From contig CASDPK010000007.1 in assembly GCA_949282555.1 (NCBI GenBank), positions 1 to 64,000 on the forward strand: a stretch of DNA of 64,000 bases, read 5' to 3'. A model generated the notes under the pieces. The model saw nothing but the letters and a program-made list of their open reading frames with translations. It was not told the DNA's origin and searched no databases. The position numbers and the translations under genes were made by a program. The stretch is from an uncultured Lentisphaeraceae bacterium. Lineage in GTDB: Bacteria > Verrucomicrobiota > Kiritimatiellia > RFP12 > DVOR01. Below are positions 1-64,000 of this stretch, one piece after another (positions within the stretch are counted from its first letter, which is position 1; every line of letters starts with the position of its first letter).

Positions 1-72
1 CCATCTCATTGAAAGGAAGCACCGCAAATGAAGCTTTTCAACGCTTTTCCACATGCCCAACAGCTTAAGGCA

Positions 73-96
73 CCGTTGCAATTGAGTTGCAAACGG
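73..96. other. Unassigned hairpin near the left edge
   Basis: Positions 73-81 pair with 87-96 with one bulged A, giving a stable stem and a 5-nt loop. It lies beyond the pnp terminator, and positions 1-174 hold no convincing gene. No T-run follows on either strand, so I cannot call it a terminator. It may be part of an RNA or gene outside the window. Confidence 0.3.
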
Positions 97-174
97 CACA
101 GTAGGCACGTGGACGAAGGGGTGCGCGTTCCGTCATCCCAACGCTTGGCTTCTCTTTCGCATTTCGTGGGCAAC

Positions 175-204
175 AAAAAAGGGGGCACACCGATTGGTGT
201 GCCC
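175..204 (-). terminator. Rho-independent terminator of pnp
   Basis: GGGCACACC (183-191) and GGTGTGCCC (196-204) form a perfect 9-bp stem with a 4-nt loop. On the minus strand the stem is followed by a run of T (A-run at 175-180 on the plus strand). It lies 26 bp beyond the pnp stop codon. Confidence 0.9.
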
Positions 205-229
205 ACCCATTTTATCGAGTCAAAGAACA

Positions 230-2362
230 TCAAGCGTTCTGTTGCTGATCAAGGTCGCGCATTGCTTCGCGGCGAGAAAGCTTGATGCGGCCGCGCTCGT
301 CGATGCCGATGCACTTGACCATCATCTTGTCGCCCACCTTGCAGACCGATTCCACAGAGGGGATACGACGATCCGAAAGCTCGGAGATGTGGCAGAGCCC
401 GTCCTTCCCGGGGAGGATCTCCACGAAGCAACCGAACTCCTTGATTCCCGTGACGGTGCCCTCGTAGATCTTCCCTTCCTCGGCTTCGGCACAGATGCTT
501 TCCACCTCGCGGCGGGCATTGGCCATAGCCTCGGCGGAAACGGCGAAGATGGAGACGGTGCCGTCTTCGGCGATATCGATCTGCGCACCGGTCGTCTCGG
601 TGATACGACGGATCTCTTTACCTCCGGGGCCAATGAGGGCGCCAATCTTGTCCACAGGGATTTGGACGACGGCGATACGAGGTGCGTAGGGCGAGAGTTC
701 CTTGCGAGGCTCGGGGATCACGGTGGCCATGAAGTCGAGGATATTGTTTCGACCGACACGGGCGGCTTCCAAAGCGCCTTCCACGAGATCCCAAGTCAAC
801 CCGCGGATTTTAAGATCGACCTGAAAACCGGTGATGCCCTTGCGGGTGCCACCGATCTTGAAGTCCATGTCACCACAGTGGTCTTCGGCGCCGAGGATGT
901 CGGTGACGAGCACCTTCTTGCTCAGATCCGGCGTGGTGAAGAGCCCCACCGAGATACCAGCCACCGGCGCGGAGAGCGGCACGCCGGCATCCATAAGAGC
1001 CAAGCAACCACCACAGATGGAGGCCATCGAGGAGGAGCCGTTGGAGCCCATAATTTCGCTGACGACGCGGACGGAGTAGGGATAGTCCGCCGGGATAACC
1101 TCAGCAAGGGAACGCTCAGCAAGTGCGCCGTGGCCGATTTCACGGCGTCCGGTGGAGCCCAAACGGCCCACTTCACCCGTGCAGTAGGGCGGGAAGTTGT
1201 AATGGAGGATGAACTTCTTCTGACGAGCACCGCCAGTGACGGAGTCGAGATCCTGAGCATCCTTGGAGGTGCCGAGGGTCACGGTGGCGAGGTTCTGCGT
1301 TTCGCCACGGTTGAAAATGGCCGAACCATGCGTGCGGGGAAGCACACCCACCTGGGCGGCGAGCGGACGGATCTCATGCTGGGCGCGCCCATCGATGCGC
1401 TTGCCACGCTCCAAGAAGTTGGCGCGGACGGTCTCGATTTCCAAGGCATCAAAGAGGTGGACGAACTTGACATCGTCAATAATCCAAGCCCCGTTCTCAT
1501 CCTTGCCGTATTTTTCCTGGCAGGCGGCGAGGAGTTCGTCGCGAATCGCCTTGACGGCCCCTTCGCGCTCCAACTTTCCGGGGATGACCAAGGCTTCGGC
1601 CAGCTTGGCACCGCCCAAATCGCGGATGAAATTCATCTTCTCCGGATCTTCCGGTTGATCGGCGATCACTTTGTCCGGCTTGCCGAGAGCGCGGCGCATT
1701 TCAATCTGGAGATCAATGATCTTCTCCACTTCCTCATGTGCGCGCTTCATGGCGGCAAGGAAATCGGCCTCGGAAATCTCCTTGGCGGAGCCCTCCATCA
1801 TCAGGAACTTCCCGCGCAAACCGGCATACAAAAGGTCAAGATCGGACTGCTCACGCTGAGCATGGGAAGGATTAATGATCCACTCACCGTTGATGCGGCC
1901 AATTCGGACACAACCGATGGGCCCCATGAAGGGAACATCGGAAAGATGCAATGCCGCGGAGGCCGCATTGACGGCGAGCACATCACCCTCGTGCTCTCCA
2001 TCGCAACTCACGAGCATCGAATTGACCTGAACGTCATTGTAGTAACCATCAGGAAAGAGGGGCCGGATGGGGCGATCGCACATACGTGCAACGAGAATTT
2101 CCTTTTCGGACGGGCGCTGTTCGCGCTTGAAGAATCCGCCAGGGAAACGGCCTGCAGCATAGAACTTCTCACGGTACTCGCACTGGAGCGGGAAGAAGTC
2201 AATTCCCTCACGAGGCTTGTCTGTGCAGGTTACGGCGGTGAAAACGGTGGTGTCCCCGAGGGAGACGGTGACAGCACCGGCAGCCTGTTGGGCCAAAAGC
2301 CCCGTCTCGATCGTGAGCGTTTGCCCGGCGATTTCGGCGGAGAATTTCTTGGTGTTTTGCAT
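230..2362 (-). CDS. pnp: Polyribonucleotide nucleotidyltransferase (PNPase)
   Basis: The 710-residue product is a phosphorolytic 3'-5' exoribonuclease of cytoplasmic mRNA turnover. It has the standard order of two RNase PH domains around a helical linker, then a KH domain (contains IGALIGPGGKEI) and a C-terminal S1 domain (contains GTVTGIKEFGCFVEI). The length is normal for the family. The ATG at 2362 is chosen over an in-frame ATG at 2407 because AAGGA stands just upstream of it and the first 15 residues of the longer form match no PNPase. The gene appears monocistronic. rpsO, the usual neighbour upstream, is absent; alaS is divergent instead. The roughly 80-nt leader could carry autoregulatory structure, which I cannot see directly. 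Confidence 0.97.
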   Translation of the reverse strand: MQNTKKFSAEIAGQTLTIETGLLAQQAAGAVTVSLGDTTVFTAVTCTDKPREGIDFFPLQCEYREKFYAAGRFPGGFFKREQRPSEKEILVARMCDRPIRPLFPDGYYNDVQVNSMLVSCDGEHEGDVLAVNAASAALHLSDVPFMGPIGCVRIGRINGEWIINPSHAQREQSDLDLLYAGLRGKFLMMEGSAKEISEADFLAAMKRAHEEVEKIIDLQIEMRRALGKPDKVIADQPEDPEKMNFIRDLGGAKLAEALVIPGKLEREGAVKAIRDELLAACQEKYGKDENGAWIIDDVKFVHLFDALEIETVRANFLERGKRIDGRAQHEIRPLAAQVGVLPRTHGSAIFNRGETQNLATVTLGTSKDAQDLDSVTGGARQKKFILHYNFPPYCTGEVGRLGSTGRREIGHGALAERSLAEVIPADYPYSVRVVSEIMGSNGSSSMASICGGCLALMDAGVPLSAPVAGISVGLFTTPDLSKKVLVTDILGAEDHCGDMDFKIGGTRKGITGFQVDLKIRGLTWDLVEGALEAARVGRNNILDFMATVIPEPRKELSPYAPRIAVVQIPVDKIGALIGPGGKEIRRITETTGAQIDIAEDGTVSIFAVSAEAMANARREVESICAEAEEGKIYEGTVTGIKEFGCFVEILPGKDGLCHISELSDRRIPSVESVCKVGDKMMVKCIGIDERGRIKLSRREAMRDLDQQQNA

Positions 2363-2450
2363 GTGTATTCCTTGCCGCGGGTCGTGGCCGGAAAGAACAT
2401 ATGCCACCCTGTCCGCGAACGTGTTTCTCTAAAACGTCTTTCCGCTGGGA

Positions 2451-2480
2451 AGGGTATCACAATATCTATCATTAAGGCAA
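2451..2480 (-). promoter_or_regulatory. Predicted pnp promoter
   Basis: On the minus strand, TTGCCT (2475-2480) is followed after 18 bp by TACCCT (2451-2456). The -10 is preceded by TGTG, giving TGTGATACCCT, the extended -10 shape seen at other genes in this window. Confidence 0.5.
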
Positions 2481-2583
2481 GACAGCAAGGGAAATAAAGG
2501 TTCTTGAATCGTCCAAAGGGCAACGCTTGAGTTATTCAAGCTGTATCTTATGAACGTATAAGCGGAAGTGGACACGTAAAAAG

Positions 2584-2592
2584 TGGTATACT
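2584..2592 (+). promoter_or_regulatory. Predicted alaS promoter (extended -10)
   Basis: TGGTATACT is a TGnTATACT extended -10 element. No good -35 is visible 17 bp upstream. The leader to the alaS ATG is about 30 nt and contains AAGGAG at a normal ribosome-binding distance. Confidence 0.55.
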
Positions 2593-2626
2593 GTCGCCCG
2601 CTTTTACGTTTCAAGGAGTTCAAATC

Positions 2627-4450
2627 ATGGCCAAACTGACGGCTGACGCATTACGCGACATGTACCTTAAGTTCTTCGAATCAAAGGGGCATACGATAAT
2701 TTCAGGGGCCTCGGTGATTCCGGAGAACGATCCGACCGTACTCTTCACGACCGCAGGGATGCATCCGTTGGTGCCGTATCTGCTGGGCGAAAAGCATCCC
2801 GCCGGCACGCGGTTGACGGATGTGCAGAAGTGCGTGCGTACCGGTGATATCGATGCCGTGGGCGATAGTGCGCACCTCACTTTCTTTGAAATGTTGGGTA
2901 ACTGGTCGCTTGGAGATTATTTCAAGCGGGAAGCAATTGCTTGGAGTTTTGAGTTTCTCACGCAGAAGTTAGGGTTTCGCCCGGAACAGATTTCTGTTAC
3001 GGTTTTCGCTGGAGAGGAAGGTATCCCTCGCGATGATGAGGCGATTGCCTATTGGAAGGCCCAAGGGATTCCAGAGGATCACATCTATCCCAAGGGGCGT
3101 GAGGATAACTGGTGGGGGCCCGCGGGTGTCACGGGGCCTTGCGGCCCGGACACGGAGATGTTTGTGGACACGGGGAAGGAACCTTGCGGTCCGGACTGCT
3201 CTCCGGGATGCGGTTGTGGCAAATACATTGAAATCTGGAACGACGTTTTCATGCAGTACAACAAAACGGCCGAGGGAACCTACGAACCCTTGGCGCAGCA
3301 CAACGTCGACACTGGCATGGGCGTGGAGCGCACCATCTGCATGATCAATGGCTACAAGACCGTTTACGAATCTGAACTCTTTTTGCCGTTGCTCGAAAAG
3401 ATCCGTGAGCTTACGACCCACGAGCTTTCGGAGGAAAAACGCATCAAGGCGGAACGTATCATTGCCGACCATATGCGCACGGCGACCATCATCTTGGGCG
3501 ACCCCAAGGGGGGCGTGAAGCCAGGCAATGTGGGGGCGAATTATGTGCTCCGGCGTCTTATCCGCCGAGCCGTGCGCTACGCGATGGATCTTGGTCTTCC
3601 GTCCGGTTTCACCGCAACGATGGCGGATATCGTCATCGGCACCTACGAGAACTTCTATCCTGAGTTGCGCGAGAAGCGTGAACTAATCGTTTCCGAGCTT
3701 ACCGCCGAAGAAAGCCGCTTCGCAAAAACGCTCACCCAAGGACGCCACGAGTTCGAAAAGGTGGCCGAGGTCATGGCCCAGCATGGGCAGACTCAGATTT
3801 CCGGAAAGACTGCGTTCAAGCTTTACGATACGTATGGATTCCCGTTGGAGCTCACCCAAGAGCTTGCGGCCGAACGCGGCATGACCGTTGACACCGAGGG
3901 TTTTGCCAAGGCGGAAGCCAAGCATAAGGAAGCCTCCAAGCAGGGAGAGGGGGTCTTCAAAGGAGGTTTGGCCGATCATTCCGAGCAGACCACTCGTCTG
4001 CATACAGCCACCCACCTTCTGCACAAGGCCCTCAAGATCGTTCTTGGCGACCATGTCAACCAAAAGGGGTCCAACATCACCGCCGAACGTCTCCGGTTTG
4101 ACTTCTCCCATCCCGAGAAGATGACCAAGGAGCAACTCGAGCAGGTGGAGGATTTGGTCAACGAGCAGATCGCCCGCGCGCTTCCCATTGTTTGCGAGAC
4201 GATGCCCATCGAAGCCGCCAAAGCCGCCGGGGCCACCGCCCTCTTCACCGCGAAGTATGGCGAACAGGTGAAGGTCTACACCATGGGCGATTTCTCCAAA
4301 GAAGTTTGCGGAGGCCCTCACGCCCAAAACACTTCCGAGCTTGTGGCCTTTAAGATTTTGAAGGAGGAGAGCTCTTCCGCCGGTGTTCGCCGCATTAAGG
4401 CCATCATTGGGGAGCCGGCACTCGAAAAGCGCAAAGCGATCGGGAAATAA
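2627..4450 (+). CDS. alaS: Alanyl-tRNA synthetase, short form lacking the C-terminal region
   Basis: The enzyme charges tRNA-Ala with alanine. The 607-residue protein has the class II catalytic core at the N-terminus (FFESKGH, VLFTTAGM and RTGDIDAVGD regions) and a complete editing domain with zinc ligands H459, H463, C561 and H565 (HTATH and CGGPH). It ends shortly after the editing domain, whereas common bacterial AlaRS has about 870 residues with oligomerisation and C-Ala (DHHA1) domains. The stop is followed directly by a strong terminator, so the short length looks genuine and not a frameshift. Isolated AlaRS catalytic fragments are known to work as monomers. The start has AAGGAG upstream. 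Confidence 0.95.
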   Translation: MAKLTADALRDMYLKFFESKGHTIISGASVIPENDPTVLFTTAGMHPLVPYLLGEKHPAGTRLTDVQKCVRTGDIDAVGDSAHLTFFEMLGNWSLGDYFKREAIAWSFEFLTQKLGFRPEQISVTVFAGEEGIPRDDEAIAYWKAQGIPEDHIYPKGREDNWWGPAGVTGPCGPDTEMFVDTGKEPCGPDCSPGCGCGKYIEIWNDVFMQYNKTAEGTYEPLAQHNVDTGMGVERTICMINGYKTVYESELFLPLLEKIRELTTHELSEEKRIKAERIIADHMRTATIILGDPKGGVKPGNVGANYVLRRLIRRAVRYAMDLGLPSGFTATMADIVIGTYENFYPELREKRELIVSELTAEESRFAKTLTQGRHEFEKVAEVMAQHGQTQISGKTAFKLYDTYGFPLELTQELAAERGMTVDTEGFAKAEAKHKEASKQGEGVFKGGLADHSEQTTRLHTATHLLHKALKIVLGDHVNQKGSNITAERLRFDFSHPEKMTKEQLEQVEDLVNEQIARALPIVCETMPIEAAKAAGATALFTAKYGEQVKVYTMGDFSKEVCGGPHAQNTSELVAFKILKEESSSAGVRRIKAIIGEPALEKRKAIGK

Positions 4451-4481
4451 TCTCTCCATCGAATGTTCGAAATCGAGCATG

Positions 4482-4514
4482 GAAGGTCGCGCGATGAGTG
4501 CGACCTTCTTTTTT
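4482..4514 (+). terminator. Rho-independent terminator of alaS
   Basis: GAAGGTCGC (4482-4490) pairs with GCGACCTTC (4500-4508) around a 9-nt loop and is followed by six T residues (4509-4514). Confidence 0.92.
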
Positions 4515-4605
4515 GAGCAAAAAGGATGAAATCCCAAGTCAAACTGTCCTGCATACAGCAGTTCTGTCCAACCTTTTGCTGTTCTTTTTTATGAGAGCAG
4601 TGTTG

Positions 4606-4611
4606 TATACT
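4606..4611 (+). promoter_or_regulatory. Candidate -10 box before the glycan block
   Basis: TATACT lies 58 bp before the phosphodiesterase-like gene and downstream of the alaS terminator. No clear -35 is present. It is the only good promoter candidate in this gap, so it may drive the whole 4.7-12.8 kb gene run. Confidence 0.35.
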
Positions 4612-4668
4612 GAAAGGGTCGCCTGTTCTCATGGCGAGAGTGCTTCGAATGCTGAAAGGTAAATGGTG

Positions 4669-5616
4669 ATGAAGAGTTCCAGACGCGGTTTTCTTGCAAG
4701 TGCCGGAGGCTTTGCCGGAGCGGCCGCCCTAGGAGGGTGTGCGGGTGTTCGGGTAGGAACCTCTGGGGCAAAAGGGGAAGGTTTGGCTAAACGAGTGGTT
4801 CTGCTGTCGCTTGATGGCATCCGCGTGGACGGTCTGCAAAAGGCCAAGACACCCAATATCGACGCGCTCTTTGCGGAAGGAAGTTTCTCAGAATCGACGC
4901 GCGACGTGATGCCTTCGGTCACCTTGCCGAATTGGACAAGCATCCTGTGTGGAGCCGGTCCGGAGCAACACGGCGTGGTGAATAACGGCTGGACAGCGGA
5001 AAAGCACCCTCTGCCTGCGACGGTTTCGGATGAAACTGGACGTTTCCCCTCCGTCTTTTCGGAACTGAAGCGACAAGTGCCGGGAATGAAGACGGCGTTC
5101 TATTGGAATTGGAAGCCACTGATCAATCCCTACAACCAAGCCACGTTTGACGAGGCATCCTTTGAGGCGAATGATGGATTCAAAGGGAATTTTGAAAAAG
5201 CCTTCCGCTTTCTTGAAGCCCATAGGGACGAACCCACTTTGGTGTTCCTCTACGATGTCCATACCGATCATGCAGGGCATCGTCATAAGTGGATGAGCCC
5301 TGAGTATATCCGCTCCATAGAAGAGGCCGATGAGGCGATTGGAACATTGGTTGGCCGTCTCAAAACCGCGGGCCTTTTTGAGGAAACCCATTTTCTCTTC
5401 CTTACCGATCACGGCGGGGTGGGGAATGGTCACGGAGGGGTCAGCCCGGAGGAAATGATTGTTCCTTGGGGGATTGTCGGGCCCGGCATCCGTAAAGGGT
5501 ACAATCTCCGCTTGAACGACACCGTAAACACGGCGCCCCTTCTTGTGCGCCTTTTTGGGGCCAAAGCTCCCGCATGTTGGACCGGAAGCGTTCCGGAGAG
5601 CGTGTTTGAGTGTTGA
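4669..5616 (+). CDS. Exported alkaline-phosphatase-superfamily phosphodiesterase-like protein
   Basis: This is a 315-residue member of the type I phosphodiesterase/nucleotide pyrophosphatase branch of the alkaline phosphatase fold. The metal and nucleophile positions are visible: Asp in LSLDGIR, Thr in SVTLPNW, Asp/His in DVHTDHAGH, and DH in TDHGG. The N-terminus has a twin-arginine motif (SRRGFLASAGG) followed by a Leu-Gly-Gly-Cys lipobox-like site, so it may be a Tat-exported lipoprotein. The ATG at 4669 is preferred over 4663 because AAAGG is then about 9 nt away. Its place at the head of a glycan-degradation block suggests a role in removing phosphate- or phosphodiester-linked groups, but the substrate is not predictable. 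Confidence 0.8.
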   Translation: MKSSRRGFLASAGGFAGAAALGGCAGVRVGTSGAKGEGLAKRVVLLSLDGIRVDGLQKAKTPNIDALFAEGSFSESTRDVMPSVTLPNWTSILCGAGPEQHGVVNNGWTAEKHPLPATVSDETGRFPSVFSELKRQVPGMKTAFYWNWKPLINPYNQATFDEASFEANDGFKGNFEKAFRFLEAHRDEPTLVFLYDVHTDHAGHRHKWMSPEYIRSIEEADEAIGTLVGRLKTAGLFEETHFLFLTDHGGVGNGHGGVSPEEMIVPWGIVGPGIRKGYNLRLNDTVNTAPLLVRLFGAKAPACWTGSVPESVFEC

Positions 5617-5695
5617 GGGTGAATGTGGCCGGTTTATGAGCCGCATGTTCCCGTCAATAGACCCGCGCAGTCTCTCGTAACAGGAGTTTCATTCG

Positions 5696-6535
5696 ATGAA
5701 CACAAAAACCATTTTCTTCGTTCTGTCCATACACGTGCTTTGCTCCGTGGTCATGGCCCGTTCGTTGCCGCAGCCCACCGCCCCCAAAGGGCCGGAACGT
5801 TGGGTGTATAACGAGGCGCTCAGCGATGAGTTTGAAGGCCAAACCTTGGATGCCAGCAAATGGTACGATCACAACCCCACATGGAAAGGGCGGCAACCTT
5901 CTCTCTTTCGTCGTGAAAACGTAAGGGTGGAAGGCGGCAAGCTCATTCTCACCGGAAAACGAGAAGAGGTCAAAGACGCTCCCGAGGGTTACCACACCTT
6001 CACTTCTGCCGCCGTGCAAAGCCGCAAGAAGGTGCTCTACGGCTTTTTCGAAATCAAATGTAAGCCTATGAAATCGGCCCTGTCCAGCGCGTTTTGGCTC
6101 TACGTTCAGGATGGCGTCAAGCAAGAGGAGATTGACATCTTCGAGATCTGTGGCCGCCACGACAGCTCCCCCACGATGCCCCTTACGTACTTTGCCACCA
6201 CGCATTACATCGTGAAGCCTGAACGCCTAAAAGTCAGTGACCATGTGGCCTATGCCTCCAAGGTCCCATGGGCCGACCGTTATCTGGTCGCCGGATTGAA
6301 ATGGACGCGAGACGAGATCGTCTGGTACGTCGATGGCAAAGAAATCCGCCGACGGAAGAATGACTTTTGGCACTCCCCGGAAACCATCAATTTCGACAGC
6401 GAAGCATTCCCCTCTTGGTGGGGGCTCCCTTCGGATGCGGACAACGGCGGGGAATTTGAGATTGAGTATTTCAGATACTGGAGCCAACCTCAGAATCAGG
6501 AGCAAATGACCATCTTTGAAAACGACATGAAATAA
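5696..6535 (+). CDS. Secreted GH16 family endo-glycanase
   Basis: The 279-residue protein has a signal peptide (about residues 1-21) and a GH16 jelly-roll domain. The active-site signature E-I-D-I-F-E is seen at E145, D147 and E150; E145 is the expected nucleophile and E150 the acid/base. The WKGRQPSLFRRENV region near residue 63 recalls the agarase/porphyranase/carrageenase part of GH16, which attacks beta-galactan backbones. Some GH16 enzymes instead cut mucin O-glycan chains, and subfamily cannot be settled by eye. It is co-directional with exo-acting galactosidases and a fucosidase downstream, fitting an enzyme that makes the oligosaccharides they trim. Confidence 0.88.
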   Translation: MNTKTIFFVLSIHVLCSVVMARSLPQPTAPKGPERWVYNEALSDEFEGQTLDASKWYDHNPTWKGRQPSLFRRENVRVEGGKLILTGKREEVKDAPEGYHTFTSAAVQSRKKVLYGFFEIKCKPMKSALSSAFWLYVQDGVKQEEIDIFEICGRHDSSPTMPLTYFATTHYIVKPERLKVSDHVAYASKVPWADRYLVAGLKWTRDEIVWYVDGKEIRRRKNDFWHSPETINFDSEAFPSWWGLPSDADNGGEFEIEYFRYWSQPQNQEQMTIFENDMK

Positions 6536-6624
6536 GCGTGGCACGCAAGGCGAACCCTTTGGAGCCCTCTGCCCCGTTGCATTCTGCCCTTCATCCCTGT
6601 CAAACCCAACGGAGAGGAATCCTT

Positions 6625-9600
6625 ATGTTCCGACAATCCTGCCTCTCGCTTGCGGCCACCATTGGCGTGGTCTCCTGCGCCATCGCCGCCCCGGATTACA
6701 GTCCTGAGGCCTATAAAACCCTCCCGGACTGGGAGAACCCTTATGTGACACAGCGCAACCGCTTGCCTTCGCGTTCGTTGCTGACGCCCTTTGACACGCC
6801 CAAAGAGGCAATGGCGTTTGCGGATCTTCGCCTGGAGCGCAAGGATTCGCCTTATATTCAGATGCTCGACGGCACATGGAAGTTCTCCTGGGCGAAACGT
6901 CCGGAAGAGCGCATCGCAGATTTTTGGAAGCCGGAATTCGACGTTTCAGGCTGGGTGAATATCGCGGTGCCCGGTTGCTGGCAACTCCAAGGCGATTACG
7001 ATCCGCCAATCTATACGAACGTGCGCTATCCGCACGTCCGCAAGCCGCCGTATATCATGGCTGACCCGCCGAAGGAATTCACGTCTTACGTTTACCGCAA
7101 TCCCGTCGGTAGCTATCGGCGCGATTTCACATTGCCCGAAGGATGGGCCGGACGGCGCGTGGTGCTGCACTTCGATGGCGTGGCTTCTGCCATGAACGTG
7201 TGGCTGAACGGCAAAAACGTTGGTTACAGCGAAGATTCCAAACTGCCTGCCGAGTTTGACGTCACGGCGGCGCTGAAGCCGGGCAAGAACACGCTCGCGG
7301 TGGAAGTTTACCGCTGGAGCGATGGTTCTTATCTTGAAGATCAGGACTTTTGGCGCCTGAGTGGCATTCACCGCAGCGTTTGGCTCCAAGCGGAACAGCA
7401 GGAGGGGTTGCGCGATTACGTGGCGGTGACAACGCTTGATTTGGCGAACGGCACCGGAACGCTTTGTGTGACGCCCGAGACCGTGGGCGGTGCGCAGGTG
7501 GCCATGAGCCTTTACGATGGTGACCGCAAGGTCGGCGACCTTCAAGGCGGGCGGATCACCGTGGACAACGTGAAGCCGTGGAACGCCGAGCAGCCGCATC
7601 TCTACACGTTGTTGTTCTCCGTGACTTCCGGCGGGAAGACGGACTACCTTGCGCGGGCGGTCGGTTTCCGGGAAGTGACGATTGAGGATGCCCAGCTCAA
7701 GATCAATGGTCGGCGTATTCTCGTCAAAGGCGTGAATCGTCACGAGATCGAGCCCGATGCGGGTTATTCCGTGACGCGCGAGGATATGATCGCCGACATT
7801 CGCGAGATGAAGCGGATGAACGTGAATGCCGTGCGCACGTGTCACTATCCCAATTCAAGCGATTGGTATGACCTGTGCGACAAGTATGGCCTGTATCTTG
7901 TGGATGAGGCCAACATCGAGAGCCACGGCATGGGCTACGGAAAGGAGTCGCTCGCACATCGTCCGGATTATCGCGCCCAACATATCGAACGCAACGAGCG
8001 CATGATTCGGCGTGACCGTAACCATCCCTCTGTCATTGTGTGGTCGATGGGCAATGAGGCCGGCTTCGGCGACAACTTCCGCGCCGTCTACAAAAACAAC
8101 AAGGCGCTCGACCCCACACGTCCCGTTCAGTTTGAGCAGACGTGGGCGGACGATGGCACCGACATCATCTGCCCCATGTATGCTTGGCCGAACCATCAGG
8201 AAAATTACGCCAAGAAGAACCCGAAGAAGCCGTATATCCTCTGTGAATACGCGCACGCGATGGGCAACTCCACGGGTGACTTCCGTGCCTACTGGGACAA
8301 CGTTCGCAAATATCCCTCGGCTCAGGGCGGATTCATTTGGGACTGGCGCGACCAAGGGCTTTGGAAGGCGACGCCCGATGGAAAAGGAAAGTTCTTGGCT
8401 TACGGCGGAGATTTTGGGGATAAGCCCAACGATGACAACTTCTGCTGCAATGGTGTGCTGGCCGCCGATCGCTCGTGGCATCCCGGCGCGTATGATGTGC
8501 GCACGGTCTATCAGAACATTGACTTCGCGGATCTTGACTGGGCGAAGGGCACCGTCCGTGTGACCAATGCCTACACCTTCCGCAATCTTGACGGATTTGA
8601 AGGCACATGGGAACTGGTCGGGCCGCAGGGAGTCCTCGCCAAGGGCGAATTGGATGAAGATGACTATGAGGATTTGCTTCCCGGTGCCTCCGCGACCGTG
8701 ACGTTGGAAGATTGGGACGCCGAAAAGGCCAAAGGCCCCGGCGAACGGTTTGTGACGGTGCGCCTCACGGGCAAGTTGCCGCCCATGACGGAGCCTTCCG
8801 TGCTGGCCGATGCGCAGTTCGCGCAAGGCCCGGCGCAGGCGTTGCCAATCATTACGGATCGGATGGCGCGCCAATGGCAGAAGGCCGAGACGGAAAGCAC
8901 GCTCACGCTCTCTGCGGCCGGAACCGTGGCCACCTTCGACAAGTCCAACGGTTTGCTCAAGACGCTCACCGTGAATGGGAAGCCCGTCATTGTTGAGCCC
9001 CTTCGGCCGAACTTCTGGCGTCCGCCTACGGATAATGACCGTGGATTCGGCATGGCCCGTCATCTCGGCGTTTGGCGTGACGCAGGGTCTAAGGCGACGT
9101 GTGTGGCCTTTTCCGCAACGCCCGACAACGGAACGTTCAAGGTGGAGAGCGCTTTTGAACTCCCGGCCAAGGGGAAGGACGGAAAGCCCGCAACCGCACG
9201 CCTGACCTATACGTTCGGTGGAGATGGCGTGGTGACGGTGGCGTTCGCATTCTCGGCGCCCGATGGCCTGCCCGAAATCCCGCGGATCGGCGTGACCTTC
9301 GGCGTGCCCAAAGCGATGGCTTCGGCGGAATGGTTCGGGCGTGGGCCTCATGAGAGCATGCCCGACCGCACGGAGAGCGCGTATGTTGGCCTCTATCGGA
9401 TGACCGTGGCGCAACTCAACGATTCGCACTATGTGCAGAACAGTGAGCTGGGATATCGCATGGATGTCCGCCGCCTTACGCTCTCCGGCGACGACGCGAT
9501 GCTCTCGGTTTACGGTACGCCCTGTTTCGGCTTCAACGTGTGGCCGTGGACGGCGGAGACGCTCGGCAATGATGCCAAGCCGCATCCATATCAGTGGGAG

Positions 9601-9750
9601 GAGGCAGCCTACAACACCGTCAATATTGACGCGACGCAGTTCGGCGCCGGCGGCGTGAACTCGTGGGGGGCGCGTCCCTTCGACGATGCACGTCCGCGTT
9701 CCGGACGCGACTACACGCTCACCTTCCGCCTGAAGGCTGTGGCCGATTGA
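6625..9750 (+). CDS. Secreted GH2 beta-galactosidase, LacZ-like
   Basis: The 1041-residue exported enzyme has the five-domain LacZ layout: N-terminal sugar-binding, Ig-like, TIM barrel, second Ig-like and a C-terminal beta-galactosidase small-chain domain. Acid/base E478 (SMGNEAG) and nucleophile E541 (LCEYAHAMGNS) are intact. It has a signal peptide of about 20 residues, unlike cytoplasmic LacZ. The ATG at 6625 has GGAGAGG upstream; an in-frame ATG at 6538 would add 29 residues that spoil the signal peptide. It likely removes terminal beta-galactose from GH16 products. Confidence 0.93.
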   Translation: MFRQSCLSLAATIGVVSCAIAAPDYSPEAYKTLPDWENPYVTQRNRLPSRSLLTPFDTPKEAMAFADLRLERKDSPYIQMLDGTWKFSWAKRPEERIADFWKPEFDVSGWVNIAVPGCWQLQGDYDPPIYTNVRYPHVRKPPYIMADPPKEFTSYVYRNPVGSYRRDFTLPEGWAGRRVVLHFDGVASAMNVWLNGKNVGYSEDSKLPAEFDVTAALKPGKNTLAVEVYRWSDGSYLEDQDFWRLSGIHRSVWLQAEQQEGLRDYVAVTTLDLANGTGTLCVTPETVGGAQVAMSLYDGDRKVGDLQGGRITVDNVKPWNAEQPHLYTLLFSVTSGGKTDYLARAVGFREVTIEDAQLKINGRRILVKGVNRHEIEPDAGYSVTREDMIADIREMKRMNVNAVRTCHYPNSSDWYDLCDKYGLYLVDEANIESHGMGYGKESLAHRPDYRAQHIERNERMIRRDRNHPSVIVWSMGNEAGFGDNFRAVYKNNKALDPTRPVQFEQTWADDGTDIICPMYAWPNHQENYAKKNPKKPYILCEYAHAMGNSTGDFRAYWDNVRKYPSAQGGFIWDWRDQGLWKATPDGKGKFLAYGGDFGDKPNDDNFCCNGVLAADRSWHPGAYDVRTVYQNIDFADLDWAKGTVRVTNAYTFRNLDGFEGTWELVGPQGVLAKGELDEDDYEDLLPGASATVTLEDWDAEKAKGPGERFVTVRLTGKLPPMTEPSVLADAQFAQGPAQALPIITDRMARQWQKAETESTLTLSAAGTVATFDKSNGLLKTLTVNGKPVIVEPLRPNFWRPPTDNDRGFGMARHLGVWRDAGSKATCVAFSATPDNGTFKVESAFELPAKGKDGKPATARLTYTFGGDGVVTVAFAFSAPDGLPEIPRIGVTFGVPKAMASAEWFGRGPHESMPDRTESAYVGLYRMTVAQLNDSHYVQNSELGYRMDVRRLTLSGDDAMLSVYGTPCFGFNVWPWTAETLGNDAKPHPYQWEEAAYNTVNIDATQFGAGGVNSWGARPFDDARPRSGRDYTLTFRLKAVAD

Positions 9751-9764
9751 TGATGGGCGCTCGT

Positions 9765-9825
9765 GAGGTGCTCTGTATCTCCCTTCGAGAGGCTCCGTAT
9801 CCCGAAAGGAGATACGGAGCCTCTC
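9765..9825 (+). repeat. 61-bp dispersed palindromic repeat, copy A
   Basis: The layout is unit 1 GAGGTGCTCTGTATC (9765-9779), a 7-nt spacer, unit 2 GAGAGGCTCCGTATC (9787-9801), a 9-nt loop, and inverted unit 3 GATACGGAGCCTCTC (9811-9825). Units 2 and 3 are a perfect 15-bp stem. There is no T-run. It lies between the GH2 gene and the next co-directional gene. Confidence 0.9.
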
Positions 9826-9911
9826 CAATCCGTGAGGGGTGGGGTGAGTCTGTGCCCCTAGGGAATGGTTGAAGGTGTCGCATGGCGACAACGCATAAAA
9901 GGAATCCTGCA

Positions 9912-11504
9912 ATGTTCGGAAAGTCAAATCTTGCACTCTGCTTAGCATTTAGTACGTTGAGCACCTCGGTGATGGGGGTGGAGTCGCTCATTCCCTCGGC
10001 TCCGAATGGCTCCTCGCCGAATTATGTCTGCACGTGGTCTTATCAGGATTGGTTCGCGAACAATCGTCTGAAAGGGCAGGGGATCTCCCCCCGTGATACG
10101 CTGTGCCATGAGATTCTTTTCGGAGAGAAAGGGTGGGCAAAAAGTCTTTATCCCGGATTGCGAGGTGACTTGATTTATTTGCTTGATGACGGATGGGATT
10201 TGCCAAAGGCGCGCGGCGACACCTTCGGGAGCCTCGAGGTTCACCCCAGCAAGTTTCCCGGGTACGGCGAGACGCCGCCCGAGCGGCTAAAGACATTGGT
10301 GCAGAACGTCAAGGCGGCGGGCTGGAAAGGGTGCGGTGTGTGGATTTGCGCCGGGGAGAAATCCAGTGTGAAGGGCGAGGGACTCCACGAGGGCTATTGG
10401 CGGGAACGTTTGGAGTGGAGCCGCGATGCGGGTGTGGCCTATTGGAAAATTGATTGGGGAAAGCATTCGTATGATGAGGCGTGGCGCAAGATGATTTCGC
10501 GTTTGGCGGATGAAATCTATCCGGAGCTTGTCATTGAGCACATTACCGGCCTAAAAACCACAAACGATCCCCAAGGAACGGGACGCCTCACTCCGGAACA
10601 AATCCGCTACAACACCCTCCGGGGAAGTTATGCCGACGTCTATCGGACATACGATGTGAATGGGGCGCTTTCGGTGCCGACCACGTTTGAGCGCGTGGCC
10701 ACACAACTTTCAAAGGGGTACACGGATGGCCGTCAAATGGGGCTTGTCAATGGAGAAGACGAAGTCCATCTGTGCGCGGCCCTTGGGCTGACGTTTGGAG
10801 TGATGCGCTATCCTGTGGGGGATGAGCCAGCCGGAAGCCTTCCGAATATCTTTTTCGGCGGCGGTGATAACGTGTTTACGCGCTCACGCCCCTTGCGGAA
10901 AATGTTTGATGAGGTGCGCCATGCCGTGTTGTGGGCTCGCCTTGCGCCGCCTTTCCGCGTGGATGCTTCCAAAACATCCCTTTCCGAAACCATCCTCGCC
11001 GATAGCTGGACGTACGCGAAGGAGGACACATGGGATGGGGCCTTACATGGGAAGACGATCATCCAACGTGCGCCCTCGGCCATCGCCCGCGGTGTGCCGC
11101 TTCCGGAAGTCACGCAAGTGTCTCCCGGTGAGCCGTTGCCCTTCGTTTCCCTTTGTCGGTTCCCAAACGGCGCCACCGCGGTAGGCACGTATGGCCGAGT
11201 GACGCCGGAATCGGGGTACCGGAGGGTGCGGGCCCGTGTGTCGGCCCAAGCAGGAAGGCCTGAGGCGCCCGTTGGCATCTTTGGCGTGTATGACATGCTA
11301 ACGCTGACCTTTGAGGCTCCGGTTGAGGGGCGGAGACTTTGGGCACAGAGTCTCATGGGAAGCGTTCCGGCAAAGGACATCACACGTTGTGTGGTGCTTC
11401 GTGGAAATACGCTGACCATTCCGGGAGACGTCCTCTCGGAACTTGGCGTGGAGGGTGCCACGGAACCCTTTTCTGAACCGGCAGTGGTGCTGGCATTTCG
11501 TTGA
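9912..11504 (+). CDS. Secreted clan GH-D-like glycosidase (GH27/GH36-related, putative alpha-galactosidase)
   Basis: This is a 530-residue exported protein with a signal peptide (about residues 1-22). A DDGW motif near residue 92 and YWKIDWG with D181 match the strand-end motifs of clan GH-D barrels, where the second Asp is the nucleophile. An all-beta C-terminal domain follows. Family assignment is tentative. ATG 9912 is chosen over 9882 because AAGGA precedes it and it gives a clean signal peptide. The gene is separated from the upstream GH2 only by repeat copy A and from the fucosidase by 26 bp, so co-transcription is likely. An alpha-galactosidase or related alpha-linked exo-activity would complement the beta-galactosidases. 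Confidence 0.65.
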   Translation: MFGKSNLALCLAFSTLSTSVMGVESLIPSAPNGSSPNYVCTWSYQDWFANNRLKGQGISPRDTLCHEILFGEKGWAKSLYPGLRGDLIYLLDDGWDLPKARGDTFGSLEVHPSKFPGYGETPPERLKTLVQNVKAAGWKGCGVWICAGEKSSVKGEGLHEGYWRERLEWSRDAGVAYWKIDWGKHSYDEAWRKMISRLADEIYPELVIEHITGLKTTNDPQGTGRLTPEQIRYNTLRGSYADVYRTYDVNGALSVPTTFERVATQLSKGYTDGRQMGLVNGEDEVHLCAALGLTFGVMRYPVGDEPAGSLPNIFFGGGDNVFTRSRPLRKMFDEVRHAVLWARLAPPFRVDASKTSLSETILADSWTYAKEDTWDGALHGKTIIQRAPSAIARGVPLPEVTQVSPGEPLPFVSLCRFPNGATAVGTYGRVTPESGYRRVRARVSAQAGRPEAPVGIFGVYDMLTLTFEAPVEGRRLWAQSLMGSVPAKDITRCVVLRGNTLTIPGDVLSELGVEGATEPFSEPAVVLAFR

Positions 11505-11530
11505 AACGGTCGTCGTAATGTGAGGTTCTT

Positions 11531-12778
11531 ATGCGATTTTTCGCTTGCATGTTTTTCGGGCTTGCGTTGTTTTCTGTGGCTTCTATCGTCAATGGGGAGG
11601 AGCGGGCTTGGCGTGAGATGCCGAAACATTTGAAAGGATACGAAAAAGCGTATGCAGAGTCTCCACGAAGGGCATCATTGGCTTGGTTTCAGGATGCGCG
11701 TTTCGGGCTTTTCATCCATTGGGGGCCTTCGGCTGGGATTGGACGCGGCATGTGGGCAATGTACAATGAGCGTATCCCGGTGGAGGAATATGAAAAGATT
11801 GTTCGGGGATTCAAAGGAGACCGTTTTGATGCTCAGGCCTTTGTCGACCTTGCGCTCAAAGCCAAGATGAAGTACATCACCTTTGTGGCCAAGCATCATG
11901 ATGGATTTGCTTTGTGGGATAGTTCCGCTTCGGGTTATGACAGCATGGATTTTCCCTCTCATCGCGATTTTCTTGGCGAGCTGGCGGCGGCTTGTCATAA
12001 GGCGGGGCTTGGACTCTTCGTCTATTACTCCATCGGGATTGATTGGCACCATCCCTATTTCCTTCCGAACACGATGTATGACCCAGCTCGTCCTCATTAC
12101 AGGACGCTCCCATCACAGTATCGTTATCGGACCCCCGAGGACTTCCGTCATTACATGAACTTTGCCAAGACGCAACTTACAGAGATTTGCACGAAGTATG
12201 GCCCTCTTGCAGGGATTTGGTTCGACACGATTGGTGGGGTTTATCAGCATTCCGATATCTTCCGCATTCAGGAGGTGTATGATCTCATCCATGCCATTCA
12301 GCCCCATGCCTTGGTTATTTTCAAAACCGGAGCGACGGGAACGGAAGACGCCATCACAGGTGAACGTGAGATGGGATCGTTGTCGGGCGTTTTTCGAAGC
12401 GTGGGACTTCCGATTTCGGTCCAAGAGGCGGCTGATCGTGCATGGGAAGCCAACAAGGCCAAACCTGCCGAACTTAATATTCCCATTCAAACGATCGGAT
12501 GGGCCTACATTTCTTCTCCGCGCCAGCGACAAAAAGGGCCGAGAGAGGGAAAACAATTGTTACAGCAATGTGCCAACATGCGAGCGAATCTCCTCCTCAA
12601 CATCGGCCCCAAGCCGGATGGTGCCATTTTGGAAGAAAATATAAAGACATTGACCGAAATCGGTGAGTGGATAGAGAAAGAGGGATTCCCGAAACCTGTA
12701 GATGACGACTTTATGCGCCATCGTACCAAAGCTCCGCCAACGTTGGATGTGGAGAAAGCCAACCGTACCGCTAGATGA
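11531..12778 (+). CDS. Secreted GH29 alpha-L-fucosidase
   Basis: The 415-residue exported enzyme has a signal peptide to about residue 22, the FGLFIHWG strand motif, the KHHDGFALWDS substrate-site motif, and nucleophile D232 (GIWFDTIGG). It removes alpha-linked fucose from glycan chains. The usual C-terminal beta-sandwich is short or missing, as the protein ends soon after the barrel. It is the last gene before a 225-bp gap with its own promoter, so it probably ends the first transcription unit. Confidence 0.93.
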   Translation: MRFFACMFFGLALFSVASIVNGEERAWREMPKHLKGYEKAYAESPRRASLAWFQDARFGLFIHWGPSAGIGRGMWAMYNERIPVEEYEKIVRGFKGDRFDAQAFVDLALKAKMKYITFVAKHHDGFALWDSSASGYDSMDFPSHRDFLGELAAACHKAGLGLFVYYSIGIDWHHPYFLPNTMYDPARPHYRTLPSQYRYRTPEDFRHYMNFAKTQLTEICTKYGPLAGIWFDTIGGVYQHSDIFRIQEVYDLIHAIQPHALVIFKTGATGTEDAITGEREMGSLSGVFRSVGLPISVQEAADRAWEANKAKPAELNIPIQTIGWAYISSPRQRQKGPREGKQLLQQCANMRANLLLNIGPKPDGAILEENIKTLTEIGEWIEKEGFPKPVDDDFMRHRTKAPPTLDVEKANRTAR

Positions 12779-12828
12779 AAACGGTAATAATCTCCATAAT
12801 AAGTTGTTTTGGTTTGTAAAACGGATCG

Positions 12829-12863
12829 TTTTATCCATGCATACAGTTGTTTTGTCCATGTAT
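12829..12863 (+). promoter_or_regulatory. Direct-repeat operator candidate upstream of the GH35 gene
   Basis: TTTTATCCATGCAT (12829-12842) and TTTTGTCCATGTAT (12850-12863) match at 12 of 14 positions and are 21 bp apart, two helical turns, on the same face. They lie 30-64 bp upstream of the -10 box. This is the usual position for an activator site. Confidence 0.45.
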
Positions 12864-12892
12864 TTATCCTTCTTATCCGAAAGTAAACAGGA

Positions 12893-12898
12893 TATACT
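12893..12898 (+). promoter_or_regulatory. -10 box of the GH35-GH2 promoter
   Basis: TATACT lies about 105 bp before the GH35 gene. The -35 position (near 12870) is poor, which fits a promoter needing an activator bound to the direct repeats upstream. Confidence 0.45.
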
Positions 12899-13003
12899 AC
12901 TGAGTGTTGCGCCAATTTCGTACGTGTATTGAGATTTCCATCCGATCGAAAATCGAGGAAACATTCACGCATAACCCCATGAAAAGGAAAGGGAACCACA
13001 ACG

Positions 13004-15361
13004 ATGAAATGTTGCACTTTGATTCGAGGAATGATGCTTTTGCTTGGGTGGCTTATTGCTTTCCCAATGAGCTCGTCAGTCTTTGCCGGGAATCCAGCAC
13101 CAGAAGCGATACCTCCCGCTCGACGCTTCGAGCCTGGCAAGGGAACCTTCCTGCTCAACGGAAAGCCGTTTGTCGTGAAGGCCGCAGAGGTCCACTATCC
13201 GCGAATTCCGGAACCCTACTGGGAACATCGTATCCTCATGTGCAAGGCACTGGGAATGAATACGCTGTGTCTTTACATATTTTGGAATTATCATGAACGG
13301 GAACCAAGAAAGTTCGATTTCACAGGGAATGGAGATATTGCCCGCTTTTGTCGTTTGGCACAGAAGCACGGGATGTATGTGATTGTTCGCCCGGGCCCCT
13401 ATGTCTGCGCAGAGTGGGAGATGGGTGGTTTGCCCTGGTGGTTGCTCCGAAAGGATGGAATTCGTCTGCGCACGAATGACCCTTACTACTTGGAATGCGT
13501 TGGCCTTTTTCTGAAAGCCGTAGGTAAGGAGCTTGCCCCATTGCAATTCTCGAGAGGGGGCAATATTCTCATGGTACAAGTGGAGAATGAATACGGGGCA
13601 TATGCAACGGACAAAGCGCATGTGGCAGCCATTCGGGACATGGTGCGCGCAGCCGGGTTTACGGATGTGACGCTTTTCCAGTGCGATTGGAGCAGTACAT
13701 TTAAGCGAAACGGATTGGATGATTTGCTTTGGACGATAAACTTTGGGACAGGGGCTGATATCGATGGCCAGTTCAAAAACCTTCGGGCCGCTCGTCCGGA
13801 CTCACCGATGATGTGCAGTGAGTTTTGGAGTGGTTGGTTTGACCATTGGGGACGCAAGCATGAGACGCGGAATGCGGATACGATGGTGCGTGGAATCCGC
13901 GATATGTTGGATCGTGGCATTTCGTTCAGCCTTTACATGACACATGGCGGAACGACCTTTGGTTGGTGGGGTGGGGCCAACAATCCCGCTTATTCGGCAA
14001 TGTGTTCGTCATACGACTATGATGCTCCTATCAGTGAAGCCGGATGGGTGACTCCGAAGTATGAGAAATTGCGTGCACTTCTCCAAAAGTACACGAGTGC
14101 CCCATTGCCTGATCCACCTGCACCCATGCCGATTATTACCATTCCGGAATTTCGAATGGCGCGCGCAGTGAGCGTGTTTGAGGCGTTGCCCGAACCAAAG
14201 GTGAGCCAAGATATCCAGCCAATGGAAACCTTTGGTCAGGGGTGGGGCACTATTCTCTATTCTACGTCTCTGCCGCATGCAGTCAAAGCCGGAGAGACGC
14301 TTGCCATTGACGAAGTTCACGATTGGGCCCAGGTTTTCGCGGATGGAAAGCTGCTTGCTCGCCTTGATCGTCGCAAGAAAGAGTTCTCGTTTAAGTTGCC
14401 TTCCGACCTCCCTGCCGGGACTCGGCTTGATATTCTCGTGGAAGCGATGGGACGCGTCAATTTCGGTGGCTCCATTCATGACCGCAAAGGAATCACAAAG
14501 AAAGTGACGCTTGGTGCCGAAGAGTTGAAGAATTGGCAAGTGTACAACCTGCCCCCGGATTATGCCTTCGTTGCCGCGACAAAGGCGAAAGAAGGGATTT
14601 CCGTCGTGGGGCCCGCATGGTGGGCCGGTTCGTTTGATTTGGAAACGACGGGTGATACCTTCTTGGATCTGCGCGACTGGGGCAAAGGCATGGTATGGGT
14701 GAATGGCCATGCACTCGGACGGTTTTGGGAGATTGGACCGCAACAGACCCTCTTTTTGCCTGGTTGTTGGCTGAAGAAAGGGCGCAATGAGGTGATCGTG
14801 CTTGACCTCAAGGGCCCTCGTGAGCCCGTTTTGCGGGGACTTGACAAGCCAATCCTCGACCAATTGCGCGGGATTGTCTCCGACAAGCACCGCAAACCCG
14901 GTCAGACGCTGTGCCTACAGGGCGAAAAGCCTGTTGCGGAGGGTACGCTCGCAACCGGTGGCGGCTGGCAGAAGGTAGACTTCCCAACCCCAACCGAGGG
15001 ACGATATCTTTGCTTGGAAATATGTTCGACCTTTGACCCTAACCAAGCCGCGGCCATTGCTGAGCTCGAACTTATCGGAACGGATGGGAAACCATTGTCA
15101 CGGGAGAATTGGCGTGCGGTCTATGCCGACTCCGAAGAAACGCGCTCCGGGAACGCCACCGCTGATAAGGTCTACGACCTCCAAGAGTCCACCTTCTGGG
15201 CGGCCGAGCCTAAGGCGAAGTGCCCGCACGCCCTCGTCATTGATCTTGGGACAACCGTGCGCGCCACAGGTTTGCGCATCCTTTCCCGCGCCGAGAAGGG
15301 GGCTCCCGGACAGGTCAAAGATTGCCGCGTTTATCTCAAAGCCTCACCGTTTCGTCTGTAA
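13004..15361 (+). CDS. Secreted GH35 beta-galactosidase
   Basis: The 785-residue exported enzyme has a signal peptide to about residue 28 and a TIM barrel with acid/base E196 (QVENEYG) and nucleophile E273 (MCSEFWSGW). The barrel is followed by beta-sandwich domains; the last 150 residues resemble a discoidin/F5-8C-type carbohydrate-binding module. It cleaves terminal beta-galactose. Only 12 bp separate it from the following GH2 gene, so both come from the promoter near 12893. Confidence 0.94.
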   Translation: MKCCTLIRGMMLLLGWLIAFPMSSSVFAGNPAPEAIPPARRFEPGKGTFLLNGKPFVVKAAEVHYPRIPEPYWEHRILMCKALGMNTLCLYIFWNYHEREPRKFDFTGNGDIARFCRLAQKHGMYVIVRPGPYVCAEWEMGGLPWWLLRKDGIRLRTNDPYYLECVGLFLKAVGKELAPLQFSRGGNILMVQVENEYGAYATDKAHVAAIRDMVRAAGFTDVTLFQCDWSSTFKRNGLDDLLWTINFGTGADIDGQFKNLRAARPDSPMMCSEFWSGWFDHWGRKHETRNADTMVRGIRDMLDRGISFSLYMTHGGTTFGWWGGANNPAYSAMCSSYDYDAPISEAGWVTPKYEKLRALLQKYTSAPLPDPPAPMPIITIPEFRMARAVSVFEALPEPKVSQDIQPMETFGQGWGTILYSTSLPHAVKAGETLAIDEVHDWAQVFADGKLLARLDRRKKEFSFKLPSDLPAGTRLDILVEAMGRVNFGGSIHDRKGITKKVTLGAEELKNWQVYNLPPDYAFVAATKAKEGISVVGPAWWAGSFDLETTGDTFLDLRDWGKGMVWVNGHALGRFWEIGPQQTLFLPGCWLKKGRNEVIVLDLKGPREPVLRGLDKPILDQLRGIVSDKHRKPGQTLCLQGEKPVAEGTLATGGGWQKVDFPTPTEGRYLCLEICSTFDPNQAAAIAELELIGTDGKPLSRENWRAVYADSEETRSGNATADKVYDLQESTFWAAEPKAKCPHALVIDLGTTVRATGLRILSRAEKGAPGQVKDCRVYLKASPFRL

Positions 15362-15373
15362 AGGAATACTCCC

Positions 15374-18300
15374 ATGAAGCGAAGCCTTCTCTCCCTTATC
15401 GGAGCAACCGTCGCAGGAGGCCTTTTGGCCGGAACTGTGTGGCCGGAGGTGGATCTTCCACGTGCACCAAAGGCGATCCCTGGTTTGGAGCAAACCGAAA
15501 TCAGCCTTAACGAAACCACGGGCGACGGCACGTGGAAGTTCCTGTTGGACGTGCCAGATTCGACAAAATCCGGCATCCCGCGTCCCACCGCGGCGTGGCA
15601 GGATTTCGACTTCACGGGATGGATCGGCCGAGACTGGAGGCCGATTCGCGTACCTGGCGAACCGGCCATGCAGGGCTTTGATATCAAAAACAATGAAGAA
15701 TACTATTACCGCCGCATCGTCACCGTTCCGAAAGATTGGGCGGGCAAGCGGGTGCTGTTGCGCTTCGATGGCGTCTACAGCAATGCCCGCGTGTGGGTCG
15801 GGTCCCGGCACGTGCGGTCTCACGTTGGAGGATTCACGACATGGGATTGCGATCTTACGGAGCTCGTCCGCCCGGGGGAACCCTTCACTTTGACCGTCGG
15901 CGTTGCGGACATTCAAGGCAAAGACAAGGGGCTTTGGAATCCGGAGGGCCGCCCGGTGAAGAATCCTTCCAACGCCTCGGAATATGCCCATCACAACATT
16001 GGTGGCATCTTGCGCGACGTTTCGCTTGTCGCATTGCCACAAACCTATTTGGCAGACGTCGAAACCTTGACCGCGCTAAGTGCGGATTATCGTGACGCGG
16101 AATTGACGGTGACGGCGCGGACAAACCCTACCGGTGCCGATGCAACATTGCGTGTGGAAGTCCTTGACGGTAAGACATTGCTTGCCGGAGGTGAAGCCGC
16201 GTTGCGCGGAGGGGAAACCGCAAAGGTCCTACTGCCCGTGAAAGCTCCGCGTTTGTGGGATGCTGAGCATCCCAACCTTTACACGTTGCGGGCCACGCTC
16301 CTCATCGGGGGGCGCACGGTTCAGGTCAATGAGGAACGCATCGGTTTCCGCGCGTTGACGTTTGGCGGTCGCAACGGAACGGATGTCAACAAGCTCTACG
16401 TGAATGGCCGCCCCGTGCGGCTGCGTGGCACCTGCCGGCACGACGTGTCGCATGACTTGGGGCGTTCCATGACGCGGGAACAAGCTTTCGCCGAGGCTCG
16501 GGCTTATAAGGAGGCAAACATCAATTTTATCCGCACGTCTCACTATCCAGCCTCTGAGGATTTGCTCGATGCTTGCGATGAGCTGGGTATTTATGTGGAA
16601 CAAGAAGCTGCCGTTTGCTTCCAAGGCCCGTGGGCCCCTGTGGATAGTGTTTATGCGGATTACGCGGCACAATTCGTGGAAATGGTCGAGCGCGACCGCA
16701 ATCGTGCCTGCATCGTCATTTGGTCCATCGCCAACGAAAGTCATTTTGACAATGTGGGCAAAAAGTTGATACGGAATCCCTTTGCAGATGCGCGTGCTTA
16801 TCTTCGCGAACGGGAACCCTCTCGGCCTGTGATGTTCAGCTGGCCCAACACCGGAGCCCCCAAAGGATTCTTTGACATTTACAGCGAGCACTACGCCCAC
16901 GTGATGGGTAACATGGGGCGCAAAGATATGCCCCGTTTGCATGATGAATATGCACATATCGCTTGTTACAACCTGGATGAGCTCCGCCGCGATCCCAATG
17001 TCCGCAACTTCTGGGGGGAGAGTGTCTTTCACGCTTGGGATCATATTGTGCGCGACGATGGAGCCCTTGGCGGAGCCCTTTGGGGTGGCATCGACGACGT
17101 TTTCTACCTTCCCGTCAACGTCCCGGAGCGCCATCAGCGTCATTCCGATGGTGCCGTGGCCGGTTATGGCGAATGGGGCTCGGTTTGGGATGCTTATCAT
17201 CGGCCCAAGCCCGAGCTGTGGCTGACCAAAAAGGCGTATTCTCCTTTGCGTTTGGTTGAGCGCGAAGCAAAGTTGGAAGGGACACGTCTTACCGTTCCTG
17301 TCGAGAATCGTTATGACCATACGTGCCTTTCCGAGTTGGAAGCGATTGTCACGCCGCATGGCGCCTCACCTACGCGGGTTCGGCTCGCGCCTTTGGCCCC
17401 GCGCTCCAAGGGGGCGCTTGTGTTCGATATCCCGGCGGGGACGGAATCCGTTCGGCTGCGTTTCCTCGAACAGAACGGACATGTGGTCGAGGAAGCGGAA
17501 TTGACGTTCGTACCTTTCCAGCCGAAGGCCCTGCCAGAACCAACCACTGCGCCCACTATCACCGAAACGGCTGAGACATTCGCCGTCAAGATGTCCGAGG
17601 GCGAAGCCATCTTTGACCGGGCGACCGCACGGCTCCGTTCCTACACGGCGCAGGGGAAGTCCCTGCTGTTGGGAGGCCCTGACCTTGTGGCCACGGGGGT
17701 AACGCTCGGAACGTGGAAGGGGACGATGTGCTCCGCCAAGACAGAGGGGAATCGCGTGCTGGTCACGCTTGAAGGAACGTATGCCTGCGGGCTCAACGTT
17801 CGTTTTGAGATTGCCTTCTTGAACGATGGCCGCATGGAGACGCACTACACGCTCCTCTCTGAACCGCCCAAGGGCGCGAAGCCCCGCGAAGTTGGCCTCT
17901 CTTGGCCCATCCCCTCCGCAGACTCCGTCCAGTGGGAGCGAACCGCGTTCCACAGTGCCTATCCGGAAGATCAGATTGGTCGCCCCAGGGGAACGGCCTT
18001 GCGGGTTCGTCCCGGCAGTGACAAGACCCCTGACCGCTACGGCGTCCGCCCGGCGTGGCCGTGGAAGGATGACATGCGCAATTACTTTGTTTTTGCCCAA
18101 AATGATCCCAACGATGGCCTTGCCACGAATGATTTCAAGGCGATGCGGGAGGCGATCCGTTTCTACACGGTCGCACTTTCCGGCGGAGGAACGCTTCGTG
18201 TCGATTCCGATGGCAAGAGCCAAGCCGCTCGCGTTTCCGTTTCCGCCGAACGCATGATGATTGATGACCGCGATCCGCGTGTCCGTTATTCTGAGGGCGG

Positions 18301-18766
18301 CTGGGCTCCCTATGATTCTGGGGCTGACTATGCAGGGACTGAGACCTACAGCACCCGCCGTGGCGCCTGGCTGGAACTTCCTTTTGAGGGAACCGGCATC
18401 CGAGTGATCGGCGCAAAACAACGCAACGTTGGCCTTGCGCGGATTTTGGTGGATGGTCGTGAAGTTGCGGCGATCGATACGCACAGTGATCTCGGCAACG
18501 AGTTAAAGCAAAGCGTCATTCACACCGTGGAAGGCCTCCCCATGGGGCGCCACACGCTTCGGATGGAGACCGTCGGAGGTCGTGCCGATTGCATTGTGGC
18601 CGATGCCTTCGAGGTATTGACACAGACAGGACCCCGCTTGCGCACACAGCTGGTGGTCTGCGATGGCTGGTGGTATCCCAATTTGGCGTGGGGCAACTAT
18701 ACCGGAAAGGCTCCCACGCTTTCCAAGGGAACGACCGGCACGATCCGACTGCATCCGCGTCCATAA
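15374..18766 (+). CDS. Secreted large GH2 glycosidase (beta-galactosidase/glucuronidase type)
   Basis: The 1130-residue protein has an N-terminal signal peptide, then sugar-binding, Ig-like and TIM-barrel domains. Catalytic E455 (SIANESHFD) and E525 (LHDEYAH) are in the right order. Beyond the barrel there are two or more extra beta domains; the last, around residues 980-1090 with a TYSTRRGAWLELPF stretch, looks like a carbohydrate-binding sandwich. Substrate within GH2 cannot be fixed. SD and signal peptide support the ATG at 15374. Confidence 0.9.
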   Translation: MKRSLLSLIGATVAGGLLAGTVWPEVDLPRAPKAIPGLEQTEISLNETTGDGTWKFLLDVPDSTKSGIPRPTAAWQDFDFTGWIGRDWRPIRVPGEPAMQGFDIKNNEEYYYRRIVTVPKDWAGKRVLLRFDGVYSNARVWVGSRHVRSHVGGFTTWDCDLTELVRPGEPFTLTVGVADIQGKDKGLWNPEGRPVKNPSNASEYAHHNIGGILRDVSLVALPQTYLADVETLTALSADYRDAELTVTARTNPTGADATLRVEVLDGKTLLAGGEAALRGGETAKVLLPVKAPRLWDAEHPNLYTLRATLLIGGRTVQVNEERIGFRALTFGGRNGTDVNKLYVNGRPVRLRGTCRHDVSHDLGRSMTREQAFAEARAYKEANINFIRTSHYPASEDLLDACDELGIYVEQEAAVCFQGPWAPVDSVYADYAAQFVEMVERDRNRACIVIWSIANESHFDNVGKKLIRNPFADARAYLREREPSRPVMFSWPNTGAPKGFFDIYSEHYAHVMGNMGRKDMPRLHDEYAHIACYNLDELRRDPNVRNFWGESVFHAWDHIVRDDGALGGALWGGIDDVFYLPVNVPERHQRHSDGAVAGYGEWGSVWDAYHRPKPELWLTKKAYSPLRLVEREAKLEGTRLTVPVENRYDHTCLSELEAIVTPHGASPTRVRLAPLAPRSKGALVFDIPAGTESVRLRFLEQNGHVVEEAELTFVPFQPKALPEPTTAPTITETAETFAVKMSEGEAIFDRATARLRSYTAQGKSLLLGGPDLVATGVTLGTWKGTMCSAKTEGNRVLVTLEGTYACGLNVRFEIAFLNDGRMETHYTLLSEPPKGAKPREVGLSWPIPSADSVQWERTAFHSAYPEDQIGRPRGTALRVRPGSDKTPDRYGVRPAWPWKDDMRNYFVFAQNDPNDGLATNDFKAMREAIRFYTVALSGGGTLRVDSDGKSQAARVSVSAERMMIDDRDPRVRYSEGGWAPYDSGADYAGTETYSTRRGAWLELPFEGTGIRVIGAKQRNVGLARILVDGREVAAIDTHSDLGNELKQSVIHTVEGLPMGRHTLRMETVGGRADCIVADAFEVLTQTGPRLRTQLVVCDGWWYPNLAWGNYTGKAPTLSKGTTGTIRLHPRP

Positions 18767-18796
18767 GCGATTCTTAAGATCTCCACAGATCTCTTC

Positions 18797-18830
18797 ACGG
18801 CGATGCCTTCTTTAGGGCTCGCCGTTTTTT
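18797..18830 (+). terminator. Rho-independent terminator of the GH35-GH2 unit
   Basis: ACGGCGA (from 18797) pairs with TCGCCGT (to 18825), followed by TTTTTT (18825-18830). It ends the plus-strand glycan block. Confidence 0.85.
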
Positions 18831-18853
18831 CTTCCCGCAAAGCTTCACATATT

Positions 18854-18914
18854 GAGATGCACCGTATCACGACTGGGGATGCACTATGTCTCGTAGGAAG
18901 ATGCTCCGCATCCC
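18854..18914 (+). repeat. 61-bp dispersed palindromic repeat, diverged copy E
   Basis: The layout is GAGATGCACCGTATC (18854-18868), 7 nt, GGGATGCACTATGTC (18876-18890), 9 nt, GATGCTCCGCATCCC (18900-18914). The sequence has drifted but unit and spacer lengths are exactly those of the other copies. The base of the stem still pairs (GGGATGC with GCATCCC), so changes occurred on both arms. It lies between the convergent GH2 and CBM9-like genes. Confidence 0.65.
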
Positions 18915-18998
18915 AAATCGAAGGAATCTGTCGCGTGATGCTTCCTTCGCAAGAGGAAGCGCACTTGTGGGGGAGACCGCCATTTCAAAACCTGTGCA

Positions 18999-19033
18999 CA
19001 AATGAATAACGCCGCCCCTTTGCAGGAGCGGCG
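18999..19033 (-). terminator. Probable terminator of the sulfatase/CBM9-like unit
   Basis: On the minus strand, CGCCGCTCC (19033-19025) pairs with GGGGCGGCG (19018-19010), followed by a T-rich TTATTCATT stretch. It lies 25 bp past the CBM9-like stop codon. Confidence 0.6.
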
Positions 19034-19058
19034 AAGATGAAGCCAGCATGAGATTCCG

Positions 19059-19742
19059 TTACTTCGCTTCGGAGGCAAAGTGAATGGGGCTGAAGTATTT
19101 CGGCACATGGAAGTTGAGTTCCGGGCTCTGCGGCAACAACGTGCCCCAATGGGGACGGCTGGAGCAATCGGCGCATTTGCAGAAATTGCCCTGCCACGTC
19201 TGTCCGGAGAGATTACCCAACGGTCCAAACACGCTCTCAAGGTAGGCGCGAGGAATACGGAGGATCATCCACCAATCCGTGGCATCACCCGTCTCGGGGT
19301 CAATCACCTGCGGAAGGTTGCCCTTCGCGGTGAGCTTCCGGATGGTGTCCTTTGCAATGTATTCGAAGTCAGCGAATCCGCCGGGGGCACGGGTCCAGTT
19401 GCGAATGTGGGAGGAGTGGACGCACCCCCCGGCGTTGACCTCAATGTTGATGTAGCCTTTCTCGATTTTGAGCGGCTGCAAAAAGGCCTCGACGCAAGCA
19501 TCCTCACAAACCATGGAGTTGATGGCGGTGTGGACGATGCGGACGTACCGATCGCTCACCTGCCAGTAGAGCATGATGTCGTTGCCATCATGCAGGGCGC
19601 GAAGCACCGTTTTGGGGTGATGCTCGGAACTCTTTTCGTGCCAATAGGTGTATTCGGCGGCGTCTGCCTTGGCCCAGATGGGATCTTCCGGGTCGAAATC
19701 GGGAAGGCGGTCGACTTTGTTGATCGTGTATTCGGTGCGCAT
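19059..19742 (-). CDS. Carbohydrate-binding family 9-like protein
   Basis: This 227-residue protein resembles stand-alone CBM9-like proteins that bind sugars through a beta-sandwich. The N-terminal IWAKADAAEYTYW region and the later DWWMILRIPRAYL stretch are typical of that group. I see no signal peptide, so it may be cytoplasmic or exported another way. It starts 11 bp after the sulfatase stop with AAGGAG upstream, so the two are co-transcribed. It probably helps bind or process the sulfated substrate. Confidence 0.7.
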   Translation of the reverse strand: MRTEYTINKVDRLPDFDPEDPIWAKADAAEYTYWHEKSSEHHPKTVLRALHDGNDIMLYWQVSDRYVRIVHTAINSMVCEDACVEAFLQPLKIEKGYINIEVNAGGCVHSSHIRNWTRAPGGFADFEYIAKDTIRKLTAKGNLPQVIDPETGDATDWWMILRIPRAYLESVFGPLGNLSGQTWQGNFCKCADCSSRPHWGTLLPQSPELNFHVPKYFSPIHFASEAK

Positions 19743-19753
19743 GGTCGTCTCCT

Positions 19754-21424
19754 TTAGAAGATGTCGGCTTTGATGGGGGCGGCAGGGGCGTACTCGCCGC
19801 TGTCGTAGAACTGATCGGCGTCTCCGACGGCGGCCTTGAGGCGGAAGAGCTCATTCTTGAGCGCTTCGGTGACCTTGGCGTACGCAGGCTGGCCGTAGAG
19901 GTTGTGCACTTCCTCGGGGTCCTTTTGGAGGTCAAAGAGCTCCCACTCGTCCACTTTGTAGTAGCGGATGAGCTTGTAACGGGTGGTTCGCACGCCGTAG
20001 TGGGCGGGCGTGTTGTGCTCGCCGCCTTGGATGTAGTAGCGGTAGTAGAAGCTGCGCCGCCAATCCTTCGGGGTGCCTGTGGTGATGTTGGGAAGGAAAC
20101 TGCGCCCTTGCCAATTCTCGGGCCGTGGGGCCCCCGCCGCATCCGCGAAGAACGAGGCGAAATCGACATTGGTGATGATGTCGGTATTGACCGTCCCGGG
20201 GCGGACGGCCGCCGGCCAACGCAGGAGGAAGGGCATTTTGAGTGTTTCCTCCATCATGAAGCGCTTGTCGTAAAGCCCGTGATCGCCAAGGAAGAAGCCC
20301 TGGTCCGCCGTGTAGATGACGATGGTGTCGCGGTCAATTCCCTTGGCCTTCAAGTAGTCAAGCATTTCTCCCACGCTGTCATCGACGCTTTGCACGCAGG
20401 CGAGATAGTCCTGCATGTAGCGGAGGTAGGAGAGCTTGATGCGCTCACGGCGGCGGCGTTCCCGTTCCTCCGGGGTGAGGCCCTCCCCGTCGCGCAATTC
20501 TTTGGGCCAACGGTTCTTGGATTCACCGGTCTTGTACTGCTCGGGGTCCACGCCGGGGAAGGTGCCGCCCTCGGTGAAGTATTCCGTAAGCTTGAGATCC
20601 AGCTCGATGCGCATATGGTGTTCCAGCGTCATCGCGGTCTTTTGGATGGGCGAGGCGCGCCCCTTGAAGTCATCAAAGAGCGTATCCGGAATGGGAATAT
20701 CGTCAAGGGTCAAGGCCCGGAACTGCGTGCGGTACTTCGCCTCCGGCAGCCAGTTGCGATGCGGCGCTTTGTGGAGCATCGCCACGAAGAAGGGCTTGTT
20801 TTGGTCTAGGGCCTCATCAATGACGCTCTTGGTCACCTTGGTGATGTTGCTCGACGCATATTCACCCTTGAACGTGAGGCGGCCCTTGGCGAACTTGTCC
20901 TCAAATCCCAACGGACACTTCTCCGCCTTGGTGAAGAAAAAGGGATTAAAATACTGCCCTTGCCCCTGATAGATGGCCCATCGGTCCCAGTCGCTGTCGC
21001 GCACGGTCTCAGGGCCTCCCATGTGCCACTTGCCGAGGAGGGCCGTGTAGTAACCCGCTTCGCGCAACGTTCCGCCAACGGTCTTTATCTTCGGGGAAAT
21101 CGCGTTGAACACGGGCACGCCATTCTTGCAGCTGTACATGCCGGTGAGGATGCAAGCACGCGAAGGCGTACAGATGGAATTCGTCACAAAGACATCTTGA
21201 AACAGCATTCCCTCCTTGGCCAAACGGTCAAGTCCGGGCGTCTTGTTGATCCGCGATCCATAAGCGCTGATGGCATGAGCCGCGTGATCATCCGTCATTA
21301 TGAACAGAATGTTTGGACGCTTGTTATCCGTGCTTTGCGCAAACGTGGGCAAAGCCCCTCCCGCGGCGGCGACAGTAAGGCCACATCCGGCAACTTTCAA
21401 GAAATCTCTTCGCTTGGTCATCAT
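19754..21424 (-). CDS. Tat-exported S1 family sulfatase
   Basis: The 556-residue arylsulfatase-type enzyme carries the sulfatase signature CTPSRACILTG. The Cys (residue 85) must be converted to formylglycine by a maturase not seen in this window. Metal ligands are visible in IMTDDHAAH near the N-terminus and in TADQGFFLGDHG. A twin-arginine-like KRRDFLKVAG sequence starts the protein, so it is exported folded. ATG 21424 is chosen over 21466 because of AAGGA 9 nt upstream. It would remove sulfate esters from glycans that block the glycosidases encoded nearby. Confidence 0.93.
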   Translation of the reverse strand: MMTKRRDFLKVAGCGLTVAAAGGALPTFAQSTDNKRPNILFIMTDDHAAHAISAYGSRINKTPGLDRLAKEGMLFQDVFVTNSICTPSRACILTGMYSCKNGVPVFNAISPKIKTVGGTLREAGYYTALLGKWHMGGPETVRDSDWDRWAIYQGQGQYFNPFFFTKAEKCPLGFEDKFAKGRLTFKGEYASSNITKVTKSVIDEALDQNKPFFVAMLHKAPHRNWLPEAKYRTQFRALTLDDIPIPDTLFDDFKGRASPIQKTAMTLEHHMRIELDLKLTEYFTEGGTFPGVDPEQYKTGESKNRWPKELRDGEGLTPEERERRRRERIKLSYLRYMQDYLACVQSVDDSVGEMLDYLKAKGIDRDTIVIYTADQGFFLGDHGLYDKRFMMEETLKMPFLLRWPAAVRPGTVNTDIITNVDFASFFADAAGAPRPENWQGRSFLPNITTGTPKDWRRSFYYRYYIQGGEHNTPAHYGVRTTRYKLIRYYKVDEWELFDLQKDPEEVHNLYGQPAYAKVTEALKNELFRLKAAVGDADQFYDSGEYAPAAPIKADIF

Positions 21425-21454
21425 CTTGGGAAATCCTTTCTCGCTTACGGGGAG

Positions 21455-21465
21455 AGCATAGCACA
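21455..21465 (-). promoter_or_regulatory. Predicted sulfatase promoter (extended -10)
   Basis: On the minus strand TGTGCTATGCT is an extended -10 identical over 11 nt to the one at tilS. Here the ATG is 30 nt downstream with a ribosome-binding site between. Confidence 0.55.
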
Positions 21466-21495
21466 AAACCCATAATATCGTCTCTGCTTATCCCA

Positions 21496-23022
21496 CTACC
21501 ACATACTGCGATCAAGTGCTCGATATTGAATGGCCTCGAAGAGATGCGCCCGGGCGATAATGTCCGAGCCCGCCATGTCAGCGATGGTTCTTGCCACACG
21601 CAGAATGCGCGTGTACGCACGCGCCGTAAGTGCCAATTCATTCATCGCGGAACGAAGCACCACTTCCGCCGCAGGCTCCAATGGGCAAAGTTCCTGAAGC
21701 CGACCGGAAGGGAGATCGGCATTGCATCGGATGCCCGGCGTATCGGCATAACGCTTGGCTTGCAGTGCGCGAACACGGAGCACCCGTTCACGAATGACGG
21801 CGGAAGATTCGCCCGGTGATTGCCGCGACAGATCTTCGAAGGGAACGGCGGGGACCTCGACATGAAGGTCGATGCGATCCAAAAGCGGGCCCGAGACCTT
21901 CGCACGATAACGCCGGATGGCAGGCTCCGTGCAACGGCACGTACGCTTTGGGTCCCCGGCAAAGCCGCAGGGGCAGGGATTCATCGCAGCCACCAGCATA
22001 AAGCGCGAAGGGAATGTAAGCGTTCCGGCCGTGCGCGCGATGGTGACGGCGCCATCTTCGAGCGGTTGCCTGAGGACTTCCAACACATTGCGGCGAAACT
22101 CCGGGAGCTCGTCAAGGAAAAGCACGCCACGATGTGCCAAAGAAACTTCGCCGGGGACAGGGTGGGTGCCTCCGCCGATGAGTCCGGCGTCGGAGATGGT
22201 GTGGTGCGGCGCACGGAAAGGGCGACGCCCCACGTGGCTCCCTTTGAGTGCCCCGGCCACGGAGTGAATGGCCGTGACCTCAAGCGCATCATCCGGCGTC
22301 AACGGCGGAAGGATTGAAGGAATCCGACGGGCCAGCATGGTCTTGCCGGACCCCGGCGAGCCGATCATGAGGAGATTATGCCCTCCCGAGACGGCCACCT
22401 CAATTGCCCGACGGGCAGCGGCCTGTCCTCGCACATCGGCGAAATCCTCACCCGTTCCATCCTGTGCCAACAAGGCGGCGAGGTCAGCCGTCGCGGGTTC
22501 CGGCTGAAGCCGTCCTGACATCAGTTCCGCCGCGTGTCGCAGATCCCGCACGGGCCAAACGTCAATCCCTTGGACAAGCGCGGCCTCTCCCGCATTTTCC
22601 ATCGGCACGGCCACCGCCCGGAATCCGCGAGCGCGCAAGGCCAGCACGATGGGCAGAATCCCGCGCACACGCCGCACGGTGCCCCCCAACGCGAGTTCGC
22701 CCAACACCGGCACTTCCCGCAGAAGGGGCAATTCGTCCACGCCTGCCGAGGCGAGCAACGCAAGCGCAATGGGGAGATCGTAAACCGGCCCCTCCTTGCG
22801 GAGATCCGCCGGCGCGAGATTGACCGTCACGGATAGCGGCTTGAGGGAAAACAACGAGTTACGCAGCGCCGCACGCACACGGTCAATGCTCTCCTTAACC
22901 GCGGCATCCGGCAATCCAACAATTCGGGTTCGGGGGTCCTCCGAGGCCACCGTGTGAACCTCAATTTCCACCGGCACAGCCCCAATGCCGAGCACGGCGG
23001 CGGCATACGCTTTCGTCAGCAT
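21496..23022 (-). CDS. comM: ComM/YifB family Mg-chelatase-like AAA+ ATPase
   Basis: The 508-residue protein matches ComM, a hexameric helicase promoting branch migration during natural transformation. It has the N-terminal ChlI-like domain (VGLPDAAVKESIDRVR), Walker A GSPGSGKTMLARR, Walker B VLFLDELPEF, a Cys cluster (MNPCPCGFAGDPKRTC) and the C-terminal Mg-chelatase domain. An in-frame ATG at 23151 would overlap the upstream gene by over 100 bp; the ATG at 23022 leaves a 10-bp gap and gives the family's usual MLTKAYAAAV start. It is co-transcribed with the beta-CASP gene. Confidence 0.94.
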   Translation of the reverse strand: MLTKAYAAAVLGIGAVPVEIEVHTVASEDPRTRIVGLPDAAVKESIDRVRAALRNSLFSLKPLSVTVNLAPADLRKEGPVYDLPIALALLASAGVDELPLLREVPVLGELALGGTVRRVRGILPIVLALRARGFRAVAVPMENAGEAALVQGIDVWPVRDLRHAAELMSGRLQPEPATADLAALLAQDGTGEDFADVRGQAAARRAIEVAVSGGHNLLMIGSPGSGKTMLARRIPSILPPLTPDDALEVTAIHSVAGALKGSHVGRRPFRAPHHTISDAGLIGGGTHPVPGEVSLAHRGVLFLDELPEFRRNVLEVLRQPLEDGAVTIARTAGTLTFPSRFMLVAAMNPCPCGFAGDPKRTCRCTEPAIRRYRAKVSGPLLDRIDLHVEVPAVPFEDLSRQSPGESSAVIRERVLRVRALQAKRYADTPGIRCNADLPSGRLQELCPLEPAAEVVLRSAMNELALTARAYTRILRVARTIADMAGSDIIARAHLFEAIQYRALDRSMW

Positions 23023-23032
23023 TCGAAACGCC

Positions 23033-24439
23033 TCACAGTCCCTTGAAAATCGCGCCGGGAGCGGGAGCGATGGGATTGGGATAACCTTCCTCACGAAGGA
23101 TCTGACACATCGCCTCCACCTTTTCGTCTTCGCCATGCACCGCGAAGACATGGCGCACGTTGCGCTTGGCGTTTAGGGCCCGTACCCACTCACGCAGAGC
23201 CGTGCGGTCGGCGTGCGCAGAGAGCGCGTTGATCGTGTGGACACGCGCTTGGAGTTCAAACTCCTCCCCGAGAATGCGCAAGGGGCTCTGTAATTCCACG
23301 ATGCGGCGCCCCAGCGTGCCCTCGGCCTGATAACCCACAATAAGCACAATGTTGCGCGGGTCGCCAACGCCGTTTTGGAGGTGGTGGAGAATTCGCCCGC
23401 CTTCGCACATCCCACTGGCCGCGATGATGATCATCGGCCCCTTGGCATGGTTCAGCGCCTTGGATTGGTCCGCGGTGGCGAGGAACTCCAGCCTTGGCAT
23501 CCGGAACAACTCAATGCCTTGGCGCAGAAGTGCGCTCGCCCCCTCGCCATAACACGCCGTATGGCGGGCATAGATCTCGGTCGCCTTGAGGGAAAGTGGG
23601 GAGTCCACGTAAATGGGAATGCACGGAATGCGCCCTTCGCGCAAGAGTTGGTTGAGATAAAAGAGAATCTGCTGCGTGCGCCCCACGCTGAAGGCCGGGA
23701 TGATCAGCTTGGAGCGTTGCTGCACGATGTCGAGCACATAGTCGCGCAAACGTCCGGCAACGTTGGCCCGTGGCGGATGGTCACGATCGGCATACGTCGA
23801 TTCCACCAAAAGCACATCCGGTGCGTCCGGCACATCCGGCGGAGGAATGATGGGTTGCCCGGGCTGGCCAAGGTCCCCGGAAAAGAGCAGTCGCCGAAAG
23901 GTTCCATTCGGCTGGCGCGCAATCAATTCCACCAACGCGGACCCCAAGATATGCCCGGCATTGTGGAAGACGGCGCCAACGCCATTCCCAAGGTCAATCC
24001 CGCGCTTGTAGGGCACGCCCTGCATCTGAGAAAGTGTGCGCTCGACATCCTGATCCTCATAGAGGGGCTCAAACAGCCGCTTCCCCTCCGCCTTCCGCCG
24101 ACGGTTGACGATCTCAACGTCATGCTGGGTGATATAAGCGCAATCACGCAACATCGGGCCGCAAAGGTCGCGCGTGGCCTCCGTCGTATGGATAGGCCCG
24201 CGATAACCGGCGCGCACAAGCGAAGGCAAGTTGCCGCTGTGATCAATGTGCGCGTGCGACAACAGAACGCAGTCCACCGACCGCGCATCCACCGCCAGCT
24301 TCCGGTTCCGCTCGAACGCCTCCTTCCGATGCCCCTGGTACATCCCGCAATCAAGAAGAATCCGCAACCCGTTCACCTCGACGATGTGCATGGAACCCGT
24401 CGTCGTACGCGCCGCTCCCTGAAATGTGATGTCAAACAT
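23033..24439 (-). CDS. Beta-CASP metallo-beta-lactamase RNase-like protein
   Basis: The 468-residue enzyme has the metallo-beta-lactamase motif HAHIDH with the further ligand regions NAGHILGSA and FSGDLG, and the beta-CASP motifs VESTYADRDH, PAFSVGR and SGMCEGGR. It belongs to the YSH1/CPSF-73-like bacterial group, predicted to be RNA-cleaving. Unlike RNase J it has no C-terminal domain. The start has AAAGGAG upstream and its own promoter divergent from deoA. Confidence 0.92.
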   Translation of the reverse strand: MFDITFQGAARTTTGSMHIVEVNGLRILLDCGMYQGHRKEAFERNRKLAVDARSVDCVLLSHAHIDHSGNLPSLVRAGYRGPIHTTEATRDLCGPMLRDCAYITQHDVEIVNRRRKAEGKRLFEPLYEDQDVERTLSQMQGVPYKRGIDLGNGVGAVFHNAGHILGSALVELIARQPNGTFRRLLFSGDLGQPGQPIIPPPDVPDAPDVLLVESTYADRDHPPRANVAGRLRDYVLDIVQQRSKLIIPAFSVGRTQQILFYLNQLLREGRIPCIPIYVDSPLSLKATEIYARHTACYGEGASALLRQGIELFRMPRLEFLATADQSKALNHAKGPMIIIAASGMCEGGRILHHLQNGVGDPRNIVLIVGYQAEGTLGRRIVELQSPLRILGEEFELQARVHTINALSAHADRTALREWVRALNAKRNVRHVFAVHGEDEKVEAMCQILREEGYPNPIAPAPGAIFKGL

Positions 24440-24470
24440 AACGCAACGCTCCTTTCGTATTCACTCAGTG

Positions 24471-24498
24471 AGTTTAGCAAAAAGCGCCCAAGAGGCAA
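24471..24498 (-). promoter_or_regulatory. Promoter of the beta-CASP/comM unit
   Basis: On the minus strand TTGCCT (24493-24498) is followed after 16 bp by TAAACT (24471-24476), preceded by TGC to give an extended -10. Confidence 0.55.
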
Positions 24499-24601
24499 GT
24501 TTTAATGCGCCCTGTGGTGTCAAAAGGAAAGCCCATTCCCCATTCTTTCCCCCATTGGGGAGTGGCCGCCCCCAAAACCGTCGCAAGCGTGGGGTAGGGG
24601 T

Positions 24602-24612
24602 TGTGCTAAAAT
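24602..24612 (+). promoter_or_regulatory. Promoter of the thymidine phosphorylase gene (extended -10)
   Basis: TGTGCTAAAAT is an extended -10 lying 23 bp before the ATG. The leader contains AAGGAGG at good spacing. No -35 match is visible. Confidence 0.55.
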
Positions 24613-24635
24613 GGACACGTAAGGAGGACGCGACA

Positions 24636-25919
24636 ATGGTGCCACAATGGTTCATCGAGGAAAAGCGGGATGGCCGGGAACATTCGGAGGCCGATCTTCG
24701 CGCATGGGTGCAAGGCATTGCCGATGGCACCTTGCCCAACTATCAAATCGCCGCCTGGCTCATGGCCGTTTACCTCAGGGGCATGACCGAGGCCGAAACG
24801 GCGGTCTTGACCGACGCCATGATGCGTTCCGGCGACTGCCTCGCCTTCGACCTGCCGCGCCCAACGGCGGACAAGCACTCCACCGGCGGCATCGGCGACA
24901 AGATTTCCCTGCCGTTGGCGCCGCTTTGCGCCGCCTTGGGGCTCGCCGTGCCCATGATTTCGGGTCGCGGCCTCGGTATCACCGGCGGTACCCTCGACAA
25001 ACTCGAAAGCATCCCCGGCTTCGATGTACGCCTCGGCATTCCCGAGTTCCGCCGCATTGTGGCCGACGTCGGCTGTTGCATGATCGGGCAAACCGACACG
25101 CTGGCCCCCGCGGATCGCCGCCTCTATGCCTTGCGCGACGTCACAGGCACCGTCCCCAGCATTCCCCTCATCACCGCGTCCATCATGAGCAAGAAACTTG
25201 CCGAAGGCGCGCAAACCCTCGTCTTCGACGTCAAGTTTGGCCGCGGCGCGTTCATGAAAACCCAAGCCGACGCCCGCCGCCTCGCCGAGAGCCTTCTGTC
25301 CACCGGCCGTCGCCTCGGGCGAACCTGCCGCGCACTGCTCACGGATATGAACCGCCCCCTTGGGCGCACCATCGGCAACGCGCTTGAAGTTCGCGAATCG
25401 CTCGACGTGCTCGCCGGCAAAGGCCCCCAAGACGTCCGCGCCCTCACCGTCGCTCTCGCCGCACAGATGGCCACCGCCGCCGGCCGCTTCCCGACGGAAG
25501 AAGCCGCCGAGGCCGCCGCCTGCGCCGCGCTGGACAATGGCTCCGCCATGGCCGCCTTCCGCGCCATGTGCGCCGCGCAAAAGGGACGCTTGGATGAAGG
25601 CCTCCCCCAAGCCGCCGTTTGCGCCGAAGTGCCCGCCCCACGGGAAGGATTCGTGGCGGACGTGGACGCGGAAGCCCTCGGACGCGCCGCCCTCGCCTTG
25701 GGCGCCGGACGCACCGCCGTCGATGCCTCCATCGACCACGCCGCCGGCCTTGACCGCCTCCTTCAAGTGGGCGAACACGTCAAAGCCGGCCAACCGCTCT
25801 GCCTCCTCTGTGCCGCAACGCCCGCCCAGATCGATGCCGTCCGCGCGTCCGTGCAGGGCGCCTTCCGCCTCTCCGATGCACCGCCCCCCGTCTCTCCGCT
25901 CATCGCGGAAAAACTCTGA
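24636..25919 (+). CDS. deoA: Thymidine/pyrimidine-nucleoside phosphorylase
   Basis: The 427-residue enzyme phosphorolyses thymidine (or uridine) to base and (deoxy)ribose 1-phosphate in the cytoplasm for salvage. The N-terminal helical domain, the STGGIGDK phosphate-site motif, the SGRGLGITGGTLDKLE family signature and a C-terminal PYNP domain are all present. The ORF is open upstream to 24426, but AAGGAGG just before the ATG at 24636 fixes the start. Whether it is DeoA or Pdp type cannot be decided from sequence alone. The second half is unusually rich in GCC and CGC codons. Confidence 0.93.
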   Translation: MVPQWFIEEKRDGREHSEADLRAWVQGIADGTLPNYQIAAWLMAVYLRGMTEAETAVLTDAMMRSGDCLAFDLPRPTADKHSTGGIGDKISLPLAPLCAALGLAVPMISGRGLGITGGTLDKLESIPGFDVRLGIPEFRRIVADVGCCMIGQTDTLAPADRRLYALRDVTGTVPSIPLITASIMSKKLAEGAQTLVFDVKFGRGAFMKTQADARRLAESLLSTGRRLGRTCRALLTDMNRPLGRTIGNALEVRESLDVLAGKGPQDVRALTVALAAQMATAAGRFPTEEAAEAAACAALDNGSAMAAFRAMCAAQKGRLDEGLPQAAVCAEVPAPREGFVADVDAEALGRAALALGAGRTAVDASIDHAAGLDRLLQVGEHVKAGQPLCLLCAATPAQIDAVRASVQGAFRLSDAPPPVSPLIAEKL

Positions 25920-25938
25920 CGTGAACGTCAAACCCATC

Positions 25939-25956
25939 GTGCCCCACTGGGGGCAC
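25939..25956 (+). other. Short hairpin after deoA
   Basis: GTGCCCC (25939-25945) pairs with GGGGCAC (25950-25956) around a 4-nt loop. No T-run follows. It may mark the 3' end of the deoA mRNA together with the palindromic repeat immediately after it. Confidence 0.4.
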
Positions 25957-25960
25957 CAAC

Positions 25961-26021
25961 GAGAGGCTCCGTAAGTCACCCCAAGACGCTCCGTATCGCA
26001 CTCAACGATACGGAGCGTCTC
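25961..26021 (+). repeat. 61-bp dispersed palindromic repeat, copy B
   Basis: The layout is GAGAGGCTCCGTAAG (25961-25975), 7 nt, AAGACGCTCCGTATC (25983-25997), 9 nt, GATACGGAGCGTCTC (26007-26021). The stem is 14 bp. Compared with copy A, a G-to-C change in one arm is matched by C-to-G in the other. It lies between convergent deoA and the barrel gene. Confidence 0.9.
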
Positions 26022-26067
26022 TCAATGTGAGTGCGTGGTGTGATGGTGGTGAAGCTCTCCGAAGCAG

Positions 26068-26109
26068 ACAAAAAGAAGCCCGGGCTCGGGGAGAGAAGCC
26101 GAGCCCGGG
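26068..26109 (-). terminator. Rho-independent terminator of the barrel gene
   Basis: CCCGGGCTCGG (26079-26089) and CCGAGCCCGGG (26099-26109) form an 11-bp GC-rich stem. On the minus strand it is followed by CTTCTTTTTG. Confidence 0.88.
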
Positions 26110-26144
26110 GGATTATATATTTCCATGTGTTGTCCGAACGAAGG

Positions 26145-27098
26145 TCAAAAGTCGTAACTCACACCAATGCCGGCGTACAGCACAAAAGCATCATCACCGA
26201 CGGCGTCCCGCGCCTTTGCGTTGAGTTGTTGATTGAAGCCGAGATAAGGTGTGAGGGCAAAACCGTCAATGGGCGAATAGGTGAGTTCCACTCTGCCGAA
26301 TCCATCTCTGAACATGAAGGCCTCGTTTTCCCCAAAATCACAGAGATTTCTTTGCTTGTTGGCCATGCCAATGCCAAGTGTCGGAGTGAGAATGAGTTCC
26401 CCTTCGCTCATTCCTAGCGCAGAGCCGACATCGAAATCGTGTGCGACCGCAAAGGTGGCGTAAATGCCTCCCTTGCCGGTCTCCTCCTCCTTGGCGCCTT
26501 GACGCACCAATTGGTACTCCACGGTGAGTGCGGGGCGAAGCCAAAAGTCGTTGGCCGCGATTTCCAGATTCAGCCATTGGGTGTTGGGATTGGAAAATCC
26601 CGCCATGGGTTTCTTACAGCTTTTGGGGTGATATTCGTAGGTGTAGTTGATCGCAGTATCGAGGGAAGACCCCATCCAATCGGTAAAATCCCATGTGCGG
26701 GAAAGTGTGATGCCAGGCGTAAACTCTTGGTATTTCCATCGGCGATTGTTGTAGCCGCCCTCTTTGTATCCCCAATTGGTTGTGTCGAAAATCGCCTCGG
26801 CGCCGACTTCCACGGTAAACCATTCCTCATTGGCCAACCGCAAGGAGACGCCTGGCGTGAGGATCGGGTGAGGATTGTCGATGAGCCCATACGTGAGCTG
26901 TTTGGTGCAGAAATCCAACGACGCGCTGCCTCCAAAGCGCCATTCACTTTCAGACACCGTAAGTTCCGGCACGTCAGGGGAATCAATTGTTTCCGACAGG
27001 GGCAACGTCTCTCGGGCAACGCCAGGCTGTGTGAGAATAAAAAAATACGTGGCGATGCTTAGAAACGGAAGAGATTTGTGGGCGGTCTTGGTTGTCAT
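26145..27098 (-). CDS. Predicted outer-membrane beta-barrel protein of unknown function
   Basis: This 317-residue protein has a signal peptide (about residues 1-28, cleavage near GVARE) and many short alternating hydrophobic strands separated by polar turns. It ends in Tyr-Asp-Phe, and a terminal aromatic residue is the usual signal for Bam-dependent insertion. I do not recognise a specific family. It has its own promoter and terminator and lies next to feoAB. A 17-bp palindrome resembling an iron-regulator box covers its promoter region, so an iron-related role is possible but unproven. Confidence 0.7.
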   Translation of the reverse strand: MTTKTAHKSLPFLSIATYFFILTQPGVARETLPLSETIDSPDVPELTVSESEWRFGGSASLDFCTKQLTYGLIDNPHPILTPGVSLRLANEEWFTVEVGAEAIFDTTNWGYKEGGYNNRRWKYQEFTPGITLSRTWDFTDWMGSSLDTAINYTYEYHPKSCKKPMAGFSNPNTQWLNLEIAANDFWLRPALTVEYQLVRQGAKEEETGKGGIYATFAVAHDFDVGSALGMSEGELILTPTLGIGMANKQRNLCDFGENEAFMFRDGFGRVELTYSPIDGFALTPYLGFNQQLNAKARDAVGDDAFVLYAGIGVSYDF

Positions 27099-27162
27099 CG
27101 GTTTGGGGTTCCTTTTCTCGTGATTAAATGGGGTGTAGATTCTTTGAACTGTCCTAGGTTTA

Positions 27163-27184
27163 TTAGAATAGGCTAATAGCCTAT
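27163..27184 (-). promoter_or_regulatory. Palindromic operator over the barrel-gene promoter, DtxR/IdeR-like
   Basis: ATAGGCTA (27168-27175) and TAGCCTAT (27177-27184) form a palindrome around a single A. Read on the plus strand from 27163, TTAGAATAGGCTAA matches 12 of 14 positions of the first part of the known DtxR/IdeR box. A possible -10 (TATTCT, minus strand, 27165-27170) overlaps it. A similar site overlaps the feoA promoter. Confidence 0.45.
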
Positions 27185-27193
27185 CCCGAGAGA

Positions 27194-27222
27194 AAGGCGA
27201 GACACGTCATGTCTCGCCTTTA
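27194..27222. terminator. Hairpin terminator downstream of feoB
   Basis: AAAGGCGAGACA (27194-27205) pairs with TGTCTCGCCTTT (27211-27222) around a 5-nt loop, only 11 bp beyond feoB. The T-run is short on both strands, so termination efficiency is uncertain. Confidence 0.7.
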
Positions 27223-27232
27223 TGGGCGCAAC

Positions 27233-29866
27233 TCAAACAACAAGGCGAACCTTGGTTTTCTTTCCGAGTGCGTAGAAGAACGCGACTGTCGCCGCAAGAA
27301 ACACGCAAGGCGTGATAATCCATGCGAGGCTGTGCCCTGTGGTTATCTGGAAGTAAAGCGTGGCGACGCACCAGCCAAGCACAGTGAGGTAGCCAAACAG
27401 AATGCTGCTGTATCCCCAGCCAATTTCGCGCACAACGGTGGCCATTGCCGCGAGGCAGGGAACGTAGAGCAACACGAAGAGGAGATAAGCGAAGGCGCGA
27501 TTTTTGTCGCTGTCGAATTTCGCGACCAAGGTGTTCATCAACGTGGTGTCGGCCTCAACTTCTTCCGAGAGCGATTCCTGATAGTAAGTCTCGATTTGAG
27601 CGTTGAAGTCGCGGAGAACGAGGTTGCGCCCGCGTTCGTCTGAGACGGAGCCAGACGTGATGCGCTTTGCGAGGGATTGGAGAACGGAGGCTTTCCCAAG
27701 ACGCGCGGCCGTTGCGTTTAATTCGGCTTCCGCGGCTTCGAGTTGCGGGCGAAGGGCCTCGTTTCGAGCGACTTGTTTCTCCATGGCCTCTTTGGTGACC
27801 GTGGCCTTGGTGAGGGCCTCGTGCAATGCTTCAATGTCAAGCGCTGTGTCAATTTGGCGTTGGAGGTCTGCGAGGCGTTCTTGGGAAAGGGTGGGGTCGG
27901 CCAACTGCTCTGCAAGGCGGTGTGCACGTTCATATTCGGATTTGAAGATCCCCACACCCAAAGGATCCAACAAAGAATCCATCAACCCAGCGAATGCTTC
28001 GGGGATGGTGGCAACCGCTTCGGTAAGCCCCTGAAGCAATTGATCGCGGGCGGAGGCCCATGTCAGGGCTTCATCTTGCGCACTCGGCGTGTCCGCTGTG
28101 CCCCCCTCAATGGCGTAGAGCGTGTTGAGGGACGAAACGACCTGTTCTTTCGCAAAGAGGCCAACGATCAGCGCCACGGAACCTTGCCAGTTGTCACGCT
28201 CCACTCCCATCGGAAGGAAGACGGGGGAAATGGTTCGGCCAACAAATTCGATGATGGAAATCTTCGCCGGAGGGTTGGGCTGTGAAGGTTTGGCATAAGG
28301 ATTGGGCACATGGACCTTGTCGCAAATGCTGAGGAAAAGAACCATCACCACCAATACCTTGCCGGCACGGAAGAGGAACCGCTGTAACCGCTCCCAAGCC
28401 TGCTTGAGCACCGTTGTGACACGTGGAATATGGTAAAGCGGAAGTTCCAAGACAAACGGGGCCGGCTCCCCGACAAAGAGCGTATGCTTCAGCAAAAGCC
28501 CCGTGAGCACCGCCAGCACGATACCGCAGAGATAAATGGCGAAGACCATCGTTCCCGATGCCACGCCAAAGAAGGCCGCACCGAAGAGCGCATAGACCGG
28601 CAGGCGTGCCCCACAACTCATAAAGGGCGTCATAAAGACCGTGAGCAGGCGATCTCTTCGGTTTGACAGGGTGCGCGTGGCCATGATGGCAGGAACCGTA
28701 CACCCAAAGCCCACAAGCATTGGGACGAAGGCACTGCCAGGAAGTCCGAGCAACCGCATGAAGCGATCCATCACATAGGCGGCACGTGCCATATATCCGG
28801 AGTCTTCCAATACAGAAAGCCCAAGGAAGATGAAAAACACCGGCGGGATGAACGTCATCACGGTTTGCACACCCGTCCCGAGACCATCCGCAAGCACGGT
28901 TATGAGCCACTCCGGCGAACCAATCAGTCGAAGTCCGTTCCCAAGGCCGGTCACAAAGAGCGCATCGCCGAAACCGTCGAAGAAGTCAATGAAACACCCA
29001 CCGACCACTTGGGTAAACCAAAAGAGCAGGTACATCATCCCCAAGAAAATGGGAATCCCCAGCCATCGGTTCAGGACGAACCGATCCAGTGTCCGCCCCA
29101 ATTCCGTTCGCGCATGGCCCACCTGCCGAACGATGCCGCGTGTGATCTCTTCGATTTTGTCATAGCGCGCATCGGCAATGAGCACATCCGGCGTGGTGCC
29201 CAATACACGCTCAACATCGTCAATGATGGCCTCTGCGCCGGGAAGGATGCCCTCAAGGCGGTGAATGGCCAAGACTTCAGGCTCTCCTTCACGGTGGGCC
29301 TTCCGCATGGCTTGCGTCAGCGACTCAGGGTAAACCACGTGTATTTGGCGTTGCTTCGTTGCCAACGCCTCTTGGACGGCACGTTCCAGCGCGAGGCGTG
29401 CGGTTCTCTTTTGCACGTTGGCCGAGACGACCGGAATGCCAAGCCGCTCGGAGAGTGCAGCCATATTGATTTTGAAGCCCTGCCGCTCCAAGATGTCTTT
29501 CATTGAGAGCACCATCACCATCGGCTTGCCCAACTCCATGAGGGCGAGCGTCAGGTAAAGATTGCGCTCCAAATTCACGGCATCAACGATGTTGACGATA
29601 AGATCCGGTTCACCACTGCAAACATAGTCCGCAGTGACTTTTTCATCCTCAGAGACGGCATGGAGGGAATAGATTCCGGGAAGATCCACCAACGTGAGTT
29701 CCTCTCCGTTGGGAAGGGTGATCTGCCCTAACAGTTTTTCCACCGTCACGCCGGGCCAATTGCCCGTCACTTGGTGCATCCCGGTCCAGGCATTGAAGAA
29801 GGTTGATTTTCCCGTGTTCGGGTCGCCGACGAGTGCGGCTGTGATTGTGCGCCTTTGCGAATTCAT
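27233..29866 (-). CDS. feoB: Ferrous iron transporter FeoB with a long coiled-coil insertion
   Basis: The 877-residue inner-membrane Fe(II) transporter has an N-terminal G domain (GDPNTGKST, DLPGIYSL) and a polytopic transport part with GCTVPAIMATR. The G4 motif normally reading NxxD appears as SMKD. Between the transmembrane segments ending near residue 584 and the last ones starting near residue 789 lies a 205-residue segment. Most of it is Glu/Ala/Leu/Gln-rich and predicted to be coiled coil; in E. coli FeoB the matching loop is much shorter. feoA precedes it with a one-base TGATG overlap, so the two are translationally coupled. Confidence 0.96.
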   Translation of the reverse strand: MNSQRRTITAALVGDPNTGKSTFFNAWTGMHQVTGNWPGVTVEKLLGQITLPNGEELTLVDLPGIYSLHAVSEDEKVTADYVCSGEPDLIVNIVDAVNLERNLYLTLALMELGKPMVMVLSMKDILERQGFKINMAALSERLGIPVVSANVQKRTARLALERAVQEALATKQRQIHVVYPESLTQAMRKAHREGEPEVLAIHRLEGILPGAEAIIDDVERVLGTTPDVLIADARYDKIEEITRGIVRQVGHARTELGRTLDRFVLNRWLGIPIFLGMMYLLFWFTQVVGGCFIDFFDGFGDALFVTGLGNGLRLIGSPEWLITVLADGLGTGVQTVMTFIPPVFFIFLGLSVLEDSGYMARAAYVMDRFMRLLGLPGSAFVPMLVGFGCTVPAIMATRTLSNRRDRLLTVFMTPFMSCGARLPVYALFGAAFFGVASGTMVFAIYLCGIVLAVLTGLLLKHTLFVGEPAPFVLELPLYHIPRVTTVLKQAWERLQRFLFRAGKVLVVMVLFLSICDKVHVPNPYAKPSQPNPPAKISIIEFVGRTISPVFLPMGVERDNWQGSVALIVGLFAKEQVVSSLNTLYAIEGGTADTPSAQDEALTWASARDQLLQGLTEAVATIPEAFAGLMDSLLDPLGVGIFKSEYERAHRLAEQLADPTLSQERLADLQRQIDTALDIEALHEALTKATVTKEAMEKQVARNEALRPQLEAAEAELNATAARLGKASVLQSLAKRITSGSVSDERGRNLVLRDFNAQIETYYQESLSEEVEADTTLMNTLVAKFDSDKNRAFAYLLFVLLYVPCLAAMATVVREIGWGYSSILFGYLTVLGWCVATLYFQITTGHSLAWIITPCVFLAATVAFFYALGKKTKVRLVV

Positions 29867-30099
29867 CAGTCAACCGCCTTCAATTGGAGAAACGCCGCTT
29901 CCGATTTCCGAAGGGACAACTCAAATCCTCGCACTTTCAAGCGAAGGGGATCTCCCATTGGAGCAATCCCGATGAGTTGGATGGTCGCCCCCCGAGTCAA
30001 TCCGAGTGCGAGGAGCTTGGCTCGATAACCCGCCTTCGTGACATTGTAGCCCGTAATCTCGGCCTTGTCGCCAATCTTCAATTCCGTGATATCCATCAT
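29866..30099 (-). CDS. feoA: FeoA family SH3-like protein
   Basis: This 77-residue cytoplasmic partner of FeoB has the standard FeoA length and pattern: GDKAEITGY, then KLLALGLTRGATIQLIG, then LRLKVRGFELSLRKSEA. It is thought to tune FeoB activity. The start at 30099 has AGGAAAGGG upstream; the open frame to 30192 lies within the promoter. The second ATG at 30096 is an alternative. Confidence 0.92.
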   Translation of the reverse strand: MMDITELKIGDKAEITGYNVTKAGYRAKLLALGLTRGATIQLIGIAPMGDPLRLKVRGFELSLRKSEAAFLQLKAVD

Positions 30100-30163
30100 C
30101 GGAAACCCTTTCCTCAGACGTCTTTGCAGAAACACATACACTGCTGGTGTCTGAATGGCGCAA

Positions 30164-30192
30164 AAGATAGCATAGTCTAATATATAAGTCAA
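30164..30192 (-). promoter_or_regulatory. feoAB promoter with overlapping operator-like sequence
   Basis: On the minus strand TTGACT (30187-30192) and TATCTT (30164-30169) are 17 bp apart, with TGC before the -10. Within the spacer and overlapping the -10, ATTAGACTATGCTAT (30167-30181) aligns with the barrel-gene operator, sharing ATTAGAnTAnGCTA. A repressor bound here would block RNA polymerase. Confidence 0.55.
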
Positions 30193-30271
30193 TGGGATTC
30201 TTTGCTGCGCCTAACAATCTTGTTTGCGCAGTTGATTTTGGGCGAGACCTCACGTAGTTGCAAAGCACGGA

Positions 30272-30934
30272 TTAGAGATTGGCCATTGTTAGGACGAGCG
30301 AGATGAGATTGAAGATCCCATGCAAGGCAATGCAGGGGAGAAGCGTTTGTGCGCGAAGCGCCACCAATCCAAGACACCATCCCATAAAAAACAGAGGCAA
30401 GAAAAACGCATTGCCACCATGGGCAAAGGCAAAGAACATTGCGCTGAGCGGAAGTGCAATACTCGGGCGAAACGATTCCAACAACAGTCCACGGAAGAGA
30501 CACTCCTCAACAAGTGGAGTGAGTCCACATAAAAAGAGTGCCATGATGATTGTCTCAGAGAGTGACAACCGCGAGGCCAACTGTACGGCGATCTGCTCCT
30601 CTGCAGGTGAACAGACGGTTACCAACATCGCACAGCCAATCACAATTACAAAAAGATATCCAATCCATCGCCCATAACCGAACCCATTGTGACGAGGGAG
30701 CGAAAACCAACGCTTCAGACGTTTGGGCTCCGCCAAAAAGCCCGGCAGAAGGGGCAATGCCATCAATGGAAGCGACAGCACAAAGGAACCCAAAAGCAGG
30801 GAAAACGCGTTTGACGTTGGGGGCAATTCCCCCGGTGCCGAATTTAGGGTTCCAAAAAGAAGCGCTACACCGATGGCCAATAGGTTGGCCCCCCTCCACG
30901 CAAATGAACGGAAGATGTTAGAACGACGACTCAT
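30272..30934 (-). CDS. CPBP family intramembrane metalloprotease
   Basis: This 220-residue membrane protein has about six hydrophobic segments and the CPBP (Abi/Rce1-like) motifs EECLFRG, FAFAHG and HGIFN, which supply the catalytic Glu and zinc-binding His residues. Substrates of bacterial members are mostly unknown. The ATG at 30934 overlaps the upstream exonuclease stop as ATGA; the longer frame from 30970 would overlap it by 40 bp. It ends the sialidase-exonuclease-CPBP unit. Confidence 0.88.
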   Translation of the reverse strand: MSRRSNIFRSFAWRGANLLAIGVALLFGTLNSAPGELPPTSNAFSLLLGSFVLSLPLMALPLLPGFLAEPKRLKRWFSLPRHNGFGYGRWIGYLFVIVIGCAMLVTVCSPAEEQIAVQLASRLSLSETIIMALFLCGLTPLVEECLFRGLLLESFRPSIALPLSAMFFAFAHGGNAFFLPLFFMGWCLGLVALRAQTLLPCIALHGIFNLISLVLTMANL

Positions 30935-31506
30935 AAACGAACCAAATCTTCGACCGTTGCAGATTGCCATCCTGGTTGCATAAGAAGATGCTCCAGCAAT
31001 AGCGCGCAGGCTACGGCATCGTAATACGCATCATGTGGGCCTCGATTAGGAACGAGCGTCTTGAGGCGCGGTAGCAGGCCAAGGCATTGGGTCAAGGTTT
31101 CAAGGGTATAGTCTTTGAGCCCGGGCCATGCATAGCGTGCCAAAGAAAGGGTGTCGATCCAACACTCATAACGTGTCATCGGTGCGAGTCGGGCCAAGAC
31201 ACCACGCTCAGTCGCGGCATTATGCGCAACAGGAATTGCAGCAGACAAACGTTCGTGAAGGAGTGGCCAAACATCCATAACCTCCGGAGCCGTAGCGATG
31301 GCCTCTCGGCAGGAACGATGATTCCCCGGTGCATGTTGCGAAAATGGCCATGTCTTCGGGACACGCAGAAAAGTATCGAAACCCGGGGCGGAAAGGTCTA
31401 CCCTTCCGCCCCGAAGCGCTACAGCACCCAACTGCCACGGTAGACTGGGAAAACCGCGAACAGCTCCGGTTGTCTCAAAATCAATGGCAAGAAACTCGGG
31501 TAACAC
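30931..31506 (-). CDS. DnaQ-like 3'-5' exonuclease
   Basis: This 191-residue protein has the DEDD exonuclease motifs: Exo I IDFETTG at the N-terminus, Exo II around VAHNAATERGVL, and Exo III HDAYYDAVACALL (DEDDh type). It is a stand-alone proofreading-like or RNA-trimming domain. A GTG at 31506 is the most likely start because the Exo I motif must begin within a few residues, and a longer frame would overlap the sialidase. A weak GGAG is 13 nt upstream. Its link to a sialidase is probably only positional. Confidence 0.78.
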   Translation of the reverse strand: MLPEFLAIDFETTGAVRGFPSLPWQLGAVALRGGRVDLSAPGFDTFLRVPKTWPFSQHAPGNHRSCREAIATAPEVMDVWPLLHERLSAAIPVAHNAATERGVLARLAPMTRYECWIDTLSLARYAWPGLKDYTLETLTQCLGLLPRLKTLVPNRGPHDAYYDAVACALLLEHLLMQPGWQSATVEDLVRL

Positions 31507-31528
31507 GTGTACAGCGAGGCTCCGTGGT

Positions 31529-32986
31529 TCACTTAATCTCACGCAGAGGAATACGCAAGAAATAATGGTAATCCGAGGTCCCCTCATAAAGGATGCCGAT
31601 TGCATTGTCTCCTACGGGACAAAGCGAGGAATAACCGGCGCATGCACGGGGATCATAGACCATACCTTCCGACCAAGTCTTCCCCTCGTCGGTGGAGACG
31701 CGCAAAGACATAGTGTCGCGTTTCCCGGAATTCGGGTTGGAGAAATAAAGGTTCCCTTCCATTTCCAACAGCGCGGCTTGGCACAGGTTTCCGGGCTGAC
31801 GGAGGGGCGTGGTCTCCACCTTTTCCCAAGTTTCCCCCAAATCCTTCGTGATGGCGCTTATACGGCTTTTCGGCCCACCACCTTCACGCGTATTGAGTAA
31901 TAATGATCCATCTTTCAACTGGACAACCGTTGATTCGGAACCGCCAAAGGGTGACGCCTTCGAGCTTGTCCAAGTCTTTCCATGATCTTTGGAGTAAATA
32001 AGCACGCCATGATGCGGAGCTCGCCCTTTCTCCCCCCACACCTGAGCGGGGAAAACGAGCGTGCCATCCTTGAGCGCGATACCGGCTCCAGGGCCTTGGA
32101 AAACGACTCCCCAAGTTTTTGTATCGGGATCGCTCAGTCGTTTGATTTCCGCAGTGATATTCCGAGGTGTAGACCACGTCTGTCCCTCATCATCGGAGAA
32201 GGCGAGATACACTTGACCACAGGCTTTAGCGTCGATTGTTCCTGTTGAGGAGGAAAAAATCGGATGCCCCGAGTTCGGTGTCCGAAGCGCGGCAATCCAA
32301 ATTCGACCGTTGGAAGGGTCAACAAGGATCGTGGGATCTCCGATGCCTGCACCCCCAGGTAACCCCTCATAGTCCATTGCCGTGCGAATGGGCGACCACG
32401 TATTACCGCCGTCCTTCGAGGTGCTGACGCCAACAGTGATGTCTGCCGGAAGATCGCCACCATGCTTGTAGCGAATGTCGAAGACAGCCACAAGCGTCCC
32501 TTTCGGAGTTTGCACAATTCCAGGAATACGGAAGTTCTTTGAGCGACGTACACGCCCATCGGCAAGACAGCGATCGACGATTTCCTGTGCCGGTCGCGTC
32601 ACGATACTTCCAATACGGATTTTCTGTCCATCGATGTAAAGGCATCTTCCAATATCAGCCGAATCGGAAAGTTCGACACGAAGATCCATTGTATTCTTAC
32701 CAGCCTTCACGGGAAGAGTGAAGGTCGCCATATTCGCATTTAACGTGGCATGCCCATCATCTCCCAAACGCAATGCTTTGATATCGCGAAGCTCGGTGCC
32801 TCCTAACGGAAGACGGACAGTGTCCGCTGTGGCATCCTTCGAGGCGACGAACGTGACCTGTGCAACAGGAAGATCGCTTCGGCCCTTAAATGCTGGCACG
32901 CCAGTCGGCGAAATTTGAAGATCTGAAATGGCAGCCTGCGCCACGGAGACAACTATTCCTGCAACTAGAAGTACCGATGACCTCAT
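31529..32986 (-). CDS. Secreted GH33 sialidase
   Basis: The 485-residue exported exo-alpha-sialidase removes terminal sialic acid. It has a signal peptide ending near VAQA, a preceding beta-sandwich of about 130 residues (lectin- or BNR-associated), the arginine-triad motif FRIP, and five Asp boxes of the S-x-D-x-G-x-T-W form (for example SKDGGNTWS, STDEGKTWS). ATG 32986 follows AAAGGA. It complements the fucosidase, galactosidases and sulfatase upstream and supports a mucin-type substrate. Confidence 0.93.
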   Translation of the reverse strand: MRSSVLLVAGIVVSVAQAAISDLQISPTGVPAFKGRSDLPVAQVTFVASKDATADTVRLPLGGTELRDIKALRLGDDGHATLNANMATFTLPVKAGKNTMDLRVELSDSADIGRCLYIDGQKIRIGSIVTRPAQEIVDRCLADGRVRRSKNFRIPGIVQTPKGTLVAVFDIRYKHGGDLPADITVGVSTSKDGGNTWSPIRTAMDYEGLPGGAGIGDPTILVDPSNGRIWIAALRTPNSGHPIFSSSTGTIDAKACGQVYLAFSDDEGQTWSTPRNITAEIKRLSDPDTKTWGVVFQGPGAGIALKDGTLVFPAQVWGEKGRAPHHGVLIYSKDHGKTWTSSKASPFGGSESTVVQLKDGSLLLNTREGGGPKSRISAITKDLGETWEKVETTPLRQPGNLCQAALLEMEGNLYFSNPNSGKRDTMSLRVSTDEGKTWSEGMVYDPRACAGYSSLCPVGDNAIGILYEGTSDYHYFLRIPLREIK

Positions 32987-33017
32987 GACATTCCTTTCAA
33001 ACAAGCATTTCGAAATC

Positions 33018-33047
33018 ATTCTAGCATAATGCATCCATTCCTGTCAC
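33018..33047 (-). promoter_or_regulatory. Sialidase-unit promoter
   Basis: On the minus strand GTGACA (33042-33047) and TAGAAT (33018-33023) are 18 bp apart, with TGC before the -10. The leader is about 26 nt and includes AAAGGA. Confidence 0.5.
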
Positions 33048-33108
33048 CATATTTTTATGCGTTTGCCCTGGTGTGCTATTCGAAAGTGTTAATTTCTGTA
33101 TTTTTCTG

Positions 33109-33138
33109 TTGACAATGAATGAAAAGAAGCTATATTAT
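33109..33138 (+). promoter_or_regulatory. trp operon promoter
   Basis: A consensus TTGACA (33109-33114) is followed after 16 bp by TATATT (33131-33136), or after 18 bp by TATTAT (33133-33138). It is the best -35 in the window. The predicted start of transcription is around 33143-33147, almost at the trpL ATG. Confidence 0.8.
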
Positions 33139-33146
33139 CCCCCTAT

Positions 33147-33224
33147 ATGAAGCAGTTCGTATGCAACATGGTTTTTGGCCGATGGCTCTGGCGAGGGAAC
33201 TCGCCGGAACGTGTTGCGTATTGA
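33147..33224 (+). CDS. trpL: trp leader peptide with two closely spaced Trp codons
   Basis: This 25-codon ORF begins ATG-AAG-CAG and ends TGA. It encodes Gly-Arg-Trp-Leu-Trp-Arg-Gly in its middle, with Trp codons at 33183-33185 and 33189-33191. The Trp codons run into the first arm of a hairpin, and downstream arms can pair in two exclusive ways, as in classical attenuation. Because the promoter -10 ends at about 33136-33138, the mRNA would have almost no 5' leader. An internal in-frame ATG at 33168 is an alternative start that keeps both Trp codons. The peptide is a sensor of charged tRNA-Trp, not a functional product. Confidence 0.85.
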   Translation: MKQFVCNMVFGRWLWRGNSPERVAY

Positions 33225-33284
33225 GAACGTTGACAGAAGAGTTGAAGTTTCGGCGACCCCAAGAGTGATTAGGGTCGCCGTTTT
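33190..33284 (+). promoter_or_regulatory. trp transcription attenuator (pause, antiterminator and terminator stems)
   Basis: Arm 1 GGCGAG (33190-33195) pairs with arm 2 CTCGCC (33200-33205) across a GGAA tetraloop. Arm 2, read as TCGCCGGAAC (33201-33210), pairs instead with arm 3 GTTTCGGCGA (33247-33256) over 10 bp with one G-U. Arm 3, CGGCGACCC (33251-33259), pairs with arm 4 GGGTCGCCG (33272-33280), followed by TTTTG. A ribosome stalled on the Trp codons covers arm 1, frees arm 2 and so blocks the terminator. Confidence 0.85.
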
Positions 33285-33299
33285 GTCGGGAATCAACAA

Positions 33300-33347
33300 G
33301 CGCGTCTCCGGAAGGCAAGAACCTTCGGAGGCGCGCATTTCGTTTTT
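33300..33347 (+). terminator. Second hairpin with T-rich tail just before trpE
   Basis: GCGCGTCTCCG (33300-33310) pairs with CGGAGGCGCGC (33326-33336), extended by AAGG/CCTT, and is followed by ATTTCGTTTTT. It resembles a strong terminator but sits only 17 bp before the trpE start, so it may be a second control point or a translation-control hairpin. Confidence 0.6.
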
Positions 33348-33363
33348 GAGGAATGAGGTCAGA

Positions 33364-34848
33364 ATGAAACAGACGATGACGTTTGAGACTTTTGAGAGAT
33401 TATGTGCTCTGGGAAGACCGATTCCACTGACGGCCGAGACCTTGGCCGACTTGGAGACCCCGGTGAGCGCGTTGGCGAGGGTGGCTGACCGCAAAGGCGT
33501 GTTTTTGCTTGAAAGTTGCGGTCAAGGGGGGCGTTTCAGCCGGTATTCGTTTTTGGGGTTCTCTCCGCGCGGCGTCTTTACGGTGGAAGACGGAGTGCCT
33601 TACGTTTCAGACCCAACAGGGAAGCATGCGTTGCCCTTTGACCGCACACCGATGGATGCGCTGAAATCCTTGTTAGGGCCTTCTCCCGTCGGCGGTGAAG
33701 AACTGCCTCCACTTTTCGGTGGGGCGGTCGGAATGGTGGGCTACGAGATGGTCAATGCCTTTGAACGACTTCCGGCACCGAAGGGGAAGATCGGAACACC
33801 CGAAGCGCTCTTCTTGCTGGTAGACGATATGCTCATCTTCGATAATCAGCGCCACACACTCACCGCCGTGGCGACGGTGAATCCGTTGGCATATGCTTCG
33901 CCACGGGCGGCGTATGAAGACGGATTGCGACGTTTGGCCGCATTGAAGGCTCCTTTCTTCTTGCCGCGGCCTTTGCTCCCGGAAGCGCATTTTGAAGCCG
34001 AAGCCCCTCGCCTACGATCCAACATGGAAAAAGAGGCGTTCTGCTCAATGGTCGATGAGGCCAAGCGGGCGATTCGGGACGGTGAGTGCATTCAGGTCGT
34101 TCTCTCTCAAAAGTTTGAGGCTACGTGTGATGCTCATCCAGTGCAACTTTATCGTGCGCTACGCTCGGTCAATCCATCTCCCTACACATTCTTTTTCCGC
34201 TCAGGTGATCTCGTGTTGGTGGGATCTTCCCCAGAAACGATGGTGCGTTTGGAACGCGGACGCGCCACGGTCCGACCGATTGCGGGAACGCGTCGTCGGG
34301 GACTTACGTCAGCGCAAGACCGTGCCGCCGCTGATGAGCTTCTCTCCGATGCGAAGGAACGTGCCGAACATCTCATGCTCGTGGATCTCGGGCGCAACGA
34401 TCTCGGACGTGTGGCGATTCCCGGCAGTGTCCATGTGGAGGATTTCATGCACATTGAACGTTATTCGCACGTCATGCACCTCGTGAGTGATGTTCATGCC
34501 TTCTTGGACGAAGCATATGATGCCTTCGATCTGCTACGCGCCACCTTCCCCGCAGGCACGCTGAGTGGTGCTCCCAAAGTGCGGGCCATGCGGTTGATCC
34601 ATGCGCTTGAACCTGAGCCACGCGGCGTTTATGGTGGGGCGGTGGGCTATTTTTCGAATACCGGCAACATGGATCTTGCCATCACCATTCGGACGCTCCA
34701 GCTCAAAGGGCGGACACTCACCGTACAGGCCGGTGCCGGGATTGTCTACGATTCCGACCCCGAGAAAGAGTACGAAGAGACGCTCAACAAGGCTTCTGCG
34801 GTCTTTCAAGCCATTCGGCTCGCGACCAAAGGTTTTGAACTTCGCTGA
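33364..34848 (+). CDS. trpE: Anthranilate synthase component I
   Basis: The 494-residue protein joins chorismate and ammonia to make anthranilate, the first committed step of tryptophan synthesis. The N-terminal LLES motif near residue 42 is the known tryptophan feedback site. The C-terminal chorismate-binding domain has IAGTRRRG, HLMLVDLGRNDLG and PAGTLSGAPKVRAM. The ATG at 33364 with GAGG upstream is used; the frame is open back into the attenuator, but that part is leader RNA. trpG follows after 18 bp. Confidence 0.96.
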   Translation: MKQTMTFETFERLCALGRPIPLTAETLADLETPVSALARVADRKGVFLLESCGQGGRFSRYSFLGFSPRGVFTVEDGVPYVSDPTGKHALPFDRTPMDALKSLLGPSPVGGEELPPLFGGAVGMVGYEMVNAFERLPAPKGKIGTPEALFLLVDDMLIFDNQRHTLTAVATVNPLAYASPRAAYEDGLRRLAALKAPFFLPRPLLPEAHFEAEAPRLRSNMEKEAFCSMVDEAKRAIRDGECIQVVLSQKFEATCDAHPVQLYRALRSVNPSPYTFFFRSGDLVLVGSSPETMVRLERGRATVRPIAGTRRRGLTSAQDRAAADELLSDAKERAEHLMLVDLGRNDLGRVAIPGSVHVEDFMHIERYSHVMHLVSDVHAFLDEAYDAFDLLRATFPAGTLSGAPKVRAMRLIHALEPEPRGVYGGAVGYFSNTGNMDLAITIRTLQLKGRTLTVQAGAGIVYDSDPEKEYEETLNKASAVFQAIRLATKGFELR

Positions 34849-34866
34849 AAGAAAAGGAGCTAACCC

Positions 34867-35445
34867 ATGATTTTCGTACTCGACAACTACGACTCCTTTA
34901 CCTACAACCTCGTCCATCTGTTGTATGCCCTTGGTGCGGATGTGACGGTGCGCCGCAACGATGAGATCATGCCGGCGGAAGTCCTGGCCCTTCAGCCCGA
35001 AGGGATCCTTCTTTCGCCTGGCCCATCTTCCCCGGAACATGCCGGTATTCTTTGTGACCTTGTCCGTACGGCGGCTGATGCCGGAGTGCCGATGTTGGGC
35101 GTCTGCCTGGGACATCAAGCCATTGGTCAAACCTTTGGGGCAAAGGTCGTTCATGCTCGCAGTGTGATGCACGGGAAGATTTCCGAAATCACGCACGATG
35201 GCAAAGGCGTTTTCACCGGGTTGCCCAATCCCTTTCGTGCCGTGCGGTATCACTCGCTTGCCCTCGACACGGAAACGCTCCCCGAGGCATTGGAGGTCTC
35301 GGCCCATACGGCCGATGGCGAGATCATGGGCATACGCCACCGGACGTTGCCCATCGAGGGCGTCCAATATCACCCGGAATCCATCCTTTCCGAGTCCGGA
35401 AAGACCCAGCTGGCCAACTTTCTGAGGATGTGTCGCCATGCTTAA
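34867..35445 (+). CDS. trpG: Anthranilate synthase component II (glutamine amidotransferase)
   Basis: This 192-residue class I amidotransferase supplies ammonia to TrpE. The nucleophile Cys is in GVCLGHQAIG, and the His/Glu pair is in VQYHPESIL. The NYDSFTYNLV start is typical. The stop overlaps the trpD start by 8 bp, indicating translational coupling. A dual role with PabB in folate synthesis is possible, since no separate pabA is seen here. Confidence 0.96.
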   Translation: MIFVLDNYDSFTYNLVHLLYALGADVTVRRNDEIMPAEVLALQPEGILLSPGPSSPEHAGILCDLVRTAADAGVPMLGVCLGHQAIGQTFGAKVVHARSVMHGKISEITHDGKGVFTGLPNPFRAVRYHSLALDTETLPEALEVSAHTADGEIMGIRHRTLPIEGVQYHPESILSESGKTQLANFLRMCRHA

Positions 35446-36457
35446 GGAAGCGCTTGAAAAAGTCTTGGCCCGGCAAGACCTCACCGAATCTGAGATGATG
35501 GGCGTATTGGACGAAGTCGCCAACGACGTGGCCGCACCGATTCCCTTCGCCGGATTGCTGGTGGCCTTGCGCATGAAAGGGGTGGCACGCTCCGAGTTGA
35601 CGGGCGCTGCGCGCTTTCTTCTCCGCCATGCCATTCCCATTGACACCGGCCTTTTACGTACGGTGGATATGGTGGGTACCGGCGGTGATGGCGGGGCGAG
35701 CTTCAACATCTCCACCGCAGCGGCCATTGTGGCGGCAGGGGCCGGTGTGCCGATGGCCAAACATGGCAATCGTGCCGTTAGCGGAAAGTCTGGTGCAGCC
35801 GATGTCTTGGCCGCTTGCGGATTCGACCTGACGTGCCCTCCCGAGGCGATGGAACGCGCCATCGCGGAGATCGGGCTTGGGTTTCTCTTCGCGCAGCGTC
35901 TCCATCCTGTGTTTGCCAAGGTGGGGCCTGTGCGCCGAGCCCTTGGCACGCGAACGTTGTTCAATCTCCTTGGGCCGCTTGTGAACCCGGCCCGAGCCAC
36001 AGCCGCCGTCATCGGAGTGTATGACGCAGGGCTTACCGAATTGATTGCGGGTTCTCTCCATGATCTTGGGATGCGGCGGGCGATCATCGTCCACGGGCAC
36101 GACGGGCTCGACGAGATCACCGTGGCCGAGGCCACACGCATTACTGAGTTGAACGCCGAAGGAGACTTGCATACCTATGACTTTTTCCCTGAACTCCTTT
36201 TCGGTCGGCGTTTCCCTGCCTCGGATCTTCGTGGCGGAACGCCGGAGGAGAATGCCGCCGTGCTTCGGGCGGTTTTGGAGGGCCGAGATCAGGGTGGTGC
36301 TCGTGCCGTCGTCGCCCTCAATGCCGGGGCCGCGGTTTATGTCTCCGGCCGTGCAGAAACCCTCGAGGCGGGATACCACGCGGCTTGTGCGGCGATTGAT
36401 TCCGGCGCAGCCCTCGCCAAACTTGAAGCCCTTGTGAGACTGAGCCATGTCTGCTGA
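35438..36457 (+). CDS. trpD: Anthranilate phosphoribosyltransferase
   Basis: The 339-residue enzyme transfers phosphoribose from PRPP to anthranilate. The family motifs GTGGDG and KHGNRAVSGKSGAADVL are present, with the normal length and all-helical N-terminus. It overlaps trpG by 8 bp and trpC by 11 bp. Confidence 0.96.
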   Translation: MLKEALEKVLARQDLTESEMMGVLDEVANDVAAPIPFAGLLVALRMKGVARSELTGAARFLLRHAIPIDTGLLRTVDMVGTGGDGGASFNISTAAAIVAAGAGVPMAKHGNRAVSGKSGAADVLAACGFDLTCPPEAMERAIAEIGLGFLFAQRLHPVFAKVGPVRRALGTRTLFNLLGPLVNPARATAAVIGVYDAGLTELIAGSLHDLGMRRAIIVHGHDGLDEITVAEATRITELNAEGDLHTYDFFPELLFGRRFPASDLRGGTPEENAAVLRAVLEGRDQGGARAVVALNAGAAVYVSGRAETLEAGYHAACAAIDSGAALAKLEALVRLSHVC

Positions 36458-37211
36458 TATTCTTTGTCGTATCGTTGACGCCAAACGCGCCACCTTGGCT
36501 GCCACGAAGGTTTCTATTCCACAACGGGAACTCGTGCAGCGTTGTGCCGATCTTCCGCCGACACGCGGATTTGCGGCGGCGCTGGCCGTGCCGGGGATTC
36601 GCGTCATTGCCGAGAGCAAAAAGGCGTCCCCTTCAAAAGGGCTCATCGCCCCCGCATATGATCCGGCGGCGAACGTCCGCCGTTACGAACGCCTAGGCGC
36701 CGCCGCTTGCTCCGTGCTGACGGAAGAGCGATTTTTCTTGGGCACTCTTCAAGATCTCCGCATCGCCCGCACGGCCACGACCTTGCCACTCCTGCGCAAA
36801 GATTTCATTTTTGATGCTTACCAGCTCTTCGAGGCACGTGCCGCCGGTGCAGACGCCGTGCTGCTCATCGCCGCTTTATTGACGGAGGATGCACAACTGA
36901 CAGACCTTGCCGCACAGGCGGAGGCATTGGGCCTTGACGTCCTTGCCGAAGCACACAACGCGGACGAAGTGGATCGCTTGGTGGCGCTTGGAATGCGTGT
37001 CATAGGCGTGAACGCACGCGATCTCCGCACCTTCCGCACGGACCTTGCCGCCGTGCGCACATTGCTGGGGCGTATCCCCGAAGATCGCATTGCCGTGGCC
37101 GAGAGCGCGATTGGCTCTCGTGCCGATTTGGAGCGCACCGGTGCGCGGTGCTGTCTCGTGGGAGAGGCGCTCATGCGCGACCCCGGACGTTTGCGGGAGC
37201 TGTGCCGATGA
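36447..37211 (+). CDS. trpC: Indole-3-glycerol phosphate synthase
   Basis: The 254-residue TIM-barrel enzyme closes the indole ring. Key features are IAESKKASPSKG (catalytic Lys), LRKDFIFD, and the late barrel motifs IGVNARDLRTF and AESAIGSRAD. It is a stand-alone TrpC, unlike the TrpC-TrpF fusion of enteric bacteria. It overlaps trpF as ATGA. Confidence 0.96.
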   Translation: MSADILCRIVDAKRATLAATKVSIPQRELVQRCADLPPTRGFAAALAVPGIRVIAESKKASPSKGLIAPAYDPAANVRRYERLGAAACSVLTEERFFLGTLQDLRIARTATTLPLLRKDFIFDAYQLFEARAAGADAVLLIAALLTEDAQLTDLAAQAEALGLDVLAEAHNADEVDRLVALGMRVIGVNARDLRTFRTDLAAVRTLLGRIPEDRIAVAESAIGSRADLERTGARCCLVGEALMRDPGRLRELCR

Positions 37212-37747
37212 AGGTCAAAGTTTGCGGTATCACACGGCCGGAAGACTTGCGCTTGGCCGATGCGTTCGGTGCGGATTTCGCGGGATTCGTCTTGGCCCCT
37301 GGGTCTCGGCGATATGTTTCTCCCGAACGTTTGGCGGTGTTGGGTCGAATCCCGGTGCGTTTGCGCAAGGTTGGCGTTTTTGTTCGGGCCACGCCGCGAC
37401 AAATCGCACAGGCCGTGCGACTTGGGAAGCTGGATGTGGTGCAGTTGTACCACTGTACGTTCCGCCGTTCCGGGGTCGAGGTCTGGCACGCCACGCCGGG
37501 CGCCCGCGGCACGGTGGTGCTTGATGCGGCCCCCGGAGAGGGGCGGCTGGGCAATTGGGACATTGCCGCACGCCGGGCCCGCACACGGCGTGTCGTCCTT
37601 GCCGGAGGGCTGACCCCTGACAACGTGGCTGAAGCCATCCGCAGTGTTCACCCATGGTGCGTGGATGGCGCCAGTGGCACGGAGGCCGCGCCTGGCATAA
37701 AGGACGCAACAAAACTGAACGATTTCATCCGAAAGGCAAAACAATGA
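37208..37747 (+). CDS. trpF: Phosphoribosylanthranilate isomerase
   Basis: This 179-residue barrel enzyme performs the Amadori rearrangement before TrpC. The KVCGIT start contains the active-site Cys, and [16 protein letters not shown] and the terminal phosphate loop VDGASGTE are visible. It is shorter than the usual 200-210 residues. The ATG at 37208 overlaps the trpC stop as ATGA and its own stop overlaps the trpBA ATG, also as ATGA. Confidence 0.94.
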
Positions 37748-39807
37748 CACATTACGGTATCTACGGCGGGCAATACGTGCCCGAGACCCTTATCCCCACG
37801 TTGTCCGAGATCGCGGAGGCCTTCCGCTCGGCACAGGCTGATCCGGCCTTTCACGCCGAATACAATGCCTTGCTGCGCGACTACGTTGGGCGCGAATCGC
37901 CCCTCTACTTCGCACGGCGGCTAAGTGAGGCTTTTGGGGGTGCGCGGATCTATCTGAAACGTGAGGATCTCAACCACACCGGTGCACACAAAATCAACAA
38001 TGTCATTGGTCAGGCACTGCTCGCTCGCCGCATGGGGAAAACCCGATTGATCGCCGAGACGGGCGCCGGAATGCATGGTGTGGCCACCGCCACCGTCGCG
38101 GCACTCTTTGGCCTGCCATGTGAGGTCTACATGGGCGCGATTGACGTGGCGCGGCAGGCGCCGAACGTTGATCGGATGCGGGCGCTTGGGGCGACCGTCC
38201 ATGCGGTGGAATCCGGCTCGCGCACGCTGAAAGATGCCATGAATGAGGCCATCCGTGATTGGGCGGCCTCTTCTGAGCACACCTTTTACGTGATCGGGAC
38301 GGTGGCCGGCCCCGCGCCATATCCCGAAATGGTGCGCGCTTTTCAATCCGTGATCGGCACGGAAACGCGCCGTCAGTGCTTGGAGAAAGTGGGCCGTCTG
38401 CCCGATGAGGTGATTGCGTGCGTCGGCGGCGGCTCCAACGCGATGGGCATTTTCTCGGGGTTCCTTGACGATCGGGAGGTCCGTTTTACGGGTGTGGAGG
38501 CCGGCGGACGCGGCTTGGCCTCCGGAGAACATGCCGCAAGCATCAACGGAGGCTCCGTGGGGGTGCTGCATGGGTGCAAGACCAAACTTCTTCAGACGCC
38601 CGATGGGCAGGTGATTGAGGCCTATTCAACTTCGGCGGGATTGGACTATCCCGGCGTTGGCCCGGAACATTGTTTCTTGGCGGATCTTGGCCGCGTGCGG
38701 TATGCCGTCTGCGACGATGCCCCCGCCATTCGGGCGTTCGATGCGCTTTGCCGTTATGAAGGCATCATCCCTGCCCTCGAAAGTTCCCACGCCCTTGCGG
38801 AGGCAATCCGCCGTGCGCCCGAGCTCCCCCGTGAGGCCGTGCTGGTGGTGTGCCTTTCCGGACGCGGTGACAAGGATATGGGGAATGTGGCGGATTGGAA
38901 GGCCGCTCACCCCGGATATGAGCGAGAAGAGACAAAAGCGCTTCCTGCCCGCCCCATGAAGCCTACGACTGCAAAGCCTTCCCTTGCTGTGGTGCCGAAT
39001 GGGGCTGTGGAGGCATTGCCCAAACATGGCACACGTGGACGCCTTCGGGCGGCCTTTGCCCGCGCAGCGGCGGAGGGACGTCCGGCCCGTGTCTTCTTCA
39101 TGCCGTGCGGCTGCCCTTCGCTTGCGGAAAGCGAAAAGGTGCTGGAGACGCTTGCGGAGGGTGGGGCGGACGTTTTGGAACTCGGGGTTCCCTTTTCCGA
39201 TCCCATTGCCGATGGCACGGTGATCCAAGCCGCGAGTCAGCAAGCCTTGAAGGGCGGTGTGACGTTGGCGGATTGTCTTGCCCTTGCGCAACGGCTTAGG
39301 GCCAAATATCCGAAACTTGGACTGGTTCTCTTTTCCTACTGCAATCCCATTTTGGCCTATGGTGTCAAGCGGCTTTGTTCGGAGGCCGCGGCGGCGGGAA
39401 TCGACGGTTTGCTGGCCGTGGATGTCCCCTTCGAGGAGGAGAGGGAATTGCGGCCTTTCGCTGAGGCGGCCGGGCTCTCTTGGATTCCCTTGATCTCTCC
39501 GGCCACGACCCCTGAACGTGCCGCGCGGCTCACGGCGGGATGTGATGGCTTCGTTTATGTGGTCACGGTGCGCGGAATCACCGGCGAACGGAAAACCTTG
39601 CCGCCGGAACTGGCGGAACGTCTTGCCGCACTGCGGCAGATCACCGATCTGCCGCTTGCCGCAGGATTCGGTATCGCGGATCCGGATACGGCACAAACGG
39701 TCGGCCGTCACGCGCATGGGGTCGTCATTGGTTCGGCGGCCGTGCGTGCCCTCGCCGAAGGTGGCATCCCCGGTCTTCGGGCGTTCCTTGCGCCGTTCAC
39801 GGCGTGA
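37744..39807 (+). CDS. trpBA: Tryptophan synthase beta-alpha fusion (TrpB-TrpA)
   Basis: One 687-residue chain carries both subunits. Residues 1 to about 395 are TrpB: the PLP lysine is K83 (HTGAHKINN), with E105 in AETGAGMHG, the phosphate-binding GGGSNA at 228-233 and SGRGDKD near 372. Residues 396-430 form a Pro/Lys/Ala-rich linker. Residues from about 431 are TrpA, with catalytic E479 (LELG) and D490 (FSDPIADG), and late barrel motifs VTVRGITG and GFGIADPD. The beta-then-alpha order is the reverse of the fungal alpha-beta fusion and matches the usual bacterial trpB-trpA gene order. No stop or frameshift separates the domains. Channelling between active sites would still require the normal face-to-face contact, perhaps between chains. 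Confidence 0.95.
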
Positions 39808-39841
39808 GGCCTATGATGCTTGCCTCCTGGCCTTCGTTCCC

Positions 39842-39902
39842 AAGAGACTCCGTATCTCGACACGTGAGGCTCCGTATCCCACCACGCGATACGGAGCCTT
39901 GC
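39842..39902 (+). repeat. 61-bp dispersed palindromic repeat, copy C
   Basis: The layout is AAGAGACTCCGTATC (39842-39856), 7 nt, GTGAGGCTCCGTATC (39864-39878), 9 nt, GATACGGAGCCTTGC (39888-39902). The stem is 12 perfect base pairs plus wobble pairs at the base. It lies between the convergent trpBA and GH20 genes, in the only gap where trp transcription could end; no T-run terminator is present. Confidence 0.9.
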
Positions 39903-39923
39903 AAATCCTCGTGGTCGGGAGCT

Positions 39924-41645
39924 TCAGAGACTTGGCGCGAGAAAGGCTGCAAGCGAATCGTCGAGGTAGGCCCGCGGCCCGCGTTCCAACCACAGGAGTT
40001 CCATCTGCGCGGCAAGGCGGGCGCGGGCTCGGGTCAATCCAGAGGTGCCGAGGGCCCGTTCGACGGCTAACCGCTGCATCCCCAGCGCGAAACAAGCCTC
40101 CCGCGCGACGAGAGCGTCCCCGAGACACGTTGCGTCTTCGGCGAGTGTTTCCAACTCCGAACGGGCTGCCAGCAGGGCTGAGCGATCGAAGGCGGGAGCC
40201 TCTTGGGGAGGAAGGTTGTAAGCCTGAAAAAGCCGGGTTGCGTTGTAGGCTTCGGCCTGCGCGGTGCGGTAGGTGTCGCCCAACCGCAATAACAGGGCAC
40301 CCAACCCCTTCACACCTTCCAATTGGTCGATTTCCGAAGAAAGTCCCTCCTCCGGCGCATCGGGCGACCAAGCAAGATCTGCGGCGCGGACGAGGGCCGG
40401 TAGGCTGACGGCCAAGGGTTGCCAATGGCCTGCATCTCCCCAGTCGGTCAAAAGCATCCCTTCGCAAGGAATCGTCGCCGCCGCACGGAGGTTGGCGAGC
40501 ATATTGGTGGTGCGTCCGCAAAAGCTCCGCCAAGACGAAGTCCCGGGCGCAACCATAAACCGAACACCTGCGGCGCGAAGGCGTTCCGCATTGGCGGCAA
40601 ACGGATCGGAGGCCTCATAGCCCCAAAGCACCCACGTGGCATCGGGGAGGCTTTCGGCCGCCCGGGCCAAGGCGTCGGGATGGCGAAGCAACATGTCGGC
40701 CCAAAGTTCGGGGCGTTTGCCGTGACGCCGTGCGGCGTCAGCCATGCGGGCCATATAGGCGAGGTAGAGCCCCGCTGGGTCGTCCGTCCGTGAACGCCCT
40801 TGCCCAAGATCGAACACTTCATCCCCGCCAAGGTTGGCGACGGTGGCACGGGGAAAGCAGGGCAACAACTCATCCAACAACCCTGCCGCGAACGCTTGCG
40901 CCTCGGGGAGCCCCGCGGCAATTCCGGTGGGGACCTGCTGGATGCTTCCCCATGGCGTGCGCACTCCTCCTTCCGGACATTCGGCGAAACGTTCACGATA
41001 CGCTGGCAAACGGAACCAACGCTCAAAGTGTCCTAACGTGTTTTGGTTGGGAACGAGCGTGACGAACCGCTCCGCACAATAAGCCTCCAATGCCCTAAGG
41101 TCGCTGGGCGTGTAGGGGGAACCGTCGGCCCAAACATCGGGATGCGTGGCGTAGGCGAAGGTGTTTTCGAAATACAGCTCAAGCCGATTGAGGCGGAGAC
41201 GCGCCATGCGGTCCACAATGCCAAACAAGGTGGGCAAGGACCAAACGCGGTTTCGTGAGACGTCAAGCATCACGCCGCGCACGGGGTAGGCGGGCGCGGT
41301 TTCCGTCAGACCGCAGGAAAATGCCTCATGCCGCTCCAATCGTCGGCGTATGGTCGCACAGGCACGATAAAGCCCTTCCGCCGAAGCCGCTTCCGCTGAC
41401 AACCCTTCCGGCGTGACCCAAAGTCGGTACGCCTCGCTGGAAAGCGGACGACCAGCGGGAGTTGCCGTTGGGGCGCCGAGGCGCAAAGAGAATGGCTCAC
41501 CGGGCTGTGCAGGGCGCAGAACGCGCCGCACCTCCCGGGGCAAGACAGGCTCCAGCAAACGCAGATGGGCTGTTAAAGGACCGCACCCGGAGAGAACGGC
41601 CGTGTGGGCGGTCCCAAGACCGCCCCACGCCGATTCCGTTCTCAC
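39924..41645 (-). CDS. GH20 family beta-N-acetylhexosaminidase-like protein
   Basis: The 573-residue protein has an N-terminal alpha/beta domain (about residues 1-110), then a TIM barrel beginning VRGVMLDVSRNRVWS and carrying the Asp-Glu catalytic pair of GH20 in NLGGDEVFD. About 150 helical C-terminal residues follow. GH20 enzymes release terminal GlcNAc or GalNAc by substrate-assisted catalysis. A GTG at 41645 overlapping the purC stop as GTGA is the most economical start; an ATG at 41690 would overlap purC by 49 bp. No signal peptide is seen with either start, so it may act on imported oligosaccharides. Confidence 0.82.
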   Translation of the reverse strand: MRTESAWGGLGTAHTAVLSGCGPLTAHLRLLEPVLPREVRRVLRPAQPGEPFSLRLGAPTATPAGRPLSSEAYRLWVTPEGLSAEAASAEGLYRACATIRRRLERHEAFSCGLTETAPAYPVRGVMLDVSRNRVWSLPTLFGIVDRMARLRLNRLELYFENTFAYATHPDVWADGSPYTPSDLRALEAYCAERFVTLVPNQNTLGHFERWFRLPAYRERFAECPEGGVRTPWGSIQQVPTGIAAGLPEAQAFAAGLLDELLPCFPRATVANLGGDEVFDLGQGRSRTDDPAGLYLAYMARMADAARRHGKRPELWADMLLRHPDALARAAESLPDATWVLWGYEASDPFAANAERLRAAGVRFMVAPGTSSWRSFCGRTTNMLANLRAAATIPCEGMLLTDWGDAGHWQPLAVSLPALVRAADLAWSPDAPEEGLSSEIDQLEGVKGLGALLLRLGDTYRTAQAEAYNATRLFQAYNLPPQEAPAFDRSALLAARSELETLAEDATCLGDALVAREACFALGMQRLAVERALGTSGLTRARARLAAQMELLWLERGPRAYLDDSLAAFLAPSL

Positions 41646-42556
41646 AGCACGGGCGCGCAGGCTTCGCCTTCCGTGAGGCGGCGATAGCATTCGACGTAGA
41701 TGGCCTGCGTTTTGGCAATGACCTCATCGGGCAACGCCGGAGCGGGCGGCTGATGGTTGAAGTGGATGGCATCCAGCCAATCGCGCACGAACTGCTTGTC
41801 CATGCTCGGGGGGTTTGCGCCCACGGCATAGGTGTCTTTGGCCCAGAAGCGGGAAGAATCAGGCGTCAGGGCCTCGTCGGCCAACACCACGTTGCCGGCT
41901 TCGTCGATCCCGAACTCAAACTTGGTGTCCGCCAGGATGATGCCGCGCGCTTCGGCATGCTTGGCGGCGGCGGTGTAAAGGGCGATGGAGAGATCGCGCA
42001 GCTTGGTGGCGAGTTCCTGGCCGATATCCTTGGCCATTTCCTCCACGCTGATTGCCATGTCATGATCGCCGATGGCGGCCTTGGTGGTGGGCGTGAAGAG
42101 GACCTCGTCGAGCTTGGAGGCATTCTGATAGCCCTCGCGGAGGCGCTGACCGTTCACGGTGCCTTGCTTGCGGTATTCGGCCCAGCCGGACCCCGTGAGA
42201 TAGCCGCGCACGATGCACTCATAAGGAACGACCTTCAACTTGCGCACGAGCATTGAGCGATTTTGGAGCTCGGGCATGGCGTTGAAGGGCGCAGGGTAAT
42301 CCTTGACGTCTGCCGAGATGAGATGCGTCGGGCAGAGATCGGCAAGCTTCCGGAACCAGAAGGTGGAGATGCTGTTGAGTACTTTCCCCTTCCCGGGGAC
42401 GCCATCGTCCATAATCACATCGAAGGCGCTCAGGCGATCCGTCACCACAATGATCATTCGGTCGCCGAGGTCGTAAATGTCGCGCACCTTCCCCTGAATC
42501 TTCTTCATGCCGGGGATTTCAGTTTCCATCAGCGCGCCGCGCTTGTCAAAGGTCAT
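41642..42556 (-). CDS. purC: Phosphoribosylaminoimidazole-succinocarboxamide synthase
   Basis: The 304-residue purine biosynthesis enzyme ligates aspartate to CAIR with ATP. The motifs KVRDIYDLGDR, VTDRLSAFD, VRGYLTGSGW, ADTKFEFG and DEALTPDSSRFW are the SAICAR synthetase set. It is the longer, eukaryote-like type of about 300 residues. The start has AAGGAG upstream; an in-frame ATG at 42604 lies inside the promoter. The coupling to GH20 is by 4-bp overlap. Confidence 0.96.
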   Translation of the reverse strand: MTFDKRGALMETEIPGMKKIQGKVRDIYDLGDRMIIVVTDRLSAFDVIMDDGVPGKGKVLNSISTFWFRKLADLCPTHLISADVKDYPAPFNAMPELQNRSMLVRKLKVVPYECIVRGYLTGSGWAEYRKQGTVNGQRLREGYQNASKLDEVLFTPTTKAAIGDHDMAISVEEMAKDIGQELATKLRDLSIALYTAAAKHAEARGIILADTKFEFGIDEAGNVVLADEALTPDSSRFWAKDTYAVGANPPSMDKQFVRDWLDAIHFNHQPPAPALPDEVIAKTQAIYVECYRRLTEGEACAPVL

Positions 42557-42592
42557 GGTCTGCTCCTTGGTTAAAGGCTTTGATTGGGCGTT

Positions 42593-42621
42593 ATTATGGC
42601 GCACCCGGGGAATGAATGCAA
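42593..42621 (-). promoter_or_regulatory. purC promoter
   Basis: On the minus strand TTGCAT (42616-42621) and CATAAT (42593-42598) are 17 bp apart. It has no TG extension, unlike most promoters in this window. Confidence 0.55.
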
Positions 42622-42714
42622 GTGTGGGCGCTTTCGGCGTTTGGGACGGGTGGCATTGGTTTGCGATCCCATTGAATGGGGGACGGTGTTTTGATTCGGA
42701 CAGAAGGAAGGGGA

Positions 42715-42725
42715 TGTGTTATTCT
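42715..42725 (+). promoter_or_regulatory. Extended -10 placed 6 nt before an ATG (leaderless candidate)
   Basis: TGTGTTATTCT ends exactly 6 nt before the ATG at 42732. Transcription normally starts 6-8 nt after the -10, so the mRNA would begin at the start codon. Confidence 0.55.
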
Positions 42726-42731
42726 ATTCCC

Positions 42732-44864
42732 ATGAGAAGAACGCTGTTTGTTATGGCGGTACTGTTCGTTTTGTGGGCGCCTGCTCAGATGAGAGATCTC
42801 GGGGCCTACCGTGAGCCGATCCCGCCCACGAATAACGGGGACCTGCGTTGGTTGGACGCAGCTCTGTACGATTCGGGCTTCCTCTTCAATGAGGAGGTGC
42901 GGCAGGCGTATTATGACCATTGCATGCGTCTGGTCGTTCCCAAGTTGCATTTCAGTGAAGCCACGTGGGATTGGCTCACGGCACACCCGGCGGTTTTCAA
43001 TGCCGCATTTTCTTTGGAATATCCGCCAAATCCCAACGTGATTCACAACTTCGTCAAACTGGCGAAGTTGGTGGGCCCCGTGTATGCCGAAAAGTATCAG
43101 CAGTTGCTGATTGCCTATGCCGTGGCCTACCGCAAAGAACGCCTGCTGGACAGTTCTCTGACGGCCGATCGTTATGGCATCATCACCTCCCGTAACTTCA
43201 CGTGGGACCCCAAGCGCAAGGAAGAGCTGGAGAAGCAGGTTCTTACTCGGCAGGGATGGTCGGTCAATCACGATGTGGCCGTTCCGGATGAGGGCACGTT
43301 TGCCCACGACAAGGATGGCCGCCTTTTCCAAGATGAGGCTGAGCGTCTTGGCCGCTTGAAGGCGATGCACGCGCAGTTTGATCTCGGGAACGACGAGGAT
43401 GCCAAGAAAACCGCCAACTGGCTCGCAAAGAATACGCGAACGAAGATCTATGAGATCATGGATTTGAATGCGCTCGCGTTTTACAATAAGACCGGCATTC
43501 GCCTTTCTCCAGGACGGGAACCCAAGAATTTGCCATGGGATAAAATCGCCCATGTGGCCAAACGTTATCCTCCCCGAACGGAGGGAACGGTGGTTGAAAA
43601 TCTTTGCTTGCGCATCATGCGGTACGAGGAAGTCGGGGCGGAAAAGTCGAAACTCTTTCCGCTCTCAAAAGCTCCGTGGCCCCTCTTGCTTCTGCTGACG
43701 CAAAAAGACCAAATCGATGAATCGACCTTCTTCTGGAACCTTTACAGAGGTAAGGGGTCTGTTCCGGGCTATGCGACCTATTCGTTTGACTACACAAAGC
43801 CGGAGGTTCGTTTCCGTGATGCCGATTGGGCGCCGGACGCGAATCCGCGGATTTTGGACGATGGCGGCGTGTGCGGGCGGCTTTCGACGATGGCCGAGTT
43901 TGCCCAACGTTCCATCGGTACCCCGGCGCAGGGAATGGGGCAACCTGGACACCGCGCATTCATGACATACGAGTTTCAGAACGGGAAGTTCCGTGCCGTC
44001 ATGCATCACTCGGTGGACACCATTCAAGTCTCCACAGTGGGGTGGCACCTTCCGCCGATTTATGGCCCTGTCACCGACAAGCAAACCAAACTCACCGGGT
44101 TCGCACCCATGACCGCTGAAAACAGTGACGGAATGATGCGAAACAACATCCGGTGGCACATTGGTCTCTGTGAGGCGATGAACATCGGTCTCGCGAATTG
44201 GGAGAACTCCCGCATGGCCCTGCATATCCTCGATATGTACACAGCCAACAAGGATGCTTCCCTCAACGCGAGCAGGGAGCAGCAAGAGGCCCTTCTGCGG
44301 TCCGCAATGCTTCAGAACATCGCCAACACGGACGTGATCTTTCGGCTCGCCGCGGCACGAAAGGGGAACGCCTCCAAGATTCTTGATTTGATTCAGGGAT
44401 TTTCCAATATGTTTGTGAGCGTGTCTGACGGTGCCACCGGGGCCACCGCCTTGGCGCGCAACACTGATTTTGGCGGAACGCAGGCTGGCGCGGATCTTAC
44501 CGCGTTGATGCGCAATCGCTTTTCCTCCTCTTCTTCCCCACGCAATCAGAAGAAGGTCACCAACGAATGGGCACTCTTCATCCGAAACGCGATCTTTTTG
44601 GGAGCGTTCACCAATATTCCGGATGAGGCGGACCCAAAGTACGCCGGGAGCCGCATTGAATGGGTGCGAGACAAGAATGCCTACGCCAAAGCCGTTGCCG
44701 ATGAGCTGAAATACCAAAAGAAGCTCGGGAATTCGCCTTTCCTTGCGGAGGTGCAACGTTTGAACGACAAGTACGACAAGGTTCGGCTGGCAGCCGCCAC
44801 GGATCGCACGCGCAACGTCAAGGAAGAGCGCCAACGCCGTCAAGCCGAGGAGAATGCTTGGTAA
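42732..44864 (+). CDS. Secreted protein of unknown function with a possible transglutaminase-like Cys/His site
   Basis: I do not recognise this 710-residue protein with confidence. It has an N-terminal signal peptide (MRRTLFVMAVLFVLWAPAQ) and a long helical N-terminal half rich in Lys, Asp and Glu. In the middle, GGVCGRLSTMAEFA with C381 and QPGHRAF with H407 recall the Cys/His active site of transglutaminase-like proteases. The C-terminus is highly charged. The ATG at 42732 lies 6 nt after a good extended -10, so I prefer it. An in-frame ATG at 42714 has AAGGA upstream but would place the promoter inside the gene. pcnB follows. Confidence 0.7.
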   Translation: MRRTLFVMAVLFVLWAPAQMRDLGAYREPIPPTNNGDLRWLDAALYDSGFLFNEEVRQAYYDHCMRLVVPKLHFSEATWDWLTAHPAVFNAAFSLEYPPNPNVIHNFVKLAKLVGPVYAEKYQQLLIAYAVAYRKERLLDSSLTADRYGIITSRNFTWDPKRKEELEKQVLTRQGWSVNHDVAVPDEGTFAHDKDGRLFQDEAERLGRLKAMHAQFDLGNDEDAKKTANWLAKNTRTKIYEIMDLNALAFYNKTGIRLSPGREPKNLPWDKIAHVAKRYPPRTEGTVVENLCLRIMRYEEVGAEKSKLFPLSKAPWPLLLLLTQKDQIDESTFFWNLYRGKGSVPGYATYSFDYTKPEVRFRDADWAPDANPRILDDGGVCGRLSTMAEFAQRSIGTPAQGMGQPGHRAFMTYEFQNGKFRAVMHHSVDTIQVSTVGWHLPPIYGPVTDKQTKLTGFAPMTAENSDGMMRNNIRWHIGLCEAMNIGLANWENSRMALHILDMYTANKDASLNASREQQEALLRSAMLQNIANTDVIFRLAAARKGNASKILDLIQGFSNMFVSVSDGATGATALARNTDFGGTQAGADLTALMRNRFSSSSSPRNQKKVTNEWALFIRNAIFLGAFTNIPDEADPKYAGSRIEWVRDKNAYAKAVADELKYQKKLGNSPFLAEVQRLNDKYDKVRLAAATDRTRNVKEERQRRQAEENAW

Positions 44865-44949
44865 GCCACGTGTGTGCTTTGTTCTCCGTTCCTCTCCCGA
44901 TGAGGTGAATTGTCTCGGCCCCCAACCCAACAACCCTTCAAGAACCCCC

Positions 44950-46308
44950 ATGTTTCTCTTTCGCCGCAAACGTCCACAGCCGCTCATCATCCCTCGTGCA
45001 GAGCATTGTATTTCCAGAAACGACATAGACCCTGACGCCCTAAAGGTGCTTTATCGCCTTGCCTCTCTCAACCATGAGGCCTACCTTGTCGGGGGCAGTG
45101 TGCGCGATCTTTTGCTGGGCCGCACGCCTAAGGACTTTGACGTTGGCACGGATGCCCGTCCCAATGAAATCCGACGGGAGTTCCGCAATTGTTTTTTGGT
45201 GGGCAAACGATTTCGCCTTGCACACATTGTATTCGGGAAAAAGGTCATCGAAACGGCGACGTTTCGCAAGGCCCCGGACCCAAATGATGTTCAGGATGAA
45301 CATGGCCTCTATCAAAGCGTTGATAACAACTACGGCACCCCTGAAGAAGATGCCCTGAGACGGGATTTTACCGTCAATGGCCTCTTCTATGACATTAGGA
45401 CCTTCTCTGTCATCGACTATGTCGGCGGTCTCAAGGATCTCAAAGCCAAGCTGATCCGTTCCATCGGCGATCCGACCATCCGCTTTCGCGAAGACCCAGT
45501 GCGCATGATGCGGGCCGTCCGCTTCGCCGCGAAGCTGGGCTTCGATATTTGCCCGAATGACATCAAGGCTATCCGCCGCTACGCCCCCGAGTTGGAGAAT
45601 GCCTCATCCTCCCGGCTCTGCGAGGAAATTCAGCGTCTGTTTGTTCGCGGCGCCAGCGAGCGCTCCCTGCGCCTTGCCTACGATTACCGTCTGTTGCACG
45701 CGCTCTTGCCCACGCTTGCGGCTTGGCTCGATGCCGATCCCGTTCATCAAGAGGCCCTTTGGGCCTCTCTTGCCGCGCTTGACGCTGTTTCCGCCGACAC
45801 AGAAACCTCATCCGCAACGGCTTTTGCCGCACTTTATCGCCCCATGGTGCAAGAAAGCGTCCGGAAGAGTAAAGAACTCGGAGGCCGCCGCGGTGGGAAT
45901 GAGCGATACCTTCTGCGAACGGCAGCAGAGAAGGCTCTGCAACCTGCCGTCAAGAAGTATCGCCTCCCCCGTGCGGTTTGGATGACGGCCGTGGACATCC
46001 TTGAACTTTCCTCTCGGTTCCTGTCTCCGCCCAAGGCCGATTCTGCCCGGGATGTTCGGTTTGCGAACCATGGCATCTTTCCTGAGGTGCTTGTCGGTGC
46101 GCAGGTCATCGCACGCTTGGAGCCTGACGCCAACTGGCAATTGGAGGCATGGCGCCGCTTCGTCCGAGAGATGGTTCCCGATGCGGAAACTTTGGAGGCT
46201 GGGGGGCTTCCCTTGGGGCGTCTCAATCCCCACAGCCGCAAGGCGCGCCGTCGCCGTCCGCGCCGTCGCCGCCGCGATACCGCTGCCTTCGAGACACAAC
46301 CCACCTAA
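44950..46308 (+). CDS. pcnB: Poly(A) polymerase / CCA-adding-type nucleotidyltransferase, PcnB-like
   Basis: The 452-residue class II nucleotidyltransferase has LVGGSVRDLLLG and the metal-binding Asp pair in KDFDVGTD, then RRDFTVNGL and the RNA-binding motif REDPVRMMRAVRFAAKL. The sequence before the catalytic domain (IPRAEHCISRNDIDPDALKVLYRL) closely follows PcnB rather than CCA enzymes. It ends in an Arg-rich tail (13 Arg in about 20 residues), probably for RNA contact. The ATG at 44950 matches the PcnB N-terminus. A longer frame from 44854 overlaps the previous gene and has a GAGGAG upstream, so it cannot be excluded. Together with PNPase and a beta-CASP enzyme it indicates polyadenylation-assisted RNA decay. 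Confidence 0.9.
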   Translation: MFLFRRKRPQPLIIPRAEHCISRNDIDPDALKVLYRLASLNHEAYLVGGSVRDLLLGRTPKDFDVGTDARPNEIRREFRNCFLVGKRFRLAHIVFGKKVIETATFRKAPDPNDVQDEHGLYQSVDNNYGTPEEDALRRDFTVNGLFYDIRTFSVIDYVGGLKDLKAKLIRSIGDPTIRFREDPVRMMRAVRFAAKLGFDICPNDIKAIRRYAPELENASSSRLCEEIQRLFVRGASERSLRLAYDYRLLHALLPTLAAWLDADPVHQEALWASLAALDAVSADTETSSATAFAALYRPMVQESVRKSKELGGRRGGNERYLLRTAAEKALQPAVKKYRLPRAVWMTAVDILELSSRFLSPPKADSARDVRFANHGIFPEVLVGAQVIARLEPDANWQLEAWRRFVREMVPDAETLEAGGLPLGRLNPHSRKARRRRPRRRRRDTAAFETQPT

Positions 46309-46371
46309 TATCAGCCGATAGGATGTCCGTCAACGTCTTTGTGTTCTTTTTCAGAGAGCACAGTTGATGAA

Positions 46372-46382
46372 TGTGCTATGCT
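46372..46382 (+). promoter_or_regulatory. Extended -10 placed 6 nt before the tilS ATG (leaderless candidate)
   Basis: TGTGCTATGCT ends exactly 6 nt before the ATG at 46389. The same 11-mer serves the sulfatase, where the start is further away and has a ribosome-binding site. Confidence 0.55.
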
Positions 46383-46388
46383 GAGTGT

Positions 46389-47288
46389 ATGCGTTTTCCA
46401 GACGATATTTACTCGGTTCCATGGGGGCTTGCGCTCAGTGGCGGCGCGGATTCCACGGCGCTTCTGTATCGATGTGTGGAGGCTGGGGTGCCAGTTTCGG
46501 CACTCCACTTCAATCATGGTTTTACGGATGAGAATGGTGATGAGTCTGAGGCGTTTTGTCGTTCGCTTTGCGTGAAACTTGGGGTTTCGCTTCGTGTGGG
46601 GCGATGTCACGTGTCATGGGACGGGAGAGCGACAAAGGAAGTTTTTGCCCGGCGGCACCGTATGGCGTTTTTCGCCGAGGCGTTGCGTTCCATTGGGGGC
46701 GTTGGGATTTTGCTGGGCCATCAGGCCGATGACCGTGCAGAGAACCTCATTTTGCGCTTGGCACGTGGAAGTGGGCTGAGGGGACTGACCAGTTTCGGTT
46801 TCGGCGGGCGGTTGCCGGGGGCTCCAGAGTTTCGCCTTTGGAGGCCGCTTTTGGATGAGACCCATGCGGAACAGGTGGCATGGTTGCGTGCGCGTGGGCT
46901 GGCATGGGTGGAAGATGTTTCAAATGCTGACACCTCAATCCCACGCAATGCGATCCGTCGATTGCTGCTCCCGCACTTGCCGCATTTTGTTGCGGGAGCG
47001 AACGCCTCCGCGGATCTTCTGACGGAAGAGAACGCCTTTTTGGAGAAGCTTGCCGAGGAGGCTGTTGTGACCCGCTCACCTGATAGGCTGACCCTTTGGG
47101 CGGGAACCGCCGAAGTCGTCGCACGTCGTGCGCTTCGTGCGTGGCTTCCTTCCGATCTCACGCGGGAATGGTTGTCGCGTCTTTTCTCCCTCCCGGTGGG
47201 CGTGATTGTCCAGATTCCCGGAGGGTTCCGCGTGCGCAAAGTAGGGGAGTTCAGCTGGGAAAATCTTGGCCCCTGCGGTCAGAGATAG
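46389..47288 (+). CDS. tilS: tRNA(Ile)-lysidine synthase
   Basis: The 299-residue N-type ATP pyrophosphatase changes the wobble C of tRNA-Ile(CAU) to lysidine. The PP-loop SGGADS, the FNHGFT and GHQADDRAEN motifs and the RNAIRR motif are present. It is a short form without the full C-terminal domains of E. coli TilS. The ATG at 46389 fits the leaderless promoter; an ATG at 46371 would place the -10 inside the gene. It converges with the rluD-like gene and overlaps it by 10 bp. Confidence 0.92.
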   Translation: MRFPDDIYSVPWGLALSGGADSTALLYRCVEAGVPVSALHFNHGFTDENGDESEAFCRSLCVKLGVSLRVGRCHVSWDGRATKEVFARRHRMAFFAEALRSIGGVGILLGHQADDRAENLILRLARGSGLRGLTSFGFGGRLPGAPEFRLWRPLLDETHAEQVAWLRARGLAWVEDVSNADTSIPRNAIRRLLLPHLPHFVAGANASADLLTEENAFLEKLAEEAVVTRSPDRLTLWAGTAEVVARRALRAWLPSDLTREWLSRLFSLPVGVIVQIPGGFRVRKVGEFSWENLGPCGQR

Positions 47289-48202
47289 GGCGCAAAGTCC
47301 GCAGGGAAGGGAGCCTCGAAACGAAGAGGTTTTCCCGTGATGGGATGAGCCAACGCAAGCAGGCGAGCATGAAGCAACTGACGTTGCGGAGGATGGTTCA
47401 ATCTTCGATCGAGCGCAGGTTTGCCATAAAGGGCATCGCCAACAATGGGAGTCCCAAGCGAAGCCATGTGTACCCGGATTTGGTGAGTCCTTCCGGTTTC
47501 AATGCAACACTCGACACGGCTGAGACCTTCAGAAAGCTCAGCCTGCACACGCCAATGCGTGAGGGCTCTGCGGCCACGGTCTCGGACAATCGCCATTTTC
47601 TGACGATGTGTGGGATGGCGGCCAATAAGGTTTTCCAAGGTCCCCTCGGGGGGTGGGACGCCGTGGAGGATCGCACAATAGGTTTTGGTGAGTGAATGTT
47701 CGGCAAACGCCTTGACGAGCGCGTGGTGAGCGCGTTCGGTTTTGGCCACGACCATCACACCGGAGGTGTCCATGTCTAGGCGGTGAACAATACCAGGGCG
47801 TTGCTCTCCGCCAATGCCTCGGAGATTCGGGCAATGGAACAGCAGCGCGTTGACCAGCGTGCCATGGCTGTGCCCGCACGCCGGATGAACCACCAAGCCC
47901 GCGGGTTTGTTGAGCGCCAATAGATCGTCGTCCTCATAAAGGACGTCGAGGGGAATATCCTCTGGAAGGATATCCGTTGGCTCGGCTGGCGGCAACGTGA
48001 GCATGAAGATGGCCCCTGGAATGGGGGCGGCGGAGAGCTTGGTCACAGGGCGGCCCTCCGCATCGGTGAGGCAGCCTTGCCGCGCCAATGCTTGGATACG
48101 CGAACGCGTCAATTCCGGAAGGCGCTTGGCCAACCATTGATCAAGCCGTCGAGCATCCGTACCGCCCTCAACCGTAAGGGTGAAGGTTTCCGGGTATTCC
48201 AT
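47279..48202 (-). CDS. RluD-family 23S rRNA pseudouridine synthase
   Basis: This 307-residue enzyme has an S4 RNA-binding domain (RLDQWLAKRLPELTRSRI) and a catalytic RluA-type domain with the active-site Asp in HRLDMDTSGVM, ending with TGRTHQIRVHM. It is probably RluD-like (large-subunit helix 69), but the exact target is inferred. The start at 48202 follows GAGGAG; ATG 48229 would overlap truA by 8 bp and is possible. It is the last gene of the polA operon. Confidence 0.92.
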   Translation of the reverse strand: MEYPETFTLTVEGGTDARRLDQWLAKRLPELTRSRIQALARQGCLTDAEGRPVTKLSAAPIPGAIFMLTLPPAEPTDILPEDIPLDVLYEDDDLLALNKPAGLVVHPACGHSHGTLVNALLFHCPNLRGIGGEQRPGIVHRLDMDTSGVMVVAKTERAHHALVKAFAEHSLTKTYCAILHGVPPPEGTLENLIGRHPTHRQKMAIVRDRGRRALTHWRVQAELSEGLSRVECCIETGRTHQIRVHMASLGTPIVGDALYGKPALDRRLNHPPQRQLLHARLLALAHPITGKPLRFEAPFPADFAPYL

Positions 48203-48221
48203 CCGCTCCTCACCGTCGGGC

Positions 48222-48989
48222 TCAGGCATACCACACCTGCCACAGAAAGAGTCCGCAAGCGGGAGCCGAGGGGACACGGGCAGTACGCGGATGGCCTGGT
48301 TCCAACAACTCGAGCACGGCTTCCGGACGCTCCAATCCGGATCCGACACGCAGAAGAAAACCGACCATGCTACGCACCATTTTGTAGAGGAATCCGTTGC
48401 CCTGGACACGGAAGCAGACGCGCGAACCACTCTTGGTGACCTCAAAGGCGTAAATGGTGCGAACAGTGCTCTCAATGGGACGGTTGGGATTGGCGGAGAA
48501 GGCGGCGAAGTCGTGGGTGCCTACGAAATAGGCCATCGCTTTGCGCATGGCGGCGAGATCCAGCGGACGGACAATGTGCGCATTATAGAGGCGGCGTGTA
48601 GGGGGAAGCAAGCGGGTGTTCCAAACGTAGTACCGATATTCCTTACGCTTGGCGGAAAACCGCGCGTGAAAATCGGGGCCGACCTCACGACAGGACGTGA
48701 TGCGGATATCCGGAGGAAGGCGTCCATTGGCATTGAGCGCCATGCGAAGGCTACGCTCGGTCATACGGGTGACGAGATCGCAGTGGAAGACTTGGGCACG
48801 GGCATGGACACCATGATCGGTGCGGCCACTGCTGTGAATATTGACGCTGTCCGCCTTCACGATCTCTGCGAGCGTCCGCTCGATGGTTTCTTGTATACTG
48901 GAAAATCCCGGTTGCGTCTGCCAACCGAAATAGGCTGTGCCATCATAAGAACAGATCATCCGAAAACGACGTGGAGCAGGAGCATTCAT
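48222..48989 (-). CDS. truA: tRNA pseudouridine(38-40) synthase
   Basis: The 255-residue enzyme modifies the anticodon arm of tRNAs. The catalytic Asp is in GRTDHGVHA. The length and the Y-D-G-T-x-Y-x-G-W-Q start are typical. Only 8 bp separate it from polA. Confidence 0.96.
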   Translation of the reverse strand: MNAPAPRRFRMICSYDGTAYFGWQTQPGFSSIQETIERTLAEIVKADSVNIHSSGRTDHGVHARAQVFHCDLVTRMTERSLRMALNANGRLPPDIRITSCREVGPDFHARFSAKRKEYRYYVWNTRLLPPTRRLYNAHIVRPLDLAAMRKAMAYFVGTHDFAAFSANPNRPIESTVRTIYAFEVTKSGSRVCFRVQGNGFLYKMVRSMVGFLLRVGSGLERPEAVLELLEPGHPRTARVPSAPACGLFLWQVWYA

Positions 48990-48997
48990 ACGGTATC

Positions 48998-51745
48998 TCA
49001 GTGAGCGCTCAGCCAGTCCGGGCCGACCCCAAGGGAAACGGAAAGGGGGACCTTCAAGGTGGCGACATTTTCCATGGCTTGACGAACGAGCGGACGAACG
49101 ATCTCAATCTCCTCGTCCGGCACATCGAACAAGAGTTCATCGTGAATCTGAAGGATCATTTCCGTACGCAGGCCTTTCGCCCGAAGCTCATGATCGATGT
49201 GGATCATGGCGAATTTGATGATGTCCGCGGCGGATCCCTGAATGGGCATATTCACGGCGATACGCTCGGCCGCGTTGCGGGTTGTGGCGTTGCGGGATCG
49301 GATTTCGGGCAACGCGCGACGACGGCCGAAGAGGGTCTCAGCGTACCCCTTCTCCCGTGCGTCGGCAATGGAGCGCTCCATGTATGCTTTGACGGCTGGG
49401 TATTTGGAGAAATAGGCATCGATCAAGTCTTGTGCGTCCTTGCGTGGAATCCGAAGCCGTGAGGCAAGTCCAAAGGATGAGATGCCATAGATGATGCCGA
49501 AGTTCACCATTTTGCAATGACTCCGCTGTTGGGCGGTGACCTCGCACAAGGGAATGCCATAGACGGCGCTGGCCGTTTGGGCGTGAATGTCCTCTCCGCG
49601 CAAAAACGCCTCAATCATACGCGCATCTTCGCTCATGGAAGCCATGAGGCGAAGTTCCACCTGGGAATAGTCGGCGGAGAGGAGACTCCAACCCGGGCCA
49701 CGCGCAACAAAGGCGGCACGGATACGCTGGCCGCGATCGGTGCGGACGGGCACATTCTGGAGATTCGGATCGGAAGAGGAAAGCCGTCCCGTATCCGTGA
49801 ACGATTGATTGAAGGTTGTATGGACTCGCCCATCTTCGGGATCAATGTGTTCGGGGAGCTTGTCCACATAGGTGTTCTTGAGCTTGACGCAGGCTCTCCA
49901 GTCCAGCAACAGGTCAACAATGGGGTGACGGTCGCGGAGTTTGAGCAGAAGCTCCTCGTTGGTGGGGAACTGGCCTCGCGGGGTCCGCTTGACAGTGGGA
50001 TCAAGCCTAAGATCGCCAAAAAGAAATTCGCCGACTTGTTTGGGAGAGGCGAGGTTGATGCCGGCCCCGGTGTATTCGCGAATGGCGAGTTCTTGCCGGA
50101 TGATTTCCCCCTCCAATTCGTGTCGGAAACGTTTAAGCGCGCCCACATCAATCCGAACACCCACGCGTTCCATTGCCAACAATACGCCGGCCAGTGGCTC
50201 TTCACACGTCTCCAAAAGGTGCGACAACCCTTCCTCTTCCACTTTCTGCCGAAGCACTTGCCACAGACGGAACGCGACATCGGCATCCTCTGCGGCGTAG
50301 TCAAGGATGGCGCTTGGCGGGAGTTCACCCATTGTCGCGGCTTTCCCATCACCCAAGAGCGCAGAGATGGGAATGGGGGCGTAGTTCAAAAAGACATTGG
50401 CCACGTGATCCAAATCGTGCCGGCCCGTCGCATCCAGAAGATAGTGCGCAAGCAAGGTGTCGTGCAAGGGGCCACGCAATTCAATGCCTAGGCGTCCCAG
50501 AACCGCACGGTCAAACTTTAAGTGATGGCCGACCTTGGCAATATGTTCTGCCCCCAAAAAAGGCAGAAACGGTCTCAATGCCTCCCTTTGGGCGTCATCG
50601 CTTTCCGGAAGCGGAACGTACCATGCCTTGCCCGGGGCCGTCGAAAAGGAGATCCCCACCGCACGGTCCGTCCTCGGATGAAGACCGATGGTTTCCGTAT
50701 CGACGGCCACGAGGGGCGCCTGCATAAGCTCATTGGCTAGGGCATTGCGTGCATCCTCCGTGTCAATCAAACGGTAATCATGCGGGAAATCCGCAAGCGT
50801 TTGATATCGGGGCTTTTCCGTTTCTTCAGGGGCTTTGAAGGCGGCACCACCGCCAAACATCTGTGTTTGAGCGGCACTGGAGGCGATTCCGAGACGATTG
50901 GCGACGAGATTCAGTTCGTATTTTTGCAACACAGGTGCCAACACCGACAGTCGCGGCGGCGTAAGCGCGAGGTCATCCCACGAGACCTCCAACGGAACAT
51001 CACGGACAATAGTGACAAGTGTCTTGCTGATGCGGACGGCCTCTGGATCGGATCGCAAGGAATCCCCGATCCGTCCTTTTACCTCGTTGGCACGTGCGAG
51101 CAACTGATCGAAGCCTCCGAATTCCCGAAGCAGTTTCGAAGCCGTCTTCGGGCCGACCCCCGGAATGCCGGGGATATTGTCGCTCACATCGCCGGCCAGG
51201 GCCAAATAGTCAATCATGCGCTGCGGTGAGTCGATGTCCCACTGTTCACAAATGTCCTGTTCGGTCAATCGGCGGTTCTCTCCCGGTCGAATAAGGGAAA
51301 CGTGGGGCCCGACCAGCTGCCCAAGATCTTTGTCCGGGCTGGCGATGAGAACCTCAAACCCACTTTCCGCACCGCGCGTTGCCAACGTGCCGAGGACATC
51401 GTCCGCCTCAAACCCCTCAGCGCGAAGCGTCCGGATGCCCCAAGCCTCGGCGAGTTCCACGGCTTGCCCGATGGCGGCCGAAATATCTTCAGGCATCTTT
51501 TCGCGCTGGGCTTTATAGGGCGGGTAAAGACGGTGGCGGAAGGTAGGGCCGAGACTCTCCATGGCAATGGCCACGTGCGTGGGTTTCCACTCACGGATCA
51601 TCTGCTCCAAGGTCGTGGCGAACAGCACCAACGAGGAGGTGTTGATTCCAGAAGCTGTGCGGCGTGGCTTCTTGAGAAAGACAAAATAGCCCCGATAGAG
51701 GATGGGCATTAGGTCAATAGCGAGAAGTCGTCCTTTATACGCCAT
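48998..51745 (-). CDS. polA: DNA polymerase I
   Basis: The 915-residue replication and repair enzyme has three intact domains. The 5'-3' exonuclease (about 1-300) shows EGFEADDVLG, SPDKDL and the H3TH region GIPGVGPKTA. The 3'-5' exonuclease shows AVDTETIG, HHLKFD and YAAEDAD, so proofreading residues are kept. The polymerase shows motif A SADYSQVELR, motif B KMVNFGIIYG and motif C QIHDELLFD. The start at 51745 follows a 24-bp gap after the small membrane-protein gene. Confidence 0.97.
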   Translation of the reverse strand: MAYKGRLLAIDLMPILYRGYFVFLKKPRRTASGINTSSLVLFATTLEQMIREWKPTHVAIAMESLGPTFRHRLYPPYKAQREKMPEDISAAIGQAVELAEAWGIRTLRAEGFEADDVLGTLATRGAESGFEVLIASPDKDLGQLVGPHVSLIRPGENRRLTEQDICEQWDIDSPQRMIDYLALAGDVSDNIPGIPGVGPKTASKLLREFGGFDQLLARANEVKGRIGDSLRSDPEAVRISKTLVTIVRDVPLEVSWDDLALTPPRLSVLAPVLQKYELNLVANRLGIASSAAQTQMFGGGAAFKAPEETEKPRYQTLADFPHDYRLIDTEDARNALANELMQAPLVAVDTETIGLHPRTDRAVGISFSTAPGKAWYVPLPESDDAQREALRPFLPFLGAEHIAKVGHHLKFDRAVLGRLGIELRGPLHDTLLAHYLLDATGRHDLDHVANVFLNYAPIPISALLGDGKAATMGELPPSAILDYAAEDADVAFRLWQVLRQKVEEEGLSHLLETCEEPLAGVLLAMERVGVRIDVGALKRFRHELEGEIIRQELAIREYTGAGINLASPKQVGEFLFGDLRLDPTVKRTPRGQFPTNEELLLKLRDRHPIVDLLLDWRACVKLKNTYVDKLPEHIDPEDGRVHTTFNQSFTDTGRLSSSDPNLQNVPVRTDRGQRIRAAFVARGPGWSLLSADYSQVELRLMASMSEDARMIEAFLRGEDIHAQTASAVYGIPLCEVTAQQRSHCKMVNFGIIYGISSFGLASRLRIPRKDAQDLIDAYFSKYPAVKAYMERSIADAREKGYAETLFGRRRALPEIRSRNATTRNAAERIAVNMPIQGSAADIIKFAMIHIDHELRAKGLRTEMILQIHDELLFDVPDEEIEIVRPLVRQAMENVATLKVPLSVSLGVGPDWLSAH

Positions 51746-51769
51746 AAGCAGCTCCGAACGTCACAGGTT

Positions 51770-52177
51770 TCAATCTTGGGCACGGACGGTGGCGGCGCGC
51801 CAACGGTCCGCAAGGGTTCGCAAAGGCATGGTGAGGAAATCTTCCTGTCCGCGCGGCGCCCCGATGACGCGCTTCAAGGCGAGAAGGAACGTTTCGTTTT
51901 CCCTGTCATCGTAGATACAATGCTCGGGATAAAGCACGAGATAGAGGGCCATCGGGGTGCAATCCGCGGGAAGACGGTGGGCCGCCCCCCTCGCCAATCC
52001 GTAGGCTTTCTCCACGCAATCCAAAAAGGCTTCGTCCTCTGGGGCCCAAGGCCCGCCGGCCCCTCTGGGAAACGCACGGTTGAATCGATGCCGGAAGGAG
52101 TGACGGAACAGGGCGAGGATGAGCAATGTGCAACCACCCAAGAAAACAAGATAGACCAAGAGTCGTGTAAGCGTCAT
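51770..52177 (-). CDS. Small membrane-anchored protein of unknown function
   Basis: This 135-residue protein has one N-terminal transmembrane segment (TRLLVYLVFLGGCTLLILALF) and a cytoplasmic-type soluble part. Features include a PxDEAFLDCVEKAYGLARG helix and a TLADRWRAA C-terminus. I do not recognise the family. The ATG at 52177 sits 3 bp beyond the upstream stop, so it is co-translated with the Cys-motif protein. Confidence 0.65.
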   Translation of the reverse strand: MTLTRLLVYLVFLGGCTLLILALFRHSFRHRFNRAFPRGAGGPWAPEDEAFLDCVEKAYGLARGAAHRLPADCTPMALYLVLYPEHCIYDDRENETFLLALKRVIGAPRGQEDFLTMPLRTLADRWRAATVRAQD

Positions 52178-52179
52178 TG

Positions 52180-52770
52180 TCACTTTCTCCGACGGCGTAA
52201 CACACGGAAGGTTCGCCAAGGCCGCCGTTGACGGATTACCTTCGCCCTCGGGCGCAGGGCCTGCGCACCTCCCTCCAACAAATCCAACATCCTCTTTTGG
52301 ACGGTTGCGATGTCTTCCGCGCGCAATTCGGGGTCGATGACGGGAAAGAGGTCTCCCGTTCCGCGTTGTTCGTAGAGTCGAATCCGACGCCCTGCGGCAT
52401 CCACGGTGACATCGCGCTCGACAAAACGCTTGCTTCGCTCCATCAAAACAGCCAGCACATAAATGGTGCCACGATCATTGGGATCGCCTCGTGCCATCAA
52501 GGTGCGCAAGAGGTGTTCGGCGGTCTCTTTGTGCAATGGCTCTTCACGCGTCTTGCTCTTCATCGCCTTGGGGACGGAAAACGACCATGCACTTACGGCG
52601 GATTGGACTACATCGCTGGGCAACGCCTCAAAACACGCTGGGCAAAAATCTTGCCGGCACCATTCACCGTCCGTATGTGACAACAAGGAATGCCCGGCAC
52701 TCCCCGGAAGAAACGGGGCGTTGCAGACGGCACAAGCCGAGGCGCGTGGCTGGATATTCCACTCAGTCAT
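52180..52770 (-). CDS. Cys-motif (zinc-ribbon-like) protein of unknown function
   Basis: The 196-residue protein has CAVC near residue 14 and CPAC near residue 42, a spacing typical of a treble-clef or zinc-ribbon fold. A helical middle and a strongly basic C-terminus (RQRRPWRTFRVLRRRRK) follow. It may bind nucleic acid. It overlaps the AsmA-like gene by 8 bp and is 2 bp from the next gene. The frame extends to 52806, but ATG 52770 fits the coupling. Confidence 0.65.
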   Translation of the reverse strand: MTEWNIQPRASACAVCNAPFLPGSAGHSLLSHTDGEWCRQDFCPACFEALPSDVVQSAVSAWSFSVPKAMKSKTREEPLHKETAEHLLRTLMARGDPNDRGTIYVLAVLMERSKRFVERDVTVDAAGRRIRLYEQRGTGDLFPVIDPELRAEDIATVQKRMLDLLEGGAQALRPRAKVIRQRRPWRTFRVLRRRRK

Positions 52771-55700
52771 TCTTTTTCTTTCGATTGAAAAGACTGCGGA
52801 GGGCATCCCCCAGTTGCTCGCCTGCCTCGGCTCCGCCTCGGCCCGTCGCGCGGATGACGTCCCCTGCCGCGTCCCCTAAGGCGCTGCCGGCATCCATTCC
52901 GGCCTCTCCGCCCTTCTTGAGTGCCTTTCCAAGCCGTTCGGTCAGGCGCTCCGTAGCCTGTCCAAGAGCGGAATTCGCGAGGGTATTCACGAGCGGCTCT
53001 GTGTCAAGAATTGGACGATCCGTGGTTCCCCTGATTGGGAGGCGCAACACCTCACCGACGCGCAGATGCTTGGACAGCCGGTCTCCCAGCAATTGTTGCG
53101 TCAAGGGCAAGGAAAGGGTGTAATCCAGCTCTCGGGTCATGAGGTTGGTGGACCCCGAGCAGTCAAGCTTTATGGCCGCAATGCGCATTCGAATGGGATC
53201 ACAGGTCAGCGTGCCCTCGGTGATACGGACGGAAAAATCCTGATCGGGGAGAATGGCGGCCTTGTCGGCCATTCGCACAAGACCAAGCACCGTGCCAAGC
53301 AGACCGTTGGGGCGGACGCCGCAGGCATGCGTGCGCAGGGAGAATTGCGTCTCCAAATCCTTCAGCGGAACGTCACCAAGGGGAAGGGTGAACCGATTGC
53401 AGACGAGATCCAGCGTCCCTTGCGGTGAGGCAGAGCCAGGGAGCATGGGGTTGACATATTTCAAAGCGGTGTCGAGCAATTGTTGTGTGAGGGCGACCCC
53501 CTCCAGCACCTGCGAATCGTCGGGGAGCGTGATGGTGTATGGCTTGGCCCCAAGGGCGATGCGCGGCGAAAGCCGCAACGTGCCGCCATTGACGGTCAAA
53601 ACGCCATCCAGTGCGGCAATGCCCTTGTCCAATGCGACCTTGGCCGTCCCGTTCGGGATGTCGAATCCCGGCACCGTGATCCGATCAAAAACCACTTCAG
53701 CCGAACCCTTGCCATAGTTGAGAAAACCCGCCGCCCCAGCATTGATCGGAGCCTCAAAGGCAAACGGACGCGAATGGCGCCCCGTGATGGCAACGTGTTT
53801 CCGCAGCGTGTCGAAAAAGGGAAGGTCCAAAAAGATGGCCGTGAAGTCCGGCGTCAGTTCGCCTTGGAGTTTGGCCAGATTCTCAACCAGCGTCCCATTC
53901 GCCTGAAGTCCGAGATAAGGGGTTTCCAGCGTGAGCGATTTCAATTCGGCAGTCGTTTCGTCCAACGAGGCAGTGGCCTCCAGTGTGATGGGCAACGGGA
54001 ACGCACGGTAAGGCGGCAGCGTCATCGCGAAATCCGTGGACTTCAAGCGAAGCTGTCCGGTACCCTCTCGGCTGGCCGGGGCGTAGGAAAGTTGGATGGC
54101 GTAATCCGTTTCCCCCGTGAGCGACATCGGCGTTTCGTCTTTGCCCCACGTGCGCCACCGGGCGAGCACGGTTCCCGGCTGAGCCGTTCCGGAAAGGTCC
54201 AGGGTGAGATGGCCGGGCCGCAGACGATAGGTGACATCGCCTTGCGCGGAAAAGACAGGTGAGGTGAGCTTGAGATGGGTAAGCGTGAAACACCATCCGG
54301 GATTGGGGGCGTTCCGCTCGTTCCATCCCCTGAAATCCGTCTCGGCCTCCAACAGGCTTGGCTCCTCCACCTTCCACGAAGCCGAGCGATAGGTCAAATC
54401 ACGCACGGCCAGCAGGGCCTTGCCCTTGAAGTCCTCAAACGCTCCCGCACCCGCGGCATTGACCCAAAGCGTGCCTTTCAGTTGCTGGCCATTGGGGAGC
54501 GGCGGAGCGAACCGCAAGGCCTCCTCCAAAATCGCCTTGAGATTCAGCTTCGCCGAACGGACACTTCGATTTTCAAGATCGATGCCCTCCGCCGAGAGCG
54601 TCACGTCCGCGATTGTTTGCGTGCGCGATGTGGCCTTGACGTCCAGTCCAAACGTGCCATCCTTTGCGCGTGCGTCAAGCCGGAGTGACAATGCGTCTGC
54701 GAGGGAGAGCTCCCCGAGGAACGGGCGGAACGTCTCCAGCAGGCGATTGACATCAAGTTCAGCCGCGAGCGTCCCTTCCGCCAACGAGCCCTTTCCCGCG
54801 GCCATCAGCCCCGGAAAATCGAGCGAAAGACGTTCAAGGGTGGCTCTCAGCGGGGCGTTGGGATCTACTGACAGCGCGAATCCCAGACGCGGGGAGAGGC
54901 GGAGCGTCTTCCCCTCATAGGTGAGTGCCACATCATTTGAGCTGAGATCAAGCGTTGCCGTCTGTTGCCCCTTGATTTTGCTTGGCGCCAAGGCCGCCGA
55001 GAGAATGACATTTCCCGAGACCGCCTCAAGACCCTCGGGCACGGCCACCTTGAGCGTTTGCAGACGCGCCAAAAGAGGGGCAAGACGGAGCGTCATGGTC
55101 GTTTGGCAGAGGGGAAGGGCGGCCTCCGGCGGCATGTCCACGTTGGCCGACAGGGTGGCCCACGGCGCGGCAAAGCTCATGCGGGCGGTTCGTAGGATGT
55201 CCGCCGCAACCTTTGCCTCCAAAAGCCGTTCAATGGGGGAAAGGGTCGCTTCCGCCGTTGTCGTGGCGTCCAAGGCTTGCCCGGAAAAGGTCACCGTGAG
55301 ATCCTTGTCCAACGCCGGGAGATTCACTTCCAGCCGCCCCTTGGAGAGCAACGGCTCGGGTAGGGCGTCCGAATGCACGCTGGCCTCCGTGACCGTGACA
55401 CGGGCGGAAAGATCCCACGCCGGCAACACCATTTTCTTCGGCGCGCTTGGCGCCGTTGCGGGAGGCGTCGTTGGCGGAGGGACAGGCGCCGTCTCTGTGG
55501 GCACCGACGTGAGGAAGACTTCCGGCGTTTCCACCGCAACCTCCACGGACATTTTGCCCATGGGCAAAAGCTGCCACAACGACCCAAGGCGAACCCGCTT
55601 CACCGTGGATCGGATACCCTTGGTTTCATCGCAATACGTGATCCCCTCAATCTGTTGCTCCCCAAACCATGAGAGCGACCATGCCTCCGCGGTTACGCGC

Positions 55701-55897
55701 GCAGGCGCCACAGCGGCATTGAGACGCTCCAAAGCCCACGTGCGCGCCCATGTCATCGAAAGGATCGTGGGTGTGGCCACGACCAATCCGATCAGCGCGA
55801 CCACCAGAACAAGGAGGCCAATAACCCACTTGCGGAGCCACTTGCCCCGCTTTTTGGGTGGAGGTTCGGCGGCATTGATAGGGTGTGTAAAATCCAT
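52763..55897 (-). CDS. AsmA-family inner-membrane protein
   Basis: This 1044-residue protein has one N-terminal transmembrane segment (WVIGLLVLVVALIGLVVATP) and a very long periplasmic beta-rich region. The C-terminal DUF-like ending includes LDCSGSTNLMTRELDYTLSLPL, typical of AsmA domains. Family members are implicated in phospholipid transport to, and assembly of, the outer membrane. The C-terminal 50 residues are Ala/Gly/Asp-rich with a basic end. The ATG at 55897 follows GAGGAG; the seven extra residues of the longer frame look unnatural. It heads the polA operon. Confidence 0.82.
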   Translation of the reverse strand: MDFTHPINAAEPPPKKRGKWLRKWVIGLLVLVVALIGLVVATPTILSMTWARTWALERLNAAVAPARVTAEAWSLSWFGEQQIEGITYCDETKGIRSTVKRVRLGSLWQLLPMGKMSVEVAVETPEVFLTSVPTETAPVPPPTTPPATAPSAPKKMVLPAWDLSARVTVTEASVHSDALPEPLLSKGRLEVNLPALDKDLTVTFSGQALDATTTAEATLSPIERLLEAKVAADILRTARMSFAAPWATLSANVDMPPEAALPLCQTTMTLRLAPLLARLQTLKVAVPEGLEAVSGNVILSAALAPSKIKGQQTATLDLSSNDVALTYEGKTLRLSPRLGFALSVDPNAPLRATLERLSLDFPGLMAAGKGSLAEGTLAAELDVNRLLETFRPFLGELSLADALSLRLDARAKDGTFGLDVKATSRTQTIADVTLSAEGIDLENRSVRSAKLNLKAILEEALRFAPPLPNGQQLKGTLWVNAAGAGAFEDFKGKALLAVRDLTYRSASWKVEEPSLLEAETDFRGWNERNAPNPGWCFTLTHLKLTSPVFSAQGDVTYRLRPGHLTLDLSGTAQPGTVLARWRTWGKDETPMSLTGETDYAIQLSYAPASREGTGQLRLKSTDFAMTLPPYRAFPLPITLEATASLDETTAELKSLTLETPYLGLQANGTLVENLAKLQGELTPDFTAIFLDLPFFDTLRKHVAITGRHSRPFAFEAPINAGAAGFLNYGKGSAEVVFDRITVPGFDIPNGTAKVALDKGIAALDGVLTVNGGTLRLSPRIALGAKPYTITLPDDSQVLEGVALTQQLLDTALKYVNPMLPGSASPQGTLDLVCNRFTLPLGDVPLKDLETQFSLRTHACGVRPNGLLGTVLGLVRMADKAAILPDQDFSVRITEGTLTCDPIRMRIAAIKLDCSGSTNLMTRELDYTLSLPLTQQLLGDRLSKHLRVGEVLRLPIRGTTDRPILDTEPLVNTLANSALGQATERLTERLGKALKKGGEAGMDAGSALGDAAGDVIRATGRGGAEAGEQLGDALRSLFNRKKKND

Positions 55898-55923
55898 AAA
55901 ACGACTCCTCAAGGGCACACGCC

Positions 55924-55932
55924 CATTGTAAC
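55924..55932 (-). promoter_or_regulatory. Promoter of the AsmA-polA-truA operon (extended -10)
   Basis: On the minus strand TGTTACAAT is an extended -10, 26 bp before the ATG at 55897 with a GAGGAG between. Confidence 0.55.
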
Positions 55933-56077
55933 AAATGTCTTTCTATCCCGTAAAAGCAACACGGTCTTAAGGCTTATTTCGGAAGGCATGGGATGCCCTC
56001 GGATTAAAGGTATATGGGTGGATCAACCATGCCAACCATCGGTGTAATGAGCAACGTGCGCACCCCTTTCTATTATA

Positions 56078-56107
56078 CTTGAAATGTTTACTTCCTGACG
56101 TTTCAAG
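56078..56107. other. Unassigned hairpin in the gap between asmA-like and thiD genes
   Basis: CTTGAAATGT (56078-56087) pairs with ACGTTTCAAG (56098-56107) with one wobble and a 10-nt loop. TATACT just upstream (56074-56079, plus strand) could be a -10, but no -35 is present. The 55,930-56,180 stretch has no ORF worth calling. It may be a small RNA or a control site. Confidence 0.3.
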
Positions 56108-56180
56108 ATAATAAAGAAGCGCCAGCGAGGGCAGACACACAGGCCAAGTCACCACGAACGCGAATGCCGAGCCTCTGTGC

Positions 56181-56241
56181 GGGAGGCTCCGTATCGGACG
56201 GTGAGATACGGAGCCTCTCGGAGGGTGATACGGAGGATCTC
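56181..56241 (-). repeat. 61-bp dispersed palindromic repeat, copy D (opposite orientation)
   Basis: On the minus strand, from 56241 down, the order is GAGATCCTCCGTATC, 7 nt, GAGAGGCTCCGTATC, 9 nt, GATACGGAGCCTCCC. On the plus strand these are 56227-56241, 56205-56219 and 56181-56195. The stem is 13 perfect base pairs plus wobble. The single half-unit is on the other side compared with copies A-C, showing the element is inverted as a whole. Confidence 0.9.
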
Positions 56242-56303
56242 AAGAGCCCTTCCGCCGCACGGTCTTGGAATGTCTGCCTGCGGTTCGATCGTGGTCTCTG
56301 AAC

Positions 56304-57794
56304 TTATCCAAGACGTTCGGTTCGTGTTTTGCCAGATTGCAACGGGGCGCAAGGGGCGTAAACGGCGGCACGACCTGCGGGGGCGGCTACGCTAAGCAAG
56401 CCCAGCACATAGTCTTTCGCGGCGACAATGGCATCGGGAAGCGCGTCGCCCAGCGCCAATCGTGCGGCGATGGCGGAGGAAAGGGCACACCCTGTGCCGT
56501 GCGTTGTGAGGGGGCTGGGGATTGTCGGCGATTCAAAAAACCATGTCCCGGAGGCGGAAGCGAGGATATCGGCAGAGGGGCGCTCCTTTGCGTGTCCACC
56601 TTTTACCAAGACGGCGACACCCAGCATTGCGTGGAGGCGTTGGGCGAGTGAGATTTGGCCATCAAGCGTGTGGATGGGGGATTCATCGTCCAACAAGGCT
56701 TGGGCCTCAGGCAGGTTGGGCGTGATCAATGTGGCCTTGGGCAGAAGGCGCTCACGCAAGATCTTTACGGCGTCACTGTCGAGGAGGCGTGCTCCACTGG
56801 TGGCCACCATCACGGGGTCGATGACCCATGGGCAGGAGAATTGAGGCAAAATGTCGGCGACAACGGCAATGTGTGGCGCATCCACCAGCATTCCGGTTTT
56901 GACGGCCCCCACCGTGAAGTCTTCCGCGATGCGCTCCAATTGTCCGCGCAGAATCTCCGGAGTGGCGGGCATGATGCCGCTGACGCCGTGCGGATTCTGT
57001 GCGGTGAGGGCGGTGATCGCGCTGCAACCATGGACACCGAAATCACGGAAGGCGCGCAGATCGGCCTGAATGCCCGCGCCACCGCCACTGTCGCTCCCGG
57101 CGATGGTGAGGGCGACGGGAACCCTTTTCCTCTGCGAAAATGACAGGGACTCCGCGGTGGGGAGATGGGGAAGCGGCACACCCAAAAGGTGTTGGCCGGC
57201 CGCGACAAACACCGTCTGCCCCGTGACGGAAGGCGTGGTGAGCAAGAAGGAAACGGCGGCGTGCAGATCCGCAAGGGTGGGGCGCGGCGTGAGGCATTCC
57301 CCTGCCTTTTCGCTGTGTTCCCGATGGGGAGGGGGAAGGACGGGCCCAGGGGCAATGGCATTGAGCCGCGTTCCCGTGGAACGGCCCCAGACCACCGCCG
57401 TGCGTTCGACCCATTCTGCGAGGGCGCGCTTGGCCGCCATGTAGGCGTGAATGGTCGCGGGAAGGGCCGCTTCCGCCCAATGGACGCGTGCATCCAAAAA
57501 GAGGATGAGGTGGGCTTTGGGCTGGGTGCGATGCAGGGCTTCGGCCAAACGGATGGGCCCTTTCGCGTTTGCTTGGAGCATCCGTTCGGGAGCCGCATTC
57601 AACTCAAACAATCCTGGAAGGATGAGCGCGGCATCGCAGGTGACACCGTCCAACGCGGATTCCGGAGCGAAGTCGTCGGAAAGGAAATCCCCATAATCCT
57701 TGCGGGAGAGGAGAATCACCTCGTGGCCGTCTCGTTCCAGCAACGGAAACAAGGCGGCCCCGATGCGCCCGGGGCCGAAGAGTGCGATACGCAT
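56304..57794 (-). CDS. Fusion of a short-chain dehydrogenase and HMP(-P) kinase ThiD
   Basis: A single 496-residue chain has two enzymes. Residues 1-220 are an SDR with the nucleotide-binding GPGRIGAAL, catalytic Y118-x3-K122, LNAIAPGPV and a C-terminal GQTVFVAAGQHL, most like FolM-type pterin reductases. Residues from about 225 are ThiD: AGSDSGGGAGIQADL, VKTGML, DPVMVATSG, and the phosphate-binding THGTGC motif. ThiD phosphorylates hydroxymethylpyrimidine for thiamine synthesis. Pterin or pyrimidine chemistry could link the halves, but this is inference. The ATG at 57794 is chosen because the frame upstream runs through infC. The gene lies 7 bp after infC. Confidence 0.87.
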   Translation of the reverse strand: MRIALFGPGRIGAALFPLLERDGHEVILLSRKDYGDFLSDDFAPESALDGVTCDAALILPGLFELNAAPERMLQANAKGPIRLAEALHRTQPKAHLILFLDARVHWAEAALPATIHAYMAAKRALAEWVERTAVVWGRSTGTRLNAIAPGPVLPPPHREHSEKAGECLTPRPTLADLHAAVSFLLTTPSVTGQTVFVAAGQHLLGVPLPHLPTAESLSFSQRKRVPVALTIAGSDSGGGAGIQADLRAFRDFGVHGCSAITALTAQNPHGVSGIMPATPEILRGQLERIAEDFTVGAVKTGMLVDAPHIAVVADILPQFSCPWVIDPVMVATSGARLLDSDAVKILRERLLPKATLITPNLPEAQALLDDESPIHTLDGQISLAQRLHAMLGVAVLVKGGHAKERPSADILASASGTWFFESPTIPSPLTTHGTGCALSSAIAARLALGDALPDAIVAAKDYVLGLLSVAAPAGRAAVYAPCAPLQSGKTRTERLG

Positions 57795-57801
57795 GGGGAA
57801 C

Positions 57802-58509
57802 TCAACGCTGCGTCGGACGAAGGCCGAGGGTGGGCTTCGTCGAAGGCGGTGTTGCGGTGGGAGCCAAGCCAACCGCAGGCTTGGTCGGTGCCAGGCCTGC
57901 GGCAGGGCGTTGCTCTTGGGCGGGAGCCGCGGGCTTTTTCGCGCCACCCTTCGTCGATTTCGGCGCGAGCAGGCAGCTGAGCACACGGCCCATGAGCTTG
58001 GGCGGCTGCTCCACGGACGTCTTTTCCGAGCAGAGCTCGACGACGCGCTCGATAAGCTCGGTTCCGAGTTCGCGGTGCGCATTCTCGCGTCCGCGATACA
58101 TCAGGGAAACTTTGACCTTGTTGCCCTGCTCGATGAACCCGAGGATGTCCTTAACTTTGCGCGTGACATCACCCACGTCTGTGCCGGCATGGAACTTGAT
58201 TTCCTTGACCTGCGTGGACTTGGCGTTCTTGCGTGCCTGTTTCTGCCGGATGCTCTCCTCGTAACGGAACTTGCCGTAATCCATGATCTTGCAGACGGGC
58301 GGCTGTGCGGAGGGCGTGATTTCCACAAGGTCGAGGCCTTGGGCCTCGGCAAGGCTTTGGGCCTTGCGAGTGGGCATCACGCCGAGCATCTTGCCTTCGG
58401 CGTCAACCACGCGCACCTCGGGTACGCGGATCTTGAAGTTGGTACGGACGAACGAGGCGGTCTTGCGATCGTTGCGTTCCGGGCGGGGGCTGGGGGGAGG
58501 AAGTGCCAA
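57802..58509 (-). CDS. infC: Translation initiation factor IF-3 with TTG start and C-terminal extension
   Basis: The protein binds the 30S subunit and checks initiator tRNA and start codon. The family core is plain: TARKAQSLAE-type N-domain with APSAQPPVCKIMDYGKFRYE, and C-domain with KEIKFHAGTDVGDVTRKV and LLAPK. The start is a TTG at 58509 with AGGAG 7 nt upstream; there is no ATG or GTG in a usable position before the first conserved block. Rare infC start codons are known (AUU in E. coli) and allow IF-3 to repress its own translation. After the core, 60 residues carry three AGLAPT-like repeats. rpmI and rplT, normally next, are absent. Confidence 0.93.
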   Translation of the reverse strand: MALPPPSPRPERNDRKTASFVRTNFKIRVPEVRVVDAEGKMLGVMPTRKAQSLAEAQGLDLVEITPSAQPPVCKIMDYGKFRYEESIRQKQARKNAKSTQVKEIKFHAGTDVGDVTRKVKDILGFIEQGNKVKVSLMYRGRENAHRELGTELIERVVELCSEKTSVEQPPKLMGRVLSCLLAPKSTKGGAKKPAAPAQEQRPAAGLAPTKPAVGLAPTATPPSTKPTLGLRPTQR

Positions 58510-58533
58510 GGGGCGGCTCCTGTTGGGTTTCTG

Positions 58534-60276
58534 TTACTGTTCGTCGGTGGTCTCTTTGCGGACCATTTCGATGAAGGCTTCCGGGGGCATCGTTCCCAGG
58601 TCGCCCTTTTCACGGCTACGCACCGCGACAACGCCGGCTTCGGCCTCGCGGCCGCCGAGCACGAGCATATAGGGGATCTTTGCCAAGGTGGCCTTGCGGA
58701 TCTTGGCGCCGATTTTGTCATTGGCCCAGTCACCTTCGGCGCGGAGGCCGGCGGCGGTGAGCTTGGCAAGGGTTTCTTTGGCGACCGGGAGCTGGGCGTC
58801 GGTGATCGGCATCACCTTTGCCTGAACGGGGGCCAACCACGTGGGGAAGGCTCCGGCATAATGCTCAATGAGAATGCCGAAGAAACGTTCCAGCGAGCCG
58901 AGCAACGCACGGTGCACCATATAGGGCTGATGCTCCTTGCCGTCTTCGCCGGTGTAGGAAAGGTTGAAACGCTCGGGAAGGTTGAAGTCGAACTGAATCG
59001 TGCCGAGCTGCCATTCACGCCCAAGGGCATCCTTGATCTTCATGTCGATCTTCGGGCCATAGAAGGCGCCACCGCCTTCGTCAACGTCGTAGGCCATTCC
59101 TTCGGCTTCCAGGGCGTGGCGGAGGGAGGCGGTGGCTTGTTCCCACTTCGCATCATCGCCGACGGCCTTCTCGGGCTTCGTGGACAGGTAGGCGGTGATG
59201 TCCTCAAAGCCAAACCGACGGAGAATGCGGAGGCAGAAGCGCACGGTGAAGCGAATCTCGTCCTCAATTTTCTCGGGGGCACAGAAAATATGTGCGTCGT
59301 CTTGCGTGAAGCCACGCACGCGGAACAAGCCGTGGCGCACGCCGTCCTTTTCGTAACGATAGACGGTGCCAAGCTCAGCCCAGCGCAACGGGAGGTCGCG
59401 GTAGCTCCACTTTTTGAAGAGATAGGCCTGAATGTGGAAGGGGCAGTTCATCGGCTTGACGTAGTACGTTTCCTGCGTCGCCTTGTCTCCCTCTCCTTCG
59501 GTCACGTTCATGGGCGGGAACATTCCGTCCTTGTAAAATCCCAAGTGGCCGGAGGTCTGCCAAAGGTTTGCGCGCCCGATGTGCGGGGTGAAGAGCATTT
59601 CGTACCCATGGCGGAAGTGCTCCTTGCGCCAGTAATCCTCAATGGCCACGCGCACACGCGCACCCTTCGGCAACCAGTGGGCAAGCCCCGGGCCGACGCT
59701 CTCGGTGATGGTGAAGAGTTCGAGTTCCTTGCCGAGTTTCCGGTGGTCACGCTTCTTCGCCTCTTCGATGCGGGCGACAATGGCGTCCAGCTCCTTTTGG
59801 GAGGCCGCGGCAATGCCATAAAGGCGCTGAAGCATCTTGTTGTGTTCGTCACCGCGGTAGTAGCTTCCGGCGACACTCATCAACTTTACGGCACCAACGC
59901 ATCCGCTGTGTTCCACGTGCGGGCCGCGGCAGAGATCCACGTAGTCGCCTGTGCGGTAAATGCTGACAGTTTCGCCTTCGGGAATGTCGGCCAAACGCTC
60001 CAATTTGTAGGGCTGATCCTTGAAAAGGGCCTGGGCCTGCTCACGGGAGACCTCTTCGCGCACGAAAGGCAACTTTGCGCCGATGAGCTTGCGAATCGCT
60101 TTTTCGATCGCCGGGAAATCCTCGGCGCTCAGACGATGCTCCATGTCAAAGTCATAATAAAACCCATCGTCGGTGGCAGGACCGATGTCAATCTTCACGT
60201 TGTCAAACAGCGAACAGACTGCCGACGCCATCAGGTGCGCCGCACTGTGCCGGATTTCTTCAATCGTCGCGCTCAT
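58534..60276 (-). CDS. thrS: Threonyl-tRNA synthetase lacking the TGS domain
   Basis: The 580-residue enzyme charges tRNA-Thr. It begins directly with the editing domain (HSAAH near residue 10 and CRGPH), without the about 60-residue TGS domain of typical ThrRS. The class II core follows (motif 2 LGTVYRYEKDGVRHGLFRVRGF, zinc Cys in VKPMNCPFH, motif 3 YMVHRALLGSLER) and an anticodon-binding domain. AAGGAG precedes the ATG at 60276, so the missing TGS is not a start-site error. It is followed by infC after 24 bp. Confidence 0.95.
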   Translation of the reverse strand: MSATIEEIRHSAAHLMASAVCSLFDNVKIDIGPATDDGFYYDFDMEHRLSAEDFPAIEKAIRKLIGAKLPFVREEVSREQAQALFKDQPYKLERLADIPEGETVSIYRTGDYVDLCRGPHVEHSGCVGAVKLMSVAGSYYRGDEHNKMLQRLYGIAAASQKELDAIVARIEEAKKRDHRKLGKELELFTITESVGPGLAHWLPKGARVRVAIEDYWRKEHFRHGYEMLFTPHIGRANLWQTSGHLGFYKDGMFPPMNVTEGEGDKATQETYYVKPMNCPFHIQAYLFKKWSYRDLPLRWAELGTVYRYEKDGVRHGLFRVRGFTQDDAHIFCAPEKIEDEIRFTVRFCLRILRRFGFEDITAYLSTKPEKAVGDDAKWEQATASLRHALEAEGMAYDVDEGGGAFYGPKIDMKIKDALGREWQLGTIQFDFNLPERFNLSYTGEDGKEHQPYMVHRALLGSLERFFGILIEHYAGAFPTWLAPVQAKVMPITDAQLPVAKETLAKLTAAGLRAEGDWANDKIGAKIRKATLAKIPYMLVLGGREAEAGVVAVRSREKGDLGTMPPEAFIEMVRKETTDEQ

Positions 60277-60301
60277 CGCTACTCCTTGAAAGTTCCCGCA
60301 G

Positions 60302-60307
60302 ATTATA
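60302..60307 (-). promoter_or_regulatory. thrS operon -10
   Basis: On the minus strand TATAAT is a consensus -10, 26 bp before the thrS ATG. The leader contains AAGGAG. A -35 is weak (TTCCTT, 17 bp away). Confidence 0.6.
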
Positions 60308-60349
60308 CCCTAAATCTTCCCGGAAAGGAAGCACCTGTCTGGGCCGTGA

Positions 60350-60360
60350 TGTGTTACAAT
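60350..60360 (+). promoter_or_regulatory. Extended -10 placed 6 nt before the ketosynthase ATG (leaderless candidate)
   Basis: TGTGTTACAAT ends 6 nt before the ATG at 60367. It shares TGTG[TC]TA and the 6-nt spacing with the genes at 42732 and 46389. Confidence 0.55.
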
Positions 60361-60366
60361 GAAACC

Positions 60367-61758
60367 ATGATCACGACGCATGCCGAAGGTGTGGTGTTCA
60401 CCGGCATCAGTGGGTGCTTTGGCGGAGCACCGACGCCGAAGGCGCTGTGGAAGGCTATTCTGCGGCGTCAGAGTTTCTTTGTCCCCCGCAGCGAGGCCGC
60501 CGGTGTCGCCGCAACGGAAGTTTCGTTTGCCGGACATGAGTTGCCGGAGGTCTGCGCGGCGTTGGGGGAGCGCTTCGCTTGCCGGACGGATCACATTCCA
60601 TTGCCGCCGGATTTGGGTATCGGCGACAATCCCGACTTTTGGTTCGGTGCACAATTGCTGCACGATGCGTTGCTGGATGCAGGATTGCCCCCGGAGAATC
60701 GGCCAACGGATCGTATGGCGCTCTTTGTGGGATATGAGCCTGCATTTAATCCGGCGGCGGTGAATTGGTTGTGGCACGCATCAGTGATTGGTCAAGTGAT
60801 GAGCACGCTCCAACGGTTTTTCCCTGGGGCTTCGTATGCTCGGATGGAAGCGGTGCGCACGGAGCTGGCGGATACGTTGCCATTGCTGAAGCGTCGGCAG
60901 CTGGAGATGGCTCGCGGTGAAGGTGTGGTGCGTGGGTTGGCACAGGCGTTTGGCGCCTGCGATACGGCATGTTTATGCACGGCAGGTGAAGCCTCGGTGT
61001 TCGCGGGGCTGGATGCCGCGGCGAATGCCCTGCGAATGGGACAATGCGACGTGGCTGCGGTGTTGGTGCTCCAGCCCCCGATATCGCAGGCCCAACTCTT
61101 GGGAGAGGCGGCTCTGATGCCTTTTTCCAGTGCTCGCGAGTTGTTGCCCTTTACCGAGCGCTCCTCGGGAACGTTGCCGGGCGAGGGAGGCGCGGCCTTT
61201 GTTTTGCGACGTGCGGGCGATGTTCGTGCACAGGGTGGGCATGTTTATGCCGGCCTTCATGGGTGTGCGTTGGTTTCCGGATTGGAACCCGAGGAGGGCG
61301 GATTGACGGAAAGTCTCCGCCGGGCATTGCATCGGGCGCTTCGGCGTTTGCCCAATGGATTCCGTGACATCGATTATTGGGAGATGAACGCTTCTGGTAT
61401 TCCGGCGGAGGATGCCGCGGAGGAAACGCTTCTTAACCGTATGACGGCCAACCGTGGGGCACACATCCCCCTGCTGGCGGTCGGCTCGGCTAAGACTTCG
61501 TTCGGCCATACGCTCACGGCGGCAGGGGCATTGGGCGTGCTTAAGGGCATATTGTCGGTGAGTCACTGTGTGCTTCCACCCTCGGTAACGCCGGTGGATG
61601 ACAGTTTCCGCCTGCGAGAGCCGGAACAGTCTTACTATTGGGTGCAACAGGCCCGACCTTGGATTGCCTCTTCCATGCGTCCGCGACGTTTGGCGGTTTC
61701 TACGCTGGCCGCTTCCGGTCGTGCGGGGGCCGTCGTGCTTGAGGAGGCCGAACAATGA
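60367..61758 (+). CDS. Beta-ketoacyl synthase-like protein with an altered active site
   Basis: The 463-residue thiolase-fold protein belongs to the KS group used in type I fatty acid, PUFA and polyketide synthases. The nucleophile C202 is present in CDTAC. The second His is kept as H381 in SAKTSFGH. The first catalytic His, in the normal HGTGT motif, is Asn here (EMNASGIP, N341). Condensation would be impaired or altered, as in chain-length-factor-like or decarboxylating KS domains. The reading frame stays open for 2.6 kb upstream, but that part is antisense to thrS/infC. The stop overlaps the next ATG as ATGA. Confidence 0.85.
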   Translation: MITTHAEGVVFTGISGCFGGAPTPKALWKAILRRQSFFVPRSEAAGVAATEVSFAGHELPEVCAALGERFACRTDHIPLPPDLGIGDNPDFWFGAQLLHDALLDAGLPPENRPTDRMALFVGYEPAFNPAAVNWLWHASVIGQVMSTLQRFFPGASYARMEAVRTELADTLPLLKRRQLEMARGEGVVRGLAQAFGACDTACLCTAGEASVFAGLDAAANALRMGQCDVAAVLVLQPPISQAQLLGEAALMPFSSARELLPFTERSSGTLPGEGGAAFVLRRAGDVRAQGGHVYAGLHGCALVSGLEPEEGGLTESLRRALHRALRRLPNGFRDIDYWEMNASGIPAEDAAEETLLNRMTANRGAHIPLLAVGSAKTSFGHTLTAAGALGVLKGILSVSHCVLPPSVTPVDDSFRLREPEQSYYWVQQARPWIASSMRPRRLAVSTLAASGRAGAVVLEEAEQ

Positions 61759-64000
61759 GCCTTGGACGTTCGGAGGGGGTGCTTTGTCTCATTGGTGCGG
61801 ACTCGCTCGTCTCGCTGAGTACGGAGATTGAGCGGATGCTTCGTTTCCTCGAGCACAGTTCGGGGTTGCGGCTCATTGATGTGGTCTATACGGCCACGTG
61901 TGACGCTCGAGGGAAACCGTGTGTGGCTGGGATTTGGGTGTCGTCCCTTGATGAGATGCACCGGCGGTTGCGTTTCGCGCTCGATGCTTTGCGCAGCGGC
62001 CGCACGCGGATGCGTGATAAGGCGGGTGTCTTTTTCACAACGCAACCTTTGGCATTGGCGGGTGGAAAAGTGGCATTTGTCTTTCCGGGAACGGGAAGTT
62101 TTCACCTTGAGATGATGCGCGACTTGGCGCTGACCTTCGATGGTGTCCGCCAACGTTTTGATGACATGGAGGAGGCTTTCGCCGGATTCTGCGATGTCGC
62201 TTCTCCTTCGGAGTGGCTCTTTTCCACGGCACCGGAACACACGCTTCCGCTGAGTGCCTCGCGTGCGTTTCTGCCGCTCTTGGCGTCCGCCTCGACGTAC
62301 CTGGCCAGCAAGGTGTTCGCTGATCTTCTGAAATCGGTTGGCGTCCGTCCCGATGCGGTGGGCGGTGTTGGGCTGGGGGCTTTTTCGGCCTTTCATGCCA
62401 CCCATCACGACCCTAAAATGCGGTTGGTGCAAATCTTGCGTGATGCGGGACGAATGCTGTTGCGGTTGGGAGCCGAGGCGCAAGGGCCTTGGATTCAGCT
62501 CACGGTTTCCGGCATTGCCACGGAGAAATTGCGGGAATTGGCATTGCGCGATCCTGCGCGTGTCATTGTGGCACAGTGCCTCGCCGAGGATGAATGCGTG
62601 TTGGCTGTGGCTCCGGAAAAACAGGCAGAGGCGGAAGTGGCCATTCACAACGGCGGAGGGCTTTCGGTAGCGGAGCCGTTGGTGGCACCCTTCAACACCG
62701 GGCACGGCGGAGAGCGAATGCGCCGTCAGTTGGAGCGCTTTTTTGATAAATGGGTGACCTGTGAACCGCAGGTGCCGTTTTATTCCTGCGTCACCGGGGC
62801 TCCGATGGGGCGCTCCACGTCTTCGGTGGTGAGGGCGCTCACGGATCAGATGATGGTGCCGCTTGATTTCCGAAAGATGATTCTCGGAATGTACGAAGGC
62901 GGTTGTCGCCTTTTCGTGGAGGTCGGGGCACGAGGGTTGCTTTCTCCAATCATCACGAAGATTCTGTCGGAATGTTCGGAACCAACGGCTGTGATTCCCA
63001 TGCACATTCTCCATCGCTCGGGAGGCGTTCAGGTGGGGCAAGCGTTGGGACTGTTGGCGGCAAACGGCGTTCCTATCGACTATTCCGGGCTCCGGTTCTT
63101 TGATCATGCCAACCGGCTCGACTTTGGGTTTCCTGTCGCGGAGGAGGGAGCCGCTACGCTGACCCTTCGCCTTTCGCGAGAGCTCCCGGCTTTGCGGCCA
63201 GAGTTGCTGGATGCCCATCGTCTGTTGGGTGCGGAAGAGGTCTTTGCGGGTGATGCCCCAGACCTTACGCATTTGCATACGATCCCGGCGGCTATCCCAA
63301 CGGGCGGACTTTTTGAGCCGTTGTTGCAGAGCGCACAGGAGATTGCGCGAGAGCCGGGCCATTTGTTGGATCTCCGATGTACGCTTCGGTTGGAAGATTT
63401 CCCCTATCTCAATGATTATGCCATTGGGACCACGGGTGTTTCACTCAGCAATCCGCAAATGCGCGGGCTTACGCTGTTTTCCGTGCCGACAGGATTGGAA
63501 CTGATGGCTGAGGCGGCACGCCGACTTTTCCCGGATCTTGTCCTTCGGCGGATTGAACATCTGCGGGCATCTCGCTGGTTGTCGTTTGATTTCGGCAAGC
63601 TGACGCTTCGTGTCACGGCAGAGACGATCGATGAACAGGAGGACGGAACGCGCCTCGTGCGTGTGCGGTTGTGCGCCACCGCCTCGGAGGATGGGGCGGA
63701 TCATCCCGTCATGGAGGCCCACTATCAACTGGGGAAGGTCGTTCCTGAACCGCCGGACTGTGAAGAGCCGCCGTTGGCGAACCCTCGATTGGTCAACTGG
63801 GAGGCGCGCGACATTTATCCCGCACGTCTCTTCCAAGGCCCTCTTCTGCGTAACGTTCGCAAGGTGTTCGGCTGGGGGTTGAATGGGCTTGACTATGAGG
63901 TTCGCATTCCCTCTCGAACTGCGGTTGTTCGGGCTTCGCGAAACCCCTTGTTCTCGGCCATGCCGCTCTTGCTTGACGCAGTGGTCTCAGGGTTTCCGCT
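61755..64000 (+). CDS. Acyltransferase- and dehydratase-like type I synthase protein (partial, runs off the window)
   Basis: At least 748 residues are open to the window end. Residues 1-100 resemble the KS-to-AT linker of modular synthases. An AT domain begins with VFPGTGSFH near residue 110 and ends with FVEVGARGLLSP near residue 395. Where active ATs have GHSxG, this protein reads GLGAF (G206-F210), so the Ser nucleophile is missing. From about residue 530 a hot-dog DH-like domain begins (EDFPYLNDYAIG), in which the expected catalytic His of the HxxxGxxxxP motif is Phe. The arrangement recalls PfaA/PfaC-type PUFA or secondary lipid synthases. Product and downstream genes lie outside the window. 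Confidence 0.75.
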   Translation, partial: MSLGRSEGVLCLIGADSLVSLSTEIERMLRFLEHSSGLRLIDVVYTATCDARGKPCVAGIWVSSLDEMHRRLRFALDALRSGRTRMRDKAGVFFTTQPLALAGGKVAFVFPGTGSFHLEMMRDLALTFDGVRQRFDDMEEAFAGFCDVASPSEWLFSTAPEHTLPLSASRAFLPLLASASTYLASKVFADLLKSVGVRPDAVGGVGLGAFSAFHATHHDPKMRLVQILRDAGRMLLRLGAEAQGPWIQLTVSGIATEKLRELALRDPARVIVAQCLAEDECVLAVAPEKQAEAEVAIHNGGGLSVAEPLVAPFNTGHGGERMRRQLERFFDKWVTCEPQVPFYSCVTGAPMGRSTSSVVRALTDQMMVPLDFRKMILGMYEGGCRLFVEVGARGLLSPIITKILSECSEPTAVIPMHILHRSGGVQVGQALGLLAANGVPIDYSGLRFFDHANRLDFGFPVAEEGAATLTLRLSRELPALRPELLDAHRLLGAEEVFAGDAPDLTHLHTIPAAIPTGGLFEPLLQSAQEIAREPGHLLDLRCTLRLEDFPYLNDYAIGTTGVSLSNPQMRGLTLFSVPTGLELMAEAARRLFPDLVLRRIEHLRASRWLSFDFGKLTLRVTAETIDEQEDGTRLVRVRLCATASEDGADHPVMEAHYQLGKVVPEPPDCEEPPLANPRLVNWEARDIYPARLFQGPLLRNVRKVFGWGLNGLDYEVRIPSRTAVVRASRNPLFSAMPLLLDAVVSGFP

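Follow-up and report, generated by a model that had tools for sequence, protein, structure and literature searches.

Intergenic arrays of quasi-palindromes on a 22-23 bp lattice, spaced kilobases apart, in an uncultured Lentisphaeraceae bacterium and its relatives

Introduction

What are the 61-bp palindromic repeats that recur between the genes of an uncultured Lentisphaeraceae bacterium, and what governs their placement? REP-like repeats are usually explained by spread driven by a RAYT transposase, and REPINs consist of two palindromic units in inverted orientation around a spacer that varies. An earlier note, made from the letters alone, had proposed a repeat of fixed asymmetric 15-7-15-9-15 geometry. 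We followed this proposal in the window (the whole stretch of 64,000 nucleotides, contig CASDPK010000007.1, positions 1 to 64,000), in its source genome G000 (2.43 Mb, 65 contigs, 94% complete) and in relatives of the same genus.

Results

The window holds five arrays, as follows.

9765..9825, plus strand: array 1, orientation ++-; units 9765-9781, 9787-9803 and 9809-9825 (17-bp register, centres 22 bp apart); 14 bp beyond the stop codon of a gene for a GH2 beta-galactosidase (Pfam), with a tandem gene downstream
18854..18914, plus strand: array 2, degenerate, orientation +++; units 18854-18870, 18876-18892 (weak, PWM score -0.5, on the same lattice) and 18898-18914; between convergent genes
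25961..26021, plus strand: array 3, orientation ++-; units 25961-25977, 25983-25999 and 26005-26021; where a pyrimidine-nucleoside-phosphorylase-type gene converges with a gene that has no Pfam match
39842..39902, plus strand: array 4, orientation ++-; units 39842-39858, 39864-39880 and 39886-39902; in the gap where a TrpB-TrpA fusion gene and a GH20-type gene converge
56181..56241, minus strand: array 5, orientation ++-; units 56181-56197, 56203-56219 and 56225-56241; flanked by two minus-strand genes

The four clear copies that had been reported were recovered at their coordinates and with their 15-7-15-9-15 lengths, the last of them on the minus strand, and the diverged fifth copy is the +++ array with the weak middle unit. 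Allowing up to three mismatches, GAGAGGCTCCGTATC occurs 16 times in the window compared to 1.5 expected (maximum in 100 shuffles, 5).

Sequence comparison identified the 15-nt unit as a quasi-palindrome, GAGAnnC-n3-GnnTCTC, and the conserved columns of an alignment of 29 copies (A1) read GAGAGGCTCCGTATC. The site is a quasi-palindrome of 13-17 bp, and an array in G000 consists of one to four sites, mostly three (three units in 53 of 86 arrays, two in 26, four in 5 and one in 2). In these 86 arrays, which were selected by lattice score, the centre-to-centre distances of 131 of 133 further units are exact multiples of 22 bp. A less biased scan that dispensed with this selection, with the unit centre derived from its own 22- and 24-nt pairs, placed 33 of 35 near pairs on the 22-bp lattice; its 88 isolated near-matches to the 9-nt core are about as many as chance would give. 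The constraint on length held up on the lattice, and the asymmetric geometry did not prove fixed: it corresponds to the orientation ++-, only the commonest of several patterns (43 of 86 arrays). Orientation is not free, as ++- and +- together make up 61 of the 86. The supposed asymmetric half-unit is better read as part of a lattice of quasi-palindromes with a strict pitch of 22 bp, which (like the pitch of about 23 bp in relatives) is roughly two helical turns.

The family extends throughout the genome. The pattern CTCCGTATC-N9-GATACGGAG with up to three mismatches was found at 75 places compared to 1 for a reversed-pattern control, and the oriented three-unit pattern gave 57 matches (in some cases a single element matched on both strands) compared to 0 for its control. 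The structure-model scan that the earlier note had proposed yielded many further copies: a covariance model, with 150 of 1443 candidates scored, returned 149 rows that were collapsed by hand to about 99 places, an incomplete list to which a later scan adds six G000 arrays. Visual comparison of 30 copies showed no relatedness in the 45 nt that flank them on each side; therefore, the copies are not recent identical duplications of a larger element.

Gene context was classified for 65 of the 99 places with genes from our own codon-usage caller, and element positions for these and the spacing counts were hand-copied from listings. Sixty of the 65 arrays overlap no called gene, in agreement with the intergenic location first described. 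The median distance is 52 bp to the nearest 3′ end and 173 bp to the nearest 5′ end. Of the two contexts claimed earlier, nearness to 3′ ends therefore stands, and the preference for convergent genes is not significant (16 of 52 classifiable arrays vs 19 of 99 background gaps, p = 0.15). Divergent gaps hold 10 of the 52, as frequent as background, although some of these gaps are long enough that a gene may have been missed in them. An apparent clustering near contig ends (a copy less than 400 bp from the end in 8 contigs) was dropped; of 7 such ends examined, 4 have about 100 bp in common with another contig, as if the assembly had been broken in intergenic DNA by other repeats.

The arrays avoid one another over kilobases, as measured on the contigs of these fragmented genomes. 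In G000, 1 of 55 gaps is shorter than 5 kb compared to 12.7 expected (0 of 5000 simulations), and against a null of intergenic sites, drawn from the same gene calls, P is about 0.015 for gaps under 5 kb and 0.001-0.002 for gaps under 7 kb. When weak arrays are included, 27 arrays in 464 kb are separated by gaps of 7.1-27.6 kb (CV 0.36 vs 0.81); degenerate arrays likewise keep their distance. Two relatives behave similarly, with 4 of 107 gaps under 5 kb in G030 (30 expected) and 1 of 48 in G003 (10.6 expected), counts for which most contigs of the relatives were taken to end 8 kb past their last array. Spacing in contiguous samples from two species ranges from 5.4 to 27.6 kb with a mean of 13.5 kb. 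Pooling the contiguous arrays of G000 and G030 gives a regularity beyond that of a 5-kb exclusion null (P = 0.002). Taken singly, a minimum distance alone nearly explains the regularity of G000 (7 kb, P = 0.06) and of G030 (5 kb, P = 0.08), which means that exclusion could be enough without a ruler. On its own, the contiguous sample of G003 shows no significant regularity (P = 0.12), and where G003 is collinear with G030 it has one gap as long as 46 kb. Other dispersed repeats in the same stretches of the relatives fit random spacing; among these controls, the family labelled GGCGCGAAGCGCC was searched as GCGCCCC[GT]GC, and some families may share elements.

The scan of related genomes, another check suggested at the outset, found arrays of other palindromes with a pitch of 22-23 bp in at least 8 of 16 same-genus genomes, by a search that is noisy in GC-rich sequence; a scan for palindromicity only was too weak and was replaced by other scans. 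Arrays of one relative reach up to 7 units. Those of G003 and G030 have a unit sequence unlike that of G000 and a similar kilobase spacing. Many G030 copies share spacers besides units, which looks like recent spread of a mobile element, and some have AAAGGSSCCTTT-like motifs at both ends (by eye).

Individual sites turn over fast between close relatives. Compared by eye with the collinear stretch of G003, seven G030 arrays comprise one that is shared, two that are cut in G003 to one unit, three that are absent there and a seventh left out of these classes; the comparison also added two G030 arrays to the incomplete lists of the relatives. Whole intergenic segments differ at the differing loci; a target duplication is not readable because of this, and neither a clean empty site nor a target duplication was seen at the compared loci. 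Seven G000 junctions aligned with G030 on one flank only, two of them mapping to one G030 place. In a sample of 127 genomes from the order but outside the genus, none has more than 2 matches (up to 2 mismatches allowed). The 12 exact matches among genome_contigs in other organisms are isolated palindromes without lattice neighbours, and a phage origin was rejected, as the exact pattern occurs in 0 stretches of viral_contigs.

Proteins that might move or bind the arrays were searched for with PF01797 (Y1_Tnp) and PF09299 as the transposase models. The linked RAYT/TnpA_REP transposase that had been suggested did not appear: PF01797 has no match in G000 or in the array-rich G003, G030 and G045 (all 87-95% complete), and controls match in E. 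coli. Among 17 genus genomes, it matches only in G033 (two matches, of which one passes the cut-off) and G053 (a single match that falls short of it). The Mu/Tn7-type model PF09299 found nothing in the 17 genomes, a null that says little because control genomes were silent too. One close pair of G030 arrays was examined for an autonomous partner; the enclosed ORF reads in translation like a leucine-rich-repeat protein, and no transposase was seen. A search for a ParB/Noc-like paralogue in G000 returned none beyond a single ParB_N match; G003 and G030 have a weaker second match each.

Discussion

Compared to known systems, the arrays combine familiar and unfamiliar features. PMC2817692 describes BIMEs as REPs set at regular distances with alternating orientation. 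The present arrays have the look of BIMEs, as first suspected, being composites of constrained spacing in many intergenic copies throughout the genome; the units themselves do not pass as REPs. The GTAG and CGTC tags are defined as a tetranucleotide at one foot of the palindrome (PMC3733652), and neither is conserved in alignment A1. Like GTAG REPs and BIMEs, these are short, species-specific palindromic intergenic repeats of about 100 copies that form dimers and larger composites; unlike them, the present arrays have no conserved GTAG tag in their units, go with no Y1 transposase in G000, G003, G030 or G045, keep a fixed 22/23-bp lattice and avoid one another on a kilobase scale. In the account of PMC3733652, many REP-like repeats are clustered, and CGTC REPs have stems of 8-9 bp, loops of 4-5 nt and a CGTC tag, lie mostly downstream of genes, rarely form clusters and are apparently without a dedicated transposase. 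Our family shares the location and the lack of a found transposase, but it has no conserved CGTC tag and arrays are its rule. REPINs are also known from the literature (PMC3116915). Like the present arrays, they disperse an inverted pair of palindromic units as a unit; here, however, the spacer length is fixed, arrays of three and more units occur and no RAYT was found.

The arrays also resemble parS, Noc-binding, matS and SlmA sites in being palindromic, putatively protein-bound and present at many chromosomal places. Those sites are usually single, conserved in sequence and regional in distribution, whereas the present ones form arrays, change sequence between sister species and coexist in G000 with a single-copy ParB.

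We consider it most likely that these are protein-binding arrays acting at the DNA level, REP/BIME-like in appearance and kept at even distances by function or by self-exclusion. Such a layout would be expected if dimers of a single DNA-binding protein lined up along the same face of the helix. A species-specific protein would bind the arrays, and their quasi-even spacing may be kept because they serve as chromosome-organising sites, for example, as anchoring points of supercoiling domains or of the nucleoid. New arrays could arise by copying into intergenic slots, gain or lose whole units and be replaced when the specificity of the protein drifts. In favour of this reading are the exact lattice, the mutual avoidance in G000, G030 and G003 set against the randomly spaced control repeats of the relatives, the near-constant pitch of different units in relatives and the lack of a wobble bias. 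The joint reading, dimer-binding arrays with an organising role, is quite plausible though still tentative. Its extension to a genus-wide system, with an array every 10-15 kb in which the specificity of a putative dimeric binder and its site are replaced while pitch and spacing are conserved, is possible but rather unlikely.

Several observations run against the joint reading. First, single sites are not conserved between G030 and G003. Second, G003 tolerates its long gap, a minimum distance could suffice and orientation is not free. Third, no binding protein was found, with ParB single copy in G000. Finally, spacer sharing in G030 has the look of a recent mobile element.

A selfish REP- or MITE-like repeat moved in trans by a putative transposase or recombinase is also a real, if doubtful, possibility. 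Insertion would be blocked within several kilobases of an existing copy (target immunity), or close copies would be purged, and even spacing would be a by-product of saturation. Species-specific families, the near-identical cores and spacers in G030, presence or absence between close relatives, the intergenic location and the near-sufficiency of a 5-7 kb minimum distance all fit such an element. However, G000, G003, G030 and G045 have no Y1 transposase, the Mu/Tn7-type C-terminal domain was not found (a weak point, given the silent controls), the compared loci differ over whole intergenic segments with no clean empty site or target duplication, no transposase was seen in the one close G030 pair examined, and even degenerate G000 arrays keep their distance.

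The two most striking features, both beyond what the earlier note could show, are the even spacing along the chromosome and the arrays of different sequence but equal pitch in sister species. Either way, a family with no detected RAYT joins strict 22-23 bp helical phasing to mutual avoidance in three species, one of which differs from the other two in unit sequence, while other repeats in the same stretches of the relatives fit random spacing. This would point either to an organising signal set at even distances along a bacterial chromosome or to a mobile repeat with kilobase-range self-exclusion and no identified immunity transposase, and both alternatives are open to testing.

E. coli BIME-2 is reportedly bound by gyrase, and the arrays might similarly be sites of gyrase or of other supercoiling relief where positive supercoils gather. 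Their REP-like intergenic make-up and the share of convergent gaps point that way, but the convergent excess is not significant, divergent gaps are at background frequency and unit sequences that differ between species are not what a conserved gyrase would predict; we regard this explanation as improbable.

Hairpins acting in RNA, as transcription terminators, 3′-end stabilisers or RNase-processing sites, are already weakened as an explanation and very improbable: a unit and its inverted partner across 9 nt can pair over as many as 15 bp and 3′ ends are the nearer ones, yet 10 of 52 arrays lie between called divergent genes and kilobase-scale avoidance is not predicted. No Rfam match reached the gathering score in the window (4227 families). 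Stem mismatches carry no wobble bias, the non-Watson-Crick pairs on the transcribed strand in 26 tandem cases being G.T 28, A.C 25 and other 40. That the copies are not ordinary terminators was rightly judged before; by eye, no conserved T-run accompanies 30 copies, and separate terminator-like hairpins with T-runs of their own adjoin two arrays (C10:130809 and C27:10179).

Copies in the window and in the genome

The 61-bp palindromic repeat described in the earlier note was found exactly at the four positions claimed for it, and a fifth, degenerate copy was located:

9765-9825, clear copy
18854-18914, degenerate copy
25961-26021, clear copy
39842-39902, clear copy
56181-56241, clear copy

Near-matches to the repeated unit, a 15-nt quasi-palindromic site (17-bp register), numbered 16 in the window against 1.5 expected. 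The window is C7:1-64000 of a genome (G000) of 2.43 Mb in 65 contigs, 94% complete. A genome-wide scan, as proposed in the earlier note, yielded further copies: the inverted pair occurred at 75 places within three mismatches (reversed-pattern control, 1), and the three-unit pattern gave 57 matches (control, 0). Run on both strands, a covariance model trained on 29 copies returned 149 rows (150 of 1443 candidates were scored), which were collapsed by hand to 99 places.

Architecture of the arrays

Units start 22 nt apart on the same strand, 24 nt apart head to head and, in a single case, 20 nt apart tail to tail. These offsets reduce to one centre-to-centre distance of 22 bp, the unit centre being the ninth base of GAGAGGCTCCGTATC, which is the dyad of the quasi-palindrome GAGAnnC-n3-GnnTCTC drawn from unit counts. 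The 22- and 24-nt pairs served to define the centre, and the 20-, 44- and 46-nt pairs then agreed with it. When 464 kb were scanned without lattice selection, the lattice accommodated 33 of 35 near pairs. In a separate set of 86 distinct arrays, chosen by lattice score, 131 of 133 further units lay exactly on it. Orientation is variable, with head to head favoured (++- 43, +- 18, ++ 8, +-+ 6, +++ 4, ++-- 3, single 2, others 2). Thus, the 15-7-15-9-15 geometry reflects a symmetric lattice in its most frequent orientation (43 of the 86 arrays) and not the fixed asymmetric design proposed at first, while the observation that spacers differ in letters and keep their length was borne out.

Gene context and proposed binding at the DNA level

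For 65 G000 arrays, a simple gene caller placed 26 between tandem, 16 between convergent and 10 between divergent genes, with 5 overlapping a called gene and 8 one-sided; background gaps of at least 90 bp were 62 tandem, 19 convergent and 18 divergent. The suggested preference for convergent genes is not significant (16 of 52 classifiable arrays vs 19 of 99 background gaps, p = 0.15). By eye, separate terminator-like hairpins with T-runs adjoin two arrays. On the transcribed strand of 26 tandem cases, non-Watson-Crick pairs in the stems were G.T 28, A.C 25 and other 40, so no selection at the RNA level is visible; the window had no Rfam match. Dyad symmetry, a pitch of two helical turns and the missing RNA signals are consistent with binding of the arrays by a predicted dimeric protein, which would act at the DNA level. 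A link to a RAYT transposase found no support, as no RAYT-type candidate was found in G000, G003, G030 or G045; G000 showed no extra ParB candidate either, and a Mu/Tn7-type search gave no match anywhere, control genomes included.

Two apparent gene fusions were seen in the window, TrpB-TrpA in one ORF at 37654-39807 (open nearly full length in five relatives too) and a ThiD-type kinase joined to a short-chain-dehydrogenase-like part at 56304-58082. The starts of G000 contigs C45, C6, C3, C10 and C17 and a site near the end of C53 have a common sequence with terminus ATGCGTTTGCCCTG, probably an insertion-sequence end.

Arrays of other units in related genomes

In a set of 144 genomes of the order that counts G000 itself, no other genome exceeds two matches to the inverted pair within two mismatches, whereas G000 has 68. 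Arrays of other palindromes with a pitch of 22-23 bp occur in at least 8 of the 16 other same-genus genomes; the sampling for arrays left aside G047, G050, G053, G056 and G059 and had short, partly N samples of G014 and G042. A GAGACCCTATAGGGTCTC-type model matched in 6 of 17 genomes (G030 248 rows, G003 192, G045 130, G009 29, G023 24, G036 2), with no match in G000.

Other array units (samples only)
AAACCCnnnAGGGTTT type, G009, 3 loci in 80 kb
GRGACACGCCGTRTCYC type, G019, 2 loci in 100 kb
CAATnTCGCTGAnATTG type, G033, 2 loci in 58 kb
Two different units, G039, once each

With up to four mismatches, the G009 pattern also matches one locus in G000 as well as arrays in three relatives (G003, G023 and G030), and the G019 pattern 9 G000 loci; from these cross-matches, the units seem to fall into two or more related groups. 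Five further families of the order were scanned against shuffles as well, with counts of 12/6 (G001), 4/5 (G002), 39/20 (G004), 9/8 (G005) and 19/20 (G006), and no common unit was seen by eye among up to nine places listed for each, those of G006 being N. The small contigs L129 (G014), L140 (G042) and L162 (G006) are wholly or partly N, so that arrays there are uncountable. G004 carries another REP-like family, five near-identical copies of the hairpin CGTGGCGGGG-tgcgga-CCCCGCCACG within 80 kb (L153, L154), and G001 hexamer-type repeats based on CGATAC/CGACCC/CGATTC (L144-L145).

Spacing along the chromosome

The arrays keep apart. Only 1 of 55 same-contig gaps in G000 was below 5 kb, compared to 12.7 expected, a result reached in 0 of 5000 simulations. 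With the null restricted to called intergenic gaps (464 kb, 14 gaps between 21 listed elements), none was below 5 kb vs 3.4 expected (P about 0.015) or below 7 kb vs 4.8 (P 0.001-0.002). A scan including degenerate arrays found 27 in these 464 kb (shuffled sequence at the same threshold, 0), with gaps of 7.1-27.6 kb and a CV of 0.36 vs 0.81; six of them are outside the 99 places and lie in wide gaps between other arrays. Gaps below 5 kb numbered 4 of 107 vs 30 expected in G030 (136 places) and 1 of 48 vs 10.6 in G003 (90 places). On contiguous stretches, avoidance held in G030 (0 of 15 gaps under 5 kb vs 4.5, P = 0.001); G003, too small a sample alone, gave 0 of 7 vs 1.7 (P = 0.12). Control dispersed families there, five in G030 and six in G003, had spacing consistent with random. 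Besides the arrays, these stretches hold at least two dispersed intergenic families with spacing that fits random (e.g., L104:15366, L107:313, L118:5611), one of (GAGAACGGA)n-type tracts and another a ~110-bp element with ends ACGCAAGGG/CCCTTGCGT and a CACCGTTCGG-like core.

Regularity is nearly explained by a minimum distance alone, of 7 kb in G000 (P = 0.06) and 5 kb in G030 (P = 0.08). Pooling both species, without G003, nevertheless shows more regularity than 5-kb exclusion would give (P = 0.002). This pooled regularity, together with the distance that degenerate arrays likewise keep, favours function as the source of even spacing, and the arrays may serve as domain or anchoring sites. Searches of one open-access library, with PMC3733652, PMC12306157, PMC2817692 and PMC3116915 among the papers, brought up no description of palindromic arrays that are evenly spaced and change their sequence between species, which does not establish that print lacks one.

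Turnover and spread of the arrays

Even spacing may instead reflect self-exclusion of a mobile repeat, for which site turnover and recent spread speak. Spacers are common to different copies in G030, suggesting that its family spread recently; those of G000 are randomised. G003 C3 and G030 C4 are collinear (blocks of ~89-98% identity, C4 96-162 kb), and the fate of seven arrays there was judged by eye from alignments.

G030 arrays and their state in G003
C4:124497, present too
C4:161936, single unit left; 92 bp = 4 x 23 differ
C4:105918, single unit left
C4:115073, 129894 and 136245, absent with the surrounding intergenic segment
C4:144715, counterpart not assignable from the alignment

Seven G000 arrays have a flank on one side that can be aligned with a relative, and at none of these places does the relative carry a G000-type array. 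From these comparisons of sequence, individual sites are dispensable and short-lived, while the long-range pattern persists. Between the same two contigs, whole intergenic segments differ between flanks ~89-98% identical, like swapped intergenic cassettes. At L296 (G003 C9:56575), the left flank matches G030 C4 as far as the array at 94205 and the right flank G030 C7 ~0.4 kb from the array near 41.8 kb, a junction at arrays that would stem either from a rearrangement or from the way the assembly was joined.

Follow-up and report, generated by a model that had tools for sequence, protein, structure and literature searches.

A degraded PUFA-synthase-like gene pair as the probable sole holo-ACP synthase of an order of Kiritimatiellae

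The two adjacent genes at the 3′ end of the window (the whole stretch of 64,000 bases analysed here) probably represent the remnant of a PUFA-synthase-like type I synthase that has been kept as the only holo-ACP synthase of the cell, with its pseudo-KS, pseudo-AT and pseudo-DH domains kept by selection, perhaps as a scaffold. The first gene encodes a stand-alone ketosynthase-like protein (KS) and the second a protein with AT-like, DH-like and 4′-phosphopantetheinyl transferase (PPTase) domains (Table 1). The sequences directly display the domain content, the loss of active sites, the invariance of the PPTase motifs, the absence of any other detectable PPTase and the presence of intact relatives near a megasynthase.

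The window is the start of contig C7 (87,898 bases), which belongs to a genome of 2.43 Mb that is 94% complete. Close relatives by sequence are Kiritimatiellae MAGs, several of them from animal guts, including Candidatus Spyradenecus faecavium.

Table 1. Features of the KS and AT-DH-PPTase genes. Positions refer to the window, except where contig C7 is named.
Feature	Coordinates	Strand	Basis or remark
KS ORF, pseudo-KS, stand-alone ketosynthase-like	60367..61758	+	463 aa; Ketoacyl-synt N E 3e-13, C E 6e-17 (Pfam); triad apparently inactivated
Cys202 (in DTAC), outside the nucleophile column	60970..60972	+	Tyr/Phe in intact relatives
Glu208, KS nucleophile Cys position	60988..60990	+	alignment with intact relatives
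Asn341, replacing HGTGT His	61387..61389	+	alignment
His381, GH motif	61507..61509	+	Asn in 3 genus members
ATGA stop/start overlap of KS and second gene (translational coupling)	61755..61758	+	4 bases; ORFs
AT-DH-PPTase gene	61755..64000 in window, continuing to 65045 on the same contig (1045 bases past window end)	+	1096 aa; L003:1755-5045
AT-like domain, aa 104-445	62064..63089	+	Acyl_transf_1 below cutoff; PKS AT structures matched by sequence
AT Gly206, replacing nucleophile Ser (GHSxG reads GVGLG)	62370-62372	+	alignment
AT Asn314, at catalytic His position	62694-62696	+	alignment
DH-like double-hotdog domain, ~aa 530-850	63342..64000, running beyond the window	+	PS-DH E 1.5e-6
DH Tyr555, replacing catalytic His	63417-63419	+	alignment
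DH Asp741, kept	63975-63977	+	alignment
PPTase domain, ~aa 870-1096	contig C7:64362-65042, beyond the window	+	PF01648

Loss of catalytic residues in the KS, AT and DH domains

The first-pass annotation of the window had proposed a synthase of type I lipid or polyketide origin with inactivated catalytic sites, encoded by two adjacent, translationally coupled genes, and this description is supported. According to that annotation, the KS retained Cys202 and His381 and had Asn in place of the HGTGT His. The Asn (Asn341) is confirmed by alignment and His381 is indeed present, but the nucleophile Cys aligns with Glu208, not with Cys202. The alignment is gap-free, the reference motifs being SAACASS in L067, DAACASS in G121 and DGACASS in G083. 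The nucleophile column contains Cys in 9/9 KS from outside the order and Glu in 8/8 aligned members of the genus; in other families of the order it is occupied by Gly, Ala, Leu, Ile, Met, Val, Thr, Ser or Cys. Cys202 was considered as the nucleophile and ruled out, being located six residues upstream of this column and variable within the genus (Ser in some members); the nine KS domains from outside the order all have Tyr or Phe there. A low-confidence AF2 model of the KS, with a strand at residues 198–203 and a helix starting at 207, agrees with the alignment. At the HGTGT His column the window's KS has Asn and part of family f3 has Asp, with His elsewhere. Having Glu208, Asn341 and His381 instead of Cys-His-His, the KS appears to be outside the catalytic class.

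None of the special classes of KS fits these residues. A KSQ loading decarboxylase has Gln at the nucleophile position and keeps both His, which does not agree with Glu208 and Asn341; a non-elongating KS0 keeps the Cys and loses the HGTGT His, and here Glu occupies the nucleophile column, Cys202 having been taken for the nucleophile through a misalignment. The residues do not fit a chain-length factor either. The decarboxylating or chain-length function suggested earlier is unsupported, since the nucleophile is replaced by Glu in the genus and by the varied residues other than Cys listed above in related families.

Two further substitutions reported from the window, the loss of the nucleophile Ser of the AT and the loss of the expected His of the DH, were also found in the alignments. 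In the AT-like domain the Ser is replaced by Gly206 and the catalytic His position is Asn314 as well; with neither the GHSxG Ser nor the His in place, the domain is predicted to be inactive. In the DH-like domain the His/Asp dyad of PKS/FAS dehydratases is reduced to Asp741, the His being replaced by Tyr555, and this domain is likewise a predicted pseudo-enzyme. Given Glu208 at the nucleophile column of the KS, all three domains look dead.

The replacements differ across related families: Asn or Asp at the HGTGT His, Gly or Ala at the AT Ser, and Tyr, Phe, Ser or Cys at the DH His, while Glu208, Asn341 and Gly206 of the AT are fixed among the aligned genus members. The KS triad is complete in 4/26 members of the order (L051, L052, L054 and L067), the AT Ser-His dyad in 5/27 (L054–L058), and the DH His is present in 0/27. 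Residual KS or AT activity is possible in these eight cases (L051, L052, L054–L058, L067); because L054 keeps the catalytic residues of both KS and AT, residual acyl transfer is possible in some lineages. AF2 models of both proteins are poor (mean pLDDT 46 and 54), and the Foldseek matches of these models to KS-AT-DH and KS proteins, which agree with the families, carry little weight.

The PPTase domain and carrier proteins of the genome

The earlier suggestion to look beyond 64 kb was rewarded by a PPTase, found as a domain of the second gene itself and missed before because the window ends ahead of it; the KS, ACP and ER genes also expected there did not appear. The genes that follow the pair encode an MTA/SAH nucleosidase, a hypothetical protein, the product of an rmlD-like gene and a GH84 glycosidase; no component of a lipid synthase is among them. 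No ACP, KR, ER or further KS was found in the genes 3′ of the pair in a Pfam and NCBIfam scan to ~79.6 kb of the 87.9-kb contig, the last 8 kb being inspected as an ORF list. No PP-binding or KR module is present among the genes neighbouring the pair, the ACPs of the genome being encoded on other contigs, and its sole other KS is a FabF-type enzyme, also on a different contig. Active modules beyond 64 kb, as envisaged by the first-pass annotation, are thus not borne out.

The PPTase domain forms the C-terminus of the second protein (PF01648, E 5e-16, match at aa 978–1060). Residues R909, K913, K942, H963, D981, E983, W1020, E1024 and K1028 are identical in 27/27 members of the order. They include the GxDxE ... 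WxxKExxxK motifs of Sfp-type (group II) enzymes (D981, E983, W1020, E1024 and K1028) and the N-half residues R909, K913, K942 and H963. The domain consists of two pseudo-repeated halves (~230 aa in total) and not of one AcpS unit; the AcpS model matches each half separately in fused genes such as those of G031, G018 and G014.

PF01648 matches nothing but the fused PPTase in the window's genome, and exactly one match was obtained in 44/48 sampled genomes of the order outside family f4, this genome included. Four genomes of the order (G017, G022, G023 and G053) carry a further PPTase match, and family f4, which does not have the gene pair, possesses a stand-alone Sfp-type PPTase. The AcpS (group I) model TIGR00516 was above cutoff in 0/40 genomes and, in the window's genome, matches only the fused gene. 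A canonical AcpP (DSLDQVEL) is encoded on contig C4, close to fabD or a fabD-like AT; the three other ACPs of the genome are encoded in an AMP-ligase/ACP cluster on C2 and as an ACP pair on C3. AcpP and these three ACPs require a PPTase, and the fused one is the only candidate seen. It appears, therefore, that these genomes have no other holo-ACP synthase, a reading drawn from MAGs that are mostly 85–97% complete, with the same absence recurring across the order. We infer that the fused PPTase is essential.

The PPTase might instead serve mainly the small ACP clusters on C2 and C3, with AcpP being activated by an unrecognised enzyme. Sfp-type PPTases are often enzymes of secondary metabolism, and three non-FAS ACPs are indeed present. 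However, the AcpS search of the genome returns nothing beyond the fused gene, and PF01648 recovers PPTases in 10/14 control genomes and 225/240 genomes of the class. A single Sfp-type PPTase, in the absence of AcpS, has moreover been proposed to activate the FAS ACP too in Legionella, with P. aeruginosa cited as a precedent (PMC5126622). A main role in the small clusters is thus scarcely credible.

Conservation, selection and origin of the gene pair

The AT-DH-PPTase protein is present in 15/16 other genomes of the genus searched and in most sampled genomes of families f2, f3, f5 and f6 of the order; it was found in none of the f4 genomes searched. The KS gene is located directly 5′ of the AT-DH-PPTase gene in 25/26 relatives examined. 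In the exception, G037, the pseudo-KS is retained on another contig than the PPTase gene. The occurrence of the second gene throughout the genus and in four further families, with the KS nearly always adjoining, indicates conservation of the pair beyond chance. Apart from panB, the neighbours of the pair are not broadly conserved. The panB gene lies directly 5′ of the KS in seven relatives from f2, f3 and f5 (L049, L051, L052, L053, L056, L057 and L058; PF02548 E <=1e-106 in the three scanned, the remaining four being read from sequence or matched to those), overlapping the KS or sitting a few bases away in some; in the window's genome panB is on another contig. Since panB acts in pantothenate synthesis, its position suggests that the pair there shares an operon with the pathway that supplies the PPTase with its substrate.

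In the close pairs L036/L045 and L037/L046, dN/dS is about 0.01–0.10 in the KS, AT, DH and PPTase alike, which argues that the pseudo-domains are under strong purifying selection. This bears on the possibility that the KS, AT and DH are neutral passengers of a decaying remnant, retained only through the C-terminal PPTase. Repeated and differing losses of active sites in related lineages would be expected in such a case, but the low dN/dS holds in each domain and the AT-DH-PPTase gene is of full length in every family examined. The pseudo-KS, in addition, is a separate gene that could be freely lost, yet it is kept at the loci examined, and even in G037, where it is unlinked. Neutral carriage is accordingly very improbable.

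Catalytically intact homologs were revealed by a class-wide search in other Kiritimatiellae families. The AT, DH and PPTase residues are intact in G083 and G112, and those of the KS in G083 too. G083 encodes an ER-KS-AT-ACP-KR protein of 2535 aa ~6 kb from its AT-DH-PPTase gene, and G134 an ER-KS-AT-ACP-KR-DH protein of 2725 aa plus a KS-AT protein; in both G083 and G134 the megasynthase, its ER part being annotated as NMO/ER, lies in the same region. Related KS-AT-ACP(-KR) proteins are found on other contigs of G112 and G121. In G212 the DH retains its His and the PPTase is intact (its entries are left out of the residue tabulation), and G344, from another family of the phylum, has an intact AT-DH-PPTase gene followed by an ACP gene. 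In the KS tree the order is joined with L067 and with the intact forms. Taken with this tree, the homologs in G083, G112, G121 and G069 indicate that the pair shares descent with PUFA/secondary-lipid synthases; several of them are accompanied by an ER-KS-AT-ACP-KR-type protein, either close by or elsewhere in the genome.

A specialised synthase that still works, but with a changed chemistry (a decarboxylase, chain-length factor or acyl-transfer module making an unusual lipid with a trans-acting ACP and FAS II reductases) has also to be considered. Strong purifying selection on every domain, the fixation of Glu208, Asn341 and Gly206 of the AT in the genus, which does not obviously look like drift, and the extra ACPs of the genome are in line with it, and a pseudo-KS without Cys is known, for example, in Type B PfaB (PMC3098273). 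The replacement residues, however, vary between related families, a pattern expected where catalysis has been lost and not where it has been altered; no ACP, KR or ER partner adjoins the pair; and, the only other KS being FabF-type, the megasynthase partner of the intact relatives is missing. The recurrent neighbour is panB and not a lipid gene. Altered chemistry is consequently unlikely, and the retained, PPTase-bearing scaffold is preferred.

G083 and G112 have a second, stand-alone PPTase in addition to the fused one. G121 and G069 also keep a stand-alone PPTase, while their fused PPTase is degraded and the KS, AT and DH residues are intact; compared with the window's order, this is, as far as residues tell, reciprocal decay. 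The simplest history would begin with an ancestor that had a lipid synthase as well as a stand-alone PPTase. The window's order would have lost the megasynthase and this stand-alone enzyme, the fused PPTase would have taken its place, and the remaining active sites would have decayed repeatedly. The PPTase tree has long branches and poorly resolved parts and does not discriminate for or against a single origin of the fused PPTase.

Proposed function and comparison with known systems

The surviving catalytic function would be that of the Sfp-type PPTase domain, which is predicted to load the apo-AcpP of type II fatty acid synthesis with 4′-phosphopantetheine taken from CoA and may also modify the few other carrier proteins of the cell, having replaced the stand-alone PPTase. 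The KS, AT and DH would act as a scaffold without catalysis of their own, which probably keeps the PPTase in a complex and docks the ACP; the KS would form this complex with the AT-DH-PPTase protein. A scaffold had been considered possible already from the window, and the present data are consistent with it. The docking role is suggested by the fact that KS and AT are ancestrally ACP-binding domains in known synthases. A tentative extension, which is conceivable but falls short of being likely, is that the dead KS/AT/DH platform captures AcpP and couples phosphopantetheinylation to fatty-acid demand, as an obligatory multi-subunit holo-ACP synthase unlike the known stand-alone PPTases.

Enediyne-type iterative PKSs have the domain order KS-AT-ACP-KR-DH-PPTase. 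The second protein resembles them in that a DH precedes a C-terminal PPTase in a PKS-derived protein; unlike in these PKSs, the KS is encoded by a gene of its own, there is no ACP or KR, and the active sites are lost. The C-terminal PPTase domain of fungal type I FAS acts on the ACP of the active synthase to which it belongs. Here, too, the PPTase is fused to a fatty-acid-synthase-type protein, but both proteins of the pair lack an ACP and their synthase domains look dead, which means that the target of the PPTase must act in trans. In Pseudoalteromonas sp. DS-12, a PPTase was reported inside pfaC. The intact Kiritimatiellae relatives, with their set of an ER(NMO)-KS-AT-ACP-KR(-DH) megasynthase, a KS and an AT-DH-PPTase protein, contain the same kinds of domains as PUFA/secondary-lipid synthases (pfaABCDE; Types of Shulse and Allen, PMC3098273). 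The window's locus differs from these synthases in having no ACP, KR or ER partner and in the degradation of the KS, AT and DH, the PPTase motifs alone being kept. The genomes are similar to those of Legionella and P. aeruginosa in having a single Sfp-type PPTase and no AcpS; Sfp-type enzymes are, however, described as monomers of ~240 aa (PMC5126622), whereas the present PPTase forms the C-terminal end of a pseudo-synthase of 1096 aa, which has a conserved pseudo-KS as its partner. No report of this arrangement in Kiritimatiellae was found in the open-licence literature.

For genome mining the pair is a warning, as KS and AT genes of this kind may be taken for biosynthetic clusters that are active. 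The system also offers a natural test of why pseudo-enzymes persist. If the proposed function is correct, an essential step of primary metabolism has passed to what was once part of a secondary-metabolite megasynthase, and the reciprocal decay in sister lineages would show which domain each lineage needs. In these gut Kiritimatiellae, a discarded specialised synthase seems to have been turned into housekeeping equipment.

The relic pair and its homologues in related genomes

The pseudo-KS is retained in G037, a relative's genome in which the gene for the fused phosphopantetheinyl transferase (PPTase) sits on another contig; this pseudo-KS has Asn in the column of the catalytic Cys of intact KS relatives (local sequence ADGSG). 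An AT-DH-PPTase homologue with intact motifs is encoded in G344, which belongs to another family of the same phylum, and an ACP gene follows immediately; this arrangement resembles the relic system in a still active form. Two relatives, G022 and G023, carry the relic pair besides large, separate PKS/NRPS-like ORFs, which have their own additional PPTase nearby.

Positions of the features discussed
Feature	Genome, contig	Position	Strand	Length (aa)
Pseudo-KS	G037:C117	L156:1598-3004
AT-DH-PPTase	G344	L154:6503-10575		1262
PKS/NRPS-like ORFs	G022:C87, G022:C176, G023:C15			1163-2527
ACP locus	own, C2	115.5-119 kb (L136)
Two-ACP locus	own, C3	33.8-35.3 kb (L135)
Putative fusion ORF	own, C7	56304-58082 (window)	minus	592
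Siroheme decarboxylase-like ORF	own, C7	78538-79593 (L003:18538-19593)		351

Other loci of the organism's own genome

Two small ACP loci were recognised by eye. At the first, on C2, an AMP-ligase-like ORF adjoins an ACP, a ferredoxin-type protein and a glycosyltransferase; the second, on C3, has two ACPs. These ACPs are possible further targets of the fused PPTase. The putative fusion ORF within the window appears, by eye only, to join an epimerase/dehydrogenase-like half to an HMP-P-kinase (ThiD)-like half. The siroheme decarboxylase-like ORF downstream combines AhbA-like and AhbB-like halves, suggesting that this organism uses the alternative haem route.
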